Assembly: GCA_016938735.1 (NCBI GenBank)
Contig: JAFGUB010000008.1
Location: forward strand, 124,001 to 188,000
DNA from: Campylobacterales bacterium
Lineage (GTDB): Bacteria; Campylobacterota; Campylobacteria; Campylobacterales; Sulfurimonadaceae
DNA length: 64,000 nucleotides
Direction of reading: 5' to 3'
In this document: positions 1 to 64,000 of the stretch, one piece after another
Layout of the letters: each line of letters begins with the position of its first letter
Numbering within the stretch: the first letter of the stretch is position 1
The notes under the pieces: generated by a model
What the model was told of the DNA's origin: nothing
Seen by the model: only the letters and a program-made list of their open reading frames with translations
Database searches by the model: none
Program-made: the position numbers and the translations under genes

Positions 1-1154
1 ACCACACCGCTAAGGTAGTCGGTGTTGGGGATCGAGAGGATGTAGGGGTGATCCGCGTCGGCGCGCAGCAGCTCCAGCACTTCAAGCATCACCCCCTCTT
101 GGGTGCCTACATGTAAGGCCAAAGTGAGCAACTCGCCGATACCTACATGGTGCGAACATGAAAAGAGCGCCACGATCCCCTGATCTTCGAGTATCTTCAC
201 CGCCGAAGCAAGCAAAAAGCCCATCCCCTTCATCGCCCCCTCCACCTCGCGCTTGGTTTTGGCAAAAGGGGGCGGATCGAGCACGATCAGATCATAACGC
301 GTAGCGCTTGCGACCTGAGCCTCCATGAAGTCAAAAGCGTCTGCCTTGGTGATGGTCTGCGGCGCGAAGCCGTTACATGTAAGGTTTTGCGCTACCTGGA
401 CGAGCGCACTGTCGCTCATATCCACAAAATGGACACTCGCCCCTTCGCGCAGGGCGTGCAGCCCAAAACCGCCCGCGTTGCAAAAGCAATCCAGCACGCG
501 CATACCGCCGCGCACATAACCCGAGACGACATGACGGTTGCGGCGCTGATCGAGGTAAAATCCGGTCTTTTGCCCCGCGTGCAGATCCACCTCGAAAGCG
601 ACGCCGCGCTCTTGCATCACCACGCGCTGCGGCACTTCGCCCCAAATCACGCCGCCGGCGCTCTCAAGACCCTCTTTGCGGCGCATCTTGGCATCGGACT
701 TTTCGATGATCCCTTTGGGCTGGGCAACGGCAATAAGCGCATCGATGATCCAAGGGCGCAGGCGCTCCATCCCCAGCGTGTTGATCTGCAAGGAGAGATA
801 ACCGTTGTAATAATCCACCATGAGTCCGGGCAACATATCGGCTTCGGCGTGGACGATGCGGTAAGCATTGCTTTGGCGTGCCAGATCGCTGCGCTTGTGC
901 CATGCGCGCTCTATACGCTGAGCCATAAACGCCGCGTCGATGCTACGCTCCTCAAACGACAAAACGCGTACCGTAATCTCGCTTGCGCCGTTGTAGTAAC
1001 CGATGCCCAAAAATGCGCCGCCGTGAGATTCGATGCGCACCCTATCACCGTCTTGGATCGCCTCGTCGTACGCGGCTATTTCGTTTCGGTAGACCCAACA
1101 AAAACGGCTCTGGAGTTTATGGCTTGAGGCTTTGGTAACGCGAAGGGTATGCAT
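1..1154 (-). CDS. RlmI-like class I SAM-dependent rRNA methyltransferase, C-terminus cut by window edge
   Basis: Translated from an ATG at 1154, the frame stays open to base 1, giving about 384 residues. This is close to the usual 390-400 of the RlmI family, so only a short tail is missing. An N-terminal PUA-like RNA-binding segment (residues 1-70) is followed by a Rossmann methyltransferase with VLDCFCNAGGFGLHAL near residue 220 (SAM binding) and DPPPF near residue 300. The family methylates a cytosine C5 in 23S rRNA; the exact target here is inferred. The gene contains two TACATGTA copies (108, 374), read as LHV and TCN. A third copy sits just upstream, and its trailing AA joins AGAG to form the likely ribosome binding site. 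Confidence 0.85.
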   Translation of the reverse strand, partial: MHTLRVTKASSHKLQSRFCWVYRNEIAAYDEAIQDGDRVRIESHGGAFLGIGYYNGASEITVRVLSFEERSIDAAFMAQRIERAWHKRSDLARQSNAYRIVHAEADMLPGLMVDYYNGYLSLQINTLGMERLRPWIIDALIAVAQPKGIIEKSDAKMRRKEGLESAGGVIWGEVPQRVVMQERGVAFEVDLHAGQKTGFYLDQRRNRHVVSGYVRGGMRVLDCFCNAGGFGLHALREGASVHFVDMSDSALVQVAQNLTCNGFAPQTITKADAFDFMEAQVASATRYDLIVLDPPPFAKTKREVEGAMKGMGFLLASAVKILEDQGIVALFSCSHHVGIGELLTLALHVGTQEGVMLEVLELLRADADHPYILSIPNTDYLSGV

Positions 1155-1162
1155 GGGACTCT

Positions 1163-1172
1163 TTACATGTAA
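1163..1172. repeat. TTACATGTAA palindrome in the 5' leader of the RlmI-like gene
   Basis: A perfect 10-base palindrome lies 9 bases upstream of the start at 1154. Read on the minus strand it runs into AAAGAG, a plausible Shine-Dalgarno sequence. It is a non-coding member of the dispersed TACATGTA family. Confidence 0.9.
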
Positions 1173-1211
1173 GGGATTGCGGTCAAAAAACCGCGTTGAA
1201 AGCATATCAAG

Positions 1212-2354
1212 TTAGGCTTCAAGCGCGTGCAGAATCACGCTAAATTTTGCCCCCTCCTCCTCGTTTTGTACAAAGAGATTGCCTTTACAATGCTCTTCGA
1301 TGATTGTTTTGGACATATAGAGCCCAAGCCCCGATCCCGTGTTGGCTTTGGTGGAAAAATAGGGATCGAAAATCCGCTCCAGATGCTCGGGCGCTATTCC
1401 TCCGGCGTTGTCGCCGATGGAAGCGATAAGGAGATCCTCTACCCGTACCAACTCTACGGTGATGCGCGGCCGCAGCGTAGCGCGTTCCATAAGCGCCTCC
1501 TTGGCATTGCCCAGCAGATTCATAAAGACCTGTGTCAATTCGTTTTCATAGCTCTCGATTGCGCCGTCATCTTGCAGATGACGTACCACTTCAATTCCGT
1601 AATGCTCAAAACTGTCCGTAAAGAAGGAGAGCGCCTTCTCCAGCGCATGACGAAGCCGGAAGTGACTTTTGCCGCGATCAGGCTTGAAAAAACTTCTAAA
1701 ATCATCGATGGTATGCGCCAAATGCTGCATGTAGCCGGCAATCCGCGCCAGCCGCTCTTGCACATACATACCCTCTGCGCTCTCTCTTGCACTGCGGCAG
1801 ATTAGCTCTTTGCTGTGCAGTTTGGTCTGCAAGGTTGCCACGGTAGAAGCGACGGCACCTAGAGGTTGGCGCCACTGATGCGCAATCATCGAAAGCATCT
1901 CACCGGCCTGCGCCAAACGGCTCTGCATCACCATCTGCCGCTCTTGACGCTGCAGACGCAGTTCAAGTGTTTTGCGTCTGGAGATATCACGAACAAGCAG
2001 ACACAACAGGCGATCATCCAGCGGCACCGCCAGACACTCAAACCATATCGCCGCGTCTCCTTCACCGCCGTAGTGCCACTCAAAACGCTTCTGCGCCCCA
2101 AAATGCCAAAAATCCGGCAGCAAGAAATGCTCCCTCCCCTCGTCTCCACCACCAGACGCTCCGAGCAGCAATCCATCAAGTGTCAGACCGATGAGCTCCT
2201 CCTGACGCCGAAACCCAAACATCGAGCACACAGTTGCGTTGGCACTCAGGATACGGTGGTGTTCGAGTAACAACGCACCGTCGTTCAAAGCGGCAAAAAA
2301 ACGCTCCATACAACCTAAACGCAACTCAAGACCGCAGCTCTCGGCGATACTCAT
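1212..2354 (-). CDS. PAS sensor histidine kinase
   Basis: The 380-residue protein has an N-terminal PAS domain (about residues 15-130) and a dimerisation/phosphoacceptor helix with AHQWRQPL near residue 157, where the His is the predicted phosphorylation site. A HATPase_c domain follows, with the N-box MNLLGNAKEAL, then GDNAGGI and GSGLGLYMSK. No membrane segment or signal peptide is evident, so it probably senses inside the cell. Its ATG overlaps the stop of the upstream response regulator gene by four bases (ATGA), so the two are translationally coupled and form a two-component pair. The signal is unknown. Confidence 0.9.
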   Translation of the reverse strand: MSIAESCGLELRLGCMERFFAALNDGALLLEHHRILSANATVCSMFGFRRQEELIGLTLDGLLLGASGGGDEGREHFLLPDFWHFGAQKRFEWHYGGEGDAAIWFECLAVPLDDRLLCLLVRDISRRKTLELRLQRQERQMVMQSRLAQAGEMLSMIAHQWRQPLGAVASTVATLQTKLHSKELICRSARESAEGMYVQERLARIAGYMQHLAHTIDDFRSFFKPDRGKSHFRLRHALEKALSFFTDSFEHYGIEVVRHLQDDGAIESYENELTQVFMNLLGNAKEALMERATLRPRITVELVRVEDLLIASIGDNAGGIAPEHLERIFDPYFSTKANTGSGLGLYMSKTIIEEHCKGNLFVQNEEEGAKFSVILHALEA

Positions 2355-3397
2355 GCAAAAAACTCAATCGGTGCGCTGCGCTGGAGCTCTTCAGGATGCC
2401 AAAAAAGCAAAATCGTGTCGATATCGCTGATGATGGAAACATCGAAAAAGTTGAGCCGTTCCAAATCCGCATCGGGCAACGTGGTCTGCCAGTCGCGCAG
2501 CATGTTCAAAAAGCTCTCAAGAATGATCAGCAACTGCTCTCTTGAGCACTCATCGCTGTTCAAAGGTTCATGCAGCATCGTCTGGGCAAATTCCCCGATC
2601 CGCCCCCCGAGACGCTCAAAAAAGTTGTAATACGCGAGCGTGGAGCCAAAATGCTGCAATAAAACGCCAAACTGTTCCGACAGGCTCTTAAAATCTTGCT
2701 CGCCACGCACATAGGTGCCTAGATGCTCCTCCATCGCATCGATGACCATGCGAAGCTCCTCAAGATCATCGCGGATGAGATAGCGGATCTGCTCTTCATA
2801 GCGTTCGCTTTGTCCATTGGTCTTTACCGATAATTGCGGCGTTACATGTAAGGCCACTTCATACTTCGACAAACGCGCCTGTAGCACACGCATCTCTTTG
2901 CGAAATCGGCGATTTTCGGCACAAAGCGTTACGTTATCTTGCTCCGCTCGTTCAAGATGCATCTGCAGCAGCTTTCGTTCCGTGATCGCTTTGGCAACTC
3001 GATACAGTACCCCGGAAAACGGCTCCAACTGCAGCGGCTTGATGATAAACGAAGCGACGCCAAGCTCAATCGCATCGATCAGATTTTCGACCTCGTTGTG
3101 GGCAGAAAGCACAATAACGCTCTGCTCCTGTCGCAACGCGAGCATCTCTTTGATCATCTCAATTCCGCCTTTACGCGGCATATTCAGATCGGCGACAACC
3201 AGATCGTAATAATGCCCTTCACGTTTGAAATACTCCACAAAACGTGCGATGCCCGCCACGCCGTCGCCGGCTGTATCGACACGCTTAAAATAGTCCTCCA
3301 TCAATTCAGCGGTGCTCAGACGCATGGCCAAATCATCTTCGACATAAAGAATGTTCAAGGTCCGCGTATACTCGCGCAACAGATCGATCTGCATCAC
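2351..3397 (-). CDS. Response regulator with receiver domain and uncharacterised C-terminal region
   Basis: The 348-residue protein starts with a CheY-like receiver: acidic residues in YVEDD near residue 20, phosphoacceptor Asp in VVADLNMP near residue 70, conserved Thr/Ser region IVLSAHNE and Lys in IIKPL near residue 120. A coiled-coil-like stretch and a helical C-terminus follow, with no recognisable DNA-binding or enzymatic domain, so the output is probably protein-protein. It precedes and overlaps its cognate kinase gene. A TACATGTA copy inside (2843) is read as LHV. A TACAAT-type -10 and an AGAGGTGA ribosome binding site precede the ATG. Confidence 0.85.
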   Translation of the reverse strand: MMQIDLLREYTRTLNILYVEDDLAMRLSTAELMEDYFKRVDTAGDGVAGIARFVEYFKREGHYYDLVVADLNMPRKGGIEMIKEMLALRQEQSVIVLSAHNEVENLIDAIELGVASFIIKPLQLEPFSGVLYRVAKAITERKLLQMHLERAEQDNVTLCAENRRFRKEMRVLQARLSKYEVALHVTPQLSVKTNGQSERYEEQIRYLIRDDLEELRMVIDAMEEHLGTYVRGEQDFKSLSEQFGVLLQHFGSTLAYYNFFERLGGRIGEFAQTMLHEPLNSDECSREQLLIILESFLNMLRDWQTTLPDADLERLNFFDVSIISDIDTILLFWHPEELQRSAPIEFFA

Positions 3398-3497
3398 TCA
3401 CCTCTATTATTGTATTTAACACATAAATGTGCCGTAAACATTCTACCACTGAATAATATTATGAGTGTGTAATTATTAGATGATGATTGATTCGGTA

Positions 3498-3516
3498 TCG
3501 GCGGTATGACCGCCGA
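3498..3516 (-). terminator. Candidate hairpin downstream of the chemoreceptor gene
   Basis: TCGGCGGT and ACCGCCGA form an 8-bp GC-rich stem around a 3-base loop, 8 bases past the stop at 3524. There is no run of U after it, so it may be a weak terminator or an mRNA-stabilising hairpin. Confidence 0.45.
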
Positions 3517-3523
3517 CGAGTAA

Positions 3524-5479
3524 TTAGGTTTTAAACTGATTCAGTTTTGCGGTGAGTTCATGCGCCACCTTTTCAAGCTGCGCGGTAAGGGCTTTGATGC
3601 TGCTGAGGCTTTTGTTGTTTTCGGTAGAAATGGCATACATCTGCTGAATGCTGTCGCACACGGTATCGACGCTCTTGGAAACACCGTTGTTTTGCTCCAC
3701 AATTTTAGCGGAGAGATTGGCGCTCTCAAGCATCCGTCCGGCGCTGTACTCGATCTTTTCACGTACCGCAGTGGAGTTCCGCAATAGCGTCTCGACATTG
3801 TCGGAGTTGTGGCTCATTTCGGTGCTGATATCGGAGATCGACTGCACGATGACATTGACAGTCGCGGAGATCTCGGAGAGCGATTTTTGCGTCCGCTCCG
3901 CCAGCTTTCGCACCTCATCGGCCACCACGGCAAAGCCACGTCCGTGCTCTCCCGCGCGCGCCGCTTCGATGGCGGCGTTGAGCGCAAGCAGGTTCGTCTG
4001 ATCGGCGATATCGGAGATGACGTTGAGAATATGCTTGGTCTGCTCCACATCCGATGTGAGGGTGTGCAACTTGGAGGCCAGCCCCAGCTCCACATCGGCG
4101 TTTTGCTGCAGGCTGCTCACCAGCGCGACCAGATCTCCCGTCGCTTCTTGAAGATTCTCATTGGCAGAACCGATCTCGGTTGATGCGTGGTTGGAGAGGT
4201 TGATGGTACTTTCGATGTTCTCTTTGACCATTCGGTTGTTTTTGACGGAGAACTCCACCATCTGATCTTGCTTTTTGATCCCTTCTAGGACCGTATCAAG
4301 GTGCTTTAGCAGCTCTACGGTGCTGCCTAGATTACTCGCAGAAGAGCGCTTGGCGTCGGTGACGATATTTTGTGTTCGCTCGATGAAACGGTTGATGTAG
4401 CGCGCGACAATCCCGATCTCGTCATTGCTCTGAATACCCAGCCGCTGTGTGAGATCACCTTCGCCCTCGGCGATATTGTTCATCTTCTCCTCAAGCTCTA
4501 CCATCGGACGGTTGACGGCAAAGCGCAGGGTGATGATGAGTGCGATGATGATCAATATATCGACCGTCGCCATGATGATGATCTGCGTGATCAGACCCCC
4601 TTTGGCCTGTTTGATCACTTTCTCGACCTCGCTGATCGGTTTGGCAATCACAACAGTGCCAATCTGCTTGCTTGTAAAGTCACTAATGGGGAGCGAAATA
4701 GCGTAATAACTCTCACTTTTGAAGCCTCCCTCGACGCCGAAGGGCTCAAAATGTTCCGACTCTTTAAACAGGTTCATATTGCACTAGCCCTGCTTTAAGC
4801 ACAAGACGTCGCGGCTGTTTTTGGGTGCCCCGGCTAACTCTGCCGCATTATGCAAAAAGTTTGGCTCCATCAACACCAATACATCAGCACCCATCTGCTC
4901 TTTAGCCGATTTGACGATCGAGCTGTAGCCTTGAATAAACTCTACCGATCCAAGATACTCGCCCTTATCGACAACGGGTGCAAGGCCGCGAATCACCATT
5001 CCGGCCACACCGACTTCAACCGCGCTGAGCGGTTTTTTGGTGCGCTTGACCTCCAAAATCGTGTCACGAAAGCCGCTCAGGTCATCACCATACTTTGCGG
5101 GGTTCCAGTGACGCAGAAAGCTTTTAACCTCTTTATCATGGACATGAACCTTAATATTTTGATAGTTGGTATGTGCTTTGAAATCCTCCGTAACATTTTT
5201 GAGTGCTGCGATGGCAGTGCTGCGTTCACCACTGCGCAGTGCCTCGATAATAGCGTTGTTTTGCGCAATACTAATGGCGTTGGTCAGTCCGACGCTGTAT
5301 TTCGACTCAAGCTGATTTTCGAGATAGATCTTTAGATTATCGCCGAACTCTTCATAGGTGTTTTTCTCAATCTCCCGCAGTGAAAACGAGGAGCTAATGA
5401 GCACCAATGTTAACCCAACGATGATCGCGATCACCAGCGGAATGTGTATCTTCTTACCGATAGTCATGTTCGAGAACAT
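3524..5479 (-). pseudogene. Transmembrane methyl-accepting chemotaxis protein interrupted by one in-frame TAG
   Basis: One frame of 652 codons encodes a complete chemoreceptor except for a TAG at 4784-4786. The first part begins MFSNMTIGKK at 5479, after AAGGAG. It has a transmembrane helix (residues 10-30) and a periplasmic Cache-type domain ending DVLCLKQG. After the TAG the same frame continues CNMNLFKES and finishes the sensor domain, a second membrane helix, a HAMP ([12 protein letters not shown]) and a signalling hairpin with [19 protein letters not shown] and [18 protein letters not shown]. The total is normal for a receptor. It may be a nonsense mutant, a read-through gene or a sequence error; an ATG three codons past the TAG could restart a sensorless fragment. 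Confidence 0.85.
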
Positions 5480-5509
5480 CTCTTCTCCTTTTGTTGGACC
5501 CTTGACACG

Positions 5510-5515
5510 ATTATA
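5510..5515 (-). promoter_or_regulatory. TATAAT -10 box of the interrupted chemoreceptor gene
   Basis: A perfect TATAAT on the minus strand lies about 31 bases upstream of the ATG at 5479. No clear -35 element is seen, which is common for sigma-70 promoters in Campylobacterota. Confidence 0.6.
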
Positions 5516-5602
5516 ACACGCGGTTTGGGCAAAACATTGCATGATTTGCCGCAACAAACAGGCTATTATGTCACATTATCACCGTTCACTCTAGGAGGTT
5601 TC

Positions 5603-6301
5603 ATGCAGTTTCGCTCCGCACTCATCTTGGCTATTGCTTTGGTAGCTGGATTCTACTTAATCGCCCAAAGCATCATCCGCTTTAAAACGCTCGAACGTAC
5701 CGTCAGCGTCAAGGGTCTGGCCGAAAAAGAGGTCAATGCCGACGTGGTTTTGTGGCCCATCACCTACCAACGCTCCCAAAACGACCTGATCACCCTCTAT
5801 GCCCAACTTGAGTCCGATCGCAATCAGATCAGCGATTTTCTGCTCAAAGCGGGTTTTCGTCACGAAGAACTCAGCGTATCGGCTCCAGCAGTGACCGATA
5901 AACTGGCGCAGGATTACGGCAGCGGCGAGCGGATCAAATACCGTTACAACGCATCTCAGACCCTTACCATCTACACAGCCAACATCGATCTGGCGCGTCG
6001 CTGCATGACCCAAATCGCCGAACTGGGCAAAGAGGGGATCACCTTTATGCAGTACAACTACGAAAACCGTACGGAATTTATCTTTACCAAGCTTAACGAG
6101 ATCAAACCCGACATGATCCGGGAAGCCACGCGAAACGCCCGAAGCGCCGCGCAGCAGTTCGCCTCCGATTCGCAAAGCACACTCGGAAAGATCAAAAGCG
6201 CCCAGCAAGGACAGTTCAGCATAACCCCGCGCGACAGCAACACGCCGCACATTATGAAGGTGCGCATCGTCTCCACCGTGGAGTACTACCTAGACGACTG
6301 A
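5603..6301 (+). CDS. SIMPL (DUF541) domain periplasmic protein
   Basis: The 232-residue protein starts at an ATG preceded by a strong AGGAGG. A longer frame opens at 5444, but its extra codons look non-coding and overlap the divergent receptor promoter. One N-terminal membrane anchor (residues 4-22) is followed by a SIMPL domain: VSVKGLAEKEVNADVVLWPI at the start, then a long alternating strand/helix region. Members are periplasmic or membrane-anchored and their biochemical role is poorly defined, often linked to stress. It appears monocistronic, transcribed away from the chemoreceptor. Confidence 0.85.
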   Translation: MQFRSALILAIALVAGFYLIAQSIIRFKTLERTVSVKGLAEKEVNADVVLWPITYQRSQNDLITLYAQLESDRNQISDFLLKAGFRHEELSVSAPAVTDKLAQDYGSGERIKYRYNASQTLTIYTANIDLARRCMTQIAELGKEGITFMQYNYENRTEFIFTKLNEIKPDMIREATRNARSAAQQFASDSQSTLGKIKSAQQGQFSITPRDSNTPHIMKVRIVSTVEYYLDD

Positions 6302-6304
6302 GCC

Positions 6305-6314
6305 TTACATGTAA
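6305..6314. repeat. TTACATGTAA palindrome between the SIMPL and HD-GYP genes
   Basis: A perfect palindrome starts four bases after the SIMPL stop codon, in the context GCCTTACATGTAACG. It is one of the non-coding members of the dispersed family. A TACAAT-like -10 for the next gene lies about 35 bases further on. Confidence 0.9.
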
Positions 6315-6380
6315 CGATTAAGATATATTCTATAACATTGGATGTGCTACAATCAACCAATATGATTTAGGCGGCACACC

Positions 6381-8282
6381 ATGCTCTCCGCAATAAAGCG
6401 CAATAATCTGCGCCATATCGTGCTGATTCTCTTTGTGGTGCTCTCCATTTGGACGCTTTTTACCTATCTCATCGGAAAAAGCGTCATCGATCAACAAGCT
6501 AACGACGCCTATCTGATCAACATCAGCGGCAAACAGCGGATGCTCTCGCAACGCACAGCGCTCTTGGCCCAGCGCCTGCACACAACGGCACAAGCGGACC
6601 TGCGCCGCTCTTTGAATCAAGCGCTTGAACTTTTTGAACAAAATCACCGTTATTTAATGAATGCAGTCGACACATCGGAGTTACGTACGCTCTATCACAA
6701 GGATGGCCTTGATACCAAAGTGCAAGCCTATCTGGAGCTTCACCGGCGTTACATGTACACCCCGTCTGCGCCGCTGATCGAAGAGATACTCGATACCTCA
6801 AACACCCTTTTGCCGGTGCTCGACCAAGCGGTCGGTCTCTTTGAGCAATCAAGCCGCCAAAAACTTTCCAAGCTGAGCCGCTACAGGCTGCTGATCTACT
6901 CAGGCAGCTTTATGACCCTGCTCTTTGGCCTTGTCGTGATGCTGCGTGAACTCAACACACCCGATCACACCTACAACCTCAGCCAGGACGAAACACTGCG
7001 CCGCCTTTTTAGAGAGCGGCGCAACTTCTATTTTCAGGGGCTCTGGATCGTCTTGATCTATCTGCTGATCTCCGGCGCTTGGATCTACTTTTCCGATGCG
7101 CTGCTGCTGCATCTGGTCGCCAGCGTCGAAGAGCTTCATACCTTACAAACCATCAAGGGCCTGCTCTTCGTACTTGCCTCCTCTTTGCTGCTGGCACTGC
7201 TCATTATTCTGTTTGTCAAGCGCATCATCGGATACATCGATCTGATCATCAAAAGCAGCGAAACCTCTAAAGCCTTGCAAGCAGAGAAGCTACGCGACTA
7301 CCAAGCTACCCTCGAAGCCCTCTCAAGCCTCATCGACTCACGCGACAGCTACACGGCAGGACACAGCCAGTGCGTCGCCCGCTATTCCCAAATAATCGCC
7401 CAGGAAATGGGAGTGTCTCAAAGTGATCAAGATCTGATATGGCGCGCGGGATTGCTACACGATATCGGCAAAATCGCCATTCCCGACTCCATTTTGCTCA
7501 AGCCAGGCAGCCTCAGCGGTGAAGAGTACACCATCATCAAGGAGCACGCCCGTATCGGCGCAGAGATTTTGCGCATGATCCCCGGTAGTGAAGCGTTGGA
7601 TCAGATCGTGCTGTGCCACCACGAACGCCATGACGGTTCGGGTTATCCCAATCATCTTGCGGGCGAATCAATCCCTTTACCGGCGCGGATCATGTGCGTG
7701 GCCGACTCTTTTGATGCAATGACGACCACCCGCATCTACCGCCGGTCTAAAAGCGTCGCCGAGGCACTTGAAGAGCTTAAAAGCTTGCGGGGCAAACACT
7801 ATCATCCCGATGTGGTGGATGCCGCGATGATAGCGCTTCAAGCAATCTCGATTGACACCACGATTTCACAATTACCCAAAGATGTGATCGAAAATGAGCG
7901 GATGTCGTACTACCTCAAAGACCAACTCACCGGAGCCCAAAACGAACACTTTATCGAGCTGCTGATGGCTAAGAACACCTTGCATCTCTACCACTACGCC
8001 CTCTCAATCGGGCTTGCAAATTTCAACCACTACAACCAAAGCCACGGCTGGAAGGCGGGAGATCGAATGCTGCAGCGGATCGTCGCACATCTGCACACCC
8101 TTGCCCCCAATGCCTTACTGATTCGTTACCATGGAGACTCCTTTATCCTGCTGTCCCTTGAGACTCTTGACACCGAAGCCCTGCTTCAGGGCTTAAACGA
8201 ACTGATCGCACCCGAAGCGATCCATATTCGCTCTCGATCTATCAACGTGCAAGAGATTCCAAGTGTCATTGAGGGAATCTAG
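6381..8282 (+). CDS. Membrane HD-GYP c-di-GMP phosphodiesterase with PilJ-like sensor and degenerate GGDEF tail
   Basis: The 633-residue protein has membrane helices near residues 13-35, 170-190, 222-240 and 255-275. Its periplasmic segment carries NISGKQRMLSQRTALLAQRL, as in PilJ/NarX-type sensors. The HD-GYP domain (about residues 310-480) is intact: LLHDIGKIAIP and HHERHDGSGYP. HD-GYP enzymes hydrolyse c-di-GMP to GMP. A C-terminal GGDEF-like region (about 515-633) has only GDSF at its signature and is short, so it is probably not a cyclase. The gene ends in TAG and overlaps the convergent radical SAM gene by 17 bases. One TACATGTA (6750) is read as YMY. Confidence 0.9.
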   Translation: MLSAIKRNNLRHIVLILFVVLSIWTLFTYLIGKSVIDQQANDAYLINISGKQRMLSQRTALLAQRLHTTAQADLRRSLNQALELFEQNHRYLMNAVDTSELRTLYHKDGLDTKVQAYLELHRRYMYTPSAPLIEEILDTSNTLLPVLDQAVGLFEQSSRQKLSKLSRYRLLIYSGSFMTLLFGLVVMLRELNTPDHTYNLSQDETLRRLFRERRNFYFQGLWIVLIYLLISGAWIYFSDALLLHLVASVEELHTLQTIKGLLFVLASSLLLALLIILFVKRIIGYIDLIIKSSETSKALQAEKLRDYQATLEALSSLIDSRDSYTAGHSQCVARYSQIIAQEMGVSQSDQDLIWRAGLLHDIGKIAIPDSILLKPGSLSGEEYTIIKEHARIGAEILRMIPGSEALDQIVLCHHERHDGSGYPNHLAGESIPLPARIMCVADSFDAMTTTRIYRRSKSVAEALEELKSLRGKHYHPDVVDAAMIALQAISIDTTISQLPKDVIENERMSYYLKDQLTGAQNEHFIELLMAKNTLHLYHYALSIGLANFNHYNQSHGWKAGDRMLQRIVAHLHTLAPNALLIRYHGDSFILLSLETLDTEALLQGLNELIAPEAIHIRSRSINVQEIPSVIEGI

Positions 8283-9138
8283 GTTTCAGCCCAAAACGCT
8301 CTTTATAACCGCAGCTTTGGCATAGCGCTTCAACTGCCCTACCCTCTTTAAATCCCTGTACAATCGCCTGTGCACGCGGTGTTTGCAAAATCGCCTCCAG
8401 AGTCGCATCCGCAAGTGAGCCCAGCGTCATCACTCCGTCTTTATCCAGACAACACGGCACCACCCGACCATCGGCCAACACTCCGATCTGCTTTGAAAGG
8501 CCATGGCAGGTGCCATCGCTTCGGCGCTCTAAGGCTAGATCGGGCCATTCGAAGTAGCGGTCATAATGGAGCAGCACATGGCGTGAGAGCCTCAGCGATC
8601 CACCTGTATCAAGCGTACATGTAAAGGCTTTTTCAAGATAATCAATCACCCTCTCATTAAACGCCGCTTCACTCCCCATATCATCCAGGTTCCAGAGCCG
8701 AAGATTGATAAAACTCTCGCCACCTTGATCAATCTTGGCACGGCAAATCTCTATGATCGGCTCCATGTAGTGTTCAAAAGAGTCTCTGGGCGGATTTTTA
8801 TTGAAGCTGTTGAGCGAAAAGTTAAGCTGACGGATCACACTATGCGTCAGTGTGCCAACGCTGTGACGGCGGGTATAAAAACCGCTGGTGGTGAGCATTA
8901 CGCGCATCTCATACGCGCCACACAGATCAAGATAGTCGTGCAGATGACCCAGCGTCAGCGGATCACCCACTACATGTAAGGCCACTTCGCGCGTGTAGGG
9001 GCGCAGCTGCTCCAGCACCCGTTCAAAGAGCGCCAGCGGCATCGTTAGCGGCGGCAGTGTCTTGGGCGGACAGAAGCTACATGTAAGGCCGCAGACGTTC
9101 GTGATCTCGACATAGGCGCGCACAAAATGCGCACTCAC
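8266..9138 (-). CDS. Radical SAM/SPASM-like protein
   Basis: The 290-residue protein has the radical SAM cluster motif CGLTCSFC (CX3CX2C) at residues 15-22 and a C-terminal cysteine group (PCCLDKDG, then CQSCGYK), as in SPASM domains that hold extra iron-sulphur clusters. The substrate cannot be inferred; no obvious peptide substrate gene is adjacent. Its ATG overlaps the stop of the GGDEF-EAL gene by four bases, placing it last in that operon. Three TACATGTA copies (8616, 8971, 9078) lie inside. The one at 9078 encodes the Thr-Cys of the cluster motif, so the repeat supplies a catalytic residue. Confidence 0.85.
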   Translation of the reverse strand: MSAHFVRAYVEITNVCGLTCSFCPPKTLPPLTMPLALFERVLEQLRPYTREVALHVVGDPLTLGHLHDYLDLCGAYEMRVMLTTSGFYTRRHSVGTLTHSVIRQLNFSLNSFNKNPPRDSFEHYMEPIIEICRAKIDQGGESFINLRLWNLDDMGSEAAFNERVIDYLEKAFTCTLDTGGSLRLSRHVLLHYDRYFEWPDLALERRSDGTCHGLSKQIGVLADGRVVPCCLDKDGVMTLGSLADATLEAILQTPRAQAIVQGFKEGRAVEALCQSCGYKERFGLKPRFPQ

Positions 9139-11075
9139 GATATGCTCCTGTTGGCTGCCAACAGTGCTGTAAACTCGGACTCAGCGACGGCTCTTGAACA
9201 TAAAAAGCCCTGATAATAATCACACTCCATCGCTTCAAGATAGGCCCTTTGCGCCTCACGCTCAACTCCTTCGGCCACTACGTGAAGTCCCAGTGTTCTG
9301 CCCATCACCAAGATCGTATTGAGCAGCAGTCTGCTGTTGTCTCCCGTCTCCTTGATGTCATCGACGAAGCTCTTGTCAATCTTAAGCGAATCGATCGGTA
9401 GCTGCCGCAAATAGGAGAGCGAAGAGTAGCCGGTTCCAAAATCATCCATGCAAACATGCACCCCTGATGATTTGATACGACGCAAGAGCTCCAAAGTCAC
9501 CTCCATCTGCTCCATCATGACGCTCTCAGTAATTTCGATTGCCAGGGTTTGCGGTCGGACGCGATAACGCTTAAGCGCCTCTTCGATCTGCACCACAAGA
9601 TGCTTGTGGCGAAACTGTCGCATGGAGATATTGCATGAAATATGAATATCCTCATAACCCAAAGCGGCCAAACGCCCTAGTGCGGCAACGGTTTCATCGA
9701 TGACCCATGCCCCTAAAATGAGGATAAAACCCGTATTCTCGGCAATGCGGATAAACTCTCCGGGATAGATCACTCCGCGCTGCGGATGGTTCCAGCGAAT
9801 CAATGCCTCGCCACCGATGATCACTCCGCTACGCAACGCTACTTTGGGCTGAAAATGCAAAACAAATTCCCGATCCTCCATCGCCTTGTGCATCGTGTTG
9901 GCAATCTCCATTTCGTGATGGATCTGAGCATTGAGCGAAGTCGTAAAAAAGCAGAACTGATCCCGTCCCTGAGCCTTTGCACGGTACATGGCGATATCGG
10001 CAAACTTCATTAATTCACCTAAATTCCGTGCATCGTCGGGATAGATCGCAGAGCCGATACTGATAGAGAGCCGCAAACTATGCACTTCCACCCGCCACTC
10101 CTGTCGGAAGGCTTCAAGAATCTTTTGCATCACCGCTTCTAAGGTTTGGATGCCATGCAGATCGGTAATCACGATAATAAATTCATCTCCTCCGATACGC
10201 GCCACAATATCATTCTCGCGTATCAGTGCCTGCAGTCTTGAAGCCACCTGAATCAACAAAGCATCGCCGACATCATGTCCAAGCGTGTCGTTGATATTTT
10301 TAAAATGGTCAAGATCCAAAAAAAGGAGCGCAAACTTCTGTCGATAGCGTTTTGCATGAGAGAGGGTCCAATCTAACTTGGCATGCAGATAGTCGCGGTT
10401 GGGCAAACCGGTGAGCGTGTCGTGCGTTGCGCTGTGACTGAGCACTTCGTTGAGCCCCAAAATCTTCTTTTCCGATCGGTTTAATTCAATAGCGTACTCC
10501 ATTTGCAAACGAATGATATAACCGATCACCGCAGTTTCGACAAGAACAAAAATGGCATGCAGCACCACAATATCGAATCCGCAACCGTAATTAAAAATCA
10601 TTACCGGCATTCCAAACAGCGAAACCTCATACAACTGCAAATAGTTGAAGAGCACATGATGGATAATCGTCGTTGCAGCCGCAGCCAGCAACGGAGCCAG
10701 CTCTTTGTAGAGTGAAAGTATCGCGAGCGCGATAAAAACGTGAAAATGCATCTCGATGCGCCCTAGATGCTGCTGAATAAAAACCAGCGAAAAGAGCATC
10801 ATCGCGATACCGGCAAGCACCCGCATCATCTTCGTTCCCGCAAAGAGGCGATAGGCGCCAAAAAGCGTCAGCGTGATCAGCCCCCCTGCTACAAAACCGT
10901 ATCCATAAGTATCATAGGCTAAAGAGGTGATCAGGGTTGCCGTTAACCACTGCAGCAGCATGAGCACCAGTATGACGCGATCGGCGCGTAGGTAGCTTTC
11001 GTTAAAACTTTTTTGGGCATATTCAGGGATGCTTGGCAACATCAATCGCTCCATCAGGTTCTGCCACCGCTTCAT
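9135..11075 (-). CDS. Membrane GGDEF-EAL protein, both signature motifs intact
   Basis: The 646-residue protein starts with five or six membrane helices (about residues 30-210), including an MHFHVFIALAILSLYKE stretch seen in other multi-helix sensor modules. The GGDEF domain keeps RIGGDEF and an RxxD inhibitory site (REND). The EAL domain keeps EALIRWNHP, DDFGTGYSSL and the late EGVER motif. Both diguanylate cyclase and c-di-GMP phosphodiesterase activity are therefore possible. It overlaps the SCO gene upstream and the radical SAM gene downstream by four bases each, so it belongs to the operon starting at 12819. Confidence 0.92.
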   Translation of the reverse strand: MKRWQNLMERLMLPSIPEYAQKSFNESYLRADRVILVLMLLQWLTATLITSLAYDTYGYGFVAGGLITLTLFGAYRLFAGTKMMRVLAGIAMMLFSLVFIQQHLGRIEMHFHVFIALAILSLYKELAPLLAAAATTIIHHVLFNYLQLYEVSLFGMPVMIFNYGCGFDIVVLHAIFVLVETAVIGYIIRLQMEYAIELNRSEKKILGLNEVLSHSATHDTLTGLPNRDYLHAKLDWTLSHAKRYRQKFALLFLDLDHFKNINDTLGHDVGDALLIQVASRLQALIRENDIVARIGGDEFIIVITDLHGIQTLEAVMQKILEAFRQEWRVEVHSLRLSISIGSAIYPDDARNLGELMKFADIAMYRAKAQGRDQFCFFTTSLNAQIHHEMEIANTMHKAMEDREFVLHFQPKVALRSGVIIGGEALIRWNHPQRGVIYPGEFIRIAENTGFILILGAWVIDETVAALGRLAALGYEDIHISCNISMRQFRHKHLVVQIEEALKRYRVRPQTLAIEITESVMMEQMEVTLELLRRIKSSGVHVCMDDFGTGYSSLSYLRQLPIDSLKIDKSFVDDIKETGDNSRLLLNTILVMGRTLGLHVVAEGVEREAQRAYLEAMECDYYQGFLCSRAVAESEFTALLAANRSIS

Positions 11076-11659
11076 CTGCGTCCAACCTCGATCGATCGAA
11101 TCTGCTCCGACAACAACGACACATTGAGCGGACGGGTGTGGTAGATCGTTTTAAGGCGCGTCACCCCCTCTCTAGGTCGCTCAAGCAGATAGAGATAATC
11201 GCTGTGATTGATCTGCAAAGGGTCCAGCAATCCTGCAGCAAAGGAGAGCGCAAAGGCTCGATCAATCTGCATGATTTCCTTTTGACTCAGATAAATACCC
11301 CTAAAAGAGGGATGAAACGCCTCGGCAAAAGCCTGCGGCTGAGCGGGATCGACGTCACTTGTCAGATTGACGAAAACAACATCGGCCCGCGAGCGTAATG
11401 CCGCAGCATCCGACGCCCCATACCAGACACCCAAGCGCTCCAACACCGGTGTACAGACCGAAACACATCCCACATATCCAAAATAGAGCAAAACCACAGG
11501 CGCCTCAACTCCTTCGAGCCAAGGCGCTTCAACAGTTTTGTCAATCGTAATGACCCCCTCTTGCGTTTGAGTGAACCATAGCGCCATGCACAAAGGCACC
11601 AAAATCAAAAGGATCAAAACAAAGAGAACAAAGATGACCTTATCAGAAATTTTAGGCAC
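11072..11659 (-). CDS. SCO1/SenC-like copper-binding thioredoxin-fold protein
   Basis: The 195-residue protein has one N-terminal membrane anchor (residues 8-30) and a thioredoxin-fold domain with the CX3C metal site in YVGCVSVCTPVL and a later conserved His in INHSDYLYLL. SCO proteins deliver copper to cytochrome oxidase or act as periplasmic thiol reductases. The GTG start shares its G with the TAG stop of the upstream gene (TAGTG), implying coupled translation. Its place between a ligand-binding sensor and a GGDEF-EAL protein is unusual and could mean redox or metal input to c-di-GMP signalling, which is inference only. Confidence 0.85.
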   Translation of the reverse strand: MPKISDKVIFVLFVLILLILVPLCMALWFTQTQEGVITIDKTVEAPWLEGVEAPVVLLYFGYVGCVSVCTPVLERLGVWYGASDAAALRSRADVVFVNLTSDVDPAQPQAFAEAFHPSFRGIYLSQKEIMQIDRAFALSFAAGLLDPLQINHSDYLYLLERPREGVTRLKTIYHTRPLNVSLLSEQIRSIEVGRR

Positions 11660-12819
11660 TACACACCTATCGCTTCGTCCTCATGGACATTTGACGCTAC
11701 AGCGTTCAATTTTTTATTTGCCTCCAGCAAAGCGATCAGCAGCAACGCCGCAGTAATGACCGCAAGCAGCGCCACAACGAAAAATAGCCCCAGGAGCATT
11801 TCACGATTACGCTCAAAGAACCCCTTCTCCTCATGCAGAATCTGCGCATTTCTAGCAATATACTCCGACAAAATCAGCCGCGCGTCACGCAAGGCGGAAC
11901 GGTCAAACATATAGACGTTTGCACTCTCATCATCCGCCGCCAAATGCTCCATCGGTGTTCCGCCCAAATAGGCCAAAAGCAATCCGGCAGCCTTGCTGCC
12001 CTGCTGACGTCCGCTCGTAACGTATCCGCCGATCACCCCTTTGCCGACATAGGCATCTTCCATACTACCAATGATCAGATCAGGATGACGGCGCAACCTT
12101 ACAATCACATCCTCCGGCCGCACTACGCTGCCCTACTCATCCACATACGCTCCTATGGTCGAAAGCAGCACAAAAGTTCGTGCCCGCTTGGGCAACGCAT
12201 CGATCACCTTATCAATGCGGGCGTCAGCAACAAAATGAACCGAAAAATTGGAAAATGCGGCAACCTCCTGTCGCATTTGGCGCTCTATCGCACGGTAGGT
12301 TTGTGAATCATCTCCGATCACCCAAACCTCTCGTGTCTGAGGCGAAAAAAGTTTGATCAGCTCGATGTTGGGAGCCAGCTCTTTGTGTTCAAACACCCCG
12401 CGAACGCGACGCTTATCAAGGCGCTCAATGGTGGCCAGATCATTGACGCCCGAAAAAAAGATCGGAGTATCACCCAAATAGGAGGCATTTGATTCCATCA
12501 CAAACGAGAGGGCGTTGTCATCCGTCACATAAAGCGCATCGGCATTAAAGTTGTGATACTTAGCGGCAAGATAGTGATGAAACAAAGCGCGATAGGAGGC
12601 GTCTAGCGTCAGACGCTTGGTATCGAGATACTCGGTGGCAATCTCAAACGAAAACTGCGGCTCGCTCTGCAGCGTCTGCATAAACCCCTGATGCTGCAAT
12701 TTACTCCAGCCATATTCCTGCGTGTAGGAGTGGATGACGAGCAGACGTTTGCTCACCACAGAGGCATTGCTTGAAAGTGCCAGAAAAGCGATCAAATATA
12801 TAAAATTTTTGAATACCAT
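11659..12819 (-). pseudogene. Periplasmic substrate-binding-type sensor protein interrupted by one in-frame TAG
   Basis: One frame of 387 codons is split by TAG at 12133-12135. The first 228 residues have a signal peptide (residues 1-19) and the start of an ABC-substrate-binding-like fold (KRLLVIHSYTQEYGWSK, then PIFFSGVNDL), as in PF04392-type sensor domains. After ...GAYVDE-TAG the same frame continues GSVVRPEDV and finishes the fold (VIGGYVTSGRQQGSKAAGLL), then a membrane helix (LLGLFFVVALLAVI) and a short cytoplasmic tail. The region around the TAG corresponds to a variable turn. A GTG three codons after the TAG could restart the distal half, without a signal peptide. The gene ends with an ordinary TAG overlapping the SCO start. 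Confidence 0.82.
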
Positions 12820-12855
12820 ACAAAATCATAGCCATCCCTGGCTTAGAGGATGACC

Positions 12856-13641
12856 TTAACCATTTTTGAGCATTCGCAGTGCCGCTTCAACATCATCTTG
12901 ACGCATCAAGGATTCACCCACCAAAAAGGCGTCCACCCCCGCTTTGGAGAGGTCTTCAAGCTGTCCATGCTCGTAAATGCCGCTCTCGGCGACAATGATC
13001 TTGCCGTTGGGGATGAGCGGAATCAGCTCATAGCAGAGGTTCATGTTCATCTCAAAGGTGTGTAGGTTACGGTGGTTGATGCCGATGATGTCGGCTCCGG
13101 CCATGATCGCCTTGGTCAGTTCACTCTTGTCGTGGATCTCCACGAGCGCCTCCATGCCTAGATGGCGGGTGTATTCGAGCAGCTCTTTAAGCTCTTTGGT
13201 CGAGAGCGCCGCCGCGATGAGCAGCACGAAATCCGCGCCATAGACCAGCGCTTCGAGCAGCTGATATTTGCTTACGATAAAATCTTTGCGCAGCAGCGGA
13301 ATGCTCACATAACGCCGAATCCCCGCGAGGTACTCCAGATCACCTTGAAAAAAGTGCGGTTCGGTGAGGACGGAGATGGCGTTGGCACCGCCGCGCTCGT
13401 AGCTTTGGGCGATGGCAAGCGGATCGAAATCCTCCCGGATCACCCCTTTAGAGGGGCTCGCCTTTTTCACTTCGCTGATAATGCGGTAGGGCTCTTGGGG
13501 CGTCGCGGTGATATAGGGACGCACGTCGCGCGGGGCGCGGGCATTGAACGCCAGCGAGCGCCCCAACCACTCCATACTAAACTCTTTTTCGCGTTTGGCC
13601 AGATCGGCTTTGGTGCGCTCTATAATCTGATCGAGTATCAC
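12856..13641 (-). CDS. trpC: Indole-3-glycerol phosphate synthase
   Basis: The 261-residue single-domain TIM barrel converts carboxyphenylaminodeoxyribulose phosphate to indole-3-glycerol phosphate in tryptophan synthesis. Conserved segments are visible: [12 protein letters not shown] near residue 60, [13 protein letters not shown] near 117, [10 protein letters not shown] near 165, [10 protein letters not shown] near 185 and VAESGI near 212. It is the last gene of an operon and its ATG overlaps the stop of the TPR lipoprotein gene by four bases. No other trp gene is in the window. Confidence 0.95.
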
Positions 13642-14930
13642 TCTTTGCTTCCTTTATTGGTTTTGAGGCATTGATCGATGGCTTTAAGATGCAAAGCTAC
13701 TTCTGGATCGCTTTCGCCCATCAGCTCCACGACACGCTTCATGAGCGTTTGCGCCTTTGCACACTCACCAAGACGGTAATGCCCCCACGCCAGCGAATCG
13801 AGATAAAAAGGGGATTCCGGCTCAGGCTCCAGCGCTCGGCGCACATACCCCATCCCCTCCTCAACCGCAAGATCGTGATCGATCAGCAAATAGCCTAGAT
13901 AGTTAAGATAAAGCGGCGAAGGTAGGGCTGTAACCACCTTTTTAAGCTTCCGAACCACGCCTTGTAATAATTCAGCATCCCGCTGCTCTTTTTGAGCCGA
14001 TTCATACTCAAAAATCGCGCTTTGTCCCAGATAGAGCGGATCGCCGCTCTGCTCATAGAGCTTTTGTGCCAGCAGCGACGCCTTGGCGTACTCCTTCTGG
14101 CCTGTATAAAGTTGTAACAACAGCGAGTCGTTGAGCGTATAGCGCTCCAAAAACTCCATCAAACGCGGATAGTTTTTTTGATAGCCATAAATCTTCACGA
14201 TGGCGTCGCCTACCGCAGGATTACGCTCAACATCATAAAGACGTAGATAGGTTGAGAGCATCCCTTCAATGTTGTTTTGCTGCGAATAAAAGCCCGCCAG
14301 ACGACTACAGATCACTTTGCTACAGCCGTAAATGCGGCTGTGCGACTCCAGATAGGCGATCGCATCAGCTTGACGCCCTAGATTCAGATACAGCACCACT
14401 GCCATCTGATCGAGCGCAACTTCGTCATAGTCGATGAGGTAGGCGCGCTCAAGGTATTTGACGGCAGTATCGTAGTGTTCAAGCTTCAGATAGACTTCGC
14501 TGGCGAGCAGATAGGCTTCGCGCGTCCGCTCTCGTTCAAGCAACGCAAGCGCAGCGACTTTGGCCTCTTCCAGACGATCAAGCGCCAAAAGGGCAATCAC
14601 TTCGTAGCGTCTAGCGACACTATCATGCGGCTCACTTTGGGCGTAGTGACGGCTGCGTTCAAGCAGCACTTTGTAATCCCGCGCATTGTGGTAGCTCTGA
14701 AGCGCTTCGCGCTTGTACTCCTCTTTGTGTGCCTGCTCATAAAGCAGTTCATACAAACCGGCTGCGGCAAGGTGCTGCTCCTGCTGCTGCGCCATCAACG
14801 CATACAGGATATAGGCATCCTCCTCTTCAAAGGCCTTTTGCCCTCCTTGCATATTATAGGCGCTCTGTGGGGGGTGAACGGCGCAGCCGGCAAAGAGCAC
14901 AAGTACACAAAAGATGAGGACGTTATACAC
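13638..14930 (-). CDS. TPR-repeat lipoprotein
   Basis: The GTG start at 14930 overlaps the stop of the upstream gene and gives 430 residues, with a lipoprotein signal peptide ([13 protein letters not shown], lipobox LFAGC, Cys near residue 15). A longer upstream extension in this frame lies inside the neighbouring cysteine-cluster gene and is rejected. The rest is helical with repeated tetratricopeptide-like units throughout. It is probably an outer-membrane or periplasmic scaffold; no specific role can be assigned. Confidence 0.85.
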
Positions 14931-15303
14931 CGACCACCCCCGGACACTCCGCGCGCAGAGCGTCGGGGTGGCTTTTGAAATAGTCCCAAAAAGGGAAACT
15001 GCGGCACTGCTGCGGACGCGCTGCATAGACACTGCACCCTTTGAAGCTACGGTCAAAAAAGATGCAATCATGCTCTTCGCCGACGCGCCGCTCGATGAGC
15101 GAATAGCGATAGCCCCGTTTCTCAAGATAGCGCAGCGCAAATACCTCAAGCTCCAAGTTCAAAAATGCGGCAAGCGCCTCCGCTTCGGCGAGTGATACGA
15201 AGATATTGCCGCTCTCTCCGCTGCAACAGTGTCCGCCGCACTCGGCACAGGCGCTGGGGCGAAAGGCAAAGGAAAAGCCCTCTTGGGAAATCAGATCAGA
15301 CAT
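14923..15303 (-). CDS. YkgJ family cysteine-cluster protein
   Basis: The 126-residue protein has the family's cysteine pattern: CAECGGHCC near residue 19, then CIFFD, GCSVYAARPQQCRSFPFW, and a final C near residue 121. These are predicted to bind zinc or an iron-sulphur cluster. The function is unknown. It overlaps the TrmN-like gene upstream by 13 bases and the TPR lipoprotein gene downstream by 8 bases. Confidence 0.88.
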   Translation of the reverse strand: MSDLISQEGFSFAFRPSACAECGGHCCSGESGNIFVSLAEAEALAAFLNLELEVFALRYLEKRGYRYSLIERRVGEEHDCIFFDRSFKGCSVYAARPQQCRSFPFWDYFKSHPDALRAECPGVVGV

Positions 15304-15986
15304 TTGATGCTATGGGTCCTTGCTTGGTGATAGAGTGCTCTAGCCTCGCTTGAAAACGCGTCAGCGTCAAAGGCAAAAAACGGAGGCCAAACCTTGAGCA
15401 GGGATTTGGCGTGTTTACGCGCATGGATCATCACGAGCGTAGCGTTACGGTGCGCTTTAGAATGCACGAATTGTACATCAACGACTCTTAATCCGGCACG
15501 CTCAAGCGCCGCGCAGATCAGCGAAAACTGCTGCGGTTCATAGCAAAAAACAAAATGTCCGCGCGGGCGCAGCAAAGCGGCGACTTTGGAGACAAAAGGC
15601 TCCAGCGCCAGCGACGTACTTGAGCGGGCAAGGGCGATCGCGTCGTTTTGGCTGCGGTGCGCCCCGATGTGATAGAAGGGGGGATTAGAGACGATATAGT
15701 CAAACCCACCGCCATCTTCATAAGCCAGCAAATCGCCCTCATGCACCCGCGCGTCGATGCCGTTGACCTGTGCGTTTTTGCGCGCCAAAAAAGCGACGTC
15801 GCTTTGCAGTTCAATCATCTCCAGCGACACCTTCGGAAAATCCCGCGCCACCAGCAGCCCAACGATACCGCAACCCGCCCCCACATCAAGCAGTCGCCCT
15901 TTGGGGTTAAAACGGCTGATGAACCCGTACAAAAAGATCGAGTCGCTGTTGTAGCAATACCCGTCGCTTTTCTGGTAGAGTTGCAT
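15291..15986 (-). CDS. TrmN-like tRNA1(Val) (adenine-N6) methyltransferase
   Basis: The 231-residue protein has a SAM-binding motif LLDVGAGCGIVGLLVA near residue 40 and an NPPF catalytic motif (VSNPPFY near residue 108), as in the YfiC/TrmN adenine-N6 methyltransferases. I start it at MQLYQKSDGYCYNSDS (15986), after GGCGGG. An ATG at 16016 would add MTPTLHVRRE but overlaps the apparent -10 box. It is the first gene of the operon with ykgJ, the TPR lipoprotein and trpC. Confidence 0.85.
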   Translation of the reverse strand: MQLYQKSDGYCYNSDSIFLYGFISRFNPKGRLLDVGAGCGIVGLLVARDFPKVSLEMIELQSDVAFLARKNAQVNGIDARVHEGDLLAYEDGGGFDYIVSNPPFYHIGAHRSQNDAIALARSSTSLALEPFVSKVAALLRPRGHFVFCYEPQQFSLICAALERAGLRVVDVQFVHSKAHRNATLVMIHARKHAKSLLKVWPPFFAFDADAFSSEARALYHQARTHSIKCLI

Positions 15987-15994
15987 TTCCCGCC

Positions 15995-16004
15995 TTACAT
16001 GTAA
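15995..16004. repeat. TTACATGTAA palindrome in the leader of the TrmN-like gene
   Basis: A perfect palindrome lies between the -10 (16015-16020) and the start codon (15986). It begins about 10 bases after the -10, so it should overlap or directly follow the transcription start. Confidence 0.9.
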
Positions 16005-16014
16005 CGTAGGCGTC

Positions 16015-16020
16015 ATTATA
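16015..16020 (-). promoter_or_regulatory. TATAAT -10 box for the trmN-like operon
   Basis: A perfect TATAAT on the minus strand predicts a transcription start near 16008 and a leader of about 22 bases. This supports translation from 15986 instead of 16016. Confidence 0.6.
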
Positions 16021-16041
16021 CCCTTAAGCGAAGGAACGCTC

Positions 16042-16764
16042 ATGATCATCATCCCCGCCCGCATGGCCTCTACCCGTTTTCCCCAAAAAGTGCTTGCCGA
16101 TATCGGAGGCATTCCCATGGTGGTGCGTACCGCCCAGAGGGTTGCGTCGCTTGACCGCGTGGTCGTCGCGGCCGACGATGAGGCGATTTTGCGTACATGT
16201 AAAGCCTACGGCGTCGAAGCGATGCTCACCTCCGATACCCACAAAAGCGGCACCGACCGCATCAACGAATGTGCGGAGATTGTAGGCGTGGGGGATGATG
16301 AGCTGATCATCAACGTCCAAGCCGACGAACCCTTTATCGAAACGGAGGTCGTGCACGCGCTCATGCAACGGCTGCGCACACTTCAAGCGCAAGCGGAGCC
16401 TTTTATCATGGCAAGCTGCTACAACGCCATCAACGAAGCCTCCGCCCAAGATCCCAACCTTGTCAAAGTGGTCCTTGATGCCCATCACAACGCGCTCTAC
16501 TTCTCACGCGCAGCCATCCCCTACAACCGCAGCGGCGCGGCGTATTACTGCGGCCACATCGGCATCTACGGCTTTGACCGCCGCTCACTGCGTGCTTTTT
16601 GCGCCTTTGACGACGCACCGCTAGAAGACATCGAAAAGCTCGAACAGCTCCGCACCCTCTATCATGGTCAAAAAATCAGCATGGTGAAAGTTGCCAGCAC
16701 CGGCTTTGGGATCGACACGCCCGAAGATTTGGCGCGTGCCAAGGAGATTTTTCAGATCCGCTAA
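16042..16764 (+). CDS. kdsB: 3-deoxy-manno-octulosonate cytidylyltransferase (CMP-KDO synthetase)
   Basis: The 240-residue protein begins IIIPARMASTRFPQKVLADI, the nucleotide-binding signature of the family, and contains VQADEPFI and AAIPYNR. It activates KDO with CTP for lipopolysaccharide inner-core synthesis in the cytoplasm. A GAAGGA ribosome binding site precedes the ATG. It is transcribed divergently from the trmN-like operon and its end overlaps the convergent 68-residue gene by four bases. A TACATGTA copy (16194) is read as TCK. Confidence 0.95.
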   Translation: MIIIPARMASTRFPQKVLADIGGIPMVVRTAQRVASLDRVVVAADDEAILRTCKAYGVEAMLTSDTHKSGTDRINECAEIVGVGDDELIINVQADEPFIETEVVHALMQRLRTLQAQAEPFIMASCYNAINEASAQDPNLVKVVLDAHHNALYFSRAAIPYNRSGAAYYCGHIGIYGFDRRSLRAFCAFDDAPLEDIEKLEQLRTLYHGQKISMVKVASTGFGIDTPEDLARAKEIFQIR

Positions 16765-16967
16765 CGCGCGGGGGTAATGGTGATCGCAAAACCTTCCATG
16801 TTCTCAGAGAGGCTGAAGCGGTGCTTGTGGCAGAAATTTGAATTCATGATACGCAGCATCGACTCTGCCTCCTCTTTGGCCTCTTGTTTGGTGCCAAACT
16901 CCGAAAACGAACTGAGTCCGCTTTTGAGAAAACAGCTACAACCGTTGTGAACCGTTACGCTATACAT
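16761..16967 (-). CDS. Small conserved-looking protein, function unknown
   Basis: The 68-residue protein (MYSVTVHNGCSCFLKSGL...) has a CSC near the N-terminus, a helical middle and a C-terminal FAITITPAR. The start is supported by AGGAGG spaced 6 bases upstream. The ATG is the centre of a TACATGTA palindrome. It follows the response regulator gene by 9 bases and is probably the last gene of the chemosensory operon. I do not recognise the family. Confidence 0.65.
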   Translation of the reverse strand: MYSVTVHNGCSCFLKSGLSSFSEFGTKQEAKEEAESMLRIMNSNFCHKHRFSLSENMEGFAITITPAR

Positions 16968-16970
16968 GTA
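16963..16970. repeat. TACATGTA containing the start codon of the 68-residue gene
   Basis: The central ATG of the palindrome (16967-16965 on the minus strand) is the start codon, with AGGAGG just upstream. Confidence 0.85.
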
Positions 16971-16976
16971 AACCTC

Positions 16977-18362
16977 CTAAAAATCAAAAATATCATCCAG
17001 ATCGCCTGCGGCGTCGCCGCCCTGATCGGGGCTTAACATCACACCGATCATCTGGGCATTGGCGCTGATGGTGTCATCGAGAAAATCGACGCTCGGCGCG
17101 CCGTCATGAAAGATCATGCGCTGCCAGCTGATGAGGTCGTTGCTAAAGGCATGCGCCATCGGCCCCAGCGCACCGGAGTTCTCACGAAACGTATCAATGT
17201 GCTGCGCAATCACCGCCGAAAGCTCGTCTAGCGCAAGCGCTATGCGGTACGATTCATTATATCCACGCAAAATTTTGGCGATCTGAGCGAGATAGGCGCA
17301 AATCTCCTCGACCTCATGCACTTCGATGTCGCTGCTGCCCACAATCAGCAACAGCGAACTAAGCTTACCCATGTAGAGCTCTACCTCGTCAAGGTCATCA
17401 TGATCCATGTAATCAAATACGTGCAACTCCTGTGCGGACCCAAACGAACCCGACGGCACCACGGGCTCAGGCATCAAAGTCTCTTTTGGCTCAATAGGGA
17501 CCGTCGATACTATAGGCACTACTTGTGTCACTTTGGCCGTGTGGGCAATTTTTGGCTGCGATATTGCAGCAACAGGAACTTCGCGCTCCGTAACTGCGGC
17601 TTCGATAGGAAGCGCAAAGGTGATCCGCTCTTTCGTTCGCTTATATTGCACGCTGATTCCATTTTTTTCAAGCACACCGTTCACCTCATCGCTATCAAGC
17701 AGTTCCATGTGGGTCACTGTGAAATAACGCATCATTTCTGACTCTTCTACGACTACCTCGCTTTGAATTCCGGCTCTTCTTTGCCAGTCACACAGCGTAA
17801 AGACCACGCGCACCAGATCACCTAGTGCCTCACTGCGCAGTGTGTCGCTGAGCAAATAGTACTCCCAAAACTCTGCCAGCGACTCTTCACTCCCCATCAT
17901 AAAAATCAGGCGGCGGCTAAATACCTTTTGTGTAAAGAGATTCAGCGCCTCTTTGTTACGTTTTTGGTGATGGCGCGCATCGATAAGCGAGAGGTAATTT
18001 CCAAGGCGGCTGTTGAAGATATCGGCATTGATCGGTTTGGAGATGTAATCCTCCGCCCCGCCGGTAAGAATCTCTTTTTGACGTTGCACATCGTCGATGG
18101 CGGAGACGGCGACGATCATCACCTTCTTATCACCCTTACGGATCGCTTTGGTGGCATCGATTCCGTTGAGTTCTGGCATCATAATATCCATGAAGATCAG
18201 ATCATAGTGCTTGTTTTTGGCATTTTCTACCGCTATGGCACCGTTTTCAGCCTCATCAATCTCAAAAACTACGGAACCGTTCTCCTCTTGGTAATCGTCT
18301 AACAGCAGACGTACGATCATTCGATTGTTTTTATTATCATCAACGATGAGAATGTGGTACAT
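16977..18362 (-). CDS. Response regulator with receiver and long uncharacterised C-terminal region
   Basis: The 461-residue protein has an N-terminal receiver: ILIVDDNKNNR, phosphoacceptor in IFMDIMMPELNGI near residue 59, and IVAVSAID then ISKPI. Residues 130-461 form helical regions separated by a Val/Pro/Thr-rich linker (about 255-300). No known output domain is recognised; the final part is acidic and ends in DIFDF. The gene overlaps the kinase gene upstream by 23 bases, so the two are a coupled pair at the end of the chemosensory operon. Its ATG lies inside a TACATGTA. Confidence 0.85.
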   Translation of the reverse strand: MYHILIVDDNKNNRMIVRLLLDDYQEENGSVVFEIDEAENGAIAVENAKNKHYDLIFMDIMMPELNGIDATKAIRKGDKKVMIVAVSAIDDVQRQKEILTGGAEDYISKPINADIFNSRLGNYLSLIDARHHQKRNKEALNLFTQKVFSRRLIFMMGSEESLAEFWEYYLLSDTLRSEALGDLVRVVFTLCDWQRRAGIQSEVVVEESEMMRYFTVTHMELLDSDEVNGVLEKNGISVQYKRTKERITFALPIEAAVTEREVPVAAISQPKIAHTAKVTQVVPIVSTVPIEPKETLMPEPVVPSGSFGSAQELHVFDYMDHDDLDEVELYMGKLSSLLLIVGSSDIEVHEVEEICAYLAQIAKILRGYNESYRIALALDELSAVIAQHIDTFRENSGALGPMAHAFSNDLISWQRMIFHDGAPSVDFLDDTISANAQMIGVMLSPDQGGDAAGDLDDIFDF

Positions 18363-19488
18363 GTAACTCCTTTATAGCTCCGTAAATTTTCACCTGCGCT
18401 CCTCCCAACAATGGATCACTTCCCAGTTTAATCCCGTATCCGAAGAGATCGCAAACCTTCTTGACCACATAGAGCCCAACCCCTATCCCTTTGTCTTCCC
18501 GCGTCATAGCATCGACGTCGGCTTGCTCAAAAAGATCAAAAAGACGCGCCTGCGGATGACGGAACCCTTGACCGTTGTCCGCCACACAAAGAACAAAACG
18601 CCCCTCTTCAACACGACAAGCAATACGCACGCTACCGCCTCCGTAGGTTACGGCATTACCGATTAGATTGTACACCATTGCGCCAAAAGCTTTATAGTCA
18701 CCCTCTATCCTCAATGCGGGATTGATATTGATTTGCAGCGACAAAGCTTGCGGATCGAACTTGGCGCAGAGCCTTTGCACCAGCTCCAAGAGCTCTATCG
18801 ACTCGTAATGCGGCGTCAGAGTCTGATCGCGCAGACGAACCGCAAGCGTGATATTCTCAATCATATCGAGCATCTGCTCTCCGCTTTGCAGGGTCAATTT
18901 GGCCTCTTCACGCATCAAAACGACTTTGCTGTGCTCTATCTGATTGAGATGCTTCAAAAGGTGACGCGAAAAGTTGATCACCGCGTTGAGCGGTGTACGC
19001 AGCTCATGGGTAAAGAGCATCAAAAAAGAGTCTTTGATGCGGTTAATCTCTCTATAGTGACGCTTTTGCTCCATCAGCCGATCGATCTTTAACTGTATCT
19101 GCTTTTGCTGCTGTGCCCGTCCTGCATGCACCACCGCGGTCACATCTTCGATTAACACCAAAACTTCACTCATCTGCGGTGTCATCATCGGGATAGCGGT
19201 CAGATCAACGATCAGCTCTCGCTCATTCTCGAGGTAGCAACTTTTGCGTCCCCGCCATGTCTCTCCGCGTTGCAGCGTCGCCGAAAGCTCCGTAGGCAAA
19301 ACGCCCTCCTCAAGCAGTGGATTAACGGACCTGTGCCCCTCATGAGAACCGAAAAGCGCTGTAAAGCGCGCGTTTTGCTCTATAATCTCTCCTGCGGCAT
19401 TGTGCCTAGAAAGGATCAAGTGACGCTCAATCGCATCATAGAGAAGCTCTTTTTTGCTTACATGTAAGCCTTTCTCCAAGCGATCCAT
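18340..19488 (-). CDS. PAS-like sensor histidine kinase, cytoplasmic
   Basis: The 382-residue protein has a PAS-like N-terminus (residues 15-120), a coiled coil, a HisKA domain with FTHELRTPLNAVINFSRH (phosphoacceptor His near residue 162) and a HATPase domain with NLIGNAVTYGGG, ADNGQGF and GIGVGLYVVKK. No membrane helix is seen. It starts 6 bases after the ParA-like gene and overlaps the response regulator gene. A TACATGTA (19459) is read as LHV near the N-terminus. It probably connects the chemosensory operon to a phosphorelay. Confidence 0.88.
   Translation of the reverse strand: MDRLEKGLHVSKKELLYDAIERHLILSRHNAAGEIIEQNARFTALFGSHEGHRSVNPLLEEGVLPTELSATLQRGETWRGRKSCYLENERELIVDLTAIPMMTPQMSEVLVLIEDVTAVVHAGRAQQQKQIQLKIDRLMEQKRHYREINRIKDSFLMLFTHELRTPLNAVINFSRHLLKHLNQIEHSKVVLMREEAKLTLQSGEQMLDMIENITLAVRLRDQTLTPHYESIELLELVQRLCAKFDPQALSLQININPALRIEGDYKAFGAMVYNLIGNAVTYGGGSVRIACRVEEGRFVLCVADNGQGFRHPQARLFDLFEQADVDAMTREDKGIGVGLYVVKKVCDLFGYGIKLGSDPLLGGAQVKIYGAIKELHVPHSHR
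18358..18365. repeat. TACATGTA containing the start codon of the response regulator gene
   Basis: The central ATG (18362-18360 on the minus strand) is the start codon of the 461-residue response regulator, with AAAGGAG immediately upstream. Confidence 0.85.
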
Positions 19489-19494
19489 CGCCCT

Positions 19495-20250
19495 CTACCT
19501 ACCCATTCTCAACAGCAGCTCCTGCGCAAAGATGCCGTAGTCTTTCATCCCCTTGCCCCTTTGCAATGCGAGCACCGCAGGCTCTTGAGACTCAAACTGT
19601 TTGGAGAGTTTGATATCCACGCCGATGGGAGAGAAGAGTTTTTCGGCGCCAAAGGAGGTACGCACCCTCTCTAGTGCCTCTTGATGCTCTTTGATATGCG
19701 GGTTGAACATGACGGGTAAAATACCCACCTCGGCCAGCTCCCGCTGCGCAAAAGATGCGCTTTGATAGATGGCACGCATCATCTGTCCCACCGCCACAAC
19801 ACCCAGATGGTGCGGCACAAAGGGAATAACGACTGCATCGGCCACTTCAAGGGAATTTTTCAGCAGTGCGTCAAAAGTGGGCGGAGTGTCGATGATGCAG
19901 TAATCGAAAAAGTCGGCAATCTTTTCACGTTTGAAACGGCTTTTGAGCATCCCGCGTAGGTCGCTGTAATCATAAACATCAAAAAAAGCGAGTGCGGGCG
20001 AGAGTGTCAGACGCTCATGCACCGTCGGAATAAAGGTCTCGCTGAGCGTCGTACCCAAAAATACGGAGTGTGCCCCTACCCCCTCGGAGGGTTCGCAACC
20101 CACACCGATCGAAGCGTGCCCCTGTGTGTCAAAATCAAGCAGCAGCACAGAGTGGCTTTTGGCCAGCTCCGTTGCCAGATTGACCGCCGTAGTGGTCTTG
20201 GCGGAGCCGCCTTTGCGGTTACTAATGACAATGGTTTTCACCAGCCTCAA
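19495..20250 (-). CDS. ParA/MinD-family ATPase in the chemosensory operon
   Basis: The 251-residue protein has the deviant Walker A motif ISNRKGGSAKTTTAVNLA near the N-terminus, LLLDFDTQGHASIGVG (Walker A prime) and YCIIDTPPTFDALL (Walker B). ParA-type proteins position cargo on the nucleoid or at poles; ParC and PpfA do this for chemosensory arrays in Vibrio and Rhodobacter. Its position between the STAS gene and the kinase suggests it localises this array, which is inference. No parB gene is adjacent, arguing against chromosome segregation. The start overlaps the STAS gene by 29 bases. Confidence 0.88.
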   Translation of the reverse strand: MRLVKTIVISNRKGGSAKTTTAVNLATELAKSHSVLLLDFDTQGHASIGVGCEPSEGVGAHSVFLGTTLSETFIPTVHERLTLSPALAFFDVYDYSDLRGMLKSRFKREKIADFFDYCIIDTPPTFDALLKNSLEVADAVVIPFVPHHLGVVAVGQMMRAIYQSASFAQRELAEVGILPVMFNPHIKEHQEALERVRTSFGAEKLFSPIGVDIKLSKQFESQEPAVLALQRGKGMKDYGIFAQELLLRMGR

Positions 20251-20494
20251 AGCCCTCCAGCACTTTTTGGTAGATCTTCACCTCGTCGCCATAAAGTATC
20301 TCTCCCTCATAGAGCTTGCAGTAGGCCATTACGAGTTGCAACAGCGCAAAATGGGCATCCTCACACGCACTAAAATCAAATGTGACCTTCTGCGGTGCAA
20401 CCTGCTGCAAAAATTCACGTGCGCCCACCACCGCATCTTCATACACCACCCCCTCAAGGCGCAATGTATCTTCCTCAAACTGCACACCCATCAC
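20222..20494 (-). CDS. STAS-domain-like protein without the usual phosphorylatable serine motif
   Basis: The 90-residue protein has the strand-helix layout of a STAS domain: LRLEGVVYEDAVVGAREFL, then VTFDFSACEDAHFALLQLVMAYCK. The canonical D-S-S/T-G site is replaced by ACEDAHF, so phosphorylation as in SpoIIAA is unlikely. It overlaps the CheW-CZB gene upstream by four bases and the ParA-like gene downstream. Small STAS proteins beside ParA and CheA may act as adaptors; that role is inferred from context. Confidence 0.7.
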   Translation of the reverse strand: MMGVQFEEDTLRLEGVVYEDAVVGAREFLQQVAPQKVTFDFSACEDAHFALLQLVMAYCKLYEGEILYGDEVKIYQKVLEGFEAGENHCH

Positions 20495-21267
20495 GACACC
20501 TCCCGTGCGGGCAGATCGATAGAGCGAATCACATTGATCAGCTTGCCGTCAAGCTCGATCACGCCGCTAAGATCAAGAAATTCGCTCACCTTGTTGTGCT
20601 CATCGGAGGCCTGAATCATCTTCTCATCAATATGGGCGATATCGATGATGGTAACGACCTTGATGGCAAATGCCGTCTTGCTGCCGTGATAGAGCAACAA
20701 CTTCTGCAAGGAGTTAGCAACGATATTAAACTCCGCAATGAATTGATTGATGTGGTACATCGTCAAATCATAAATCTCCATCACACTCGTATCGACCTCA
20801 TGCGAGGCTCCGGCCTGATCGCTCTTGGCCAACTCTATAACGTCAATCGCCGAATGGTGCAGACGCTTGTGAAAGTCGTTGAGCTCTTTGAGAATCTGGC
20901 TGACATGATCGTCATACGAGGTGAAGTTGTCGAGCCACTTACCCAGATTGCACAGATGCGGGTTGGTGGTTAGATGAAACGACACCCCTTTTTGAACACT
21001 GTTTTGTAGCGTCTCCACCCACACTTTGTGCTGCTGCTTCAGATCGGAAAAGAGCGCTTTGAGCTCCTCGTCATAAGTCTTGAGCCCCACCATCTGCCGA
21101 AACCCTACCACTTTGACCACGCGGTTTTCATACGACATCATCCCCTCGATAAAGGGATGAGCATTGGGAATATCGGTAATGACGGGAATCTGCGTGATGC
21201 GCTGAATATGTTCGATATCAATCGCATAACGGTTTTTGGCCACTTCAAAAATGATTAGATCTTTCAT
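20491..21267 (-). CDS. CheW-like protein with a CZB zinc-binding domain inserted in the CheW fold
   Basis: The 258-residue protein begins as CheW (DLIIFEVAKNRYAIDIEHIQRI, about residues 1-65) and ends as CheW (AFAIKVVTIIDIAHI to the end, about 185-258). Between them sits a helical region with LKQQHKVWVETL, HLCNLGKWLDNF and later histidines (FHKRLHH), matching the H-C-H-H pattern of chemoreceptor zinc-binding domains. The zinc site would be nested within the CheA/receptor coupling fold. It is a tandem paralogue of the next gene upstream and overlaps it by four bases. Confidence 0.82.
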   Translation of the reverse strand: MKDLIIFEVAKNRYAIDIEHIQRITQIPVITDIPNAHPFIEGMMSYENRVVKVVGFRQMVGLKTYDEELKALFSDLKQQHKVWVETLQNSVQKGVSFHLTTNPHLCNLGKWLDNFTSYDDHVSQILKELNDFHKRLHHSAIDVIELAKSDQAGASHEVDTSVMEIYDLTMYHINQFIAEFNIVANSLQKLLLYHGSKTAFAIKVVTIIDIAHIDEKMIQASDEHNKVSEFLDLSGVIELDGKLINVIRSIDLPAREVS

Positions 21268-22040
21268 GCTTTTCCTTTGGGTATAGTAATGGTCTCTATA
21301 ACGCTCAGCAGCCGTTTTTCATGCTCCAGCGCACCGATGATTTTGATGTATCTGCCCTCACGCAGCAGCGCGCTGTTGCGAATGATGCGCTCTTCGGGTA
21401 CCTGAATAATGCCGTCGATCAGATCGACGATCAATCCAAAGAGTCCGCCCTGCTCTGCTTTCATGATCAGTAGACGCTGCGAATCAAGCGCGACTTGATG
21501 GGTGTGCTGCGCCATCTGATCCAGATAAGAGATGGTTTGGGTGTAGTATCCATGCACTTGATGTGCTACCGCCTGCTTTGCCCTCTCTACGTCGTGCTTA
21601 CGCAGCTCCAAAACACCAACGGCGGATTTATGTAAATCCTGATGATGCCGGTTGAGCTCTCGCTTGAGCTCGCCGACCACTTCGCTATTGGTCGAAAAAG
21701 TATCGATCCAGCGCCCCAGATGACAAGCGTGCGGATCGATAGTTTTAGTAAAAGCGCAGCCACAACCGACCGCTTCATCCAGCGCTTCTATCCACTCTTG
21801 GTGCTGATGTTTCAGCTCCTCAAACATCGTTTTGACCTTCTCGACATAGTTCTCTTTTCCAATCATTGCACGAAAACTATAAACATCGAGTATCCGCTCA
21901 TCCAGACGCATCATGCCGGCACAAGCCTTGTCTTTGCCTACCGATGGGGTAAGCATCGTCACGTCTTCGATGCGCTGCACCTGCTCAAGCTCAATGGCGT
22001 AGCGCAAAGACTCCACTTGAAAGAGTAAATAACCGGTCAT
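21264..22040 (-). CDS. CheW-like protein with a nested CZB domain (paralogue)
   Basis: The 258-residue protein has the same plan and length as its neighbour: a CheW N-half (GYLLFQVESLRYAIELEQVQRI), a central CZB with LKHQHQEWIEAL, HACHLGRWIDTF and LNRHHQDLHKSA, then a CheW C-half (FGLIVDLIDGIIQV to LLSVIETI). The two differ enough that the duplication is not recent. It starts one base after the cheA stop region and precedes its twin with an ATGA overlap. It is likely to couple receptors to CheA and to sense zinc or an oxidant through the CZB site. Confidence 0.82.
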   Translation of the reverse strand: MTGYLLFQVESLRYAIELEQVQRIEDVTMLTPSVGKDKACAGMMRLDERILDVYSFRAMIGKENYVEKVKTMFEELKHQHQEWIEALDEAVGCGCAFTKTIDPHACHLGRWIDTFSTNSEVVGELKRELNRHHQDLHKSAVGVLELRKHDVERAKQAVAHQVHGYYTQTISYLDQMAQHTHQVALDSQRLLIMKAEQGGLFGLIVDLIDGIIQVPEERIIRNSALLREGRYIKIIGALEHEKRLLSVIETITIPKGKA

Positions 22041-22041
22041 T

Positions 22042-24759
22042 CTATCCTACTTGCTCATAGGCACGTTTAAGCTGATGGGCAATACCTAAAATACCCAAAG
22101 GATCAAGCACCATGATGATCTGCCCGTTGCCCAGCAGCGCCGTACCGCTAAAGACGGGATGATTCTCCATAACCCCCTCAAGCGGTTTTTGCACCACGTC
22201 AAGCTGCCCCAAAAGCTCATTGACGACCACCGCCAAAAGATTGCCTTTGACGCTAAGCACCACGATGGGCAGCGCTTTGTTGCCGAGCGCCTTCTCATCA
22301 AGCATACTCTTGATAAAGAGCAGCGGGATGACTTCGCCGCGGATGTAGATAAACGGCTCGTTGTGCAGATACTCGATCTGATCGCGTTCGATTTTAACGA
22401 TCTCGTTGACATTCTCCATCGGCAAGCCGTAATGCACGCCGGTCATGGTTACATGTAAGAGCGACGTTACCGCCAAAGAGACCGGGATGGAGAGCGTAAT
22501 CGTGGTGCCTTGATTGGGTCTTGTCGCAATACCGATCGTTCCGCCGAAGCTCTCGATCGATTTGCGTACGACGTCCATCCCGACACCGCGACCGCTGTAT
22601 TCGCTGATCGTCTCAGCCGTCGAAAGTCCGGGCAGCATCACCAACTCGGCGCGCTCCTTGTCACTGAGCGTTTCGATCTGCTCTAAGCTCATCAGCCCCT
22701 TCTCCAGCACCTTTTGTACGACCCGATCCACGTTGATTCCGGCACCGTCATCAAGGATCTCTATGATGATCTTATCGGACTGTGCATAAGCGTTAAGGCT
22801 CACCAAGCCCTCTTCGTCCTTGCCTTTTTTGCGTCTGACTTCAGGGGTCTCAATGCCGTGATCGAGCGAGTTACGCATGATATGGATCATCGGATCGGCC
22901 AGCATCTCGATCATGTTTTTATCAAGCTTCGTTTCGCCGCCGTTCATGACTAGGCGCACTTTTTTCCCCAAATTTTTGGAGATTTCGCGTACGAGCTTGG
23001 GATAACGGTCAAAGACGTAGGAGATCGGCAGCATCCGCATCGACATGATCAGATCTTGTAGCTGCTCGCTAAGTCGGTTGATGAAGGTGTACTTCTCCAT
23101 GATCGCGCGCTTGATCAGATCAACATTCATGGCATAAACGTTGTCGGCCAGATAGGGCAGAGAGTTTTTGGCGACCAACAGTTCGCCGACGATGTTCATC
23201 AACTGATCGATCGACTCCTGATCGATTTTGACGGTTTTACCGATGACGTTTTTAGAGGCATTTTTCTTCTCATCACTCTGAATTTCGGGGCGCTTGATCA
23301 CTACTGCAGGTGCGCTCATTTCAATTTGCGGCTCCGGCTCTATCACCTCTTCCAAGACCATCTGCGGCTCAGGAGTGATCGTTTGAGGCAAGGCTTGCTG
23401 CAACAATCCAAGCTTCTCGCCCAGCCACAAACGCATGGACTCGCCGTTCTCAAACTCCGGCATCTGATCATCAAAGCAGCGCATTCGCTCTAAAATCGCC
23501 CCCACCCGGGCCACCGTTGCATCATCACCTCCGGCAACCTCAAGGGCTCTGTACTGCTGCACCAAAATCGCATTCATCCCCTGATGCATCGCTGCACCTT
23601 GAAGCGTTTTAGCAGCCGATGGCTTACGTGGCTCTTCATTTGCCGCGGGTAGCCCTTGCGGCTGAGACCTGGCACGTTCACGTAACAGAGGCTCGTCCTC
23701 TTGATAAAGATAGACACTTGATGCTTGCATCGCTTCAAAAAAACCTCCGAGCCGTGGCACATCTTCACGACGGATCAGCGGCAGAAGAGCCTGCAGACGA
23801 CGTAGCTGGGCATACTGCAAGGTCTGCGTACCGATCAGAGGTAGCACCTTGGCTATGGAGTCGGCAATGACCGTCGCGTCGGGGGTTACATGTAACTCGC
23901 GCAGTAGATCGAGACGGTGTCCCGCTTCGCCTTGATCAATTGAGAGCAACGTGGCGATATCCAAAGGAGCGATTTTCAACTCATCCATGAAATTAAATAG
24001 CGCGTCTTCGATCTCACTGTAAACACCATAGACAAATGCGGTCATCTCAGTGCGCAAACTCAGGCCGTCAGGATCGTCGAACCCCCCAAGCACCGATTTT
24101 GCGGAATTTTCGCTCATGCAGCAGTGCACACCCACTACCTGCTCACCTAAAAGCGACAAGGCATAAACGGGATCATTCCCATAGACCATACAGGAGTCGT
24201 CTACATCAAAAACGATCGCGTAAAGCTGAACTGATGCACACTCCTCTTGCGTCAAATGCTCTATTTTAAAGGGGAGTTCGGCCGTCATCGAAGAGAGAAA
24301 ACGAAGTGGAATATTGACAATACTACTGATCTGCTCTATCGGCGTAAACGGAACACTCCACGCTTCATGCGCTTCGTCATCTCGGCCCATTTGCGCGCGT
24401 AATTCCACCACCACACGCTCAAGCCGCTCGGGATCAGCATCGACAATCTCTCCGCTCTCTTCAGCAGCTTCAATCAGGTTCATCACCTCATCAAAGGCAT
24501 CGTAGAGCGCATCCGTCATCGAATCAACATAAGAGAGCTTCCCTCCGCGCAGCATATCAAGTAGGTCTTCTGCCTGGTGCGTGATCTGTTTGACCGCCTC
24601 AAACCCTACAATACCTGAGCCACCCTTAAGGGTATGCGCCGCGCGAAAGACGGCGTTAAGCAGCTCCGGATCGTCCGAACCTATCTTCTCAAGATTCTGA
24701 TCGATAAATCCCAGATTCTCCCGCGCCTCTTGTAAAAACTGCTCTAACAACGGATTCAT
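22042..24759 (-). CDS. cheA: Chemotaxis histidine kinase CheA, long P2 region
   Basis: The 905-residue protein has an Hpt domain with phosphoacceptor His42 in RAAHTLKGG, a long poorly conserved region (about 140-520) including a predicted folded part and an acidic linker, a dimerisation helix pair (GKTVKIDQESIDQLMNIVGELLV), a HATPase domain (MIHIMRNSLDHGIE, DDGAGI, GRGVGMDVV) and a C-terminal CheW-like domain. No receiver is attached, unlike the CheA-Y fusion typical of Campylobacter and Helicobacter. Two TACATGTA copies (22450, 23887) are both read as LHV. It lies 9 bases after cheY. Confidence 0.95.
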   Translation of the reverse strand: MNPLLEQFLQEARENLGFIDQNLEKIGSDDPELLNAVFRAAHTLKGGSGIVGFEAVKQITHQAEDLLDMLRGGKLSYVDSMTDALYDAFDEVMNLIEAAEESGEIVDADPERLERVVVELRAQMGRDDEAHEAWSVPFTPIEQISSIVNIPLRFLSSMTAELPFKIEHLTQEECASVQLYAIVFDVDDSCMVYGNDPVYALSLLGEQVVGVHCCMSENSAKSVLGGFDDPDGLSLRTEMTAFVYGVYSEIEDALFNFMDELKIAPLDIATLLSIDQGEAGHRLDLLRELHVTPDATVIADSIAKVLPLIGTQTLQYAQLRRLQALLPLIRREDVPRLGGFFEAMQASSVYLYQEDEPLLRERARSQPQGLPAANEEPRKPSAAKTLQGAAMHQGMNAILVQQYRALEVAGGDDATVARVGAILERMRCFDDQMPEFENGESMRLWLGEKLGLLQQALPQTITPEPQMVLEEVIEPEPQIEMSAPAVVIKRPEIQSDEKKNASKNVIGKTVKIDQESIDQLMNIVGELLVAKNSLPYLADNVYAMNVDLIKRAIMEKYTFINRLSEQLQDLIMSMRMLPISYVFDRYPKLVREISKNLGKKVRLVMNGGETKLDKNMIEMLADPMIHIMRNSLDHGIETPEVRRKKGKDEEGLVSLNAYAQSDKIIIEILDDGAGINVDRVVQKVLEKGLMSLEQIETLSDKERAELVMLPGLSTAETISEYSGRGVGMDVVRKSIESFGGTIGIATRPNQGTTITLSIPVSLAVTSLLHVTMTGVHYGLPMENVNEIVKIERDQIEYLHNEPFIYIRGEVIPLLFIKSMLDEKALGNKALPIVVLSVKGNLLAVVVNELLGQLDVVQKPLEGVMENHPVFSGTALLGNGQIIMVLDPLGILGIAHQLKRAYEQVG

Positions 24760-24768
24760 CGCATCTCC

Positions 24769-25134
24769 TTAAGCATCTACCAGCAAATCAACGTACGCTC
24801 TGAGTTGATCGGGTTTGATCGGTTTGGTTTCAAATAGATTGGCACCCACTTTGTACGCTTCAACCTTATCAATCTCTTGTGCCTGAGTCGTGATCATAAT
24901 CACGGGGGTGAAGGCGTATCTGGGCTGTTTTCGCAACTCCGCAATAAAGGAGTACCCATCCATAATCGGCATATTCACATCCACGAGATAGAGATCCACC
25001 TCGGCATCCAGCGAACGTTCAAGCGCCTCCATACCATTTTCGGCCTCAACAACCGTAATACCCGAATCTTTTAAAATGGCGCCGTGATAGCTTCTCACCG
25101 TTTTTGAATCGTCCACAACCATGATCGTTGCCAT
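24769..25134 (-). CDS. cheY: CheY-like single receiver protein
   Basis: The 121-residue protein is a stand-alone receiver with VVDDSKTVRS, phosphoacceptor Asp in LYLVDVNMPIMDGYSF near residue 53, MITTQAQ and ETKPIKPDQL. It is the likely phosphate acceptor from the adjacent CheA. It is one of two single receivers in the operon. Confidence 0.9.
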   Translation of the reverse strand: MATIMVVDDSKTVRSYHGAILKDSGITVVEAENGMEALERSLDAEVDLYLVDVNMPIMDGYSFIAELRKQPRYAFTPVIMITTQAQEIDKVEAYKVGANLFETKPIKPDQLRAYVDLLVDA

Positions 25135-25142
25135 ATATACTC

Positions 25143-25523
25143 CTAAAAAAATTCGATTGATTCGTCATCGTTGACATGATGCACATTACCCGTAAACGCC
25201 TGCCTTCGCTCTTTTGCCCGCTCAAGCACATCCTCAAGCTCTTGATTGAGCCGCGTCGCATCGGCTGGTTCCGCAGCGCTTAGGTGCAGTTGACGCACAC
25301 TCTCTATCGCCTCTATCGTGGCACTTAGCTGCTGGGCGATGATATCTTGGTATTGCAGGGCTTCGGCCGCGTCGTCATCGATGCCCACACCCTGTCGTTC
25401 AAGTAAGGCAGCAAGCTTGAGCATCGACTCTTTGGAGAGCGCAATCACATCAGCTTCTACCGATCGAATATGTTCAAGCAGGCGTTCGACGTTTTGCAGC
25501 AGCATCATTGTCGCTTCCATCAT
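25143..25523 (-). CDS. Short CheZ-like phosphatase candidate
   Basis: The 126-residue all-helical protein has LQYQDIIAQQLSATIEAI near residue 60, resembling the CheZ/CheX active-site helix (a D/Q-containing D-x-x-x-Q pattern), and an acidic C-terminal tail NDDESIEFF reminiscent of the CheY-binding peptide of CheZ. It is about half the length of E. coli CheZ. It sits between two receiver genes, a sensible place for a CheY-P phosphatase. The assignment rests on these short motifs and context. Confidence 0.6.
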   Translation of the reverse strand: MMEATMMLLQNVERLLEHIRSVEADVIALSKESMLKLAALLERQGVGIDDDAAEALQYQDIIAQQLSATIEAIESVRQLHLSAAEPADATRLNQELEDVLERAKERRQAFTGNVHHVNDDESIEFF

Positions 25524-25907
25524 TCAAGAGGGGAGACGCAAAACCCGCGTAATCGCCTGCTTGAGCTGCGCAGGATTAAAAGGTTTGGTGATCCAACCTG
25601 TAAGCCCTAACTTTTTACCTTGTTCTTTGAGTTCCGGCTTCGTCTCCGTCGTCAGCATCAATATCGGCGTGCGCTGCGCACTGGGTACTTGTCTGAGCGC
25701 TTGCAAAAACTCAAACCCGTTCATATTAGGCATGTTGAGGTCTGTAATAATCAGTTCCGGAGCCACTACTCCGCTTTTGATCTCACTTAGCGCCACTCTG
25801 GCATCAAGATACTGTTTGACTTCGATCGGCATCGAACTGGTCACCATACGGGTTGAAGCGAGCGCTGTTTCACTATCGTCGATGAAAATTACTAATGGCA
25901 TTGGCAT
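25524..25907 (-). CDS. Second single-domain receiver protein
   Basis: The 127-residue receiver has IFIDDSETALAS, phosphoacceptor in LIITDLNMPNMNGFEF near residue 60, MLTTETK and ITKPFNPAQL. It is distinct from the other receiver in the operon. One may drive the motor or output and the other may act as a phosphate sink. It lies directly before the CheZ-like gene (stop TGA immediately followed by ATG) and after cheR. Confidence 0.88.
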   Translation of the reverse strand: MPMPLVIFIDDSETALASTRMVTSSMPIEVKQYLDARVALSEIKSGVVAPELIITDLNMPNMNGFEFLQALRQVPSAQRTPILMLTTETKPELKEQGKKLGLTGWITKPFNPAQLKQAITRVLRLPS

Positions 25908-25912
25908 ATCTC

Positions 25913-26743
25913 CTATTTTTGATAAACTAAAGTGGTATCAATTTTTTTTGCATTAAAGACGGAAACAATCCGGCTCATGTACTCCGCGTGCCCAAGGAGC
26001 ACATATCCTCCCGGATTGAGCATGTCATAAAAGGTCATCGCCACCTCTTTACGGCTGGCATCGTCAAAATAGATCAGCATATTTCTTGAAAAGATAATGT
26101 CAAATTTGCCGAGCTTGCGCATCTCGGTACGATCAAAGACGTTCGCCACCTTAAAATCGACCGCCCCCACAAGATCATCGACTATGGCATATCCCAACCC
26201 TTTTTTCCGGAACCATTGCGCGAGGACATTTTTGGGAATAGCATGTACCGATCGGGTGCTAAACTCTCCTTTTCGTGCCTTGTCAATGACCGTCGAATCG
26301 ATATCGATACCTACAATTTCAATGTCACGCTGATCGACAATCTTACCTTCCTCCAAAATATGCAGCACGATCGAATAGGGTTCTTCTCCCGTCGAACAGG
26401 GAGCAGAAAGAATTCGAAGCGGTGCACTTTTGGGGCGGCTACGGTTGAGCTCTGGGAGAAGATAATTCGCTACCACTTCGAATTGATTGACTTCTCTGTA
26501 AAAGTAGGTTTCATTGACGGTAATCCCATTCATCAACTCTTGAAATTCTGTGCCGTCTTTGTCCTCAAAGCGAAGCTTAAAAAAGTATTTTCTGAAATTA
26601 TCGGCACCGATTTTTTTGCATCGATCATCGACAAACTTGGCCAACTTTTCGAAATGCTTCTCTTCCTCGAGATAAATACCGCTTTTGCGGTAGATGAACT
26701 CGCTCATCTTGATAAAGTTTTCGCTTGAAAGCAGATAAGACAT
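25913..26743 (-). CDS. cheR: Chemoreceptor glutamate methyltransferase CheR
   Basis: The 276-residue protein has the CheR N-terminal helical domain and the SAM-dependent domain with LRILSAPCSTGEEPYSIV near residue 105 and FDIIFSRNMLIYFDDASRK near 215. It methylates glutamates on chemoreceptor cytoplasmic helices. No C-terminal pentapeptide-binding extension is seen. The operon's receptor also lacks a pentapeptide. Confidence 0.93.
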   Translation of the reverse strand: MSYLLSSENFIKMSEFIYRKSGIYLEEEKHFEKLAKFVDDRCKKIGADNFRKYFFKLRFEDKDGTEFQELMNGITVNETYFYREVNQFEVVANYLLPELNRSRPKSAPLRILSAPCSTGEEPYSIVLHILEEGKIVDQRDIEIVGIDIDSTVIDKARKGEFSTRSVHAIPKNVLAQWFRKKGLGYAIVDDLVGAVDFKVANVFDRTEMRKLGKFDIIFSRNMLIYFDDASRKEVAMTFYDMLNPGGYVLLGHAEYMSRIVSVFNAKKIDTTLVYQK

Positions 26744-26746
26744 TGA

Positions 26747-27370
26747 TTAACCTCGAATCATACGCACCGCATTATCAACACTGAACTCCACATACGGATC
26801 GTGATTGAAATGGGCTTTGAGTGACTCTAGCAAGGGAATGTCTTCAGGCTGACCGATCTCTGCCATATAATCCACTGCCGTCATGGCAACGTTAATATCG
26901 GACTCGCTCTCAAGCAACTCGACAAGCATATCGCGCGATTCGGGGAAATTGACGTCACCTAATACATTGATCGCAAAAATACGCAAATCACGATCATCAC
27001 CAATCAAGAACTTAACAATGTAATACTTGATCGCTTCGCCGTAGTCTTGCAACACCCCGATCGCCAGATTGCGAATATAAGCATTGTGCAATTTAAGCAG
27101 CTCCATGACGGCTTCTATCGGCGCTTCAAGCGGATCCATCAAAGAGAGCGTTGAAGCGGCTTCGGCGTCAACTGCTTTCCCGGTTGATATATCCTTGAGT
27201 ATTTCGACAAGATAAAGCGCACCACCCGGGAACTTCACCATTTCATCCATGGCATACTTGCGCTCTTCAAAAGCATCGTGTATTTCAAAATAGCTTATAG
27301 CCTCTTCAAGCGTCTCAAATTTCGGAAAGGTTGCTACCTCTTGAATCGTGTGTTTTTTGATTAGCGCCAT
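26747..27370 (-). CDS. HEAT-repeat protein between cheB and cheR
   Basis: The 207-residue protein is built of helical repeats, for example NAYIRNLAIGVLQDYG, DRDLRIFAINVLGDVN and DINVAMTAVDYMAEIG, typical of HEAT/armadillo-like modules. Such proteins usually bind other proteins. Its placement 3 bases from cheR and 12 from cheB suggests an accessory part of the adaptation machinery, which is inference. Confidence 0.8.
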   Translation of the reverse strand: MALIKKHTIQEVATFPKFETLEEAISYFEIHDAFEERKYAMDEMVKFPGGALYLVEILKDISTGKAVDAEAASTLSLMDPLEAPIEAVMELLKLHNAYIRNLAIGVLQDYGEAIKYYIVKFLIGDDRDLRIFAINVLGDVNFPESRDMLVELLESESDINVAMTAVDYMAEIGQPEDIPLLESLKAHFNHDPYVEFSVDNAVRMIRG

Positions 27371-27382
27371 GACGGTCCCTCT

Positions 27383-28435
27383 TTACAACGTGACAATTTT
27401 TTTAACGATCTGCGGAAAATCGAGCTGCTCGGTCACTCCACCACGATCATAAGCCTCTTTAGGCATCCCGTAAACGGTAGCACTGGCTTCACTTTCGCCG
27501 ATGGTATACCCACCCGCCTGTTTGATGGCGACCATACCATCCGCACCGTCATCACCGATTCCAGTCAAAATCACAGCAATGATATTTTTTCCTCCGAACT
27601 GCTTGAGCGCGCTATGAAACATCTCATCGACACTTGGTTTGAAGAATCTTCCATTGTCCTCTTTCTCTTCACGAATCACAAACTTTCCGGAAACTTTTTT
27701 ACTGAAATGCATGTGTACGCCGCCTCTAGCGACATAGATATGCCCCGGCAACAGCTCTTGATTGTGCGCCGACTCATGTACATTCAAGGCACTGACTCTG
27801 TCTAAGCGCTCCGCAAAAGCCTTCGTAAACTTCTCAGGCATATGCTGAACGACACAGACGGGATAGGGGTAATGCGGCGGCAACGAGGCGCAAATTTGCT
27901 CTATCAAACCTGGACCGCCTGTCGAAGAACCCACCAACACCACCTTGCTAAACTCAGTCACTTGAGGTGTCGTTTTCACACGGCTCTCTCCTGATGAACG
28001 CATCCGCTGCACAGGACGCCGCCCCATACGCTCTAGCCGACGCTTTGGAATTGCGCTGAGTTGTTGCACTTTCTCAAGAATATCATCACGGTTTTCCCGC
28101 TTACCGACATTCATCGTGCCCGGTTTGGCTATGTAATCCAAAGCACCGAGCTCAAGCGCTTCAATCGTCGTTGAAGCATCTTCCGATGTCAGTGAGCTGA
28201 TCATCAGTATCGGCGTCGGATGGCTCTTCATAATCTCTTTGACCGCCGTTAGCCCATCCATGACCGGCATATTGACATCCATCGTAATGAGATCAAAAGC
28301 CTTTTTTTTGACACATTCGACTGCTTCTTGCCCGTTTTTGGCCGTCTCGATCTCATACCCTAGCGTTTCGATTATTTCACTCAACTGTTTGCGTACCAAA
28401 GCAGAGTCGTCAACAATCAGTACCTTCTTGCTCAT
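27383..28435 (-). CDS. cheB: Chemoreceptor methylesterase/deamidase CheB
   Basis: The 350-residue protein has an N-terminal receiver (VLIVDDSALVRK, phosphoacceptor in ITMDVNMPVMDG near residue 56, AKPGT) and a C-terminal methylesterase domain with catalytic Ser in VLVGSSTGGPG, His in VVQHMPEKFT and Asp in LTGIGDDGADGM. It removes methyl groups from receptors when phosphorylated by CheA. Its ATG overlaps the triple-CheW stop by four bases. Confidence 0.95.
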   Translation of the reverse strand: MSKKVLIVDDSALVRKQLSEIIETLGYEIETAKNGQEAVECVKKKAFDLITMDVNMPVMDGLTAVKEIMKSHPTPILMISSLTSEDASTTIEALELGALDYIAKPGTMNVGKRENRDDILEKVQQLSAIPKRRLERMGRRPVQRMRSSGESRVKTTPQVTEFSKVVLVGSSTGGPGLIEQICASLPPHYPYPVCVVQHMPEKFTKAFAERLDRVSALNVHESAHNQELLPGHIYVARGGVHMHFSKKVSGKFVIREEKEDNGRFFKPSVDEMFHSALKQFGGKNIIAVILTGIGDDGADGMVAIKQAGGYTIGESEASATVYGMPKEAYDRGGVTEQLDFPQIVKKIVTL

Positions 28436-29805
28436 GCGGCAACCTTTTCATGCGATAACTGATGAATATCAAAAAGAAGTGCCAACCGTTTGCCTCCGTC
28501 AAGGTAGATTACATGTGAAAAGAACGTGCTGTGTTCTCGCTCTTCTCTAAGCTGCGTTTTGGAGATCCCCATAACATCGCTCACGCTTTCGACACAAAAT
28601 GCAATGCGATACCCTTTCATTTGGCAAACAACAATTTTCTGTTCTGCCGAGGCACGCTGCGGCTTTCCGAGCCATTCGTAAATCGATACTACCGTTACAA
28701 CCTGTCCGCGAATATTAATCACCCCATGAACATAAAGAGGCGCATCCACAAAAGGAGTCACAGGCATCCAATCAATAATTTCGACAACATCTTCTATGCT
28801 GATGGCATACTCTTCTTGATCCAATTTGAAGATAATAACCTCCATCGCGATATCCCGTTCTACTTTGGACTGCTTCATCGACAGTGATGCATCATTACCT
28901 TGTTCAGTGTCACTAAACAACTGATCCATCACTTCAGCACCGATGATGGACACAAGCTGATCTTCATTGCGGATCACGCCGCTGATTTTTTGGTCTGCAA
29001 AGTTCGGCGGCATCACATCAATCAGGCCCTTCTCCACCATTTGAATATCGAGTATCTGATCGACCACCAACCCCAAAGTTCTTCCTTCGCGTTCCGTCAC
29101 CAAAACCCTGTTTTTATCGCTCAAACGATCATCAAATCCAAAAAAACGACGCAAATCAGCGATCATCAAGAGTTGCTCTCTAAGCGAGATCATGCCGAGT
29201 ATCTCCTGTCTGCTACCGGCAATCGGCACAATTTCCGATGGGAAAGCGATGATCTCTTTGAGCAGATCAATCGCGATGGCATAGTGCTCTTGAGACATAC
29301 GCACAAAAAGATAGCGTTCTGCACTGCTTTGAGTCTGCTTGACCGCAGAGCGGAGTGCATACCCCTCTCGCACTTCTATCGGCACAAAAGAGCGAATCTT
29401 CACGCCGGATAAAAGCTGATGAATGTCAAGTATCTGCACGATCTCTTGTTGATACTTATAAAGGGCTATAACCGCATCTTGGGGATCCTCGATCAGTTCG
29501 ACATCGCGCGCTTCAACACCAACCGTATCACTCACCTCTGATACCAATAAAGCGTCAACGCCATTACTCAATGTCAACAGGCGGGTATGCTCGCTCTCTA
29601 ACTCCACCGCATCCGATGAAAGCAACATGCTCAGGTCAAATACCGTCACAATGTTGCCGCTGACAGCACTAAGCCCAACAATATTAGGTGAAGAGAGCAC
29701 GACGGGTGTCACAAACGGTACGCGTAAAATCTGATCGATCAATGCAGTCTCAATACCGTAACTGACTGAACCGTCTTTGACGATCAAGATCTCTTCAAAA
29801 TGCAT
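28432..29805 (-). CDS. Triple CheW-domain coupling protein
   Basis: The 457-residue protein contains three consecutive CheW-like domains, starting near residues 4 (EEILIVKDGSVSYGIET), 165 (RYLFVRMSQEHYAIAIDLLKEI) and 322 (MEVIIFKLDQEEYAISIEDVVEI). Tandem CheW proteins can cross-link receptors and CheA. Three domains here plus two separate CheW-CZB proteins is rich for one array. It begins two bases after the receptor gene. Confidence 0.88.
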   Translation of the reverse strand: MHFEEILIVKDGSVSYGIETALIDQILRVPFVTPVVLSSPNIVGLSAVSGNIVTVFDLSMLLSSDAVELESEHTRLLTLSNGVDALLVSEVSDTVGVEARDVELIEDPQDAVIALYKYQQEIVQILDIHQLLSGVKIRSFVPIEVREGYALRSAVKQTQSSAERYLFVRMSQEHYAIAIDLLKEIIAFPSEIVPIAGSRQEILGMISLREQLLMIADLRRFFGFDDRLSDKNRVLVTEREGRTLGLVVDQILDIQMVEKGLIDVMPPNFADQKISGVIRNEDQLVSIIGAEVMDQLFSDTEQGNDASLSMKQSKVERDIAMEVIIFKLDQEEYAISIEDVVEIIDWMPVTPFVDAPLYVHGVINIRGQVVTVVSIYEWLGKPQRASAEQKIVVCQMKGYRIAFCVESVSDVMGISKTQLREEREHSTFFSHVIYLDGGKRLALLFDIHQLSHEKVAA

Positions 29806-29807
29806 AC

Positions 29808-31694
29808 TTAACCTTGCTGGAGCTCATCAGCCATTACAGCCAACTCTTCAACACCTTCACTGATATGCGTGATGGTTTCAATAATCAGCTCACTGGCCTT
29901 TCGTGACTCCATTGCATTGCGCGCAGAGAGCTCCACCGCTTTTTGAATTTCACTGACCCCGATCAATACCTGATTGAGCCCTTCAAGATTTTGATCGTTA
30001 ATCGTCTTAAGACCCGTAAAGCGATCAAGCAATTCAATCAACATGTTGGTAATCGACTCGACATCGCCGACGAGGCGGTTAATCTGATGGCGCTCACTGT
30101 CTTGCCCCCCCAAAAGCTTGAGCCAATCGGTGCGCACCATGTCAATTTCGCTGTTCATCGATTCAATCGTGTCGTTAATCTTGTCGGTATTGGCTTCGGA
30201 ATCTTTGGCAAGATTGCGGATATCTGAGCTAACAACGGCAAAGCCCTTTCCAAAATCGCCGGCACGCGCAGCTTCGATCGATCCGCTGATGGCCAGCATA
30301 TTGAGCTGAATAATGGAGTTGGAGATATTGCCGACCGTCTTGTCTACGTTGCGCGTCTCTTTAACGATCACTTCGAGTTCACGGCTGGCGGTGCCCCCTT
30401 GAGACATAGAGGCTTCAAAAGCGCTGCCGATACTCTTAAGCTCATTGCGCACGTCACTGAAGGAGACTTTGAGCAGATCGAAATTGCGTCGACCGATCTC
30501 GATGAGCGCATTAATGTCTTTGGAATTTTGGATACCGCCCTCAACCAGCTCTTTATTGGACAAGACGCTTTGATTGGTCGTATTGGAAGATTTTTCAATC
30601 TGATTAAGTGCGTCGTTGACCTCATTGAGCGATTTTTGGATATCCTCCATGGCGCTGCCGATCGCATCGGCGGAAGCAGCAATCTCTTCAGCAGACTTCA
30701 TCGTATCGGTTGAGTATTTAAGCTCCTCAGCCAGATTAGAGAGCTCTTTGATGTCGTCTTCCGTCTGCGCCAAAGCATTGGACTGCACTTCGATGCCGCT
30801 GAGCGTTCGCTCTACCGAGTGAGCGATATCTTGTGACGCCTTTGCAATTTCCGCGCTTCCATCATTGATCTTACCGATTGTGGTTCCGAGATGACGCGTA
30901 AAACTGTTCATATTGCGCGCTGCTTCGACCGTAAAGGTGGCGATTTTGGTGAGTTCCTCCATCTTTGCCGTCAGTTTCGTGCCGCGTCCGCCGGTGTTCT
31001 CAATGATTTCAGTCGTACCGACAATGCTCTTGATGATATTGTCGATACTGCCTTGAATTTTATTGACCAGTTCGGAGATGAATTCAGCATTTTTTTCACT
31101 CTCTCCTGCCAATGCCCGAGTTTCGTCGGCGACAACCGCGAAGCCCTTACCATGCTCTTTAGCACGGCTCGCTTCAATGGCAGCATTAAGCGCAAGCAAA
31201 TTCGTCTGATCGGCGATTTTGGCAATAAATCCAACCGCTTCACCGATGTTTTCCGAAGACGCCTTAAGCTCTTCTGATTTTTTGGAAGACTGTTTGGCCA
31301 CATCAACCGCATTATTCATGCGTTCTACCGACTGATTGATGGTTTTGACCGCAACCATAACGTTTTCACCCGTAGAGAGTGTCGATGAGATCACGGTATC
31401 GATGCTACTGCCCATGCGGGTAATGTTGCTACTGATTCCTTTAACGTTTTTAAGCGCTTGTTCGCTTGCGCCGCTGTTCTCTTCAGCCGCTGTAGCGATC
31501 TGTTCCATTGAGGATTTAAGTTGTTCGATTGCACTGACGCTCTCTTGCGCATTGTCCAAAATGGTCGTCGCCACGCCTGCGATGCTTTCGGAGATCTGCT
31601 GCTGTTTGGCCAAAGTGCGCTGACGACGCTTATCACCCGACTGATTTGCTACCGCTGATGCGGAAGTGGTATTGCTTCTTTTGACTAGTGCCAT
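29808..31694 (-). CDS. Cytoplasmic chemoreceptor with two signalling hairpin tips and no sensor domain
   Basis: The 628-residue protein has no membrane helix or recognisable ligand-binding domain. Two receptor tips are visible: [20 protein letters not shown] with [15 protein letters not shown] (about residues 160-200), and a divergent second, NSIIQLNMLAISGSIEAARAG with GKGFAVVSSDIRNLA (about 450-490). Both sit in long heptad-rich helices. There is no C-terminal CheR-binding pentapeptide (it ends DELQQG). The gene upstream encodes an Aer/CetB-like PAS protein, so sensing probably comes from that partner. Confidence 0.87.
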   Translation of the reverse strand: MALVKRSNTTSASAVANQSGDKRRQRTLAKQQQISESIAGVATTILDNAQESVSAIEQLKSSMEQIATAAEENSGASEQALKNVKGISSNITRMGSSIDTVISSTLSTGENVMVAVKTINQSVERMNNAVDVAKQSSKKSEELKASSENIGEAVGFIAKIADQTNLLALNAAIEASRAKEHGKGFAVVADETRALAGESEKNAEFISELVNKIQGSIDNIIKSIVGTTEIIENTGGRGTKLTAKMEELTKIATFTVEAARNMNSFTRHLGTTIGKINDGSAEIAKASQDIAHSVERTLSGIEVQSNALAQTEDDIKELSNLAEELKYSTDTMKSAEEIAASADAIGSAMEDIQKSLNEVNDALNQIEKSSNTTNQSVLSNKELVEGGIQNSKDINALIEIGRRNFDLLKVSFSDVRNELKSIGSAFEASMSQGGTASRELEVIVKETRNVDKTVGNISNSIIQLNMLAISGSIEAARAGDFGKGFAVVSSDIRNLAKDSEANTDKINDTIESMNSEIDMVRTDWLKLLGGQDSERHQINRLVGDVESITNMLIELLDRFTGLKTINDQNLEGLNQVLIGVSEIQKAVELSARNAMESRKASELIIETITHISEGVEELAVMADELQQG

Positions 31695-31710
31695 TGATCC
31701 TCTCCCCTTA

Positions 31711-32139
31711 TTAATCTAGTGTTGCGTAGAGCTCTTGAGCTCTTTTAATCTCTTCTCTTGAAGGCTTCACCCGAATCGAGACATACTTGATGTTGCCATT
31801 CGTATCGGTAGAGCGTAAAACCGTCGCATAGACCCAATAGTAGCCTCCTCCCTTGCGTGCATTCTTAACATAACCAGTCCAAAACCCTTTGCTTTGCACA
31901 TCGTCCCAAAGTGATTTAAACGCCGCGCGTGGCATATCCGGATGACGCACAACATTGTGCGGCTGGCCGATCAGATCTGCCTTGCTCATATTGGCAACTT
32001 TTAAAAATGACTCGCTCGCATACGTAACGATCCCTTTTTCATCGGTCTCCGACAAAAGGTAGAGATCGTTGTAGAGAAGCTCTCCGTCTTCTAAAAACGT
32101 CAACCCTTCCGCGCTGAGCGTTTTGTCTTTTACTGACAT
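31711..32139 (-). CDS. Stand-alone Aer/CetB-like PAS energy-taxis sensor
   Basis: The 142-residue protein is a single PAS domain with the Aer-type signature NVVRHPDMPRAAFKSLWDD near residue 63, and GFWTGYVKNARKGGGYYWV. In Aer and Campylobacter CetB this PAS binds FAD and reports redox or energy state. CetB works with a separate receptor, CetA. Here the receptor gene follows 16 bases downstream, so a bipartite redox receptor is likely. GGAGG precedes the ATG. It is the first gene of the chemosensory operon. Confidence 0.88.
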   Translation of the reverse strand: MSVKDKTLSAEGLTFLEDGELLYNDLYLLSETDEKGIVTYASESFLKVANMSKADLIGQPHNVVRHPDMPRAAFKSLWDDVQSKGFWTGYVKNARKGGGYYWVYATVLRSTDTNGNIKYVSIRVKPSREEIKRAQELYATLD

Positions 32140-32294
32140 GTTATCCTCCAGACCTAGTTAGCTTGATAACGTCAGCATACCTGTCTGAGTCTGATAGTAG
32201 GATTAAAGTGAAGCGTGATGAATGAAAGAGTATCGAAGTGAGAGAGACGGTTGCGCAGGATCGTGGATCCTTGGCAGCCGGAAAATGCAAAAAG
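32140..32294. other. Intergenic region upstream of the chemosensory operon and downstream of rpsO
   Basis: These 155 bases must contain the operon promoter. The best -10 is TACTAT on the minus strand (32199-32194), which is weak. A short imperfect dyad (AGGATC...GATCCT, about 32260) follows rpsO without a U-run. No gene was found. Confidence 0.4.
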
Positions 32295-32570
32295 TTAAAT
32301 GTTGTCGCGAATATTGAGCGTATCAACAAGGTTTTTGTATTGCTCTTTGTTGGTGCGCTTGAGATAACGCATCAAACGGCGGCGCTGACCTACGAGTTTG
32401 AGCAGACCAAGACGTGAAGCGTGATCCTTGCTGTGCTCTTTAAGATGCTCTGTGAGCTCTACAATGCGTGTTGTCAAAAGTGCGATCTGCACTTCGCTAG
32501 AACCCGTATCGTTCTCTGAACGACCGAATTGTTTGATGATTGCCTCTTTTTTCGCCGTATCCAAAGCCAT
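32295..32570 (-). CDS. rpsO: 30S ribosomal protein S15
   Basis: The 91-residue protein matches S15 over its length: [50 protein letters not shown]. It binds 16S rRNA early in small-subunit assembly. AGGAGG lies before the ATG and a TATAAT about 65 bases upstream. The leader may carry S15 autoregulation, but I see no definite structure. Confidence 0.97.
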
Positions 32571-32634
32571 GATAGACCTCCTGATGGGTATTTAAGTATG
32601 AGACCTTAAGAGGCTAGCTTAAAGTCGAGCCGGA

Positions 32635-32640
32635 ATTATA
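32635..32640 (-). promoter_or_regulatory. TATAAT -10 box of rpsO
   Basis: A perfect TATAAT on the minus strand, preceded by a T-rich stretch, lies about 65 bases upstream of the rpsO start and faces away from the Rrf2 gene. Confidence 0.65.
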
Positions 32641-32704
32641 GCCAAAAAAGTATAAAAAGCCGATCTACTTTGATCATGCGGCCCAACCCAAAGCTTTCGC
32701 TCTC

Positions 32705-32731
32705 TATAATGCACCTCTTACATGTAAAGGA
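32705..32731 (+). promoter_or_regulatory. Promoter, TTACATGTAA palindrome and ribosome binding site of the Rrf2 gene
   Basis: TATAAT occupies 32705-32710, the palindrome 32718-32727, and AAAGGAG 32725-32731. Transcription would start about at the palindrome's left edge, so a protein bound there could block initiation or the start of elongation. The Rrf2 protein encoded next is one candidate binder. Confidence 0.6.
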
Positions 32732-32736
32732 GATTC

Positions 32737-33141
32737 ATGCTACTGACGCGCGCCAGTGAATATGCCCTGCTCTCGCTGATCGTTCTGGCCAAATCTTCCA
32801 AACCGCTCGATGCCGAAACCCTTGCCAAAGAGCTCGACATCTCCAAAAGTTTTTTGGCCAAAATCCTTCAAAGCCTCGCCAGAGCAGAACTGATCAGCTC
32901 TTATAAAGGCGCCAACGGAGGCTTTGCCCTCAACGACACCTCTCTAGGCCGTAGTGTCCTTGAAATTATGTCCGCTGCCGAAGGGAAAAATCCCGTTGTA
33001 CTTGAGTGCTCACCTTCGCTTGAAAGCTGCCCTTCGGAGCGGGCTTCAACCTGTCGTATATGGCCCTTCATCAACCGTCTGCAAGGAAAGATTGACGCGT
33101 TTTTAGGTACCCTTACTCTTCAAGATATCCTACAAGAGTAA
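32737..33141 (+). CDS. Rrf2-family transcriptional regulator
   Basis: The 134-residue protein has a winged-helix N-terminus (LTRASEYALLSLIVLAKSS, LDISKSFLAKILQSLARAELISSYKGANGGF), as in IscR/NsrR/RsrR. Cysteines in LECSPSLESC and STCRIWPF (three or four Cys) could hold an iron-sulphur cluster that senses redox, NO or iron status. It lies two bases before flhA, so it is probably cotranscribed with it. Confidence 0.9.
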   Translation: MLLTRASEYALLSLIVLAKSSKPLDAETLAKELDISKSFLAKILQSLARAELISSYKGANGGFALNDTSLGRSVLEIMSAAEGKNPVVLECSPSLESCPSERASTCRIWPFINRLQGKIDAFLGTLTLQDILQE

Positions 33142-33143
33142 TC

Positions 33144-35321
33144 GTGGCCCGCGCAAAGACGACCAAGCAGCAGTTTAACGACGTATTAACCTTTCTCTTC
33201 GAGTCTCGCGATCTCGGTGTCGTTGCGTTTGTCATGGCAATTTTGGCCATTATCATCGTACCACTGCCCAGTGCACTGCTCGATCTGATGCTCACCCTCT
33301 CCATCGCCGTGGCCGTGCTGATACTGCTCATTTCGCTTTACATTCCCAAGCCCACCGATCTGACCACCTTTCCGACGCTGCTGCTGATCGTGACGCTTTT
33401 TCGGCTGGCACTCAACATCGCCACCACGCGGATGATTCTGAGCCACGGCAACGAAGGGCCCGACGCCGTCAGTGACATCATCAGCAGCTTCGGCACCTTT
33501 GTGGTCGGCGGCAATTACGTGATCGGTATCATCGTCTTTAGTATTTTGGTGCTGATCAACTTCATGGTCATCACCAAAGGCTCCACCCGCGTCGCCGAAG
33601 TCGCCGCCCGCTTCACCCTCGATGCAATGCCCGGTAAACAGATGGCCATCGACGCCGACCTCAATGCGGGGCTGATCGATGAAAAAGAGGCCAAAGAGCG
33701 CCGCGCGGAGATCTTGCAGACCGCCAACTTCTACGGAGCGATGGACGGTTCGAGCAAATTTGTCAAAGGCGACGCCGTCGCGGGCATTATCATCACCTTG
33801 ATCAACATCATCGGCGGCTTGCTCATCGGCGTCTTTCAGTTCGATCTGGATGTCAAAACCAGCGCTTCGGTCTACACCATCCTCACCATCGGTGACGGTC
33901 TGGTCTCGCAAATTCCCGCACTCATCATCTCGACTGCCACCGGTATCATGATCACCCGCTCCTCAAGCGACGGCAGCAACTTCGCCGAAGGCACCATCAA
34001 TCAGCTCATGGGCAATGCCCGCACCATGATGATTGTGGGCTTTATCATGGGGGTATTCGCGCTAGTGCCGGGCCTTCCGACACTCTCGATGGGCTTTGTC
34101 GCCATTTTATTCGGCGCATTGGGATATGCCCTCTATAAATATGATCGGGGCGAATTTACCATCTTTAATACCCCCAGTGCCAAAGCTCCTCCGGCCAAAA
34201 AAAGCGCAAGTAGCGCTTCACCTGAAGGAGCGCAGAGTGTGCCCAAAAAGAGCGCCGAACAGATCGCCAAAGAGGAGGAGGCGGCGCTTGATGATATCTT
34301 GAAAGTCGAAATGCTCGAACTCACACTGGGGTATCAACTCATTCGTCTCGCCGACAGCGCACAAGGCGGTGACCTGCTTGAGCGCATCCGCTCCATGCGC
34401 CGCAAAATCGCCTCACAGCTCGGATTTTTGATGCCGCAAGTGCGCATCCGCGATAATCTGCATTTGCGCTCCGATCGATACGAAATCCTGCTCAAAGGGG
34501 TGAGCATCGGTGAAGGCAGCATCCAGCCCGAACGCTTTTTAGCGATGGACAGCGGTATGGCCACCGGTGATATTCCGGGTGAACCGACCAAAGAGCCCGC
34601 GTTTGGACTCGATGCGCTCTGGATCAGACCCGAGCACAAAGAGGAGGCGATCATGTACGGCTACACCGTCGTTGATCCCTCTACGGTCATCTCAACCCAC
34701 ATGAGCGAACTGGTCAAGCGCCACGCGGAAGAGCTCCTCACCCGCCAAGAGACGCAGTCCCTACTTGAAAAGATCAAGGGCAGCTACCCCGTCGTCGTCG
34801 AAGATCTCTTCAAGGTGGCCAATATCGGTCTGATCCAGCGCATCTTCAAAGCCCTTTTGCATGAGAAGATTCCGCTCACCGATATGCTCACCATTCTTGA
34901 AACCATTGCCGACATCGCCGAATACACCAAAAACGTCGAGATCATTACCGAGCAGGTGCGTGCCCGTCTCTCGCGCGTCATTACCAAGATGTACAGCGGC
35001 GAAGATGGCGTCATCCGTCTGCTCACCTTTGATACCGTCAGCGAGCAGAAGATGCTTGACAAGTCTCAGGAGCAAGAGGGCATACGCCATCTGCTGCTCA
35101 GCGTCGGCGAGATCAACCAACTCATTCAAGCCACCAGCCAGAAAGCGGCCGAGCTGCTGCAAAAAGCGGTCTCACCCGTCATTATCATCGTCGATCCGCA
35201 GTTGCGCCGACCGTTAGCCGAGATCTTCGAACGCTTCAGTCTCGACGTGCTCACGCTCTCACACGCCGAAATCGACTCAAGCGCTAAGTTTGAAGTCCTC
35301 GGCTCCATTTCAATCGTTTAA
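33144..35321 (+). CDS. flhA: Flagellar type III export apparatus protein FlhA
   Basis: The 725-residue protein (GTG start two bases after the Rrf2 stop) has about eight N-terminal membrane helices (to about residue 330), the conserved cytoplasmic loop TRVAEVAARFTLDAMPGKQMAIDADLNAG near residue 150, a linker rich in Ala/Lys/Ser, and the C-terminal export-chaperone docking domain. It forms the nonameric export gate for flagellar substrates. Confidence 0.97.
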   Translation: MARAKTTKQQFNDVLTFLFESRDLGVVAFVMAILAIIIVPLPSALLDLMLTLSIAVAVLILLISLYIPKPTDLTTFPTLLLIVTLFRLALNIATTRMILSHGNEGPDAVSDIISSFGTFVVGGNYVIGIIVFSILVLINFMVITKGSTRVAEVAARFTLDAMPGKQMAIDADLNAGLIDEKEAKERRAEILQTANFYGAMDGSSKFVKGDAVAGIIITLINIIGGLLIGVFQFDLDVKTSASVYTILTIGDGLVSQIPALIISTATGIMITRSSSDGSNFAEGTINQLMGNARTMMIVGFIMGVFALVPGLPTLSMGFVAILFGALGYALYKYDRGEFTIFNTPSAKAPPAKKSASSASPEGAQSVPKKSAEQIAKEEEAALDDILKVEMLELTLGYQLIRLADSAQGGDLLERIRSMRRKIASQLGFLMPQVRIRDNLHLRSDRYEILLKGVSIGEGSIQPERFLAMDSGMATGDIPGEPTKEPAFGLDALWIRPEHKEEAIMYGYTVVDPSTVISTHMSELVKRHAEELLTRQETQSLLEKIKGSYPVVVEDLFKVANIGLIQRIFKALLHEKIPLTDMLTILETIADIAEYTKNVEIITEQVRARLSRVITKMYSGEDGVIRLLTFDTVSEQKMLDKSQEQEGIRHLLLSVGEINQLIQATSQKAAELLQKAVSPVIIIVDPQLRRPLAEIFERFSLDVLTLSHAEIDSSAKFEVLGSISIV

Positions 35322-35330
35322 GGAATATTT

Positions 35331-36401
35331 TTGCACTCCATCTACCATCTTTCACATATCGATCTCGACGGCTATAGCTGTCAGCTCGTGATGCGCTTCA
35401 CGCTCCACACCCTTTACATGTATAATGCCAACTACGGCACGGAAGTCATGGAGCGACTCGAAGAGATCCTCGAAGCGATCAAAAAACGCCAAGACCACAA
35501 TGCGACGATCCTCATCACCGACCTCAACCTCTACCCTGATGAGGCCAAATGGCTGGATGGCAGCGTCAAAAAACTCAAAGAGAGTGGATTTAATCTCAAA
35601 ATCACCCTGCTCGATCACCACGGCAGCGGCGAAAAGACGGCGCAGCAGTATCCGTGGTACTATCTCGACACCGCGCGCAGCGCGACCAAAATCACCTTTG
35701 ATTATGCGCTAGAGCACTTCGCACTGAATCCCCCGGCTTGGATGGGACCCTATGTCGCCGTGGTCAACGCCGTTGATTTGTGGAAACAGGAGGAACATGA
35801 GAACTTCGAATACGGTAAGGTCTGTATGCGCCTTATCAGCGAAACCAGAGAGCTCAACCGCACCATGTTTGCCAATGAAGACCGCGACTACAAACTGGCC
35901 TTACTGCAAGGTGCTGCCGATATGATGGATAGGCCGGATGCGCCGATCATACTTGACGAAGCGATCCACAAAATGAAAAAGGGCTATTTTCAGATCGATC
36001 AAGACGATACCCTAGATAACCTCTCAACGCGTAAAATCGTGGATCTCTTAGGAGCTAAGCGGAGCGAAATGACCATCTACTACAAAGGGTACAAAGGATT
36101 TTTGAGCTACGGTCTGGGCAATACCTCCATCATCGGCAACGGTTTTCTGAGCCGTTTTCCGGACTATGACTTCATTGTCGATATCAGCGGGCGCGGCACC
36201 ATGAGCTTTCGCGCCGACAACCGTGTCAATGTCGCTTTGATTGCATCGGAGTGGTCAGGCGGCGGCGGTCATCCCAACGCTGCGGGAGGAAGAATTCAGG
36301 GCTTTAAAGAGCAGTTTCGCTACGACAAGGTGAAACAGCAGATCCAAAACATCATCGATGCCAAAGAGTCGGTTGCCGGCCCCCTACCTTGTAAAGCCTG
36401 A
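35331..36401 (+). CDS. DHH-family phosphoesterase
   Basis: The 356-residue protein begins (TTG start, AAGGA upstream) HSIYHLSHIDLDGYSCQLVM, followed by ILITDLNLYPDE and LLDHHGSGEKT, the metal-binding motifs of DHH enzymes. A C-terminal GGGHPNAAGG motif (near residue 315) is typical of DHHA1. Relatives act on nano-RNA, cyclic dinucleotides or phosphoadenosine phosphate, and the substrate here is open. A TACATGTA (35415) is read as YMY. Confidence 0.88.
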   Translation: MHSIYHLSHIDLDGYSCQLVMRFTLHTLYMYNANYGTEVMERLEEILEAIKKRQDHNATILITDLNLYPDEAKWLDGSVKKLKESGFNLKITLLDHHGSGEKTAQQYPWYYLDTARSATKITFDYALEHFALNPPAWMGPYVAVVNAVDLWKQEEHENFEYGKVCMRLISETRELNRTMFANEDRDYKLALLQGAADMMDRPDAPIILDEAIHKMKKGYFQIDQDDTLDNLSTRKIVDLLGAKRSEMTIYYKGYKGFLSYGLGNTSIIGNGFLSRFPDYDFIVDISGRGTMSFRADNRVNVALIASEWSGGGGHPNAAGGRIQGFKEQFRYDKVKQQIQNIIDAKESVAGPLPCKA

Positions 36402-36404
36402 CCC

Positions 36405-36414
36405 TTACATGTAA
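36405..36414. repeat. TTACATGTAA palindrome between convergent DHH and amidase genes
   Basis: A perfect palindrome fills most of the 15-base space between two convergent stop codons, where a promoter role is unlikely. It argues against a purely promoter-linked function for the family. Confidence 0.9.
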
Positions 36415-36416
36415 CC

Positions 36417-37820
36417 TTACGGATTGTGTTTGAAATAGCGCACAATTCCTTCGGTCATCCCTTCTGCCAACAGTTTTTGATAGGCTGGGTCCACCATACG
36501 CTCAGCCTCTTTATAATGGGAGATAAACCCTACCTCAACCAATACTGCAGGCATTTGCGCCCCTACCAAGACCCAAAACGGACCTTCTCGAACTCCATTA
36601 TCCTTCACATCGCGGTACTTGCTCTGCACGCTTGCCAACATCCCACGCTGCAAATCGATGGCAAGCTTATTCGATGCAACAATCTTTTCACGGTTCAGAA
36701 AATTCAAAAAGTTGTTTTTGCCGAAAAAATTCATATCTTCGATCTCTTTGCTGTTTTCGACAGCTGCAACGTTGGCTGCACGTTCACTGCGCGAAGGTGA
36801 GAGAAAGTAGGTTTCAATTCCCTGCGCCAAACGCGCATTTTGGCTTGGCACGGAATTGGCGTGAATCGATACGAAGAGATCGGCCTTTTTATCGTTGGCA
36901 AACTTAGTGCGGTCGCGCAGGGAGACAAACTCATCGGTCGTTCGGGTGAGGTAGACCTTGATACCAACCTCTTCAAGCATCGTACGCATTAAACCAGCAA
37001 TCCGAAAAACAACACTCTTTTCACGATACTTTTTGTACCCAACCGCTCCTGCGTCTTTTCCTCCGTGCCCAGGATCAATGACCACCGTATACTTCTGTTT
37101 AAGCATGGGCACAGAGGGTTTGTTTTGAACCGACCCGGTCGCTTGGGACACCGTTCGACTATCCTTGTCGGACAAAGTCGTCGCTATCATCAGGCGTCTT
37201 CCTTCAAGCTCATAAGAGAGCGCTAAGGCATTACTGTGGCCTATCACCAAACGAATCGTTTTGAGATTATATTGAGCCAAGGAGATGCGATCGATCTTTT
37301 GATGGGAAAGAGAGATGCGATCATGTATAATTGCCACTATATCAAAAATATAGCGGTAATTTTTCTTTTTCTCATCAAGAATCGTGAAGTATTTTATATC
37401 GCTGCGTTGCAGCTCTCGGTCAAAAAGAAGAATCAACCGATCCTCTTCCCAGTAGCTTTTTTGCAGATGCAGCAGCGGCTTAAACCCCTGTTGTGAGGAG
37501 GTAGCACTCTTTGGCACGACGACCCTGTTTCGCGCTTGATCAAAGCGTGCAAGTTCTTTGCGGTAATGGGACACATCGATATGCAGACGGGTACCACTCG
37601 CAACGATCCCCCTAAGCGTCCGCTCCGTCAACGACGTATCCTCGTCCATCAGTGCGCGCAAATAAAGATTTTTATAGTCGTTGTAGGCACGAAACAGCTC
37701 TGTTTTGGAGGCACTTTTAACCGAGGCATCCGCGCGCGCTAATATCTCTTCGTTATTTACGGCATAAAGTGTTACATGTAACAGTTGCCACAGTATGACC
37801 CACCACACCCAAAAACGCAA
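36417..37820 (-). CDS. N-acetylmuramoyl-L-alanine amidase (AmiA/B/C type)
   Basis: The 467-residue protein has an N-terminal signal peptide (residues 1-20), an AMIN-like peptidoglycan/envelope-targeting region (about 110-220) and a C-terminal amidase_3 domain: VVIDPGHGGKDAGAVG near residue 250, SIHANSVP near 320, VLVEVGFISH near 432. It cuts septal peptidoglycan in the periplasm. A TACATGTA (37773) lies in the signal peptide and reads LLHV. Confidence 0.93.
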   Translation of the reverse strand: MRFWVWWVILWQLLHVTLYAVNNEEILARADASVKSASKTELFRAYNDYKNLYLRALMDEDTSLTERTLRGIVASGTRLHIDVSHYRKELARFDQARNRVVVPKSATSSQQGFKPLLHLQKSYWEEDRLILLFDRELQRSDIKYFTILDEKKKNYRYIFDIVAIIHDRISLSHQKIDRISLAQYNLKTIRLVIGHSNALALSYELEGRRLMIATTLSDKDSRTVSQATGSVQNKPSVPMLKQKYTVVIDPGHGGKDAGAVGYKKYREKSVVFRIAGLMRTMLEEVGIKVYLTRTTDEFVSLRDRTKFANDKKADLFVSIHANSVPSQNARLAQGIETYFLSPSRSERAANVAAVENSKEIEDMNFFGKNNFLNFLNREKIVASNKLAIDLQRGMLASVQSKYRDVKDNGVREGPFWVLVGAQMPAVLVEVGFISHYKEAERMVDPAYQKLLAEGMTEGIVRYFKHNP

Positions 37821-37824
37821 AGGA

Positions 37825-38916
37825 TCACTCCCCTTGCGTGAGTCTGCGCATCAGTTCCTTGACGGAGATGAGCTCGGTGATACGATACCCGTTCGTACCC
37901 GAAAAGAAGAGCCCCAATTCCATATTGCCAAGATAGGCATCGCTGAGTCGATCGGCGATACAAAAACCGACCTCTTTGGCTTCAACACCACGATTACAAG
38001 GTGCTACGCAGTTGGAGATACACTTGATATCCGGCCCCGTTCGGGTCTCGATCAGACGCGTCAAAGGGCTAATGACGCCACGCGCCGGATACCCTACAGG
38101 AGACTTCATAAGCTGTATATCTTCGGCTTTGGCATTGATGAGTACCTGCTTGAGATTCTCATGTGCGTCGCACTCAAAAGTACCGATAAAACGCGTTCCC
38201 ATCTGAACACCGGCAGCACCCAGAGCCATCATCGCATCAATGTCGTTTTTGTCCCATATACCGCCTGCGGCAAAAACCGGGATGTCACCCCACTGAGCGG
38301 CCTCTTCTACAACAGGACGTACGAGATGCTCTAGCTGGTTCTCCTCTAGTGCGCACTGCTCATAGGTAAATCCCTGATGTCCGCCGCTTTTGGGTCCTTC
38401 AAGCACCACGGCGTCGGGCAGTCGGTTGTAGCGCATCTGCCAGCGCTTGCAGATGATCTTGAGCGCTTTGGCCGATGAAACAATAGGCACCAGTGCTACA
38501 TCAGGAAAATCTGCCGTAAATTCAGGCATATTCGTCGGTAACCCCGCACCGGTGATGATAATGTCGGCACCCGCCTCGCAGGCATCATGCACCACTCTAC
38601 CGTAATCATTAATCGCATACAGTACGTTACAGCCCAACGGACGGTCACCGCAGATTTTACGCGCATTCTCAAAAATGGCAAAAAGAGCCTCTTTCGAATA
38701 GAAGTTGGCAGTATCCAGCGGCCGATCCGCGACCAGCTTTTTGACGTGACTCTTTTGCTCGTAATAGCCCGTACCGACTGCGCTGATAATCCCAAGGCCG
38801 CCCTCAAGCGAAACATGTCCGGCAAGCCGATCCCAACTGATACCGACGCCCATACCACCTTGGATAATAGGAACTTCTATAGTGTGCTTGCCAATTTTGA
38901 CCGATTTAAAACTCAT
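37825..38916 (-). CDS. Nitronate monooxygenase (2-nitropropane dioxygenase family)
   Basis: The 363-residue FMN-type TIM barrel has [27 protein letters not shown] near the start, [11 protein letters not shown] near residue 172 and [28 protein letters not shown] near 220. The family oxidises nitronates or serves as enoyl reductase-like flavoproteins, and the true substrate is unknown. It overlaps tyrS by four bases and precedes the amidase by four. Confidence 0.9.
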
Positions 38917-40115
38917 GAATGTACCTTTAATCGCGCGAACTTGCGCTTTCCGATCTGCACTACATACTCGCCTTGCTGTAGTTGCATCTGATCGTCTTCG
39001 ATCTTTTGCTGATCGATCTTGACTGCACCTTGCTTGATATCACGTCTGCCTTGCGTCGTAGAGGGAGTGAGACCCGCATCTTGCAGCGCTTTAGCGATCC
39101 AGATGGGGCCGACGCATTCAAAGGTCTCAATATCACTTGGGATTTCGCTTTTGGCGTGTACGCGCTCAAATTCCGCCTTGGCCTCTGCCGCCGAAGCTTC
39201 ACCGTGAAAACGTGCCACGATCTCGAGCGCAAGCATCTCCTTCACCGCCTTTGGGTGGAGCGTCTGCGCCTTAACATCCTCTCGAAGCCCCTCGATCTCC
39301 ACAAGAGTTTTCGTACTCAGCAGCTCGTAGTAGCGCCACATCAGCTCATCGCTGATACTCAGCACCTTGCCGAACATATCGTTGGGGTGTTCCGCAACAG
39401 CGATGTAGTTACCCAGAGACTTACTCATTTTCTGTACACCGTCAAGCCCCTCAAGAATCGGCATCATCAACACAGCCTGCTCTTTGCCGGTCTGATAGGT
39501 TCGCTGTAGATGGCGCCCCATCAAAAGATTGAACTTCTGATCGGTACCGCCGATCTCAATATCGCTGCGCAGATGGACACTGTCGTAGCCCTGTAACAGC
39601 GGATAGAGAAATTCGCTGATAGAGATCGAAGTACCACTTTTGTAGCGCTTCTCGAAATCGTCACGCTCCAACATCCGCGCCACGTTAAAGGTCGTGGTAA
39701 GCTCAATCATGCCTGCAGCACCCAAAGGATTGATCCATTCGGAATTAAACACTACTTCGGTCTGCTCGGGCTTCAGTATCTTAAAGACCTGCGCTTCATA
39801 GGTTTTCGCATTTTGGGCGATATCGGCCGGAAGAAGTTTTTTGCGGGTTTCACTTTTACCGGTAGGATCGCCGATCTGCGCGGTAAAGTCACCAATTAAA
39901 AACTGAATGTGCGCACCATATTTCTGAAAAGTCGCCAGTTTTTGTAGGAGCACAGTATGTCCTAAATGCAGATCAGGTGCGGTCGGATCAAATCCTGCCT
40001 TGACGGTATAGATCTTACCTTCGTTGTAATAAGCCTTAAGCAACCCTACAATTCGCTCTTCATCGATAATTTCCGCACTCCCGCGGCGAATCTCTCGTAA
40101 TGCCTCTTCAATCAT
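38913..40115 (-). CDS. tyrS: Tyrosyl-tRNA synthetase
   Basis: The 400-residue class I synthetase has the HIGH-type motif HLGHTVLL near residue 50 and KMSKS near residue 236, with a C-terminal S4 RNA-binding domain ([15 protein letters not shown]). It charges tRNA-Tyr. It is 11 bases after spoT in a run of housekeeping genes. Confidence 0.97.
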
Positions 40116-40126
40116 TCTGATCCTGT

Positions 40127-42295
40127 CTATCTGCTGCGATACGCATCATCCGTACGGAAAAACTGTATCACTTTGATTTTCTGCTCAATTTTACCGCGCA
40201 AGCGATTAATATCCCCTTCCGGGTTCTGGAACTCGATCTCGCACAGCTGAATATACTCCTGTTTCTCCTTGCCGAGTTCGATACTGTTGATATCACATCC
40301 CAGCTTTGCCAGCTCTGTGAGAAAATCGGCCAAAGCCCCTTTGGCACTCTGCATACTGACGATCATGTGATAGTGATGAATCATCTGCGTCACCCAGCGC
40401 ACAAAAAGCATCGGCTCGTGGCGCTCGATCATCGCTCCTGCAGTTTTGCACATTTTGTGATGAACATGCGCCTTGGCGTTGTGGATAAACGCTACCACTT
40501 CGTCTCCGGTTTTAGGATGGCAACAGTAATCAAAGACGGCAGCACTGACGGTTTGATTGCTCAAAAACTCTAAGCTGCCGAATTGATAGGATTTAAGGCG
40601 AAAACGATTGGAGCGTAAAAAACCCTTAAAACGGCTACGTTGGCGGTACTCGTCTTCGTACTTGCGTACCACCTCTTTGAGTTTTTCGCTCTCTTTGGCA
40701 AGCTTGGATCGATTTTCACAGCAGTGGGTGTGCTCCAGCCAATGTTCCGTTTGCGCGGCATTGGCGGCGATAATCGTTGCCAAAATATTGATGCCGCTCA
40801 TCGCATCAATATTGCGCAGTCTGGCATTACAGTTGGCACGAATGCTCGACTTGGCGCGGGAGGTTTTAACCGCATCAATCCAACTGCATCGGGGCAGTTT
40901 TTCATCCCCCGTAATGATATTCACGATATCGCCGTTGTGCAGTTCACTTAGCAAACTCGCCTTCTCTTTATTGATCAGACACCCCTCGGCCTTATCGCCT
41001 ACTTCGGTATGCACCGCGTACGCAAAATCAAGCGCCACGGCACCCCTTGGAAGCGTAAAAGCGCGTCCCTTGGGCGAAAAGACACTAATGTCTTCACTGT
41101 AAAGATCATTCTTGATTAGCTCATAAAACTCTTCGACCGATTCATTTTGGTACTGAAGGTTATTGAGCCAGTCCAAATTGATGCCACTACTGCCGCTTTT
41201 GTATTTCCAGTGCGCCGCTACGCCCAACTCTGCGGTTTTATGCATCTCATAGGTGCGGATCTGTACCTCAAAGATGGCCGTATGATCAAATACCGTGGTA
41301 TGTAACGTCTGATAACCGTTATCTTTGGCCAAAGCGATATAGTCTTTAAATCTGGAGCTAAGCGGCTGAAAATTTAGATGTACCAGCCCCAACACCGTAT
41401 AACAATCCAATGGGCGCTTGAGCAAAATACGTACTGCAAGCAAATCCAAAATCTCATCGATGCCGATCCCTTTGCGCTGCATTTTGAGATAGATAGAGTA
41501 ATGGTGCTTTACCCGACCGATAATCTCAAACTCATCATCATTAAAACCGTTTTCCAGCAGCATCTGATAGAGGCGATGGCGAAAGGCGTTGAGCTTGAGT
41601 TCAATGGCGTGGTAGTTGGTATCCAAATAGGAATCAATCTTGCGCTCCTCCTCGGGGAAGAGATAGTGAAAGCTCAAATCTTCCAGCATCTTTTTCAAAA
41701 AGGAGATACCGAGCCGATGCGCAATCGGTGCATAAACGACCAATGTCTCTTCGGCGATGCGATGCTGCTTGTGCGGCGGCAGAGCACCGAGGGTCAGCAT
41801 ATTGTGCAGACGGTCGCAGAGTTTAACGACCAAAACCCTCACATCTTCAATCGATGCCAGAAGCATTTTGCGAAATGAGAGCGCCGAAACGACCAACTTT
41901 TCGTTGGAGTTGGATGCCACTAATTCAGCATCGCGTATGTGGTCGATTTTGGTCATTCCCTCAACGAGATGCGCAACATCCGCTCCGTAATCTGATCTGA
42001 TCTGATCGATGGTACAGGCCGTATCTTCGACCAGATCGTGCATCAAAGCCGCTAAGACCATCGATTCATCTTCTGTCATGGTACCAACGATTGAAGCGAC
42101 CAGAATGGGATGAATAATGTAGGGTTCGCCACTACGGCGAAATTGTCCTTCGTGTCCCGTAATGGCAAAATCGAGTGCTTTTTTGATGGCTGCAGTAGGA
42201 TTGATGACACCATAGAGGTGTTCAGTGGCAGCCTCTAGCGTATGGATGTAACGCAACTTCTCCAAATCAATGGAGTGCAACAGCCTTGAGGTCAA
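40127..42295 (-). CDS. spoT: Bifunctional (p)ppGpp synthetase/hydrolase
   Basis: The 722-residue RelA/SpoT homologue has an HD hydrolase domain with MHDLVEDT (near residue 87), a synthetase domain ([41 protein letters not shown]), a TGS domain ([25 protein letters not shown]) and a C-terminal ACT-like region. The hydrolase motifs are intact, so it probably both makes and degrades the alarmone. It is followed by tyrS and preceded 9 bases upstream by rpoZ. Confidence 0.95.
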
Positions 42296-42304
42296 AGCAA
42301 AATG

Positions 42305-42520
42305 CTATTTGCTAGAGATAAAACCGGAGACGCCGATGGCGCCTTCTGCGATCTCCATCAGTGCCAAATCGGCGTTTTTCATGGACTTAAGATCGATATT
42401 GAGTCGGCTGTGTGCACCGTTTTCAAGCTCTTGTGATCGCTTTGCCACAGCGAGTGCGAGTTGATAACGATCGATATTGGCAGTTTGTAGCGCTTTAGCG
42501 GTAAGTTGTTCGAGTCTCAT
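42305..42520 (-). CDS. rpoZ: RNA polymerase omega subunit
   Basis: The 71-residue protein (MRLEQLTAKALQTANIDRYQLALAVAKRSQEL...) matches omega. The ATG at 42520 follows AAGGAG with good spacing; a longer frame reaching into pyrH is rejected. Its neighbours spoT and pyrH form a familiar gene order. Confidence 0.93.
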   Translation of the reverse strand: MRLEQLTAKALQTANIDRYQLALAVAKRSQELENGAHSRLNIDLKSMKNADLALMEIAEGAIGVSGFISSK

Positions 42521-42530
42521 AATTGTCTCC

Positions 42531-43337
<807 letters not shown>

Positions 43338-43344
43338 TCAACAC

Positions 43345-43449
43345 TTACTTCTGCTTGATGCGCAATTGAACGAAGAGAGATAAAGCCCCGATGCCTACCG
43401 CAAAGAGTGCGGTGACGGTAGCAAGACTCTGCATGATTGTATAATCCAA
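43345..43449 (-). CDS. 34-residue predicted membrane peptide
   Basis: A TTG start at 43449 sits 6 bases after a perfect AAGGAG and opens a 34-residue frame (DYTIMQSLATVTALFAVGIG..., ending RIKQK). It is one hydrophobic helix followed by a basic end, so it is probably an inner-membrane peptide. A TACAAT-type -10 lies upstream and a hairpin terminator downstream, giving a complete small transcription unit. The function is unknown; an in-frame ATG five codons later has no ribosome binding site. Confidence 0.6.
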   Translation of the reverse strand: MDYTIMQSLATVTALFAVGIGALSLFVQLRIKQK

Positions 43450-43535
43450 TGTAGACTCCTTGTAACCTTTTTGTAATTTTTTAGTAACCGCATTGTATCA
43501 TAAAGCTATGAAAAAATAGTAAATTACTTTAAAAG

Positions 43536-43565
43536 TTGCAAAAATTGTGCACAGTGACGTATAAT
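43536..43565 (+). promoter_or_regulatory. Sigma-70-like promoter of a possible leaderless gene
   Basis: TTGCAA (43536-43541) and TATAAT (43560-43565) are 18 bases apart. The start codon at 43572 is 6 bases past the -10, so transcription would begin at or next to the ATG. Confidence 0.6.
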
Positions 43566-43571
43566 CATGTC

Positions 43572-43832
43572 ATGACAAAAAAAGAGATGTTCAAAATCTG
43601 GCGATTATCGGGCTATACCGGCACACAAAGCGATCTTTCGCACCACTGTTTCAATCTCAAAGGCAACCGTATGACTACACTTAAAGAGGATGAAAAAGTG
43701 CCCAAGCATTGGACGACCATCACGCTGATGGCGCAAATGCTCTTTGAAAACGGGATGGATGCAGATCAGATCGTGGAGCGCTTGCAGTACAAGAAGAGCG
43801 AAACGAAAAAAACGAAGCGTCAGCCGATGTAA
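43572..43832 (+). CDS. 86-residue protein of unknown function, probably leaderless
   Basis: The protein begins MTKKEMFKIWRLSGYTG and is basic, with a helical C-terminal half ending in a Lys-rich tail (KKSETKKTKRQPM). A TTG start at 43536 would coincide with the -35 hexamer and is rejected. No ribosome binding site precedes the ATG, consistent with a leaderless message. The end overlaps the convergent OlsF-like gene by 13 bases. I do not recognise the family. Confidence 0.65.
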   Translation: MTKKEMFKIWRLSGYTGTQSDLSHHCFNLKGNRMTTLKEDEKVPKHWTTITLMAQMLFENGMDADQIVERLQYKKSETKKTKRQPM

Positions 43833-45532
43833 CGCTTACGCTTTGACTCCTTGAGTTTAAGCAGATCGACGACCAAGAAGCCGTCTACGCAGTTATCGAA
43901 GTCGCGATCAATGCCGAAATCGAAAAATTGCACTCCACCCTCTTCACACAGGTCGCTGTACTGTTTATAAAGCGTGGGAATCGCATAACCCATCTCTTGT
44001 AGAATATTTTTGAGCCGCACGACGTCTTCACGGTATTCATTACATGTAAAGAGGGTTTCAAAATAGCGTCGACGTTCACTGCCAAGCACATAAGACTCTT
44101 TATGGCGTACGCCCTCGCTTTGCGCCGGAAAATAGGTCGAATAGAAAAAGACCAGCAGCGCTACAGCCTCGTCGCTGTAGGCGCGCGAAATGCTGACGGG
44201 ACCGAACATGTAGCGGATCTCGGGGTTCGTGCGCAAATAGGCGCCGATCCCCTGCCACAGATAATCCAGCGCGCGCGAGTTCCAGTAACGCGGCTGCACG
44301 AAACTGCGCCCCAGCTCGATGCCGTTTTGAAAATAGCGTCCGAAGGCTTCACTGTAATCAAAGAGCGTCGATGTGTAGAGCCCGTCAAGCTCTAGCATGT
44401 CGATGATCTCCTGCGCCTTAGCGATGCGGTATGAACCTACGATCTCCAGATCTTTCTCATCCCACAGTACGATGTGTTCGTAAAAATAGTCGTATTCGTC
44501 CAGATCGCGCTTTTTGCCGCTCCCCTCTTTAACCTGACGAAAGCTGATTTCGCGCAAGCGGCCGATCTCTTTGATGATGGGGTTCTCCTCTTCGTTACGA
44601 TAGAGATAGATCTTTTTGCCGTCACTCGTTTCACCCAGCGCTTTGGCGTTTTGCAGTTCGCGTTTGAGCTCCTGGCGACTCTCGGCGAGTGCAATAGGGT
44701 TGAAGGTTTTAAAAAGCCCGCGCCGTTTTTTGGCAACACGGTAAAAGTGCTTGCGAAAGAGTTTGACCCGATCATTGAGGGTCATCGAGCCAATTTCGTA
44801 GCTCTCATACGGGATGCTCTTGCCGATGCGAAAGCCGATGCTTTTATCATGGTACTTGAACATCTCATGCGGAATGGTCGCCGTCGCGAGTGCCTTGCTC
44901 ATCATAGAGAGCAGATAAAAGGTGCGCGAATTTTTCGCCTCAATAAAGATGGGCAAAATCGGCGCTTGAGTCTTTTGCGCGATCTTGAGAAAACCACTGC
45001 GCCACCTAGTGTCTTTGATGCCGCTAGGGCGCGCACGGCTTACTTCGCCGGATGGAAAGATGATGACCGCTTGCTCTTTCGCAAGCGCGTCATAGATCGC
45101 TTCGACCGAACTGCGCTCCATCTTGCCGCGCACGTTTTCGATGGGGATGAGCACATCGCGCAGGTTCTCAAAGCCGCTCAGAAAATTCGATGCCACCACC
45201 TTGACATCTTTGCGCACGTCACTGATGACGTGCAACAGCGCGAGCGCGTCGAGCGCGCCGAGAGGGTGGTTAGCAATGATAACGCACTTGCCGTAAGAGG
45301 GGATGCGGTCTAGCTCGTTTTTGTTGATCATGATATCGAGATTGAAGTGCTCCAAAATCGCCTCGATGAAGCCAAAAGCGTCACGATGCGCATGACGCTC
45401 CAAAAAAGCGTTGATCTCATTTTCATGAAAGAGACGTTTGAAAAAAGCCACAATGCCCTGACGGATCAGGTGCGGAATTTTTTCAAACGACGGGTAGTTG
45501 TGCGTAAAATAACTTTCGACGGAAATCGCCAT
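43820..45532 (-). CDS. OlsF-like bifunctional acyltransferase (PlsC-type plus GNAT-type)
   Basis: The 570-residue protein has an N-terminal phospholipid acyltransferase domain with VIIANHPLGALDALAL near residue 85 and FPSGEVSRARP near 160. Its C-terminal half resembles OlsB/hemolysin-type N-acyltransferases (LGRSFVQPRYWNSRALDYLWQGIGAYL near 410). In Serratia and some Bacteroidetes, OlsF with this layout makes ornithine lipid in two steps. This gene may make such a phosphate-free lipid. A TACATGTA (44041) is read as TCN. Confidence 0.8.
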   Translation of the reverse strand: MAISVESYFTHNYPSFEKIPHLIRQGIVAFFKRLFHENEINAFLERHAHRDAFGFIEAILEHFNLDIMINKNELDRIPSYGKCVIIANHPLGALDALALLHVISDVRKDVKVVASNFLSGFENLRDVLIPIENVRGKMERSSVEAIYDALAKEQAVIIFPSGEVSRARPSGIKDTRWRSGFLKIAQKTQAPILPIFIEAKNSRTFYLLSMMSKALATATIPHEMFKYHDKSIGFRIGKSIPYESYEIGSMTLNDRVKLFRKHFYRVAKKRRGLFKTFNPIALAESRQELKRELQNAKALGETSDGKKIYLYRNEEENPIIKEIGRLREISFRQVKEGSGKKRDLDEYDYFYEHIVLWDEKDLEIVGSYRIAKAQEIIDMLELDGLYTSTLFDYSEAFGRYFQNGIELGRSFVQPRYWNSRALDYLWQGIGAYLRTNPEIRYMFGPVSISRAYSDEAVALLVFFYSTYFPAQSEGVRHKESYVLGSERRRYFETLFTCNEYREDVVRLKNILQEMGYAIPTLYKQYSDLCEEGGVQFFDFGIDRDFDNCVDGFLVVDLLKLKESKRKRYIG

Positions 45533-45534
45533 AA

Positions 45535-45711
45535 TTAAGCCACCATGTAGATATCGACCAAAGCTTCAGCGACGCTGCAGATCTCTTCACCCTCCACCAT
45601 TTGCGTTTCGACAAACTCCCACTCTTCGTCAATAATACTGTGGGCTTCAGAAAGATTCATACCGTAAGTTTTGACGAGATAGGCGGCGAGCTGGTGGGCG
45701 AAAAGAGGCAT
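45535..45711 (-). CDS. Small protein of unknown function upstream of the OlsF-like gene
   Basis: The 58-residue acidic helical protein (MPLFAHQLAAYLVKTYGMNLSEA...) starts at an ATG after AAGGATC. A longer start at 45750 lacks a ribosome binding site. It ends two bases before the acyltransferase gene, so the two are likely cotranscribed. No known domain is recognised. Confidence 0.65.
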   Translation of the reverse strand: MPLFAHQLAAYLVKTYGMNLSEAHSIIDEEWEFVETQMVEGEEICSVAEALVDIYMVA

Positions 45712-45773
45712 CGTTGATCCTTTGAAGATCGTTTTAGATGCCGGTATCATAAAAAATGATTATTTCTTAACGA

Positions 45774-45783
45774 TTACATGTAA
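45774..45783. repeat. TTACATGTAA palindrome downstream of arsB and upstream of the 58-residue gene
   Basis: A perfect palindrome in the 84-base space between two minus-strand genes. It lies 13 bases past the arsB stop. Confidence 0.9.
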
Positions 45784-45795
45784 AGCGCGATGACG

Positions 45796-47049
45796 TTACA
45801 CAAGACCTAACAATGAGACGAAAAGCACCGGCGGTGTTACGATCAGCCCCACTTTCATATATTGCCACCACGTGATTTTTACCCCTTTTTGAGCCAGTAC
45901 ATGTAACCAAAGCAGGGTCGCCAGCGAGCCGATGGGGGTCATTTTCGGTCCCAGATTACAACCGATAATATTGGCATAAGCCAGTGCGCCCTGTCCTGCT
46001 TCGGCAATGGCGATATCCATGATCATCACCGTGGGCATGTTATTCATTACAGAGCTCAGCACGGCCGCCAAAAAGCCCGTACCGATCACCGCCACTGCGT
46101 CACCCTGAGCGGAGAGTGTTTGAATCACTCCGGCAAGATAGGTGGTCAGCCCCGCATTTTTAAGTCCAAAAACCACGATGTACAATCCGATGCTAAACCA
46201 CACCACCTGCCACGGCGCGGTTTTGATGGTCATCATCGGCTTGGTGGCTTTAAAATAGGTCGCAAGCGCCAGAAACAGGAGTGCGCCGCCCAGTGCAAAG
46301 AGGGATACCGGCAGATGATAGGCATCGCCGATAAAATAGCCCACCAAAAGCAGCGCCAAAAACCACCAACTAAGCCGAAACATCGTCATATTTTTGATAA
46401 CCGATTCAGGTGCGGCGAGGCGCTCAGTGTCTACATGTAAGGGAATATCTTTGCGGAAAAAGAGCCACAGCACGGCGACAGAGGCGATAATAGCCAGCAG
46501 GTTTGGCACAAACATCGCCTTGGCATATTCCCAAAATCCGATCTGAAAATAGCCCGCCGTCACAATGTTGGTAAGGTTGGAAATGATGAGCGGATTGCTC
46601 GCACTGTCCCCGATAAAGCCGCCTGCCATCAAAAAAGCGAAGATGGCGACGGGGTTCATTTTGAGGTATTTCATCTTGGCCAACACGATAGGGGTGAGAA
46701 TCAGCGCCGCGCCGTCGTTGGCAAAGAGTGCGCTCACCAGAGCACCCAGCAGCAGCATGTAGACAAACATCAGATGCCCGTTGCCGCGTGAGAGCCGCGC
46801 CATCTTCAGTGCCGCCCACTCAAAAAAGCCAATCTGATCCAGCACTATAGAGAGGATGATAATCCCGATAAACGCCAGAGTCGCGTCCCAGACAATGGCG
46901 GTGACGGCAATGACATCAGCAAAACTGACCACTCCAAGCACAAGCGCCGCAATAGCCCCCATGACGGCGGAGGTGCCGATCTGAAGGCCGCGCGGCTGGG
47001 CAATAATCAAAATGAGCGTCACGATAAAGAGCGCGATAGAGAGAAGCAT
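45796..47049 (-). CDS. arsB: ArsB-type arsenite efflux permease
   Basis: The 417-residue membrane protein with about 12 helices has the ArsB/NhaD-like signature region ALFANDGAALILTPIVLAKMKYL near residue 105 and GFIGDSASNPLIISNLTNIV near 140. It exports arsenite/antimonite using the proton gradient. I take the second ATG, which is 6 bases after AAGG; the ATG at 47055 is the alternative. Two TACATGTA copies are inside (45898, 46432, both LHV) and one is in its leader. It is divergent from arsR. Confidence 0.9.
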   Translation of the reverse strand: MLLSIALFIVTLILIIAQPRGLQIGTSAVMGAIAALVLGVVSFADVIAVTAIVWDATLAFIGIIILSIVLDQIGFFEWAALKMARLSRGNGHLMFVYMLLLGALVSALFANDGAALILTPIVLAKMKYLKMNPVAIFAFLMAGGFIGDSASNPLIISNLTNIVTAGYFQIGFWEYAKAMFVPNLLAIIASVAVLWLFFRKDIPLHVDTERLAAPESVIKNMTMFRLSWWFLALLLVGYFIGDAYHLPVSLFALGGALLFLALATYFKATKPMMTIKTAPWQVVWFSIGLYIVVFGLKNAGLTTYLAGVIQTLSAQGDAVAVIGTGFLAAVLSSVMNNMPTVMIMDIAIAEAGQGALAYANIIGCNLGPKMTPIGSLATLLWLHVLAQKGVKITWWQYMKVGLIVTPPVLFVSLLGLV

Positions 47050-47057
47050 AAGCATCC

Positions 47058-47067
47058 TTACATGTAA
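47058..47067. repeat. TTACATGTAA palindrome in the arsB leader
   Basis: It lies between the TATAGT -10 (47078-47083) and the arsB start. On the minus strand its AA runs into GG, forming the AAGG ribosome binding site. Confidence 0.9.
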
Positions 47068-47077
47068 AGTAAAACGC

Positions 47078-47124
47078 ACTATAGCCAAAAGCATCTCAAT
47101 AAATCAATATATCTTGAAATATAT
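47078..47124. promoter_or_regulatory. Divergent arsB/arsR control region with candidate ArsR operator
   Basis: The minus-strand -10 for arsB is TATAGT (47083-47078). Upstream lies an AT-rich dyad: TCAA-N6-TTGA (47104-47117) overlapping ATATAT-N6-ATATAT (47107-47124). ArsR/SmtB repressors bind such imperfect inverted repeats. The position would cover the arsB -35 region and lie close to the arsR promoter. Confidence 0.5.
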
Positions 47125-47170
47125 AAATAATTAAGCTACACTTCTGCCCGACATCAACACAAGGCCGCTC

Positions 47171-47494
47171 ATGGAGCTATTTTTACAAACGGTTTCGGCA
47201 CTCAACGACCCCAGCCGCGTGCTCATTTTGCGCTTTCTCGACACCCATGGCGAGCTGTGCGTATGCGATCTGCACCTAAGCTTGGGCATGATCCAGTCAC
47301 GCCTCTCTCGGCATCTCAAAATCCTCAAAGAGGCGGGATTTTTGCGGGTCGATCGACGCGGCACATGGGCCTATTACGCTATCCGCACTCCCATCGACCG
47401 CTTTAGGCTGCAGGCTCTTGAGGAGATTCGCACCCTCCCCATCGAGCTGCCCCCACTCATCAAAAATTCCGACACGCAAGGATGTACCCTATGA
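47171..47494 (+). CDS. arsR: ArsR-family arsenic-responsive repressor
   Basis: The 107-residue winged-helix protein has the arsenite-sensing motif ELCVCDL near residue 32 and the recognition helix MIQSRLSRHLKILKEAGFL. Arsenite binding to the Cys pair releases DNA. The gene overlaps arsC by four bases and is the first of five plus-strand arsenic genes. Confidence 0.93.
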   Translation: MELFLQTVSALNDPSRVLILRFLDTHGELCVCDLHLSLGMIQSRLSRHLKILKEAGFLRVDRRGTWAYYAIRTPIDRFRLQALEEIRTLPIELPPLIKNSDTQGCTL

Positions 47495-47892
47495 AAAAAG
47501 TTCTGATTCTCTGCACCGGCAACAGTTGCCGCTCCATTATGGCCGAAGCACTGGTCAATGCCCGTTTGGGCGATTGCACCGAAGCCTACAGCTCCGGCGT
47601 GCGTGCCAGCGGCGCGGTGAACCCAAACGCCAAAGCACTGCTGGAGCGCAAAGGGCTTTGGCGCGACACCTACCGCTCCAAAGTGATCGATGAAGTGCTG
47701 GATCAGCCTTTTGATCTGGTCGTCACCGTCTGCGATCACGCCAAAGAGACCTGCCCGATGTTTCCCAAAGCCATCAAAACCTTACATGTAGGCTTTGACG
47801 ACCCTAGCGGCAAAGAGTTTGGCGAGTATGAAAAGACCCTCTCACTGATCGAGTCCGAACTGCTGCCACGCATCAAAGAGGAGCTGTGCTAA
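47491..47892 (+). CDS. arsC: Arsenate reductase, thioredoxin-coupled low-molecular-weight phosphatase type
   Basis: The 133-residue protein has the P-loop CTGNSCRS near residue 8 and the CX6C pair in VTVCDHAKETCP near residue 80, the three-cysteine relay of thioredoxin-linked ArsC. It reduces arsenate to arsenite for ArsB export. The ATG at 47491 overlaps the arsR stop. A TACATGTA (47783) is read as LHV. Confidence 0.93.
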   Translation: MKKVLILCTGNSCRSIMAEALVNARLGDCTEAYSSGVRASGAVNPNAKALLERKGLWRDTYRSKVIDEVLDQPFDLVVTVCDHAKETCPMFPKAIKTLHVGFDDPSGKEFGEYEKTLSLIESELLPRIKEELC

Positions 47893-48834
47893 GTGTGGCA
47901 TGAGCTTAGCGGCGCCATCATCGCATGGCTTGGGCTCAGCGGCAGGCTCGGTGACGCCGCGCACTTTTTTCTCTACGATACGGTGAAAATCTGGGCGCTG
48001 CTGCTCTTCATCATCTTTGCGGTGAGCTTTTTGCGCACCTGGATGAACGTGGAAAAAGTGCGCGCCTATCTGGCGGGCAAACGCGAATTTAGCGCCAATA
48101 TTCTTGCAGCGCTCTTTGGCATCATCACCCCCTTTTGCACCTGTAGCGCGATTCCGCTTTTTTTGGGCTTTTTACAGGCGCGCATTCCCGTCGGCGTCAC
48201 CTTTAGTTTTCTCATCTCTGCGCCGCTCAATAACGAAATCGCCATTGCGATGCTCTTTGGGCTTTTTGGCTTTAAGATCACCGCGCTTTACATTGGGTTT
48301 GGGCTTGCGGTGGCGATTGCGGGCGGCTATCTGATCGGGCGGCTGGGGGTCGAAAAGTATGTGCTGATTCAGGTTCCCGTGATGCAGGGGGCTTTACATG
48401 TAGAGGTCGCCCGCCTGACACTTCGTGAGCGCGCCTATGAAGCGTGGCGCAACACCCGCGAGATTTTTCTCAAAATCTATCTCTGGGTGATGGCGGGCGT
48501 GGGGGTGGGCGCTTTTTTCCACGGCTATGTGCCTGCCGAGTGGATCGCCGCGTACGCCGGAGGCGATGCGTGGTACGCCGTGCCGCTCGCCGTGGCGATG
48601 GGCATCCCCATGTACGCTTCGGCTGCCGGAGTCATGCCGCTGGTGGAGGTTTTAACCCAGAAAGGAATGCTGCTGGGAAGCGCGCTGAGCTTCATGATGG
48701 CCGTCACCGCCCTCTCGCTGCCCGAGGCTATCATCCTCAAACAGATCTTACATGTAAGGCTTATCGCCTTCTTCTTTGCCATTATCGGCGCGGGAATCAT
48801 GGCGATCGGCTTTATTTTTAATGCTATTTTATAA
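47893..48834 (+). CDS. Permease of the ArsP/DUF318 family
   Basis: The 313-residue protein (GTG start directly after the arsC stop) has about eight membrane helices and the TPFCTCSAIPLFLGFL cysteine motif near residue 76 that marks this family. ArsP members export methylated or aromatic arsenicals; others are uncharacterised. Two TACATGTA copies lie inside (48395, 48749, both LHV). Confidence 0.85.
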   Translation: MWHELSGAIIAWLGLSGRLGDAAHFFLYDTVKIWALLLFIIFAVSFLRTWMNVEKVRAYLAGKREFSANILAALFGIITPFCTCSAIPLFLGFLQARIPVGVTFSFLISAPLNNEIAIAMLFGLFGFKITALYIGFGLAVAIAGGYLIGRLGVEKYVLIQVPVMQGALHVEVARLTLRERAYEAWRNTREIFLKIYLWVMAGVGVGAFFHGYVPAEWIAAYAGGDAWYAVPLAVAMGIPMYASAAGVMPLVEVLTQKGMLLGSALSFMMAVTALSLPEAIILKQILHVRLIAFFFAIIGAGIMAIGFIFNAIL

Positions 48835-48844
48835 GGAGCACATT

Positions 48845-49105
48845 ATGAACATTCAAGTCCAAAACACATCAAGCGGCGTCAAAGCCACACTCAGCGGCTT
48901 TAGCGCTACAGAGATCAAAAGCAAAATCGAAGCGTGCCAAGAGGGGAGCTGTGAGTGTAACTGCGACAGCGGCGTGATGGAGCGCATTAGCGGTATTGAG
49001 CTGCAAGAAAACAGAGACACGCTGGAGCTGTGCGTGAACGGCGATGTGGACGCGCAGACCTTGGCGCCCATGATGCAAAGCTGCCTGATTGGAGAAGCGC
49101 AATGA
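48845..49105 (+). CDS. Small cysteine-rich protein in the arsenic operon
   Basis: The 86-residue protein starts at an ATG after AAGGAGC. A cluster CQEGSCECNCDSG near residue 32, and more Cys at 65 and 80, suggest metalloid or metal binding. A longer frame opening inside the permease gene is rejected. It overlaps the thioredoxin gene by four bases. It could be an arsenite-binding chaperone, but no family is recognised. Confidence 0.8.
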   Translation: MNIQVQNTSSGVKATLSGFSATEIKSKIEACQEGSCECNCDSGVMERISGIELQENRDTLELCVNGDVDAQTLAPMMQSCLIGEAQ

Positions 49106-49338
49106 AAATCGAAATTCTCGGTACCGGATGTGCCAAATGCAAAGCCCTTGAAGAAGCCGCCAAGCAAGCCGTAGCGCAGTGCGGCATCTTTGCGCAGGTG
49201 GAAAAGGTGGATGATATTCAAAAGATCATGAGCTATGGCGTCATGAGCACGCCCGGACTGGTGATTGACGGCGTAGTGAAAAGCAGCGGCAAAGCCTTAC
49301 ATGTAAACGAAATCGTCGCGCTCATTAAAGCACAGTGA
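49102..49338 (+). CDS. Small thioredoxin-like redox protein (CAKC)
   Basis: The 78-residue protein MKIEILGTGCAKCKALEE has the CxxC active site of the redox-active disulphide family often found beside ArsP permeases, followed by GVMSTPGLVIDG (cis-Pro loop). It may supply electrons to ArsC or handle arsenite-thiol chemistry. A TACATGTA (49298) is read as LHV. Confidence 0.88.
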   Translation: MKIEILGTGCAKCKALEEAAKQAVAQCGIFAQVEKVDDIQKIMSYGVMSTPGLVIDGVVKSSGKALHVNEIVALIKAQ

Positions 49339-49346
49339 CGCAGACC

Positions 49347-49757
49347 TTACTTGAACCCGCTCTTTTCAAATCCCTTGAGTCGATCAAGTTCGTAATTGAT
49401 CGCCAGATCAGAGATCAAAATTTCACGCAGCGAGCAGACTAGGGACATGGCCAGCAAGATCAAAGAGGTGTAAAACGCCACAACCCCTTCAAACGCCATA
49501 CCCGCCTGAATAAACCCCATTGCGACTACCGCGACAAGAATGCTCATTGCACCCGATGCCTGCATATATTTTATCAGTTCAACCCGCTTACGCAACACGT
49601 CAATCTGTTTGAGCACAAGCACATCACACCCTTTTTCGCATAGGCTTGCAAGATCACGGATCGTTTTATACAGAGCGAGCAAACGCTGCGTATATGCCAA
49701 CATCAAAAGAGACTGCGCCGAAAAAAGCAGTGCGGGCGTAGCGATGGAGAGCTCCAT
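49347..49757 (-). CDS. DUF2721-like membrane protein
   Basis: The 136-residue protein has three predicted helices (about residues 8-25, 70-90, 92-115) and Arg/Lys-rich loops, resembling the DUF2721 family of unknown function. It begins one base after the TAG of the small motility-type protein and ends 8 bases from the convergent arsenic operon. Confidence 0.7.
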   Translation of the reverse strand: MELSIATPALLFSAQSLLMLAYTQRLLALYKTIRDLASLCEKGCDVLVLKQIDVLRKRVELIKYMQASGAMSILVAVVAMGFIQAGMAFEGVVAFYTSLILLAMSLVCSLREILISDLAINYELDRLKGFEKSGFK

Positions 49758-49758
49758 G

Positions 49759-49932
49759 CTAGGCTTTGACGTCGAGCTGCGTACCGATACCCCTTAGCGC
49801 CGCACCGCTGGCTTGAGGAGTCGCGCTACTCTCTAAAAGTTTGAGCACCTGCTCTCCCTGACCTTTAGAGGCCTCTTTGAGGGCGTAGAGCGAGGTGGAT
49901 GCCTGAGTCGTTTGAGGGTTAATCGCTTCCAT
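49759..49932 (-). CDS. YjfB-like putative motility protein
   Basis: The 57-residue protein MEAINPQTTQASTSLYALKE starts after a strong AAGGAG and ends ...GTQLDVKA. The layout (short N-terminus, helical middle, C-terminal G-x-x-LDVxA) resembles the YjfB motility family. Its normal stop is TAG, with the next ATG one base later, showing that TAG terminates here. Confidence 0.6.
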   Translation of the reverse strand: MEAINPQTTQASTSLYALKEASKGQGEQVLKLLESSATPQASGAALRGIGTQLDVKA

Positions 49933-49977
49933 GGGTGCTCCTTTTGAATCTTTGCACTAAGATCGGCTAAAATGGCT

Positions 49978-49987
49978 TTACATGTAC
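49978..49987. repeat. TTACATGTAC upstream of the 111-residue membrane gene
   Basis: The core TACATGTA (49979-49986) begins 5 bases after a TAAAAT (49968-49973) that could be the -10 of the downstream gene. Confidence 0.85.
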
Positions 49988-50028
49988 GCTTTAACATCAC
50001 GCACAACAATGCGGAAAAAGGATCATTT

Positions 50029-50364
50029 ATGGCGCTATCATCCGAAGAAGAGGCCCTGCTCGCCAAACGCGCCAGACGCCTCAAAAGCTGGCCCTACGTC
50101 GGCGGCGGGTTACTGGGCTTGCTGGGGGCTTGCGGCCTTTGGCTGTGGGTCAAGGTACCGTATCTGATCAATCCATGGGCGCTTGGCGACGCCATCCGCG
50201 GTGGGAGCCTGAGCGAATCGACCGTGCTGCTTTTGGCCTCGATGCTCCCTGTCGTCTTGCTGATGCTTCTACTTTTTGCGGTCGCTGTAGTGGGGCTGAT
50301 CTTCGCAGCCTTTGCCAATGAACGCAAACTGATAGAGATGATCCGAAGATTGAATACACACTGA
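50029..50364 (+). CDS. Small two-helix membrane protein, unknown
   Basis: The 111-residue protein starts at MALSSEEEALLAKR after AAAGGATC. It has helices near residues 25-47 and 70-98 and a basic C-terminus. A longer start at 49972 would read through the palindrome without a ribosome binding site. It is followed by a 54-residue membrane protein and probably cotranscribed with it. Confidence 0.75.
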   Translation: MALSSEEEALLAKRARRLKSWPYVGGGLLGLLGACGLWLWVKVPYLINPWALGDAIRGGSLSESTVLLLASMLPVVLLMLLLFAVAVVGLIFAAFANERKLIEMIRRLNTH

Positions 50365-50382
50365 ACGAATCGGAGCGATAGT

Positions 50383-50547
50383 ATGTGTCTTATCCTGACC
50401 GCCCTCTTCGCGGCGCTTGCATGGAGCTTTTTTGAACGCGGCTTGCTGATCGGTGCGCTCGTCTTTGCCGCTATCTCAGCGGTGTTTGCCTTCTTGATGC
50501 TCTATAAAATCAACAAGACGCGCTTGGAGCGCAAAAAAGATGAATAG
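50383..50547 (+). CDS. 54-residue membrane protein
   Basis: An ATG at 50383, 6 bases after GGAGCG, opens MCLILTALFAALAWSFFERG..., with two hydrophobic stretches and a basic tail RLERKKDE, ending in TAG. It lies 18 bases after the 111-residue gene. Function unknown. Confidence 0.65.
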   Translation: MCLILTALFAALAWSFFERGLLIGALVFAAISAVFAFLMLYKINKTRLERKKDE

Positions 50548-50674
50548 CCCTCCGCGGCAAAATAGGCAAAAGGGGTGATTAATATTCCTTTATGGCACAA
50601 TTGACTGTCTTGAAAGAGCCCTATAAGCCGCTATCGGTTATAGTGTAGTACTTTCGTCACAAAGAGCCCCACTC

Positions 50675-53600
50675 ATGAAAGAGATGCACTATCTCAAACA
50701 AGAGTTATATGATCGGGTAAAAACCGATACGGATATTTTCGACTTTCTGCAAAACGGCTCGCTTGATGGCCTCTGGTATTGGGATCTGGAGCACCCGAAC
50801 CATGAGTGGATGAGTGAGCGCTTCTGGGAGATGTTTGGCATCGATCCCTCCACCAAAACGCATCTTAGCTCCGAGTGGCAGAAGATCATCTTTGAAGATG
50901 ATCTAAAAAGCAGTATCGAACACCTCAACAAACACCTCGAAGATCCGAGCTACCCTTATGATCAGATCGTCAGATACCGCCATCAAGACGGAAGTACCGT
51001 CTGGATTCGCTGCCGCGGCATGGCCATCAGGGATGCCAACGGCAAACCGATCAGGATGCTGGGTGCACATATCAACGTCTCATCCATCTACCAAACCTTT
51101 GAGGATCTGGTTCGCTCAAAAGAGCGGGAGTTTGAGACCCTGTTCGACCGCGCCCAAGTCGGCCTTATGTACATCACGGGTGATCGAAAGCTCATTCGGG
51201 CCAATCCCCGCTTCGCAGAGATGCTGGGGTATGGCTCACCTGAGGAGATGGTTGGGCTGAGCATGCGCGCCCTGCATCTCTCTGAAGAGAATTTCATCGC
51301 TTTTGGAACGCTCTATTTTGACGCTTTAATTCAGGGTGCCAAGCTCAATATCGAGTATACGATTCGAAAAAAAGACGGCACGCCCCTTTGGGTCTCTATC
51401 TCAGGCAAAGCCTTGAGCGATGATATCCCCGCTGACCTCTCCAAAGGGGTGCTCTGGTCTATTGAGGACATTTCGCAGCGCAAACGATTCGAAACCGAGC
51501 TCAAACGCTCCAACGAACGCTGGAAAGCTGCACTGAGCGCCAATGAGGATGGCGTCTGGGAGTGGGACCTTGAACATGACGCGCTCTACACTTCGGAGCG
51601 CTGGAACGCGCTGCATGACTATACGCAAGAGCATACGATCACCACGCAGACATGGACCGGCAGTATCCATCCGGATGATCTTCAAGAGATCGAGCAGAGG
51701 GTGAACGATGTGCTCACCAATCCAAACACCGCCAACTTCGTCTCCGAATACCGCTTCCGATCCTCCAAAGGGACCTATAAATGGATTCTCGACAGAGGTA
51801 TCGTCCTTGAGCGCTCCAAAGAGGGAAGAGCCCTACACATCATCGGTACCCATCACGACATCTCCGAGCGCAAACGGTTTGAAGAGGCTCTTATCACGGA
51901 GCGCGACCGATCTCAACACTATCTCGATATCGTCGGCGAAATGATCATTGCTCTTGACACCACAGGAACCATCATTTTGATCAACGAAAAAGGCCGCACG
52001 ATTTTGGAAGCGGATGGAAGCGAGATCATCGGTAAAAATTGGTTCTCAGAGTTTTTGATCCCCGATGAGCTTGAGAGGGTTCAGGGCTATTTCCAAGAGT
52101 TGATGGCCGGAAGCATTGAGAATCTGCGCTATGTTGAAAATCATATCCGCACACTCAAAGGCGCTAAACGGCTCATCGCATGGCATAACACGCTGACCTA
52201 CGATGAGACGCACACCATCAACGGCCTCATCTCTTCAGGAAGGGACATCACCGATCAGCGCATCGTCGAAAACGAACTCAAAGCGGAGCGCGCCCGTTTC
52301 AAGTTGGCGATAGAAGGGACCAAAGACGGTCTGTGGGACTGGAACATCCTCACTCATGAAGCGTATGTCTCCGAACGCTACGAAACCATGCTCGGATATG
52401 AGCTCGGAGAGCTTCCACACTCACCTGATGCCTGGAGTGACCTGCTGCATCCGGAGGACAAAGCGGCCGCATTTGCCGCCGTGCAATCGTACCTCGACTC
52501 TAGAGGCAAGCATAACTACGACAGCACCTTTCGCATGCGGTGCAAAGATGGCAGTTGGCGCTGGATCAGAGGGCGCGGAAAGGCACTCTTTGATACCGAT
52601 GGTCGCCCCTTGAGATTGGTCGGCTTCAACACCGACGTCACCGAAGAGCGCGAACTACACAACCGATTAAGCTACAGTGAAAAGCGCTTTCACACTATTT
52701 TTGACAGTGCCCCTGTGGGGATCTTCTATTTTGATCGAGAGAAGATCATCAGGGAGTCCAACGCAGCCTTTGCAAAGATACTTGGCACGACGCCCAAGCA
52801 GTTGAATGATTTTAATATGCAAGAGCGGCTCAACGATACGACCATGCTAAAAGCGATCGACCAATGTCTGAGTGAAGGGGCGGCCAGATTTAAAGGGTAC
52901 TACACTTCGGTGACCAGCGCAAAGAAAAAATATGGAGAAGTGATTTATCAGGCGATTTATGACGACGAAAATCAGATCATCGGAGGGATTGGGATTGCTG
53001 ATGACCAGACGGTGCAAAAAAGCCTCGAGGAGGAGATAGCACTCAAAGAGACGCTGCACAAACAGCTCTTTACCGATAACAAAGTTCCCACCCTCTTTAT
53101 TGATCCTGCCAATCACGGCGCGATCGTCGATGCGAATATCGCGGCTGCGAAATACTATGGGTATTCGCTCGATGAACTCACCGGTATGTCCATAATGCAG
53201 CTTAACACCATGACCCCTGATGAGATCAACACCGAAATGCATCATGCACTTCATCATCATCGCGACCACTTTCTGTTCCAGCACCGCTTGAAAAGTGGTG
53301 AAATCAGAGATGTAGAGGTGTACAGCGGACCGATCACCTATGCGCAAAAGCAGATTCTCTACAGCATCATTCATGATGTTACGGAAAAAAACCGATTGGC
53401 CCGCGAAGTCTCTCAGCAGCATGATCACCTGCAAAACGTCATCAACGGCATGTCCGAAGCCATGACCGTCATAGACCAGAACTACAACGTGCTTCTGATG
53501 AACAACACCGCCAAGGAGATGGCGGTTGCGCACTTCATTGCAGACCCACAACACCCCAAATGCCATGAAATCTCCCATCACAGTCCGCTGCCGTGTGCCC

Positions 53601-55108
53601 TAGACAACCACCCCTGCCCGCTCAAGCAAGCCATCGAGAGCGGCACCACACAAAAAGCGCTGCACCGTCACCTCAATGCCCAAGATGAAGAACGGCTGGT
53701 TGAAGTCACCCTGACCCCGCTCAAAAACAGTGAAGGGGAGATCTACGCTTTTGTCGAATCAGGTCATGACGTCACCGACCTTCTGGAGATAAAAGAGGAG
53801 CTCAACCGCCAGATCAACTTTGATGCCCTCACGGGGCTTCCCAGCAAGATCCTCTTCATGGACCGCCTCAAGGAGTTCATCGCCCACGCGCAACGCACCC
53901 AGGCGAAGGCTGCTGTTATCTTGATCAACATCGACAACTTCAAGATCATCAACGAATCGTTTGGGCATCAAGCCGGCGATCTGGTGATCAAAATGTTCGC
54001 CGAGTGGATCAAAAGCGTCATTAGGGCCGAAGATACATTGGCGCGTCTGAGTGGCGACTCCTACGCCATTTTGCTTGAAAACATCGATGAGGATCTGGTT
54101 GCAGTCCGCATTCTTGAGAACCTCAAGGCCCTGGTTGAAACCTCACACGTCGATATCCTTGGACAGGAGGTCTATTTCACCTACAGCGCCGGAATTGCCA
54201 TCTATCCCCAAGACGGCAACAGCGCGGAGAGCATCTTCAAAAATGCCGACGCCGCCATCTATGAAGCCAAAGAGGGAGGACGCAATACCTATCGCTACTA
54301 CACCGACGAGCTCACCCAGAAGGCTTTTCACAGAGTAGTGATGGATGCGAGCCTTCGCGATGCAATCAGAAACGACGAATTTGTACTCTATTATCAACCG
54401 CAATACAATGGCCAAAGCGGCACCCTCATCGGCATGGAGGCACTCATTCGCTGGAATCACCACTCCATGGGACTGGTGCCTCCGGGCAAGTTCATCCCTA
54501 TCCTGGAGAGCTCTCATCTGATCATCCCCGTAGGGCAGTGGATTCTTGAAACGGCCTTCAAACAGGCGCTCTTGTGGCATGAAGCAGGGTTGGAGCCGGG
54601 GGTTATTTCGGTGAATCTCTCCATGGTGCAGCTCGCCACCGGCGAAGAGCTGATCAAACAGATTCGGTCACTCCTTGAGTCAACGGGGTGCAAGCCCGAA
54701 TGGATCGGTCTGGAGATGACCGAGAGTCTGATGATGCACAACCCCGACGAAACGATTGCGCTCCTGCGCACCCTGCGTGATCTTGGCTTTTTGATCGCCA
54801 TGGATGATTTTGGTACGGGCTACTCCTCGCTGGCCTATCTCAAAAAGATGCCCATCTCCAAACTCAAAATCGACAAATCGTTTATCGATGGACTGCCTCA
54901 TGATGAAGATGACATTGCCATGGCCAGATCCATCATCGCTCTGGCAAAAAACATGAATCTTGAAGTTATCGCTGAGGGGGTTGAGCGAGAAGAGCAAAAA
55001 GCGTTTCTCCTAACCAACGGCTGTTTTGAGATACAAGGCTATCTCTATGGCAGGCCGATGCCATCAAAAGAGATCGAAAAGCTGTTGGGGCACCCCTGTG
55101 AATCGTAG
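50675..55108 (+). CDS. Eight-PAS GGDEF-EAL signalling protein, GGDEF degenerate
   Basis: The 1477-residue soluble protein has eight PAS/PAC units beginning near residues 25, 150, 280, 410, 535, 665, 795 and 925. The last contains a cysteine/histidine group (KCHEISHHSPLPC, HPCPL). The GGDEF domain (about 1050-1215) has SGDSY in place of GGDEF but keeps an RxxD site. The EAL domain (about 1225-1470) keeps EALIRWNHH, EMTESLMM and DDFGTGYSSL. It is predicted to be a c-di-GMP phosphodiesterase gated by several signals. No TACATGTA occurs in it or its flanks. Confidence 0.93.
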   Translation: MKEMHYLKQELYDRVKTDTDIFDFLQNGSLDGLWYWDLEHPNHEWMSERFWEMFGIDPSTKTHLSSEWQKIIFEDDLKSSIEHLNKHLEDPSYPYDQIVRYRHQDGSTVWIRCRGMAIRDANGKPIRMLGAHINVSSIYQTFEDLVRSKEREFETLFDRAQVGLMYITGDRKLIRANPRFAEMLGYGSPEEMVGLSMRALHLSEENFIAFGTLYFDALIQGAKLNIEYTIRKKDGTPLWVSISGKALSDDIPADLSKGVLWSIEDISQRKRFETELKRSNERWKAALSANEDGVWEWDLEHDALYTSERWNALHDYTQEHTITTQTWTGSIHPDDLQEIEQRVNDVLTNPNTANFVSEYRFRSSKGTYKWILDRGIVLERSKEGRALHIIGTHHDISERKRFEEALITERDRSQHYLDIVGEMIIALDTTGTIILINEKGRTILEADGSEIIGKNWFSEFLIPDELERVQGYFQELMAGSIENLRYVENHIRTLKGAKRLIAWHNTLTYDETHTINGLISSGRDITDQRIVENELKAERARFKLAIEGTKDGLWDWNILTHEAYVSERYETMLGYELGELPHSPDAWSDLLHPEDKAAAFAAVQSYLDSRGKHNYDSTFRMRCKDGSWRWIRGRGKALFDTDGRPLRLVGFNTDVTEERELHNRLSYSEKRFHTIFDSAPVGIFYFDREKIIRESNAAFAKILGTTPKQLNDFNMQERLNDTTMLKAIDQCLSEGAARFKGYYTSVTSAKKKYGEVIYQAIYDDENQIIGGIGIADDQTVQKSLEEEIALKETLHKQLFTDNKVPTLFIDPANHGAIVDANIAAAKYYGYSLDELTGMSIMQLNTMTPDEINTEMHHALHHHRDHFLFQHRLKSGEIRDVEVYSGPITYAQKQILYSIIHDVTEKNRLAREVSQQHDHLQNVINGMSEAMTVIDQNYNVLLMNNTAKEMAVAHFIADPQHPKCHEISHHSPLPCALDNHPCPLKQAIESGTTQKALHRHLNAQDEERLVEVTLTPLKNSEGEIYAFVESGHDVTDLLEIKEELNRQINFDALTGLPSKILFMDRLKEFIAHAQRTQAKAAVILINIDNFKIINESFGHQAGDLVIKMFAEWIKSVIRAEDTLARLSGDSYAILLENIDEDLVAVRILENLKALVETSHVDILGQEVYFTYSAGIAIYPQDGNSAESIFKNADAAIYEAKEGGRNTYRYYTDELTQKAFHRVVMDASLRDAIRNDEFVLYYQPQYNGQSGTLIGMEALIRWNHHSMGLVPPGKFIPILESSHLIIPVGQWILETAFKQALLWHEAGLEPGVISVNLSMVQLATGEELIKQIRSLLESTGCKPEWIGLEMTESLMMHNPDETIALLRTLRDLGFLIAMDDFGTGYSSLAYLKKMPISKLKIDKSFIDGLPHDEDDIAMARSIIALAKNMNLEVIAEGVEREEQKAFLLTNGCFEIQGYLYGRPMPSKEIEKLLGHPCES

Positions 55109-55110
55109 GG

Positions 55111-56322
55111 CTACTCATGCCTCAAGGCATCAATCGGGTTGAGCCGCGCGGCTTTTCGGGCGGGAAAGTAGCCAAAGAGTACCCCTACCATCACCGAAAA
55201 TCCAAAGGCCACCACCACGATCATGCTGTTAAAGATCAGCGGCAGATCAAAAAAGAGCGCTATTCCCACGCCCGTGCTCACCCCCAGCACCATGCCGATC
55301 ACCCCGCCGAGCATCGAGAGCACTACCGCTTCGATGAGAAACTGCAGCAGCACTTCGCGCTCCAGCGCCCCGATGGCCAGACGGATGCCGATCTCTCGGG
55401 TGCGCTCAGTCACGGAGACCAGCATGATGTTCATGATGCCGATGCCGCCCACCAGCAGGCTGATCGCCGCCACCGCGCCGAGCAATACGGTGAGCATCTT
55501 GGTAGTCGATGAGAGGGTTTGCACCATCTCGCGCATGTCGCGCACGCTGAAGTCGTCCTCGTCTCCTTGATGGATGCGTCGGCGTTCGCGCAGCAGCAGT
55601 GTGATCGACTCCTTGGCCTCTTCGATCACCTGCGGCGACGTGGCCGATGCAAGGATCATTGAAATCTCCTGATTGCCCGTCACGCGCCGCTGAATCAGCC
55701 TTATCGGCACCACGACGATATCGTCTTGATCCATCCCGAACATCGCCGCCCCTTTGGATTCAAGCAGCCCGATCACCTGACACGAAAACTTCCCCAGCCG
55801 CAGCTTCGCATCGATGGGGTCTTGCGCCCCGAAGAGCTCACGACGCACCGTCTCGCCGATGACGCAGACTGCCTTGCCGCTTTGCAACTCCGCTTGGCTA
55901 AAAGAGCGCCCTGTGGCAAAGACCCAATCTTTGACCGCAAAATAGTCGTTGTCGCTGCCCTCAAGATTGGTGGTGTAGTTTTGGTTGCCATAGACCGCAT
56001 TGACTCCGCTTGAGGCCACGGGCGCGGCGGCGCGGATCGATGTGACGTCGCGCTTGATAGCCTGCAGATCCTTGTCGTCAAAACGCCGCGCGCTGCTGTC
56101 TTCGGTACGCGGGCCCCGCCGATCCTGCCCGGGGCGGACGATGAGCATGTTGGTGCCGAGTTTGGAGATCGACTCCGTAACATAAGCGGTGGTCGCGTCG
56201 CCGAGCATCACCATTGCAATCACCGAAACCACCCCGATGACGATCCCCAGCGTGGTGAGCACCGAGCGCATCACACTGCGGCGAATCTCGCGCAGCGCCA
56301 GCACAAAAGCATTGCCGATCAT
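55111..56322 (-). CDS. MacB-like ABC exporter permease
   Basis: The 403-residue protein has an N-terminal helix, a periplasmic MacB-type core (about residues 45-240), and three C-terminal helices (about 285-385) with GGIGIMNIMLVSVTERTREIGIR. In MacB itself the ATPase is fused; here it is separate. The start overlaps the ATPase stop by four bases. It ends two bases from the convergent multi-PAS gene. Confidence 0.9.
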   Translation of the reverse strand: MIGNAFVLALREIRRSVMRSVLTTLGIVIGVVSVIAMVMLGDATTAYVTESISKLGTNMLIVRPGQDRRGPRTEDSSARRFDDKDLQAIKRDVTSIRAAAPVASSGVNAVYGNQNYTTNLEGSDNDYFAVKDWVFATGRSFSQAELQSGKAVCVIGETVRRELFGAQDPIDAKLRLGKFSCQVIGLLESKGAAMFGMDQDDIVVVPIRLIQRRVTGNQEISMILASATSPQVIEEAKESITLLLRERRRIHQGDEDDFSVRDMREMVQTLSSTTKMLTVLLGAVAAISLLVGGIGIMNIMLVSVTERTREIGIRLAIGALEREVLLQFLIEAVVLSMLGGVIGMVLGVSTGVGIALFFDLPLIFNSMIVVVAFGFSVMVGVLFGYFPARKAARLNPIDALRHE

Positions 56323-57005
56323 ACACGCACCTCCTCGATCAGGCCGTCACGAAAACGGATCGTGCGCACCGCATACGCGGCCATCTCCTCTTCATGCGTG
56401 ACCATGATCACCGTAATCCCCTTGTCGCGGTTGAAGGATTGCAGCAGCGCCATCACCTCATGACTTTTGGCGGTATCAAGATTACCCGTAGGCTCATCGG
56501 CGAGCAGCACCAGCGGATCGGTCACAATGGCACGGGCGATGGCCACACGCTGCTGCTGTCCGCCGGAGAGTTCACCGGGGGTATGGTGGGCTACATGTAA
56601 GAGTCCGACGCTCTCAAGCGCCTCTAGCGCCTTGGCGCGGCGCGTCTTGGCGTCTAGCCCCCTATAAAGCAGCGGCAGCTCGACATTCTCCACCGCAGAG
56701 GTCTTGCCCAAAAGATTAAAACCTTGAAACACAAATCCCAGATAGTTGCGCCGCAGCAGCGAGCGCTGATCGCGCTCTAGCGTGCCCACATCCACCCCCT
56801 CAAAAAGGTAGCGACCGCCACTTGGCGTGTCCAGACAGCCGATGATGTTCATCGCCGTCGATTTGCCCGAACCGCTTGGCCCCATGATGGCGACGAACTC
56901 CCCTTTGAAGATCTCCAGATCAACCCCGCGCAGCGCGTACGACGTCGCCTCACCCGATCCGTAAGACTTGCTCACCTGCTCAAACGCAATGACCGCGCGG
57001 GACAT
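56319..57005 (-). CDS. MacB-like ABC exporter ATPase
   Basis: The 228-residue ATPase has Walker [10 protein letters not shown], signature [15 protein letters not shown], Walker [14 protein letters not shown] and the H-loop MVTHEEE. It belongs to the MacB/LolD group and pairs with the neighbouring permease and adaptor. A TACATGTA (56592) is read as LHV. Confidence 0.93.
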
Positions 57006-58178
57006 TCAAGGTGCCTTCAGACCGACGATGACGGCGTCGCCGGCCTTGAGCTCCGAAGATTCGATGACGCTGTAGGTGCCGTCGCTCTGGCTTACATGTA
57101 CGCCTACCTCAACCGCCTTGCCCTCGCGTAGCACCCAAAGCGACGGGCTTTTTGGCCCTTTTTGCTGCGCTTTTTTCTGCTGGGGCGGCGTAAAACGCAG
57201 CGCGGCGTTGGGGGCGCAGAGCTTTTGCTCCAGCCGCGCGGTGACGATCTGCGCCGAAGCCGTCATCCCCGGACGCAGCCGCAAATCGGGGTTGGGCACC
57301 TCCACAACCGCCTCATACGTCACCACGCCGCTTACCATCAGCGCATTGAGCCGCACCTGAGTGATGCGCCCCGTAAAGAGCGTTCCCGCGTAAGCATCCA
57401 CGCTAAAAAGCACCTCTTGGCCCTCTTTGATCTCCCCGATATCGGCCTCATCGACACTCACGATCACCTTCATCCGCTCCAGACTTTCCGCCAGTGTAAA
57501 GAGGATCGGGGTCTGCATCGACGCCGCTACCGTCTGTCCGGGTTCTACTTTACGATCCAGTACGATACCGTCGATGGGGGCGCGCACGATCGCCTTGCCC
57601 AGATTGTCGCGGTGGGTCTCCAGCTCCGCTTCAGCCTGCGCGCTTTGTGCCAAAGCCGCCTTGACCTGTGCGTCGGCGCTCAGCACTGCGTTGCGCGCCT
57701 GCTCAAGCTCCTGCTCTGAGGGAAAACGTCCTTGCGTTGATAGTGCGATTTTCTCCAGTCGCGCCGCCACGCTGCGTGCGTCCGACTGCGCAGCCTTGGC
57801 GACCGCCACATTAGCCTGCGCACGTTCAAGCGCCGCCTGAGAGCTGCGCACCAGTAATGAGAGCCGCGTGGTATCAAGCCGCGCCATCACCGCTCCCGCA
57901 TGCACCACGTCATTGTAATCCACCGGCACCTCACTGATCGTCCCTGATACCTCGATCCCCACCTCCACGCTCACCGTCGGCTCCAGATTACCCGTGGCCG
58001 AAACCGTCGTAACGAGATCGCGCAGCTCCAAAGGAGCGCTGCGGTAGACCACTTTGGGCTCGGCGTTTTGCATCCACCACTACAGCCCCGCGGCCGCCAT
58101 CGCGATCAGCGCCAAAAGCACCGCCAGACCTCTCCATTTTGAGGGTTTGACACGCAAGGTCTGCTCTACTGTATCCAT
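57006..58178 (-). pseudogene. MacA-like periplasmic adaptor interrupted by one in-frame TAG
   Basis: An ATG at 58178 after AAAGG opens MDTVEQTLRVKPSKWRG and a membrane anchor LAVLLALIAMAAAGL, then TAG (58080-58082), then in the same frame WWMQNAEPKVVYRSAPL and an intact adaptor: biotinyl-lipoyl halves (ATGNLEPTVSVEVG..., APIDGIVLDRKVEPGQTV), a helical hairpin (about residues 100-175) and beta domains. Without read-through the anchor is a 32-residue peptide. An ATG three codons after the TAG would give an unanchored, probably non-exported protein. A Trp or Tyr codon would fit the position. A TACATGTA (57093) reads VHV. Confidence 0.85.
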
Positions 58179-58246
58179 CGTAAACCTTTTTTGCTGCATT
58201 GTACACAATCGCGCTAAAGCGGGACTGATGCGCTCGCTCATTGTGT

Positions 58247-58252
58247 TATAAT
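58247..58252 (+). promoter_or_regulatory. TATAAT -10 box of nhaA
   Basis: A perfect TATAAT lies 33 bases upstream of the nhaA ATG; the leader contains AAAGAGAG as ribosome binding site. Confidence 0.6.
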
Positions 58253-58285
58253 CCAACCAAACACCCCAAACAAAGAGAGATTGAC

Positions 58286-59566
58286 ATGGTGATACAAGCC
58301 TTCTCCAACTTCGTATCCAAAGAGGCGTTCAGCGGTATTTTGCTCTTTGTGGCCGCCGTGTGCGCCGTACTCGTCGCCAACAGCGGACTTGGGCAGCAAT
58401 ACTTCGATTTCTGGCACATGCATCTTGGCATGGCACTGGGCAGCCATGTGCTCTCCATGACGCTCGAGCACTGGGTCAATGACGCGCTGATGGCGCTCTT
58501 TTTTCTGATGGTCGGGCTTGAGATCAAGCGCGAGATGCTCATCGGTGAACTGGCTTCGGTGCAAAAAGCGGCCTTTCCCGTTTTGGCTGCTATCGGCGGT
58601 ATGGTCGTACCGGCGCTCATCTATGTGATGCTCAACCCCTCCAATCCGATGGGATTCGGGGTTCCGATGGCCACCGATATCGCCTTTGCGCTGGGCATTT
58701 TGATGCTGCTGGGCAAGCGCGCAAACGTCAGCGCCAAGCTCTTTCTCGTCGCCCTTGCCGTCGTGGACGACCTCGGCGCGGTGCTCATCGTCGCTACCGT
58801 CTACACCGGTGACATACAAGCGCAGTACTTCTTGCCTGCCGCACTCATCTACGCACTGATTTGGATTCTCAATCTACGCGGCTGCAAGAGCCTTTTGCCC
58901 TACCTCATCTTGGGCATCGCACTGTGGTTTTACATCCACGCCATCGGCATTCACGCCACCATCGCCGGCGTCTTACTGGCGATGGCGATTCCTGTCGGCT
59001 CCAAGATCGACGAACAGACCTTTTTAAACAACTCCCGAGGGGCACTCGATAACTTCGAGCACCATATCGACGAGATTCCCGTCCTCAACCACCACCAAAT
59101 CGACGCGCTTGAGCAGATCGCCTACGGCTACGACAAAGTGCAAAACCCGCTGGTACGGCTTGAACACAACCTGCACGGCCTGAGCGCCTTTTTCATCATG
59201 CCGCTTTTTGCCTTTGTCAATGCGGGGGTGCTCATCGACATGAGTTCGCTCTCGGAGCACTTCATGGTGGCATCGGGTGTCGCGCTGGGATTGCTCATCG
59301 GCAAACCCGTCGGCATTGTCGGCCTTACATGGCTGGGCGCACGGCTGGGCATTGTCAAAAAACCCGACAATCTCAGCTGGCCAGAGATCGTCGGGGTAGG
59401 CTTTTTGGGCGGTATCGGCTTTACCATGTCAATCTTTATCACCAACCTCGCCTTTGCCGATCCGCAGCTCATCAACGCAGTCAAGCTGGCCATCTTCTCC
59501 TCTAGTCTGCTCGCAGGCATCTTAGGAGCACTGCTGATCGTAAAAGCCTCCAGGAGTACTCGCTGA
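58286..59566 (+). CDS. nhaA: Na+/H+ antiporter NhaA
   Basis: The 426-residue protein (start at MVIQAFSNFVSK) has about 12 helices. The ion-binding Asp pair is present in ALAVVDDLGAVLIVATVY, with MATDIAFALGIL and GGIGFTMSIFI. It exchanges sodium for protons across the inner membrane. An upstream start at 58241 would overlap the -10. The stop overlaps the next gene's ATG (TGATG). Confidence 0.95.
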   Translation: MVIQAFSNFVSKEAFSGILLFVAAVCAVLVANSGLGQQYFDFWHMHLGMALGSHVLSMTLEHWVNDALMALFFLMVGLEIKREMLIGELASVQKAAFPVLAAIGGMVVPALIYVMLNPSNPMGFGVPMATDIAFALGILMLLGKRANVSAKLFLVALAVVDDLGAVLIVATVYTGDIQAQYFLPAALIYALIWILNLRGCKSLLPYLILGIALWFYIHAIGIHATIAGVLLAMAIPVGSKIDEQTFLNNSRGALDNFEHHIDEIPVLNHHQIDALEQIAYGYDKVQNPLVRLEHNLHGLSAFFIMPLFAFVNAGVLIDMSSLSEHFMVASGVALGLLIGKPVGIVGLTWLGARLGIVKKPDNLSWPEIVGVGFLGGIGFTMSIFITNLAFADPQLINAVKLAIFSSSLLAGILGALLIVKASRSTR

Positions 59567-61173
59567 TGCTCTTTATTATCGTTGTTACGCTCTTTGTGTC
59601 GCTGATGATCAATATTTTCCTCAAGCGATTTGCCCTGCCGACCATCATCGGCTACATTCTCACCGGTACCGTCATCGCCTATGCGTTTGGACTGCATCAG
59701 GCGGTGAACAACCACACGCTTCAAGAGATCGCCGAGTTTGGGGTCGTCTTTTTGATGTTCACCATCGGACTGGAATTTTCACTGGAGCATCTCAAACGGA
59801 TGCGCTACGAAGTATTCGTCACCGGAACCCTACAAATCCTCATTACCGCAGCTTTAGTCTATGCAATCGGGCACTTTGTTCTAGGGCTTGAAGAGCAAAT
59901 CGCCTTTATCTGCGCACTGGCTATTGCCCTCTCCTCTACTGCCATCGTGCTTAAGACCTTCAACGAAAGCGGCGAAATCAACCGCGTGCACGGACAGCGC
60001 GCATTGGGTATTCTCATCATGCAAGACATTGCGGTCATCCCCATTTTGCTGATTATCGGCTTTATGAGCAGCAGCGACAAGGAGATCGGTGCCTTACTGG
60101 TGCATATGTTCTTCTCCGCTATAGCGCTTTTGGGGATCTTGTGGCTGAGCAGCAAATATCTGCTTGAGCCTTTTTTCGAGCAGATCGTCAAAACCAACTC
60201 CGACGAACTCTTTGTGGGTACCATTCTCTTTCTGGCCATCGGCGCATCGTATCTGGCGCACGCGATGGGATTTTCCTACTCTCTGGGGGCCTTTATCGCG
60301 GGAATGCTGATTGCCGAGACGAAGTACAAACATCAGGCCGAAGCCGATCTCGTCCCTTTTAGGGATCTGCTGTTGGGGGTATTTTTCATTACCGTAGGGA
60401 TGCAGATCAAATTTGATATCATCTTCGTGTACATGCACATCGTCTTCTTGCTACTTGTGGGGGTCGTGGTGCTCAAATTCGGCATCATCTATTTGCTGGT
60501 GCGTGCCAGAGAGAGCCGACGTATCAGCCTCAAAGTCGCCCTCTCTTTGGTGCAAATTGGGGAATTCTCACTCGCGCTCTTGGAGCTTTCACGCTCTTAT
60601 GGATTGGTACCTTCGCCCTATGGACAGATCATGATCGTCACCATCGTACTCTCCATGATCCTCACGCCCTTTATCCTCAAAAAACTACCTGCTATCTGCG
60701 ATCTGATCCTACACACCGAAGATCAAACCCCAGAAATCACAGGAGATGAAGGGGCGATCGCGGGTCATACCATCATCATCGGCTTTGGAGAGTTTGGTCA
60801 GAGCGTCGCCCAAGAGACGCTGGAGCGCGGCGAGCTCTACATCGCGCTTGATAACAACATCGAGATCTTCCACCGCGCCCAAAAGCTGGGTGCGAGCATC
60901 GTCTTTGGAAATGCCGCCAAAAAAGAGGTCTTGCTCAGCACCTACCCTCAAAAGGCCAAAAACGTCATCGTCGCCATCGACAACCCCAAAAAACTCTTAC
61001 ATGTATGCTATACCCTCCTAGAGCTGGTGGAGCATGAGCGCATTATCGTCAAGGTACACAGCAAAAAAGAGCGCGACGATCTGGCGCATCTGGGGCTGAG
61101 CAACATCATTGTCGAAAACGAGATCTCCAGCCACGCGGCCAACGCCATCATACGCGATACGCCTCTTGTCTAA
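59566..61173 (+). CDS. KefB/CPA2-type cation/proton antiporter with RCK domain
   Basis: The 535-residue protein has about 12 helices (to about residue 380) with IGLEFSLEHLKRM and ALSSTAIVLKTFNESGE, and a C-terminal RCK_N domain (about 400-520) with IIIGFGEFGQSVAQETLE, binding NAD(H)-type ligands. It is probably a potassium or sodium/proton antiporter working with NhaA in pH and salt balance. A TACATGTA (60998) reads LHV. Confidence 0.9.
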   Translation: MLFIIVVTLFVSLMINIFLKRFALPTIIGYILTGTVIAYAFGLHQAVNNHTLQEIAEFGVVFLMFTIGLEFSLEHLKRMRYEVFVTGTLQILITAALVYAIGHFVLGLEEQIAFICALAIALSSTAIVLKTFNESGEINRVHGQRALGILIMQDIAVIPILLIIGFMSSSDKEIGALLVHMFFSAIALLGILWLSSKYLLEPFFEQIVKTNSDELFVGTILFLAIGASYLAHAMGFSYSLGAFIAGMLIAETKYKHQAEADLVPFRDLLLGVFFITVGMQIKFDIIFVYMHIVFLLLVGVVVLKFGIIYLLVRARESRRISLKVALSLVQIGEFSLALLELSRSYGLVPSPYGQIMIVTIVLSMILTPFILKKLPAICDLILHTEDQTPEITGDEGAIAGHTIIIGFGEFGQSVAQETLERGELYIALDNNIEIFHRAQKLGASIVFGNAAKKEVLLSTYPQKAKNVIVAIDNPKKLLHVCYTLLELVEHERIIVKVHSKKERDDLAHLGLSNIIVENEISSHAANAIIRDTPLV

Positions 61174-61883
61174 AAGGGCCAAACCGCCTGTACCAGCTTG
61201 CTGCCCCACCCCTGACGGGTGGCGCGCTCCATATCGCCTTCGCTCGCATACATAATCTTTGCATCGCTCATCTGCGCAGAGTTGATCTGATTGTTCTGAT
61301 CAATGTCATAGGGGCGAATAACCCCGCTGATCTGAAGAATCTGCTTCTCCTCGTCCACCATAATTTCGCGTCGTCCGCTGATAAAATAGTTGCCGTTTTC
61401 AAGTACTTTAACGATACGCGCACTGACCGTGGTACTCAGCGATGCATTTTTGCTCGCCGCGCCGCTGCCTTTGTAGGCGGAGGTACTTTGGGCATTGAAG
61501 CCGATGTTGCTTAGGCCGTTAAGGGTGTTGGCATAGCTTGAGACCGCCGGATTGCTCGGAGCGGCAAAGGTACCTCCGCCAAGACCGATCGTATCGTTTT
61601 CGGAGAGATCTTTACTCATGGTGTTGGAGCTGCGGGCCGTCTCGGAGATCACGACGGTGACGATATCGTTGGCGTGCATCGCCTTGTGGTCCGCAAAGAG
61701 AGGGTTTTCGCCTTGACCGAAAATGCTGCCGGTTGATGCGAACTCGCGCTCATCCACCTTGGCGGGCATCTCCTCGACATAGCGCGGCGGTTTGAAATCC
61801 ATCTCCGGTTCAGTTAACTTCGCGCCGCAGCCGCCAAGCACCAAAATGCCCAAAGCCGCACTGGAACAAAAGATGAGTTTCAT
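61170..61883 (-). CDS. flgH: Flagellar L-ring protein FlgH
   Basis: The 237-residue lipoprotein starts at MKLIFCSSAALGILVLGGCGAKL (lipobox LGGC), after AGGTGC. It contains the FlgH pattern GSIFGQGENPLFADHKAMHANDIVTVVISE and ISGRREIMVDEEKQILQISGVIRPYDI. It forms the outer-membrane ring around the flagellar rod. It overlaps the convergent antiporter gene by four bases. Confidence 0.95.
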   Translation of the reverse strand: MKLIFCSSAALGILVLGGCGAKLTEPEMDFKPPRYVEEMPAKVDEREFASTGSIFGQGENPLFADHKAMHANDIVTVVISETARSSNTMSKDLSENDTIGLGGGTFAAPSNPAVSSYANTLNGLSNIGFNAQSTSAYKGSGAASKNASLSTTVSARIVKVLENGNYFISGRREIMVDEEKQILQISGVIRPYDIDQNNQINSAQMSDAKIMYASEGDMERATRQGWGSKLVQAVWPF

Positions 61884-61990
61884 GGATGCACCTTCGCTTT
61901 TTGGCAATGTAAGCAAAAAAGGTTCCACACTTCAAAACGCAATTGTCACAGACTGCATGATTTTTACTAGCAACCTAACATCCAAAGTTA

Positions 61991-61996
61991 TACAAT
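61991..61996 (+). promoter_or_regulatory. TACAAT -10 box of the AraC gene, leaderless candidate
   Basis: The box is 7 bases before the ATG at 62004, and no ribosome binding site separates them, so the transcript may start at the start codon. Confidence 0.5.
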
Positions 61997-62003
61997 AACA
62001 CCC

Positions 62004-62837
62004 ATGTATCAAATATCCACCATAGAACTGACCCATAGCAGCTTACGATCCTACATCGATCAAGTCATCTTCATCGAGCCCTCCGATGATGATACCGCCG
62101 TCGAATTCATTCAACTGCCTTTGGTGCGTGAATACCTCCTGATCAATTTCGGCAATCCCATCCATTACACCCAAGCCCCCAATAACGACCGCCGACAGTT
62201 GCGCACCGAAGGGGCCTATCTGCTGGGAAAAACCAAGCAACAACGCCGTTTTCACGTAACCCTCAATCACCCGGTAGCCTTGGTCCTCTTTAAACCGTGT
62301 ACACTCTATCTCTTCTCTGATCAAAGCGCAGCGCACTATGTCGATCGTATCGTCACCCTACCTTGCGACATCGTCCAGCAAAGCCCTGCTCATTTTGCCC
62401 AAAGCATCAACGACTACCTTGTATCGCGCTTTGTACCGCGCAACTTCGAAGAGATGGTAAGAAATAAGGTTTTCGACATCGTTCAATTTGTCCAACAGCA
62501 CTACGCCTCCATCAGCGTCGCTAAAGTAGGGCTGCGTTTTGGGCTTTCAGAGGCGACGCTGTACCGCTACTTCAAGAAGTACATCGGCATCAACCTCGCT
62601 ACATACATCAAGCACCTCAAATTCGGCGCAATGCTCCAACGGCTCTACTACAACGACTACAGCGCTGCCTCAGCGATCGAATGCGGTTTTTTCGATCAGT
62701 CGCACTTCATCAAGGAGTTCAAACGCCTCTACAGCGCACCCCCATCGGCATTTATGAAACTGCTAGAGCAGATGTTTCAAAGCAACGCTGCATCCCGCGA
62801 CCTCTTTGAGCGATGCTACATCCAATCCAGTCGCTGA
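62004..62837 (+). CDS. AraC-family transcriptional regulator
   Basis: The 277-residue protein has an N-terminal ligand-type region (residues 1-150) and a C-terminal pair of helix-turn-helix motifs: SVAKVGLRFGLSEATLYRYFKKYIG and SAASAIECGFFDQSHFIKEFKRLYSAPPSAF. Its effector is unknown. It overlaps the PAS-GGDEF gene by 25 bases and may control it. Confidence 0.9.
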   Translation: MYQISTIELTHSSLRSYIDQVIFIEPSDDDTAVEFIQLPLVREYLLINFGNPIHYTQAPNNDRRQLRTEGAYLLGKTKQQRRFHVTLNHPVALVLFKPCTLYLFSDQSAAHYVDRIVTLPCDIVQQSPAHFAQSINDYLVSRFVPRNFEEMVRNKVFDIVQFVQQHYASISVAKVGLRFGLSEATLYRYFKKYIGINLATYIKHLKFGAMLQRLYYNDYSAASAIECGFFDQSHFIKEFKRLYSAPPSAFMKLLEQMFQSNAASRDLFERCYIQSSR

Positions 62838-63651
62838 CACCCCAACTCTGCGGGATCATCCATCAGCACATCGCTATCTCTTTTATGGATACCGATTTCT
62901 GCTTTAGCAACGTCAACGCCTCTTTTTGCGAGATGATCGGTTACGACAGTGCCGAACTCCTCGGACGCCCGTTTTGCGCTTTTTGCGAAGAGCCGAACAA
63001 CTTAGTCCTTCCGATGCACCAAGAACACTCCAGCAGCGAGCTTTGCATCCGTCGCAAGAGCGGAGAGGCCCTATGATTCGGCTCCATCTGCATTCATTAC
63101 GCACCTCTCAAGATTTCCCGCACCGTTACGTCGCCATCAAAGAGAGTATTCACGAGCGTAAAAGACTCGAAACACTCGCTTCCATCGATCCACTGACCAA
63201 ACTTTACAACCGCGCCCACTTCAATGCTTTGATGGAGTTAGAGCTAAACCGCCAGCAGCGTAGCAGCCTGCACGCTTCGCTCATCTTGTGCGATATCGAC
63301 GATTTCAAAAAGATCAACGACACCTACGGCCACCTCTTCGGCGACAAAGCCCTCTCTTATGTGGCTCAAACGATCGCGCACAGCATCCGCAAACACGACG
63401 TTGCGGCGCGCTGGGGCGGCGAGGAGTTCATCATCCTGCTGCCCGACACCCAACTTGAGCAAGCCTTACATGTAGCCCAGAAAATTCGCCTTGCCCTCAC
63501 CCATGCGGAGTTTCAAAAAACCGTCACGCTCACCGCCAGTTTCGGCGTGACCCAACTACGCCGCAACGAGAATGCGACAAGCTGGTTCCACCGCACCGAC
63601 GAAGCCCTCTACAAAGCCAAACAATCGGGCAAAAACCGCGTAGCGCATTAG
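62813..63651 (+). pseudogene. PAS-GGDEF diguanylate cyclase gene split by a one-base deletion
   Basis: The PAS half (MLHPIQSLTPQLCG to RRKSGEAL) stops at TGA 63074-63076. A second frame continues from the same point with IRLHLHSLRTSQDF, a linker and a full GGDEF domain (ARWGGEEF with RxxD site RKHD). Adding one G after ctatg would restore GEALWIRLHLHSL, a normal PAS ending. The frame change is either a real mutation or a sequencing slip. A restart at the ATG at 63073 would leave a cyclase without PAS. A TACATGTA (63467) reads LHV. Confidence 0.82.
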
Positions 63652-63653
63652 GC

Positions 63654-63659
63654 TATAAT
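63654..63659 (+). promoter_or_regulatory. TATAAT -10 box of the YqeY-like gene
   Basis: A perfect TATAAT 28 bases upstream of the ATG at 63687, directly after the TAG of the cyclase frame. Confidence 0.6.
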
Positions 63660-63686
63660 GCGCCCAAAACAACCCAAGGAACCCGC

Positions 63687-64000
63687 ATGAACCTACGCGA
63701 AACCATCAAAAATGACATCAAAGAAGCCATGAAAGCCAAAGACGCCCTCAAACGCGACGCCCTGCGGCTACTTGACAGCGCCATGAAACAGATCGAAGTG
63801 GATGAACGCAAAGAGCTTAGCGACGCGGACGTCATCGCCATCATCGCCAAGCAGCTCAAAATGCGCCAAGACTCCATGACCCAGTACAAAGCCGCCGGAC
63901 GTGACGACCTCTACGACCAAGAGGCCGCCGAGGCCGCCTACTTCGAAGCCTACATGCCCAAACAGCTCAGCGATGAAGAGCTGGCAGAGGCGCTTAAAAC
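63687..64000 (+). CDS. GatB/YqeY domain protein, cut by window edge
   Basis: The frame starts MNLRETIKNDIKEAMKAKDA after AAGGA and stays open to the window end (about 104 residues of a usual 147). ALKRDALRLLDSAMKQIEVDERKEL and DDLYDQEAAEAAYFEAYMPKQLSDEEL match the YqeY family, a helical domain shared with the GatB tRNA amidotransferase tail. Its role is unclear. Confidence 0.9.
   Translation, partial: MNLRETIKNDIKEAMKAKDALKRDALRLLDSAMKQIEVDERKELSDADVIAIIAKQLKMRQDSMTQYKAAGRDDLYDQEAAEAAYFEAYMPKQLSDEELAEALK

What the first reader, a model, noticed from the sequence alone, without database searches (positions are those of the whole stretch)
108..63474. A strongly over-represented DNA word, TACATGTA, about once per 1.9 kb
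I count 34 exact copies in 64 kb against roughly one expected for an 8-mer at balanced composition. Copies occur in three reading frames, between genes and at start codons, so selection acts on DNA, not protein. The extended context is asymmetric (near GCCTTACATGTA), and the density resembles DNA uptake sequences of Neisseria or Haemophilus more than ordinary operator sites. Alternatives are a HIP1-like iterated palindrome, a methylation target or a nucleoid-protein site. I know of no such element described for Campylobacterota; the natural-transformation signal known in Campylobacter is a methylated RAATTY motif.
Basis: partly seen in the sequence, partly recalled or inferred. Interest (0 to 1): 0.9.

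Follow-up and report, generated by a model that had tools for sequence, protein, structure and literature searches.

The report
Genome-wide iterated palindrome TACATGTA
An eight-letter DNA palindrome is repeated about once every 1.6 thousand bases through this sulfur-bacterium genome and is similarly abundant in many of its relatives, with near-misses no commoner than chance, which points to a precise genome-wide recognition signal whose job (perhaps telling own DNA from foreign DNA) is not yet known.

Summary
TACATGTA occurs 34 times in 64 kb (0.32 expected) and 1768 times in the 2.85-Mb genome (38 for the reversed control). In 699 kb it is 143-fold over-represented, while its single-mismatch variants together are not (103 seen, 112 expected). 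Flanks are symmetric, not asymmetric as claimed. At least 95 copies occur in 39 of 200 genomes of the family (Sulfurimonadaceae), in 14 of 15 of a second family (Sulfurospirillaceae) and in none of 215 other Campylobacterota sampled (maximum 91). Sister species carry an asymmetric word, AAACGCAG, instead. An HpyIM-like adenine methyltransferase is commoner in rich genomes (23 of 34) than in poor ones (5 of 35) but neither necessary nor sufficient. One plasmid backbone looks poor in the word; two small plasmids do not. By form it is closest to cyanobacterial HIP1, though one tested HIP1 trait fails. My best guess at function is self-DNA recognition in natural transformation (0.4, untested); a HIP-like epigenetic role and a nucleoid protein remain open.

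The parts
108..115 (.). TACATGTA site 1
374..381 (.). TACATGTA site 2
1164..1171 (.). TACATGTA site 3
2843..2850 (.). TACATGTA site 4
6306..6313 (.). TACATGTA site 5
6750..6757 (.). TACATGTA site 6
8616..8623 (.). TACATGTA site 7
8971..8978 (.). TACATGTA site 8
9078..9085 (.). TACATGTA site 9
15996..16003 (.). TACATGTA site 10
16194..16201 (.). TACATGTA site 11
16963..16970 (.). TACATGTA site 12
18358..18365 (.). TACATGTA site 13
19459..19466 (.). TACATGTA site 14
22450..22457 (.). TACATGTA site 15
23887..23894 (.). TACATGTA site 16
32719..32726 (.). TACATGTA site 17
35415..35422 (.). TACATGTA site 18
36406..36413 (.). TACATGTA site 19
37773..37780 (.). TACATGTA site 20
44041..44048 (.). TACATGTA site 21; conserved in L024
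45775..45782 (.). TACATGTA site 22; conserved in L024 with changed flanks
45898..45905 (.). TACATGTA site 23; TACATGTG in the main L024 alignment, intact in a second L024 alignment
46432..46439 (.). TACATGTA site 24; conserved in L024
47059..47066 (.). TACATGTA site 25; scored as not conserved, but L024 reads CTTACATGTAAGG across a one-base gap
47783..47790 (.). TACATGTA site 26; not conserved in L024
48395..48402 (.). TACATGTA site 27
48749..48756 (.). TACATGTA site 28
49298..49305 (.). TACATGTA site 29
49979..49986 (.). TACATGTA site 30
56592..56599 (.). TACATGTA site 31
57093..57100 (.). TACATGTA site 32
60998..61005 (.). TACATGTA site 33
63467..63474 (.). TACATGTA site 34

Best explanation
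TACATGTA is a genome-wide iterated palindromic recognition word. SHOWN: it is about 140-fold over-represented in the 699 kb examined, nearly Poisson-spaced there, in genes and between them, in every codon offset, and symmetric in its flanks, and exact copies are enriched while one-off variants taken together are not. INFERRED: a two-fold symmetric reader (dimer, or an enzyme acting on both strands) recognises all eight bases in an all-or-none way, and selection or recombination drive keeps exact copies. COMMITTED GUESS (about 0.4): it marks the cell's own DNA. The pilus/ComEC uptake route, as in Campylobacter jejuni with its methylated motif (RAATTY, a palindrome, recalled), would prefer DNA that carries the word, in many lineages after adenine methylation of the central CATG by an HpyIM-like methyltransferase. 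Preferential import and recombination of word-bearing DNA would then spread and maintain the word, and close species with a different word (AAACGCAG, CTCACGCA) would be isolated from each other.
For: Counts: 34/64 kb; 1768 against 38; 432 against 3.0 in 699 kb of G000, and 108 against 8.1 in 400 kb of G052. One-off variants together: 103 against 112, and 209 against 214. Flanks symmetric. Spacing in G000: CV 0.94, variance/mean 0.94 in 10-kb bins. No promoter bias. Site retention between word-rich genomes: 3 of 6 window sites in L024 (8-mer control 0.238, p 0.15) and 3 of 3 sites at comEC in G116 against G052 (control 0.231, p 0.012) with neighbouring bases changed; over all rich-rich alignments 5 of 25 site rows (control 0.077) and 4 of 7 (control 0.097). 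Alternative words, never rich together: 0 of 107 genus-g2 genomes rich in both TACATGTA (23) and AAACGCAG (20), 4.3 expected, p 0.0045 without phylogenetic correction. AAACGCAG shows no strand bias (76 to 74 relative to GC skew, my sums), as expected of uptake words and unlike Chi or KOPS. comEC in 58 of 58 genomes, with pseudopilin genes 5-10 kb away on the same contig in 20 of 21. The backbone of plasmid pSulSP carries 11 sites in 105.8 kb where about 53 would be expected at an assumed 0.5 per kb. Methyltransferase in 23 of 34 rich and 5 of 35 poor genomes. C. jejuni takes up only CtsM-methylated DNA (passages of PMC8468864).
Against: No uptake datum. USS is not palindromic and uptake sequences have over-represented single mismatches; this word is palindromic without them. 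The pseudopilin tested does not track the word: high matches to the G094 pilin are in word-poor G086, G112 and G046 and AAACGCAG-rich G145 as well as in rich or intermediate G068, G100, G150 and G184. comEC is universal, so it does not discriminate. The methyltransferase is absent from 11 of 34 rich genomes and present in 5 of 35 poor ones; inside g2 the association is not significant (4/10 against 3/24, p 0.16). Two rich single-contig genomes, G052 and G116, have none of PF01555, PF02086 and PF00145. In G019, G068, G090 and G130 the enzyme lies within about 5 kb of other methyltransferase matches, so it is not always an orphan. Only 5 of 12 phage relatives carry the hpyIM-type name; others are called fokIM (2) or LlaI methylase (1), and CATG specificity is recalled, not tested. 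Small S. diekertiae plasmids carry 14 and 13 copies, not significantly below 0.49 per kb; the 0.5 per kb assumed for pSulSP is uncertain because Sulfurospirillaceae range from 0.01 to 0.58 per kb. In G052 counts are over-dispersed (variance/mean 1.56).
Confidence: 0.4

Rival explanations
1. A HIP1-like element: the word is created and kept through a process tied to DNA methylation (epigenetic mark, methylation-dependent repair or replication control) and has nothing to do with uptake. The HpyIM-like enzyme would methylate the central CATG as cyanobacterial orphan enzymes methylate GATC inside HIP1.
For: Same form: 8-bp palindrome, palindromic extension (TTACATGTAA in 250 of 432 sites), central tetramer possibly the target of an adenine methyltransferase that has no restriction-modification neighbour I could recognise in 7 of 10 loci read. 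HIP1 also has palindromic extensions, alternates in other genomes and internal-sequence methyltransferases (PMC4390886, abstract and sections 2.4, 2.5.1 and 2.6), and scarcity of HIP1 was used as one signal of foreign genes (PMC3025956, passages). Association 23/34 against 5/35, p 7e-6, not corrected for phylogeny.
Against: [quoted passage not shown] here they are at background. 11 of 34 rich genomes lack the enzyme, two of them lack all three large methyltransferase families searched, and 5 of 35 poor ones have it. The published HIP1 model invokes mismatch repair; I recall MutS1/MutL to be missing in Campylobacterota (not tested). The other words seen in the family are asymmetric.
Confidence: 0.25
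2. Binding site of an abundant dimeric nucleoid, segregation or structural protein that needs anchoring along the chromosome.
For: Two-fold symmetry, all-or-none recognition, near-Poisson coverage of G000, low density on one plasmid backbone.
Against: No candidate protein was sought or found. Known site-specific nucleoid or segregation proteins have tens of sites, not more than a thousand (recalled). Words differ between close species, which would need reader changes. Two small plasmids carry the word.
Confidence: 0.2
3. Transcription operator or terminator element.
For: Higher density outside called genes than inside (1.15 against 0.50 per kb in G000, 0.49 against 0.25 in G052). On S. diekertiae plasmid pSDCE1, 5 of 14 copies lie within 869 bp in and around a LexA-like gene and 4 inside the methyltransferase gene.
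Against: 289 of 432 sites are inside called genes; convergent regions are denser than divergent ones in G000 (2.31 against 1.75 per kb) and G052 shows no difference on few sites; about 1 per 1.6 kb is far too many.
Confidence: 0.05
4. Statistical or compositional artefact (codon usage, repeat family, contamination).
For: None found.
Against: Dinucleotide shuffles, reversed-word control, order-3 Markov model 234 against 3.9 in 396 kb, codon-usage expectation by offset, 161 of 200 relatives with at most 90 copies by the same search.
Confidence: 0.01

Closest known systems
HIP1 (GCGATCGC) and alternate HIPs of cyanobacteria
   Same: 8-bp palindrome with palindromic extension, hundreds to thousands of copies in genes and between them, other words in related genomes, a methyltransferase probably acting on the internal tetramer in many carriers.
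   Different: Sequence and phylum differ; single-mismatch forms are not enriched; the methyltransferase link is looser and its specificity untested; the other words in sister species are asymmetric.
DNA uptake sequences of Neisseriaceae (DUS) and Pasteurellaceae (USS)
   Same: Density of the same order, dispersed, other words in related species, possibly low density in foreign DNA.
   Different: Here palindromic, without enriched mismatched forms; uptake bias and receptor unknown.
CtsM-methylated motif used for DNA discrimination in Campylobacter jejuni transformation
   Same: Same order of bacteria; a short sequence that marks own DNA; an adenine methyltransferase in many carriers.
   Different: There the motif is a short degenerate one (recalled) and methylation is required; here the word itself is massively enriched and some carriers lack the enzyme.

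Membership tests
HIP1-like highly iterated palindrome | Short palindrome strongly over-represented genome-wide | tested here: met
HIP1-like highly iterated palindrome | Extensions keep the palindrome | tested here: met
   TTACATGTAA in 250 of 432 sites; sides independent
HIP1-like highly iterated palindrome | Methyltransferase for an internal sequence generally present in carriers | tested here: inconclusive
   HpyIM-like enzyme in 23 of 34 rich, 6 of 11 intermediate, 5 of 35 poor genomes; specificity not tested
HIP1-like highly iterated palindrome | One-off sequences common | tested here: not met
   103 seen, 112 expected in G000; 209 and 214 in G052
HIP1 proper | GCGATCGC in cyanobacteria | tested here: not met
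   Different word and phylum
DNA uptake sequence (DUS/USS) | Hundreds to thousands of dispersed copies | tested here: met
   1768 in 2.85 Mb
DNA uptake sequence (DUS/USS) | Non-palindromic, orientable word | tested here: not met
   USS stated to be non-palindromic in a passage of PMC12616744, DUS recalled
DNA uptake sequence (DUS/USS) | Singly mismatched forms over-represented | tested here: not met
   published behaviour from passages of PMC1939737
DNA uptake sequence (DUS/USS) | Related species carry dialects | tested here: inconclusive
DNA uptake sequence (DUS/USS) | Scarce in foreign DNA | tested here: inconclusive
   pSulSP backbone poor if 0.5 per kb is the right yardstick; two small plasmids near chromosomal density. 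Published: reductions in islands (passage of PMC7371117)
DNA uptake sequence (DUS/USS) | Preferential uptake of DNA with the word | not testable with these tools
   Needs an uptake assay
DNA uptake sequence (DUS/USS) | Pilin-type receptor | tested here: inconclusive
   One pseudopilin tested, does not track the word
CtsM-type methylated uptake motif | A dedicated methyltransferase in every carrier | tested here: inconclusive
   The HpyIM-like enzyme is missing in 11 of 34 rich genomes; three large families are missing in G052 and G116, but other methyltransferase families were not searched
Chi/KOPS polar motif | Oriented with replication | tested here: not met
   A palindrome has no orientation; the sister word AAACGCAG is 76 to 74 relative to GC skew (sums)
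Transcription operator | Concentrated at promoters | tested here: not met

The most novel reading that the evidence does not exclude
An independently evolved self-DNA recognition code in two families of Campylobacterota: a palindromic word (optionally adenine-methylated) that gates natural transformation, with sister species using other words (AAACGCAG, CTCACGCA), so that word changes set barriers to gene exchange. It would be an origin of uptake words outside Neisseriaceae and Pasteurellaceae (that they are the only known ones is recalled), and a palindromic one.
Probability: 0.33. Interest if true: 0.92.

Novelty: new variant of a known kind. Interest (0 to 1): 0.77.

Why it matters
HIP1 has been known for decades without an agreed function (recalled). 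Here is a comparable element in another phylum, in cultured bacteria (Sulfurimonas autotrophica; Sulfurospirillum diekertiae), with rich, intermediate and poor relatives and a sister group with an asymmetric word. That makes the question of why genomes fill up with one exact word directly testable. If it is an uptake code, it would help to explain species barriers to recombination in sulfur-cycling bacteria and to make them genetically tractable.

Tried and rejected
Asymmetric extended motif: rejected. Driver methyltransferase in PF01555: no match in G000 and six other rich genomes of the 49 searched (G004, G016, G045, G052, G116, G137), nor in intermediate G029 and G124. PF02086, the HpyIM-like subfamily: associated but not required (near full-length matches at E below 1e-60 counted, partial or weak ones in G074, G110, G146, G160 and G334 not counted). 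PF00145: no tracking by eye (80 genomes). The G000 methyltransferase fragment had no NCBIfam match at 0.001 or PDB match at 0.1 and the full G094 protein only weak unrelated ones. Pseudopilin as receptor: does not track the word (capped list). Foreign islands as gaps: the largest gap in the G000 sample (window 23.9-32.7 kb) reads as chemotaxis-type proteins (my reading). Codon-adaptation quartiles: no trend in G000; in G052 the density is lowest in the most adapted quartile (0.058 against 0.354 per kb). CATG outside the word is below expectation in G000 (0.73) and G052 (0.62), but also in five genomes without the word (0.42-0.85), so it is uninformative. Word-poor genomes keep G000 or G052 sites in 1 of 86 aligned site rows against 8-mer controls of 5.3% and 10.5%, intermediate ones in 0 of 4 (rows repeat sites, and named loci without genome counts were put in the poor class).

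Literature: searches (TACATGTA, 290 papers, 20 listed, none relevant by title) listed no paper that by its title or start of abstract describes this word in Campylobacterota; only the PMC open library was searched, without preprints, and lists were capped.

Limits of counts: the gene caller is mine and crude (coding fraction 0.91, 0.82); the printed frame labels for offsets 1 and 2 are swapped, one search is right. Fisher tests are not corrected for phylogeny. The 80 genomes were chosen by me. The rich threshold of 95 copies, and of 120 for AAACGCAG (applied in g2 only), are mine.
Full report
OBSERVATION. TACATGTA occurs 34 times in the window; 100 dinucleotide-preserving shuffles give 0.32 on average and at most 2. 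In the whole genome (2,854,195 bases, 62 contigs) there are 1768 copies against 38 of the word read backwards. In 699 kb (the window plus stretches) I find 432 copies against 3.0 expected from a first-order model; on the first 396 kb, 234 against 3.9 with a third-order model. By the first-order score it is the most extreme 8-mer there; by the third-order score only its own overlap ACATGTAA ranks higher.

ANATOMY. The core is all-or-none: the 12 classes of single-mismatch variant total 103 against 112 expected in G000, single classes ranging from 0.20 to 2.04 of expectation on small numbers. Outside the core, A is preferred next to it (76%), then G (51%), then G or C, on both sides alike. Left T and right A coincide in 250 of 432 sites where independence predicts 249. 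An asymmetric reader on a palindromic core would make the sides compensate; they do not (in G052 the two sides are even positively correlated, 0.23). Spacing in G000 is near-Poisson (CV 0.94; variance/mean of 10-kb counts 0.94); G052 is over-dispersed (1.06 and 1.56). Coding sites in G000: 289, in all three codon offsets (TAC-ATG-TAx 33, xTA-CAT-GTA 173, xxT-ACA-TGT-Axx 83), 10-, 364- and 456-fold over the codon-usage expectation. Density is 0.50 per kb in called genes and 1.15 outside; convergent 2.31, divergent 1.75, co-directional 1.07 per kb. In G052 it is 0.25 and 0.49 per kb, and 0.45, 0.52 and 0.58 in the three kinds of intergenic DNA on 13 sites. This is not an operator pattern.

DISTRIBUTION. 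Records matching at the spoT locus are named Sulfurimonas, Sulfuricurvum, Helicobacteraceae or Epsilonproteobacteria bacterium, and one Nitratiruptor; the nearest is a Sulfuricurvum MAG, isolate SulCav, L024, 82-84% identical in DNA. With G052 (below) this makes the family Sulfurimonadaceae (family name inferred). Among 200 genomes of the family, 39 have at least 95 copies: all sampled of genera g1 (2), g3 (2), g5 (4) and g16 (8), and 23 of 107 in g2; the other 161 have at most 90. G052 has 611 copies and a contig of 2,153,198 bases, the length given for the S. autotrophica type strain (PMC3035374, abstract). G094 (527 copies) fits S. denitrificans by a recalled length. In the phylum sample of 249 genomes, family f10 is rich in 14 of 15 (109 to 1727 copies; one has 28); 215 genomes of other families have at most 91, that one (G414, control 21) being possibly enriched. 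A contig of f10 genome G250 matches plasmid pSDCE1 of Sulfurospirillum diekertiae at the same coordinates, so f10 is Sulfurospirillaceae. In 400 kb of G052 the word is again all-or-none: 108 against 8.1, one-offs 209 against 214, single classes 0.19 to 2.23.

OTHER WORDS. Several TACATGTA-poor relatives carry another iterated word. AAACGCAG (with AAACGCAA) reaches 1207 to 2331 copies on both strands in six g2 genomes and 124 to 566 in 14 more (my sums; G001 left out because its counts are lopsided). Stretches of eight such genomes give 128 against 7.0, though it is not among the top words in the single stretches of G161 and G180. It is asymmetric and unbiased with respect to GC skew (76 to 74, summed). 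None of 107 g2 genomes is rich in both words (4.3 expected, p 0.0045, uncorrected for phylogeny). G001 has CTCACGCA, 77 against 3.5 in 140 kb. Whether these words belong to one system is not shown.

SITE HISTORY. In pairwise alignments, 3 of 6 window sites are intact in L024 (8-mer control 0.238; p 0.15), a fourth being scored as lost only because of a one-base alignment gap, and 3 of 3 sites at comEC are intact between G116 and G052 (control 0.231, p 0.012), with the bases next to them changed (two of nine planned comparisons done). Over all alignments of word-rich genomes, 5 of 25 G000 site rows (control 0.077) and 4 of 7 G052 rows (control 0.097) are intact; against word-poor genomes 0 of 29 (control 0.053) and 1 of 57 (control 0.105). 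Sites therefore tend to sit at labile positions and to be retained in word-rich lineages. The numbers are small and rows repeat sites.

METHYLTRANSFERASES. G000 has one PF02086 enzyme next to a recO-like gene, with a gltB-like gene beyond; G002 the same; six relatives have it beside tsaD and one beside an xseA-like gene (gene names from my reading). In 7 of 10 loci read I recognise no restriction-modification neighbour; in G094 and G063 a second methyltransferase-like gene adjoins, and the neighbour in G062 is unidentified. In G019, G068, G090 and G130 other methyltransferase matches lie within about 5 kb. Five of 12 phage relatives are annotated as ulcer-associated adenine-specific methyltransferase, the H. 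pylori hpyIM name (recalled, as is its CATG specificity); two are called fokIM and one LlaI methylase. Near full-length relatives of the G094 enzyme occur in 23 of 34 rich, 6 of 11 intermediate and 5 of 35 poor genomes; 0 of 9 AAACGCAG-rich ones have one (G160 has a partial match). Within g2 it is 4 of 10 against 3 of 24 (p 0.16). Single-contig genomes G052 and G116 have none of PF01555, PF02086 and PF00145. So this methylation is at most a frequent companion.

COMPETENCE. comEC is present in 58 of 58 genomes examined. Pseudopilin genes lie 5-10 kb from it on the same contig in 20 of 21 genomes (G004 has them on different contigs), with a priA-like gene next to them in 7 of 9 loci read. One such pilin is of patchy type across species and does not track the word. 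C. jejuni discriminates own DNA by CtsM methylation (PMC8468864, passages), which is why a methyl-marked palindrome is a reasonable uptake signal in this order.

MOBILE DNA. In 200,000 of the 200,667 bases of plasmid pSulSP there are 34 copies, 3.4 expected by chance: 11 in 105.8 kb of backbone (1.6 by chance; about 53 at 0.5 per kb, a density taken from some other Sulfurospirillaceae, which range from about 0.01 to 0.58 per kb), and 12 and 11 in two near-identical copies of an organohalide-respiration and cobamide region. S. diekertiae plasmids have 14 in 39.9 kb and 13 in 38.0 kb, not significantly below chromosomal density; in pSDCE1 four lie in the methyltransferase gene and five in and around a LexA-like gene. 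Foreign DNA may be poor in the word, but this is not settled.

JUDGEMENT. That the word is real, genome-wide and kept at DNA level is close to certain. That a symmetric all-or-none reader exists is likely (about 0.85, my judgement). What it does is open: self-DNA recognition in transformation 0.4, HIP-like methylation-linked role 0.25, structural protein 0.2. By form it is nearer to HIP than to DUS: two properties of known uptake sequences were tested and not met. It may nevertheless work like one. It is also not a full match to HIP1, because one-off forms are not enriched.

Noticed in passing
G001 stretches L103, L123-L128: Third iterated word CTCACGCA, 77 seen and 3.5 expected in 140 kb.
   Followed up: partly
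G195 stretches L112, L137, L138 and G148 stretches L111, L141, L142: Weaker iterated words AGATGCTA (28 against 3.6) and CCACATGC (14 against 1.3) in 60 kb each.
   Followed up: no
G072 stretches L104, L129-L132: The tetramer ACGT is almost absent (observed/expected 0.01 in 100 kb), as under strong restriction avoidance.
   Followed up: no
G140 stretches L083-L087: Only 23 AAACGCAG in 94 kb where the genome-wide count of 2331 in about 2.6 Mb would predict about 84: this part may be foreign.
   Followed up: no
L255 (pSDCE1) 1918-2468 and 20494-21362: Nine of 14 plasmid copies fall in two clusters: inside the adenine methyltransferase gene, and in and around a LexA-like gene beside a DNA polymerase IV gene. 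pSDIE1 has two similarly spaced clusters.
   Followed up: partly
NZ_CP118374.1 about 49-143 kb (L257-L259): Plasmid pSulSP carries a large direct duplication of the organohalide-respiration and cobamide region, with IS21 copies at its borders.
   Followed up: no
L203 3797-4721 and loci L238-L245: Pseudopilins of very different types between species near comEC, with a patchy distribution.
   Followed up: partly
G000 sample, 699 kb: CAAAGAG is common mostly in one codon offset on the coding strand (429 of 444 same-strand genic copies), so probably codon-level rather than a DNA signal.
   Followed up: yes
L024 against window 45.8-47.9 kb: Parts of this window region align to two places of the L024 contig, suggesting a local duplication or assembly error there.
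   Followed up: no

Follow-up and report, generated by a model that had tools for sequence, protein, structure and literature searches.

What class of chemosensory system is encoded by the 17 genes at positions 16761-32139 of the window, the 64,000-nucleotide stretch of Campylobacterales DNA analysed here, and does it act on the flagellum or on something else? All 17 open reading frames described in the first-pass annotation were confirmed on the minus strand (Table 1), as was their tight packing, with no gap exceeding 16 bases (at most 17 had been claimed) and overlaps of up to 29. From the PAS protein (32139) to the 68-residue protein (16761), the successive spacings are 16, 2, -4, 12, 3, 5, 0, 8, 9, 1, -4, -4, -29, 6, -23 and 9 bases, and a plausible ribosome-binding site is present at most of the genes. 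Promoter and terminator scans of the operon gave matches no more numerous than in shuffled sequences. Pfam matches agree with the earlier labels for the PAS, triple CheW, CheB, HEAT, CheR, CheA and ParA-type proteins, resolve the annotated CheY into two receiver-only proteins, and recover the proposed two-component pair as a histidine kinase and a receiver protein. The CheZ-like and STAS labels, by contrast, fall short of Pfam cut-offs and are upheld only by motifs and conserved position. A search for the gene order in other genomes located it in 71 loci, at the same chromosomal place within the window's family, which rules out a chance juxtaposition of genes; HEAT and CheR are neighbours in all 71, and the CheW3-CheB and CheB-HEAT pairs are each adjacent in 67. 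No membrane segment occurs in any of the 17 proteins (maximum hydropathy 1.84, versus 2.82 for FlhA).

Table 1. Genes of the operon in order of transcription, with the basis for each label
Feature	Position	Strand	Basis
Stand-alone Aer-type PAS protein, 142 aa, CetB-like	31711..32139	-	Pfam PAS_3, Aer PAS match
DosM-type soluble receptor	29808..31694	-	two MCPsignal stretches
CheW3, triple CheW adaptor, 457 aa	28432..29805	-	three CheW stretches (Pfam)
CheB methylesterase with receiver domain	27383..28435	-	Pfam
HEAT-repeat protein, conserved F9 accessory	26747..27370	-	HEAT_2 (Pfam), alignment
CheR methyltransferase	25913..26743	-	Pfam
CheY1, receiver-only	25524..25907	-	Pfam
CheZ-like small helical protein	25143..25523	-	alignment motifs
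CheY2, receiver-only	24769..25134	-	Pfam
CheA, 905 aa	22042..24759	-	Pfam, catalytic motifs, F9 clade 100/100
CheW-CZB adaptor 1	21264..22040	-	CheW; CZB E 1.2e-6, just under cut-off
CheW-CZB adaptor 2	20491..21267	-	CheW + CZB, CZB E 3.4e-11
STAS-like protein, 90 aa, CheS-like by position	20222..20494	-	STAS_2, alignment with proteobacterial F9 homologues
ParA-type ATPase	19495..20250	-	Pfam AAA_31
Soluble PAS-like histidine kinase, accessory	18340..19488	-	Pfam
Receiver protein, 461 aa	16977..18362	-	Pfam REC, alignment, models and fold searches
68-aa protein	16761..16967	-	alignment, family search

Judged from its sequence, the operon is a new lineage variant of a known chemosensory class, F9, an assignment that follows from the presence of DosM and CheW3, the two hallmarks of that class, both described as architectures that no class other than F9 possesses (PMC9321776). 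The DosM-type receptor contains two tandem MCP signalling hairpins, with tips near residues 165 and 464, and has neither a sensory domain nor a membrane segment; it aligns collinearly with F9 receptors of proteobacteria, the best four at 32-36% over about 520-630 aa. The adaptor concatenates three CheW domains. CheA possesses an Hpt domain (H42), a linker of about 400 residues and dimerisation, ATPase and CheW domains, and CheB retains the catalytic motifs GSSTGGP, QHM and TGIGDDGADG. In a maximum-likelihood tree, the window CheA groups with full support (100/100) with F9 references, here defined as CheAs from clusters encoding DosM and CheW3 rather than by the original class HMMs, and apart from F3, F7 and other classes. 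The double signalling domain of DosM, although key to classification, had been overlooked in the first-pass annotation.

Because CheA, CheB, CheR and CheY are all present in a flagellated lineage, the operon might be supposed to belong to F3, the class that ordinarily serves flagellar chemotaxis in this phylum. This identity is refuted by the architecture and phylogenetic placement of CheA, which lacks a receiver domain and falls outside the F3 branch, and by the existence of a separate F3 locus; the operon also lacks CheV, and its genes are clustered rather than dispersed. Contig C5 of this genome carries the true F3 set, cheV-cheAY-cheW, so that the earlier view of the operon as far from CheV/CheA-Y systems is borne out and an F3 identity retains virtually no probability. 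The first-pass annotation could not place the operon in a published class without a search; it belongs in F9, whose presence in free-living Campylobacterota is already on record (PMC9239204, PMC9321776). The operon has therefore been described at the level of its class, although its individual accessory proteins have not, in the literature examined.

Nor does the composition appear as unusual as had been claimed. The block DosM-CheW3-CheB-HEAT-CheR-REC-CheA-STAS-like recurs on plasmids in alpha- and betaproteobacteria (Sphaerotilus, Eleftheria, Azospirillum, Methylobacterium and Methylosinus), and, because HEAT, STAS-like and ParA genes occur in F9 clusters of these other phyla, they are parts of F9 systems rather than oddities of the window. 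All 16 plasmid matches to HEAT lie in records that also bear a CheW3 cluster. HEAT is nevertheless not a universal F9 marker, as Agrobacterium vitis encodes DosM, CheW3 and the STAS-like protein but neither HEAT nor ParA. The HEAT protein begins MALIKK, and an N-terminal peptide of the form MAL[VI][KR][KR] is common to HEAT and DosM, a new sequence clue that is open to experimental test. In the window's family, the N-terminal tail of DosM is strongly basic (mean charge +5.5 in 32 residues). A role for this tail as a ParA-binding signal was considered and set aside: the MALVKK start is also found in F9 clusters that lack ParA, and therefore is not a ParA-only signal.

Among solved structures, the upstream PAS protein best matches the PAS domain of Aer (E 8e-28) and retains the stretch NxVRHPDMP; it is probably an FAD redox sensor that acts in trans. 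In the two CheW-CZB adaptors, the CZB domain is nested as previously noted, an insert of about 110 residues mapping to a single loop of the CheW fold. The HxxW, CxLGxW and HxxLH motifs of the His3-Cys zinc site occur in each copy with no ligand lost, and at least 39 of 48 relatives likewise preserve the ligands. Both the PAS protein and the CZB adaptors are concrete candidate inputs for an F9 system.

The ParA-type ATPase probably begins not at the TTG at 20250 but, as comparison with relatives suggests, at a GTG 9 bases downstream (20241). Its Walker A motif is altered to KGGSAKT, and the form KGGSAK[TS] is present in all 56 orthologs; the window protein also has a QGHA motif in common with the F9 ParAs of Methylobacterium and Methylosinus. 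Like PpfA, it is a deviant Walker A P-loop ATPase encoded in a che operon together with a soluble receptor, and it is predicted to serve in partitioning.

On the output side, the positions through which CheY contacts FliM have been lost. In CheY1, W58 is replaced by L or M, Y106 by W and K119 by A; in CheY2, the corresponding residues are V, F and Y. A residue census found positions 58 and 106 altered in 63/63 CheY1 and 61/61 CheY2 sequences, whereas the separate F3 CheY of the same genome retains W58, Y106 and K119. Since both CheYs lack the FliM-contact residues, the earlier proposal that the operon may control something besides the flagellum is plausible, and direct motor control is probably not its output. 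A contrary reading holds that the F9 array still bears on swimming, as an additional cytoplasmic input that senses energy state and acts through its CheYs or CheA on the F3 pathway or on the motor. Aer-type PAS and CZB domains are typical sensors of energy and redox taxis, rpsO and flhA adjoin the operon in many genomes, and the cytoplasmic cluster of Rhodobacter sphaeroides can act on the motor. FlhA also accompanies F9 in 68 of 72 F9-positive relatives, but it is found in most of the family genomes listed as well, and F9-negative members are commonly flagellated, so that this co-occurrence is weak evidence and was discarded as an argument for motor control. Together with the altered CheYs and the finding that Vibrio cholerae deleted for its F9 CheA had no phenotype that could be detected in standard conditions (PMC7534058), these considerations make an influence on swimming conceivable but somewhat unlikely.

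Two further small proteins could participate in handling CheY phosphate. The CheZ-like protein displays an invariant QxQDxxxQQL motif, in which D60 and Q64 stand in DxxxQ spacing, the pattern looked for in a CheZ active-site helix, and a C-terminal IxFF tail (IEFF in most), although it has no family-level match and profile searches yielded neither a CheZ match in Pfam nor any match in the PDB. The STAS-like protein matches STAS_2 at E 0.014, under the Pfam gathering score, and its profile found no match in the PDB; His48 and Gln53 are invariant, and there is no conserved phospho-acceptor Ser. Its gene lies close downstream of CheA, separated from it by the CZB adaptors, and is CheA-adjacent in other F9 clusters.

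The histidine kinase (motifs HELRTPL, DNGQGF and GVGLY) is detected in only about 8 of the 71 loci. The 461-residue protein comprises a REC domain, an RsbW-like alpha/beta domain, an Hpt-like helical bundle and the tail DLDDIFDF; the bundle lacks a conserved His, and the RsbW-like domain lacks ATP-binding motifs, its alignment having neither the N-box nor DxGxG of an RsbW kinase despite the similar fold. The top structural match of the whole model is LvrC, and those of the effector part are the anti-sigma factors RsbW and UsfX, from which the protein is predicted to carry an anti-sigma-factor-like domain. Its gene was not detected in some full-length operons (L043 and L047, for example) and therefore cannot be a universal output. 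The 68-residue protein has an invariant CxC...FCxKH signature and is probably metal-binding; it belongs to a multi-copy family that extends beyond F9, and was accordingly rejected as F9-specific.

These structural matches raise the prospect of a transcriptional output, in which the REC-RsbW-like and STAS-like proteins form a partner-switch-like module controlling a sigma or anti-sigma factor, much as a REC/anti-sigma regulator and an anti-sigma antagonist of Shewanella che1 control RpoS (PMC9855816). The missing RsbW ATP-binding motifs and phospho-acceptor Ser argue against it, and the STAS-like gene also occurs in F9 clusters without an RsbW-like gene, so partnership between them is not obligatory; we regard such a module as unlikely. 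More improbable still is a specific combination in which redox or zinc state would be read through the CheW-CZB baseplate and the FAD-PAS protein, gene expression, rather than the flagellum, would be adjusted through the REC/anti-sigma-like protein, and HEAT and DosM would be docked by MAL[VI][KR][KR] on a common F9 partner.

The reading that we favour, and consider likely, is that of a complete, membrane-free F9 system. Its array would be cytoplasmic and two-layered, spanned by DosM, with a baseplate of CheA and CheW3 on each face. The Aer-type FAD-PAS protein may act in trans on DosM, by analogy with the CetB-CetA pair of Campylobacter, while the CheW proteins with inserted zinc-binding CZB domains, seated in the baseplate, could provide a second entry for cytoplasmic signals. 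CheR and CheB would adapt the receptor, and ParA would position the array on the nucleoid or segregate it there, in the manner of PpfA of R. sphaeroides. CheA would phosphorylate both CheYs, whose phosphate could be discharged or sorted with help from the CheZ-like phosphatase and the CheS-like STAS protein. Their partner is most likely other than the flagellar switch, and plausibly the co-encoded receiver/anti-sigma-like protein.

The structure of F9 arrays is known, but their function is not established. In the literature examined, no proteins besides DosM and CheW3 serve as F9 markers; to these two parts the locus adds HEAT, STAS-like and ParA proteins across phyla, together with candidates for input (Aer-PAS, baseplate CZB) and output (the REC/RsbW-like protein). 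Because its CheYs have lost the FliM-contact residues, the locus also offers a discriminating test of contact between F9 and the flagellum.

Comparisons can be drawn with several known systems. In V. cholerae, F9 arrays form double layers within the cytoplasm (PMC7534058, PMC3964821). Like V. cholerae cluster I (class F9; CheA VC1397, CheW3 VC1402, DosM VC1403), the window operon combines a DosM with two signalling domains, a triple CheW and exclusively soluble components with a separate flagellar class alongside; compared by description, the accounts of cluster I consulted mention no CheW-CZB, CetB-like PAS, CheZ-like or REC/RsbW-like proteins. The cytoplasmic cluster of R. sphaeroides (CheOp3, TlpT, PpfA) likewise has soluble receptors and an in-operon ParA-type protein, and its two-baseplate array resembles the one predicted for the window operon, but that cluster belongs to another class, lacks DosM and CheW3, has a split CheA and is required for taxis. 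The pairing of a stand-alone Aer-type PAS with a receptor devoid of its own sensor recalls the energy-taxis pair CetA/CetB of Campylobacter jejuni (Tlp9 with Aer1/Aer2), in which CetA is membrane-located and which, unlike the window PAS and DosM, operates with the F3 array. Among proteobacterial plasmid F9 clusters, those of Methylobacterium and Methylosinus resemble the window in including ParA, whereas the plasmid clusters have no upstream PAS, CZB adaptors or in-operon CheZ-like gene, and carry different receptors and receivers downstream. By gene content, the additions of the window lineage, bacteria of Sulfurimonas type, are the Aer-like PAS, the CheZ-like protein, a second CheY, one or two CheW-CZB adaptors and the REC/anti-sigma-like protein. 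The F9 systems catalogued by Mo et al. (2022) in free-living Campylobacterota are of the same phylum and class, and they and the window operon very probably constitute one operon family; DosM and CheW3 are the components analysed in the main texts, which leave HEAT, ParA, the CZB adaptors and the receiver protein undiscussed (PMC9239204, PMC9321776).

The chemosensory gene cluster described in the first-pass annotation is real: its 17 genes are all transcribed in the same direction, and the intervals between neighbours range from -29 to +16 bases. In order of transcription, genes 1-9 encode an Aer-type PAS protein, a soluble MCP, a triple CheW, CheB, a HEAT-repeat protein, CheR, a receiver, a CheZ-like protein and a second receiver; genes 10-17 encode CheA, two CheW-CZB proteins, a STAS-like protein, a ParA ATPase, a histidine kinase, a 461-residue receiver protein and a 68-residue protein. 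No membrane-spanning stretch was found by hydropathy in any of the 17 proteins. The host genome is 2.85 Mb, and its nearest relatives are Sulfurimonas, Sulfuricurvum and 'Helicobacteraceae' MAGs, which would place it in the Sulfurimonas family of Campylobacterota. The 68-residue protein, with its invariant CxC and FCxKH motifs, is probably metal-binding; its family is small and multi-copy, with four matches in this genome and members in relatives lacking the operon's chemosensory class.

Coordinates of features (window positions unless stated)
Feature	Position	Strand
Operon, 17 ORFs	32139 to 16761	minus
DosM (soluble MCP)	29808-31694	minus
HEAT-repeat protein	26747-27370	minus
CheA residues ~140-508	23237-24343	minus
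461-residue receiver protein	16977-18362	minus
68-residue protein	16761-16967	minus
Predicted sensor-CheW fusion, just past window end	L090 2255-4813 = contig C36 188254-190812	
Sulfurimonas crateris MAG operon	L067 10001-19212	
Methylobacterium currus HEAT	L096 12833	

The decisive feature for classification, unnamed in the first-pass annotation, is the architecture of the receptor. DosM is a soluble protein of 628 residues with two MCP signalling stretches, whose hairpin tips lie at residues 165 and 464. This architecture and the triple-CheW adaptor, CheW3, are unique to class F9 (Mo et al., PMC9321776), which has been reported in free-living Campylobacterota beside the phylum's ancestral F3 (PMC9239204). 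A maximum-likelihood tree built on the CheA core groups the CheA of the window, together with its relatives, with CheAs from DosM- and CheW3-containing clusters (100/100 support) and leaves F3, F7 and other CheAs outside. A separate F3 set (CheV, a receiver-bearing CheA and CheW) resides on contig C5 of the same genome. Thus, the operon, which the first-pass annotation could not assign to a published class without a search, belongs to F9; it had rightly been recognised as non-F3 and possibly non-flagellar, and the standard flagellar class is ruled out by the tree and the C5 set. Within CheA, the stretch of ~400 residues that separates the Hpt domain from the dimerisation domain has no Pfam match.

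Nor is the composition as unusual as first supposed, since HEAT, STAS-like and ParA proteins recur in F9 clusters of other genera and are F9 parts. A tblastn search with HEAT matched 16 plasmid records; in each one examined, the gene lies within a triple-CheW cluster. Annotated regions from five genera share the order DosM-CheW3-CheB-HEAT-CheR-REC-CheA. Immediately after CheA comes a small 'hypothetical' protein that aligns with the STAS-like protein of the window, including an invariant His and Gln. ParA also lies downstream in Methylobacterium and Methylosinus. In the Agrobacterium vitis copy the STAS-like gene is retained whereas HEAT and ParA are missing, so that HEAT is common but not universal in F9. 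The ParA of the window and those of Methylobacterium and Methylosinus share a QGHA signature that the Soj-like protein of the host genome lacks; in the ParA of this family (Sulfurimonadaceae), KGGSAK[TS] replaces the usual KGGxGK[TS] in 56/56 orthologs.

DosM and HEAT begin with the same peptide, MA[LI][VI][KR][KR]. A loose form occurs in 38 of 61 DosM and 62 of 71 HEAT orthologs; the other proteins of the operon lack it, and among 815 background ORFs it turned up once. Most proteobacterial F9 DosM and HEAT proteins carry a recognisable version, including those from clusters without ParA. The simple explanation would be a common docking partner. In Methylobacterium currus, an in-frame upstream start yields MALVRR, and the annotated HEAT start is probably too far downstream. 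By protein type only, a comparison may be made with Halobacterium, where taxis requires a HEAT protein (PMC2666748).

A non-flagellar output had also been proposed. At positions 58/106/119, among the residues that Mo et al. give as required for FliM binding by Campylobacterota CheYs, CheY1 (63 orthologs) has L/M, W and A, and CheY2 (61 orthologs) has V, F and, in nearly all cases, Y; W58, Y106 and K119 are all retained in the F3 CheY of this genome. This loss argues against direct motor binding by the two receivers, without proving it. In a model of the 461-residue protein, the region behind the receiver has the anti-sigma factors RsbW and UsfX as top matches (probability 1.00, E ~0.01), the C-terminal helices match CheA P1-type bundles, and the whole is nearest to LvrC, a REC-anti-sigma protein (PMC13269768). 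Neither ATP-binding motifs nor a phosphorylatable His are conserved, so the likeness to RsbW is one of fold. Shewanella che1, a chemosensory locus in which a REC/anti-sigma protein is encoded along with its antagonist, offers a precedent (PMC9855816). Because the gene was undetected in some full-length operons, its product is at most one of the outputs.

For V. cholerae F9, a two-layered cytoplasmic array spanned by DosM, each face of which carries CheA and CheW3, is established (PMC7534058, PMC3964821), and the best reading is that this operon would build the same. Beyond gene content and conservation, we infer that redox and zinc inputs would arrive from the PAS protein, in a CetB-like role, and from CheW-CZB; that the array would be adapted by CheR and CheB and placed by ParA, as with PpfA (PMC2829493, PMC3964821); and that the CheZ-like protein (DxxxQ invariant in the alignment) and the STAS-like protein, in a role like that of CheS (PMC12654446), may modulate how phosphate passes between the two non-motor CheYs.

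Gene order, which the first-pass annotation had suggested comparing elsewhere, is nearly constant in 71 loci from other genomes, many of them having rpsO and flhA as neighbours at one end and kdsB at the opposite end. In a Sulfurimonas crateris MAG, PAS-DosM-CheW3 is located after ParA, which points to at least one rearrangement of the block. Within the family, 73 of the 201 genomes carry the HEAT marker, and all three matches in a phylum sample of 298 genomes fall within it; the operon is thus patchy yet lineage-bound. No new class is founded; accessory sensors are added to a known one, and the function of F9 is made testable.

Relative to the proteobacterial F9 core, the family adds the Aer-type PAS protein (E 8e-28 to Aer), the CheZ-like protein, a second CheY and one or two CheW-CZB adaptors per operon, and variably the histidine kinase and 461-residue protein. 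CZB is inserted in a loop of the CheW fold, with zinc ligands intact in both window copies; the architecture is known (PMC8262984, PMC10653840), and the available portions of those papers draw no connection with F9. Nearby, an 852-residue protein with long sensor-like N-terminal repeats, a C-terminal CheW domain and no kinase domain is, as predicted from its sequence, a sensor-CheW fusion. The operon is a lineage variant of the known class F9, carrying accessory sensors that the cited F9 literature does not discuss.

What the first reader, a model, noticed from the sequence alone, without database searches (positions are those of the whole stretch)
29808..32139. Bipartite redox receptor: lone PAS sensor plus sensorless receptor with two signalling tips
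The PAS protein has the Aer/CetB signature and precedes a soluble receptor that lacks any sensing domain. The receptor has two hairpin tips, the second divergent. Two tips in one chain could bridge two array contacts or build a different lattice. Campylobacter CetA/CetB is a precedent for the split, but CetA is membrane-bound with one tip.
Basis: partly seen in the sequence, partly recalled or inferred. Interest (0 to 1): 0.7.

Follow-up and report, generated by a model that had tools for sequence, protein, structure and literature searches.

The report
Redox-sensor subunit for cytoplasmic sensory arrays
Next to a known kind of two-ended chemoreceptor (DosM), which in cholera bacteria ties together two layers of an internal sensory array of unknown purpose, these sulfur-oxidising bacteria always carry a small flavin-type redox sensor, which suggests what this array senses here.

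Summary
Window 31711-32139(-) encodes a lone Aer-like PAS protein; 16 nt downstream, 29808-31694(-) encodes a soluble receptor with two MCP signalling hairpins, the second divergent.

The receptor is not a new design. It is DosM, the double-signalling-domain receptor of F9 chemosensory systems. It sits in a complete F9 cluster (dosM, triple cheW, cheB, HEAT protein, cheR, cheY, cheA). The divergent second tip is a conserved family trait, found from Campylobacterota to Spirochaetota and Pseudomonadota. Tip-to-tip spacing is exactly 300 residues in 101 of 101 sequences. An AlphaFold2 model supports a real second hairpin. In Vibrio cholerae, DosM is known to bridge two baseplates.

The new part is the PAS protein. 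In Sulfurimonadaceae it lies directly upstream of dosM in all 71 loci with enough flank. In 151 family genomes it occurs in 47 of 47 with DosM and 1 of 104 without (a 57%-complete assembly). It is absent beside dosM in every other lineage examined. Its key FAD contacts match E. coli Aer. No other receptor is encoded in these clusters.

Best reading: a dedicated flavin-redox input subunit of a HAMP-less, two-layer cytoplasmic array. Physical binding to DosM is inferred, not shown.

The parts
31711..32139 (-). Lone Aer/CetB-like PAS protein, 142 aa, first gene of the cluster
   Evidence: Pfam PAS_3 E=1.6e-11; Aer 8dik E=8e-28; FAD-contact residues matching Aer H53, R57, F66, W70, N85, R115 (nearly) invariant in 79 orthologues
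29808..31694 (-). DosM: soluble chemoreceptor with two signalling hairpins, 628 aa
   Evidence: two MCPsignal matches; alignment with DosM of Alpha-/Betaproteobacteria and Leptospiraceae; AlphaFold2 model
31110..31202 (-). Tip 1 (residues 165-195), canonical
   Evidence: near-invariant in 21 DosM sequences
30210..30302 (-). Tip 2 (residues 465-495), family-specific variant (M-L-A-[VI]-[SN]-G-[SN]-I-E-[AS]-A-R-A-G)
   Evidence: conserved in all DosM sequences; hairpin in the model
30702..30716 (-). Mid-rod helix break (residues 327-331, S-T-D motif), halfway between the tips
   Evidence: AlphaFold2 break at 328-330; S328 and T329 invariant in 43 sequences
30477..30518 (-). Residues 393-406 (DINALIEIGRRNFD): stretch most specifically conserved in the PAS-bearing lineage; candidate PAS dock
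   Evidence: conservation 0.95 against 0.42 in DosM without PAS
29973..30056 (-). Residues 547-574, which face 393-406 across hairpin 2; second half of the candidate dock
   Evidence: conservation 0.83-0.85 against 0.41-0.46
28432..29805 (-). CheW3: three concatenated CheW domains
   Evidence: three CheW stretches, E=1.8e-63
27383..28435 (-). CheB
26747..27370 (-). HEAT-repeat protein, constant in F9 clusters
25913..26743 (-). CheR
25524..25907 (-). CheY-like receiver
25143..25523 (-). 126-aa protein with conserved QyQDIIxQQL and C-terminal IEFF; possibly a CheZ-like phosphatase
   Evidence: 56 orthologues aligned; no Pfam match
24769..25134 (-). CheY-like receiver
22042..24759 (-). CheA kinase of the F9 cluster
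   Evidence: Hpt, H-kinase_dim, HATPase, CheW
20491..22040 (-). Two CheW proteins with an inserted CZB (zinc-binding) domain
   Evidence: CheW and CZB matches
19495..20250 (-). ParA-like ATPase, possibly for array positioning
   Evidence: AAA_31 E=5.9e-27; found next to the cluster in many loci

Best explanation
The pair belongs to a complete F9-class chemosensory system. SHOWN: DosM has two signalling hairpin sequences at a fixed 300-residue spacing (tail-to-tail in the model), and the PAS gene is strictly linked to dosM in this family. KNOWN from V. cholerae: DosM is a rod whose two ends sit in two CheA/CheW baseplates and holds a cytoplasmic sandwich array together. INFERRED: here the rod does the same with the F9 CheA and CheW3. 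[quoted passage not shown] Its redox-dependent shape change alters hairpin packing and so F9 CheA activity. It thus supplies the sensory input that DosM lacks, as a HAMP-less split receptor feeding a two-layer array. The two CheW-CZB proteins may add a second, zinc/oxidant input at the baseplate.
For: Gene content and order are the F9 signature and match Alpha- and Betaproteobacterial F9 clusters gene for gene. Tip spacing is 300 residues in 101/101, and tip 2 is conserved across three phyla. The model's second hairpin matches a known receptor hairpin. PAS lies directly upstream of dosM in 71/71 Sulfurimonadaceae loci with enough flank, gap mostly 7-19 nt. PAS orthologues (71% identity or more) occur in 47/47 family genomes with DosM and 1/104 without; the exception is a 57%-complete assembly with the hit 753 bases from a contig start. 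A 52-61% PAS paralogue is not tied to DosM. FAD-contact positions are conserved in 79 orthologues (contacts from PMC9668731), including positions mutated in the FAD pocket of CetB2 (PMC12442639). No second receptor lies in any of these neighbourhoods. Split PAS/receptor pairs work in C. jejuni and M. gryphiswaldense, where CetB2 binds CetA2 (PMC2628428, PMC12442639). Mo et al. state that sensor-less DosM arrays need extra receptors or sensory proteins for input (PMC9321776).
Against: No binding, flavin or array data exist for these proteins. DosM lacks the HAMP domain proposed as the CetB docking site. DosM in other lineages manages without this PAS, so it is not needed for assembly in general. 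A straight 300-residue helix is about 45 nm, while V. cholerae F9 baseplates are 35 nm apart (PMC3964821, PMC7184735); V. cholerae DosM could not be fetched, so it is unclear whether the rod here is longer or bent. The PAS model has only moderate confidence (pLDDT 64.5). Operon co-inheritance alone could give linkage without physical contact.
Confidence: 0.6

Rival explanations
1. The PAS protein is the redox input of the F9 system but acts on another part, such as CheW3, CheA, the HEAT protein or receptors encoded elsewhere, not on DosM.
For: PAS is linked to the whole cluster, not only to DosM; the HEAT protein and CheW-CZB proteins are other possible interfaces. In V. cholerae, DosM shares the array with other receptors (PMC7534058).
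Against: PAS is always next to dosM in locus after locus, and known split systems pair an adjacent PAS and receptor (PMC12442639). A stretch of hairpin 2 is specifically conserved only in PAS-bearing DosM.
Confidence: 0.22
2. Only tip 1 signals. Tip 2 is a specialised structural end that anchors the rod in the second baseplate, or in a different partner, without controlling a kinase.
For: Tip 2 differs from tip 1 at core positions in every DosM (A to G invariant, N to S in most) and is nearly as constant as tip 1.
Against: In V. cholerae both ends integrate into CheA/CheW baseplates (PMC7534058). Many tip residues (E474, R477, G484, F485, V487-V488) are kept in tip 2. This rival can hold together with the best explanation.
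Confidence: 0.3
3. The PAS protein is an ordinary CetB that serves membrane CetA-type receptors, and lies next to dosM by chance or shared expression.
For: The same genome has CetB-CetA-like pairs on other contigs.
Against: The PAS groups with DosM-linked orthologues plus one lone paralogue (99/98 support), apart from CetA-adjacent PAS proteins; it is present in 47/47 genomes with DosM and 1/104 without.
Confidence: 0.06
4. The rod folds back at the mid-helix break, so both tips touch the same baseplate and make a one-layer lattice with unusual stoichiometry.
For: AlphaFold2 places a helix break exactly midway (328-330), with a conserved S-T-D motif.
Against: Cryo-ET of V. cholerae DosM shows an extended rod between two layers (PMC7534058); the single-chain model cannot tell the two apart.
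Confidence: 0.07

Closest known systems
V. cholerae cluster I / F9 system with DosM (VC1403) and triple CheW (VC1402) (PMC7534058, PMC3964821, PMC7184735)
   Same: Double signalling domain receptor without sensor, concatenated triple CheW, F9 CheA, soluble array components
   Different: Here a dedicated lone PAS gene precedes dosM and no other receptor is encoded in the cluster; V. cholerae has other receptors (VC1394, VC1406) as suspected inputs. V. cholerae sequences were not compared directly.
Partial F9 sets of Nitratiruptor and Nautilia (PMC9321776)
   Same: Campylobacterota, dosM-cheW3-cheBR
   Different: Those lack cheA and cheY in the cluster; the Sulfurimonadaceae cluster is complete
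CetA/CetB of Campylobacter jejuni (PMC2628428) and CetA2/CetB2 of Magnetospirillum gryphiswaldense (PMC12442639)
   Same: Lone Aer-like PAS protein encoded beside a sensor-less receptor; same flavin-pocket residues
   Different: CetA is a membrane receptor with HAMP and one tip; DosM is soluble, HAMP-less and has two tips; the PAS belongs to a separate subfamily
E. coli Aer (PMC9668731)
   Same: PAS fold and key FAD contacts (H53, R57, W70, N85, R115 positions)
   Different: In Aer the PAS is fused to the receptor

Membership tests
F9 chemosensory class | DosM receptor with two signalling domains in tandem and no sensor domain | tested here: met
F9 chemosensory class | CheW with three concatenated CheW domains (CheW3) | tested here: met
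   three CheW stretches in window 28432-29805
F9 chemosensory class | cheA, cheY, cheB and cheR in the same cluster (full set) | tested here: met
   same order as annotated Alpha-/Betaproteobacterial clusters
F9 chemosensory class | Receptor without transmembrane segment | tested here: met
   maximum Kyte-Doolittle 19-residue mean 0.95; all-helical coiled-coil model
F9 chemosensory class | 44H receptor length class | tested here: inconclusive
   residues 326-628 match the T. maritima receptor hairpin over 303 residues without length change; heptad class not computed with the published models
F9 chemosensory class | Two-layer cytoplasmic array in the cell | not testable with these tools
   needs cryo-electron tomography
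CetA/CetB bipartite (HAMP/PAS pair) receptors | Lone Aer-like PAS protein encoded next to a receptor without its own sensor domain | tested here: met
CetA/CetB bipartite (HAMP/PAS pair) receptors | Receptor partner with transmembrane region and HAMP domain | tested here: not met
   no HAMP in Pfam scan; no hydrophobic segment
CetA/CetB bipartite (HAMP/PAS pair) receptors | PAS groups with CetA-adjacent CetB proteins | tested here: not met
   separate clade, 99/98, from the two CetA-adjacent PAS proteins of this genome; long branches make deeper placement unsure
CetA/CetB bipartite (HAMP/PAS pair) receptors | Physical interaction of PAS protein and receptor | not testable with these tools
   no complex prediction available; no experiment
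Aer-type FAD-binding PAS | Conserved FAD-contact residues (Aer G28, H53, R57, F66, W70, N85, R115) | tested here: met
   present in the window protein and (nearly) invariant in 79 orthologues
Aer-type FAD-binding PAS | Bound FAD | not testable with these tools
   needs purified protein

The most novel reading that the evidence does not exclude
Sulfurimonadaceae have turned the scaffold receptor of a two-layer cytoplasmic array into a redox receptor by adding a detachable FAD-PAS subunit that docks on the coiled-coil shaft without a HAMP domain. This would be the first identified sensory input of an F9 array and a new way of coupling a PAS sensor to a chemoreceptor.
Probability: 0.45. Interest if true: 0.65.

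Novelty: new variant of a known kind. Interest (0 to 1): 0.5.

Why it matters
What F9/DosM arrays sense and do is an open question: deleting the F9 cheA in V. cholerae gives no detectable phenotype under standard conditions (PMC7534058), and Mo et al. argue that the arrays need extra sensory proteins (PMC9321776). A PAS gene tied to DosM in 47 of 47 genomes gives a specific, testable candidate input, flavin-reported redox state, in environmental bacteria that live at redox boundaries. It also offers a HAMP-free way to study how a PAS domain controls a chemoreceptor, and a natural two-subunit module for building redox control into a soluble array. It extends full F9 systems to Campylobacterota, where the main text of the earlier survey reports only partial sets.

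Tried and rejected
Two tips as a new design: rejected, it is DosM. Tip 2 as a decaying copy: rejected, conserved across phyla with fixed spacing. CetB orthology: not supported by the PAS tree. Promoter upstream of the PAS gene: no sigma-70-like site found, and sigma-54-like matches across the window were no more than chance. VIA-align also ranked unrelated long-helix proteins (TTYH channels, pore-forming toxins) above the chemoreceptors; they align with 4-10% identity and are discarded as general helical-bundle matches. The lone-PAS layout was not seen in the Alpha-/Betaproteobacterial, Leptospiraceae or two distant Campylobacterota loci. Whether any DosM has a fused PAS was not searched exhaustively.

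Full report
What is there. On the minus strand, 31711-32139 encodes a 142-residue single-PAS protein and 29808-31694 a 628-residue receptor; the 16-nt gap holds a ribosome-binding-like sequence. The PAS is closest among solved structures to the E. coli Aer PAS by sequence (E=8e-28) and by fold (Foldseek TM 0.85 on the target, 43% identity), although the AlphaFold2 model is only moderately confident (pLDDT 64.5). The receptor carries two MCPsignal matches and no sensor, HAMP or membrane segment.

The receptor is DosM. Downstream genes are, in order, a triple-CheW protein, CheB, a HEAT-repeat protein, CheR, CheY, a 126-aa protein, CheY and CheA, followed by two CheW-CZB proteins and a ParA-like ATPase. 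DosM plus CheW3 are the defining parts of the F9 class (PMC9321776), and V. cholerae VC1403/VC1402 are the studied case (PMC7534058). Annotated plasmid clusters from Methylobacterium, Sphaerotilus, Eleftheria and Azospirillum have the same order dosM-cheW3-cheB-HEAT-cheR-cheY-cheA. Methylosinus has a broken-up annotation of the same region.

The second tip. An alignment of 21 DosM sequences down to 27% identity shows a constant tip-2 motif, M-L-A-[VI]-[SN]-G-[SN]-I-E-[AS]-A-R-A-G, distinct from canonical tips; in E. coli Tsr numbering (from my own knowledge) the changes fall at N381-A383. The distance between the tips is exactly 300 residues in all 101 sequences measured (some loci in that count duplicate one another). 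The AlphaFold2 model (pLDDT 87.9) has a hairpin turn at 182, a helix break at 328-330 almost exactly midway, and a continuous helical assignment through tip 2. That tip 2 nevertheless turns back is indicated by superposition: residues 326-628 fit the T. maritima receptor hairpin 2ch7 222-524 over 303 residues at 3.2 A with no register change. The Z of 13.5 is within the range where long helices can match by chance, so the gapless coverage and sequence homology carry the argument. The likely architecture is two receptor hairpins joined tail to tail. Cryo-ET in V. cholerae shows such a rod with one signalling end in each of two baseplates (PMC7534058).

The PAS protein. Of 78 loci fetched with DosM as query, all 71 Sulfurimonadaceae loci with enough upstream sequence have the PAS gene directly upstream of dosM, mostly 7-19 nt away. 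The Leptospiraceae, proteobacterial and two distant Campylobacterota loci do not. Among 151 genomes of the window's family, 47 have the DosM tip-2 signature; all 47 carry a PAS orthologue of 71% identity or more, and only one of 104 DosM-less genomes does, a 57%-complete assembly with the hit 753 bases from a contig start (Fisher p 1.5e-38, not corrected for relatedness). A second PAS paralogue at 52-61% identity occurs with and without DosM, so linkage is specific to this PAS. Nine of 397 genomes across the phylum have the tip-2 signature, all in this family.

Flavin site. Positions matching Aer G28, H53, R57, H58, F66, W70, N85 and R115 are conserved in nearly all 79 aligned orthologues. These include residues contacting FAD in the Aer crystal structure (PMC9668731) and positions mutated in the CetB2 FAD pocket (PMC12442639). 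Flavin binding is therefore likely but not shown.

How it probably works. No other chemoreceptor is encoded in any of the fetched Sulfurimonadaceae neighbourhoods. The window genome has two CheA kinases, one in this cluster and one in an F3 cheV-A-W cluster elsewhere. The simplest mechanism is that the PAS protein is the redox input of the F9 array and docks on DosM. A stretch of hairpin 2 (393-406, containing RRNFD) is conserved at 0.95 in PAS-bearing DosM against 0.42 in others. It faces 547-574, another lineage-specific stretch, across the hairpin (pairing inferred from a turn near residue 480). This is a candidate docking site, inferred from conservation only; the whole lineage is more uniform than the outgroup, so the contrast is suggestive, not proof.

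Relation to CetA/CetB. The genome also has PAS genes next to CetA-like receptors, and a lone paralogue. The DosM-linked PAS forms a supported clade with that lone paralogue, apart from the CetA-adjacent ones and from Aer. With no HAMP and no membrane anchor in DosM, the pair works like CetA/CetB but is not a member of that family.

Limits. No direct interaction evidence; no complex prediction possible; V. cholerae DosM sequence not available here; the predicted straight rod (about 45 nm from 300 residues at 0.15 nm) is longer than the 35-nm spacing in V. cholerae (PMC3964821, PMC7184735), which is unexplained. The main text of Mo et al. reports only partial F9 sets in Campylobacterota; their supplementary tables could not be read, so a mention of Sulfurimonas there cannot be excluded.

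Noticed in passing
window 25143-25523 (-): 126-aa protein between the two cheY genes has a conserved QyQDIIxQQL motif and C-terminal IEFF; the DxxxQ spacing and acidic-aromatic tail resemble a CheZ-type CheY phosphatase, although Pfam gives no match.
   Followed up: partly
window 20491-22040 (-): Two tandem CheW proteins with an inserted CZB zinc-binding domain beside cheA, a possible second (zinc or oxidant) input at the baseplate; CheW-CZB is a known minor class (PMC8262984).
   Followed up: partly
window 26747-27370 (-): A HEAT-repeat protein between cheB and cheR is constant in F9 clusters from Campylobacterota, Leptospiraceae and Alpha-/Betaproteobacteria; its role is unknown.
   Followed up: no
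L073:8938-10824: dosM appears split into two ORFs (283 and 274 aa), a frameshift or assembly error.
   Followed up: no
L123:3537-4967 (window genome contig C31): CetA-like receptor beside a CetB-like PAS gene is interrupted in frame (a TAG inside the MCP match) and may be a pseudogene or sequencing error.
   Followed up: no
L084 (Methylosinus trichosporium pOB3b1): The F9 cluster region is annotated only as fragments, and dosM has no annotated gene in one of the two records, suggesting decay or frameshifts.
   Followed up: no
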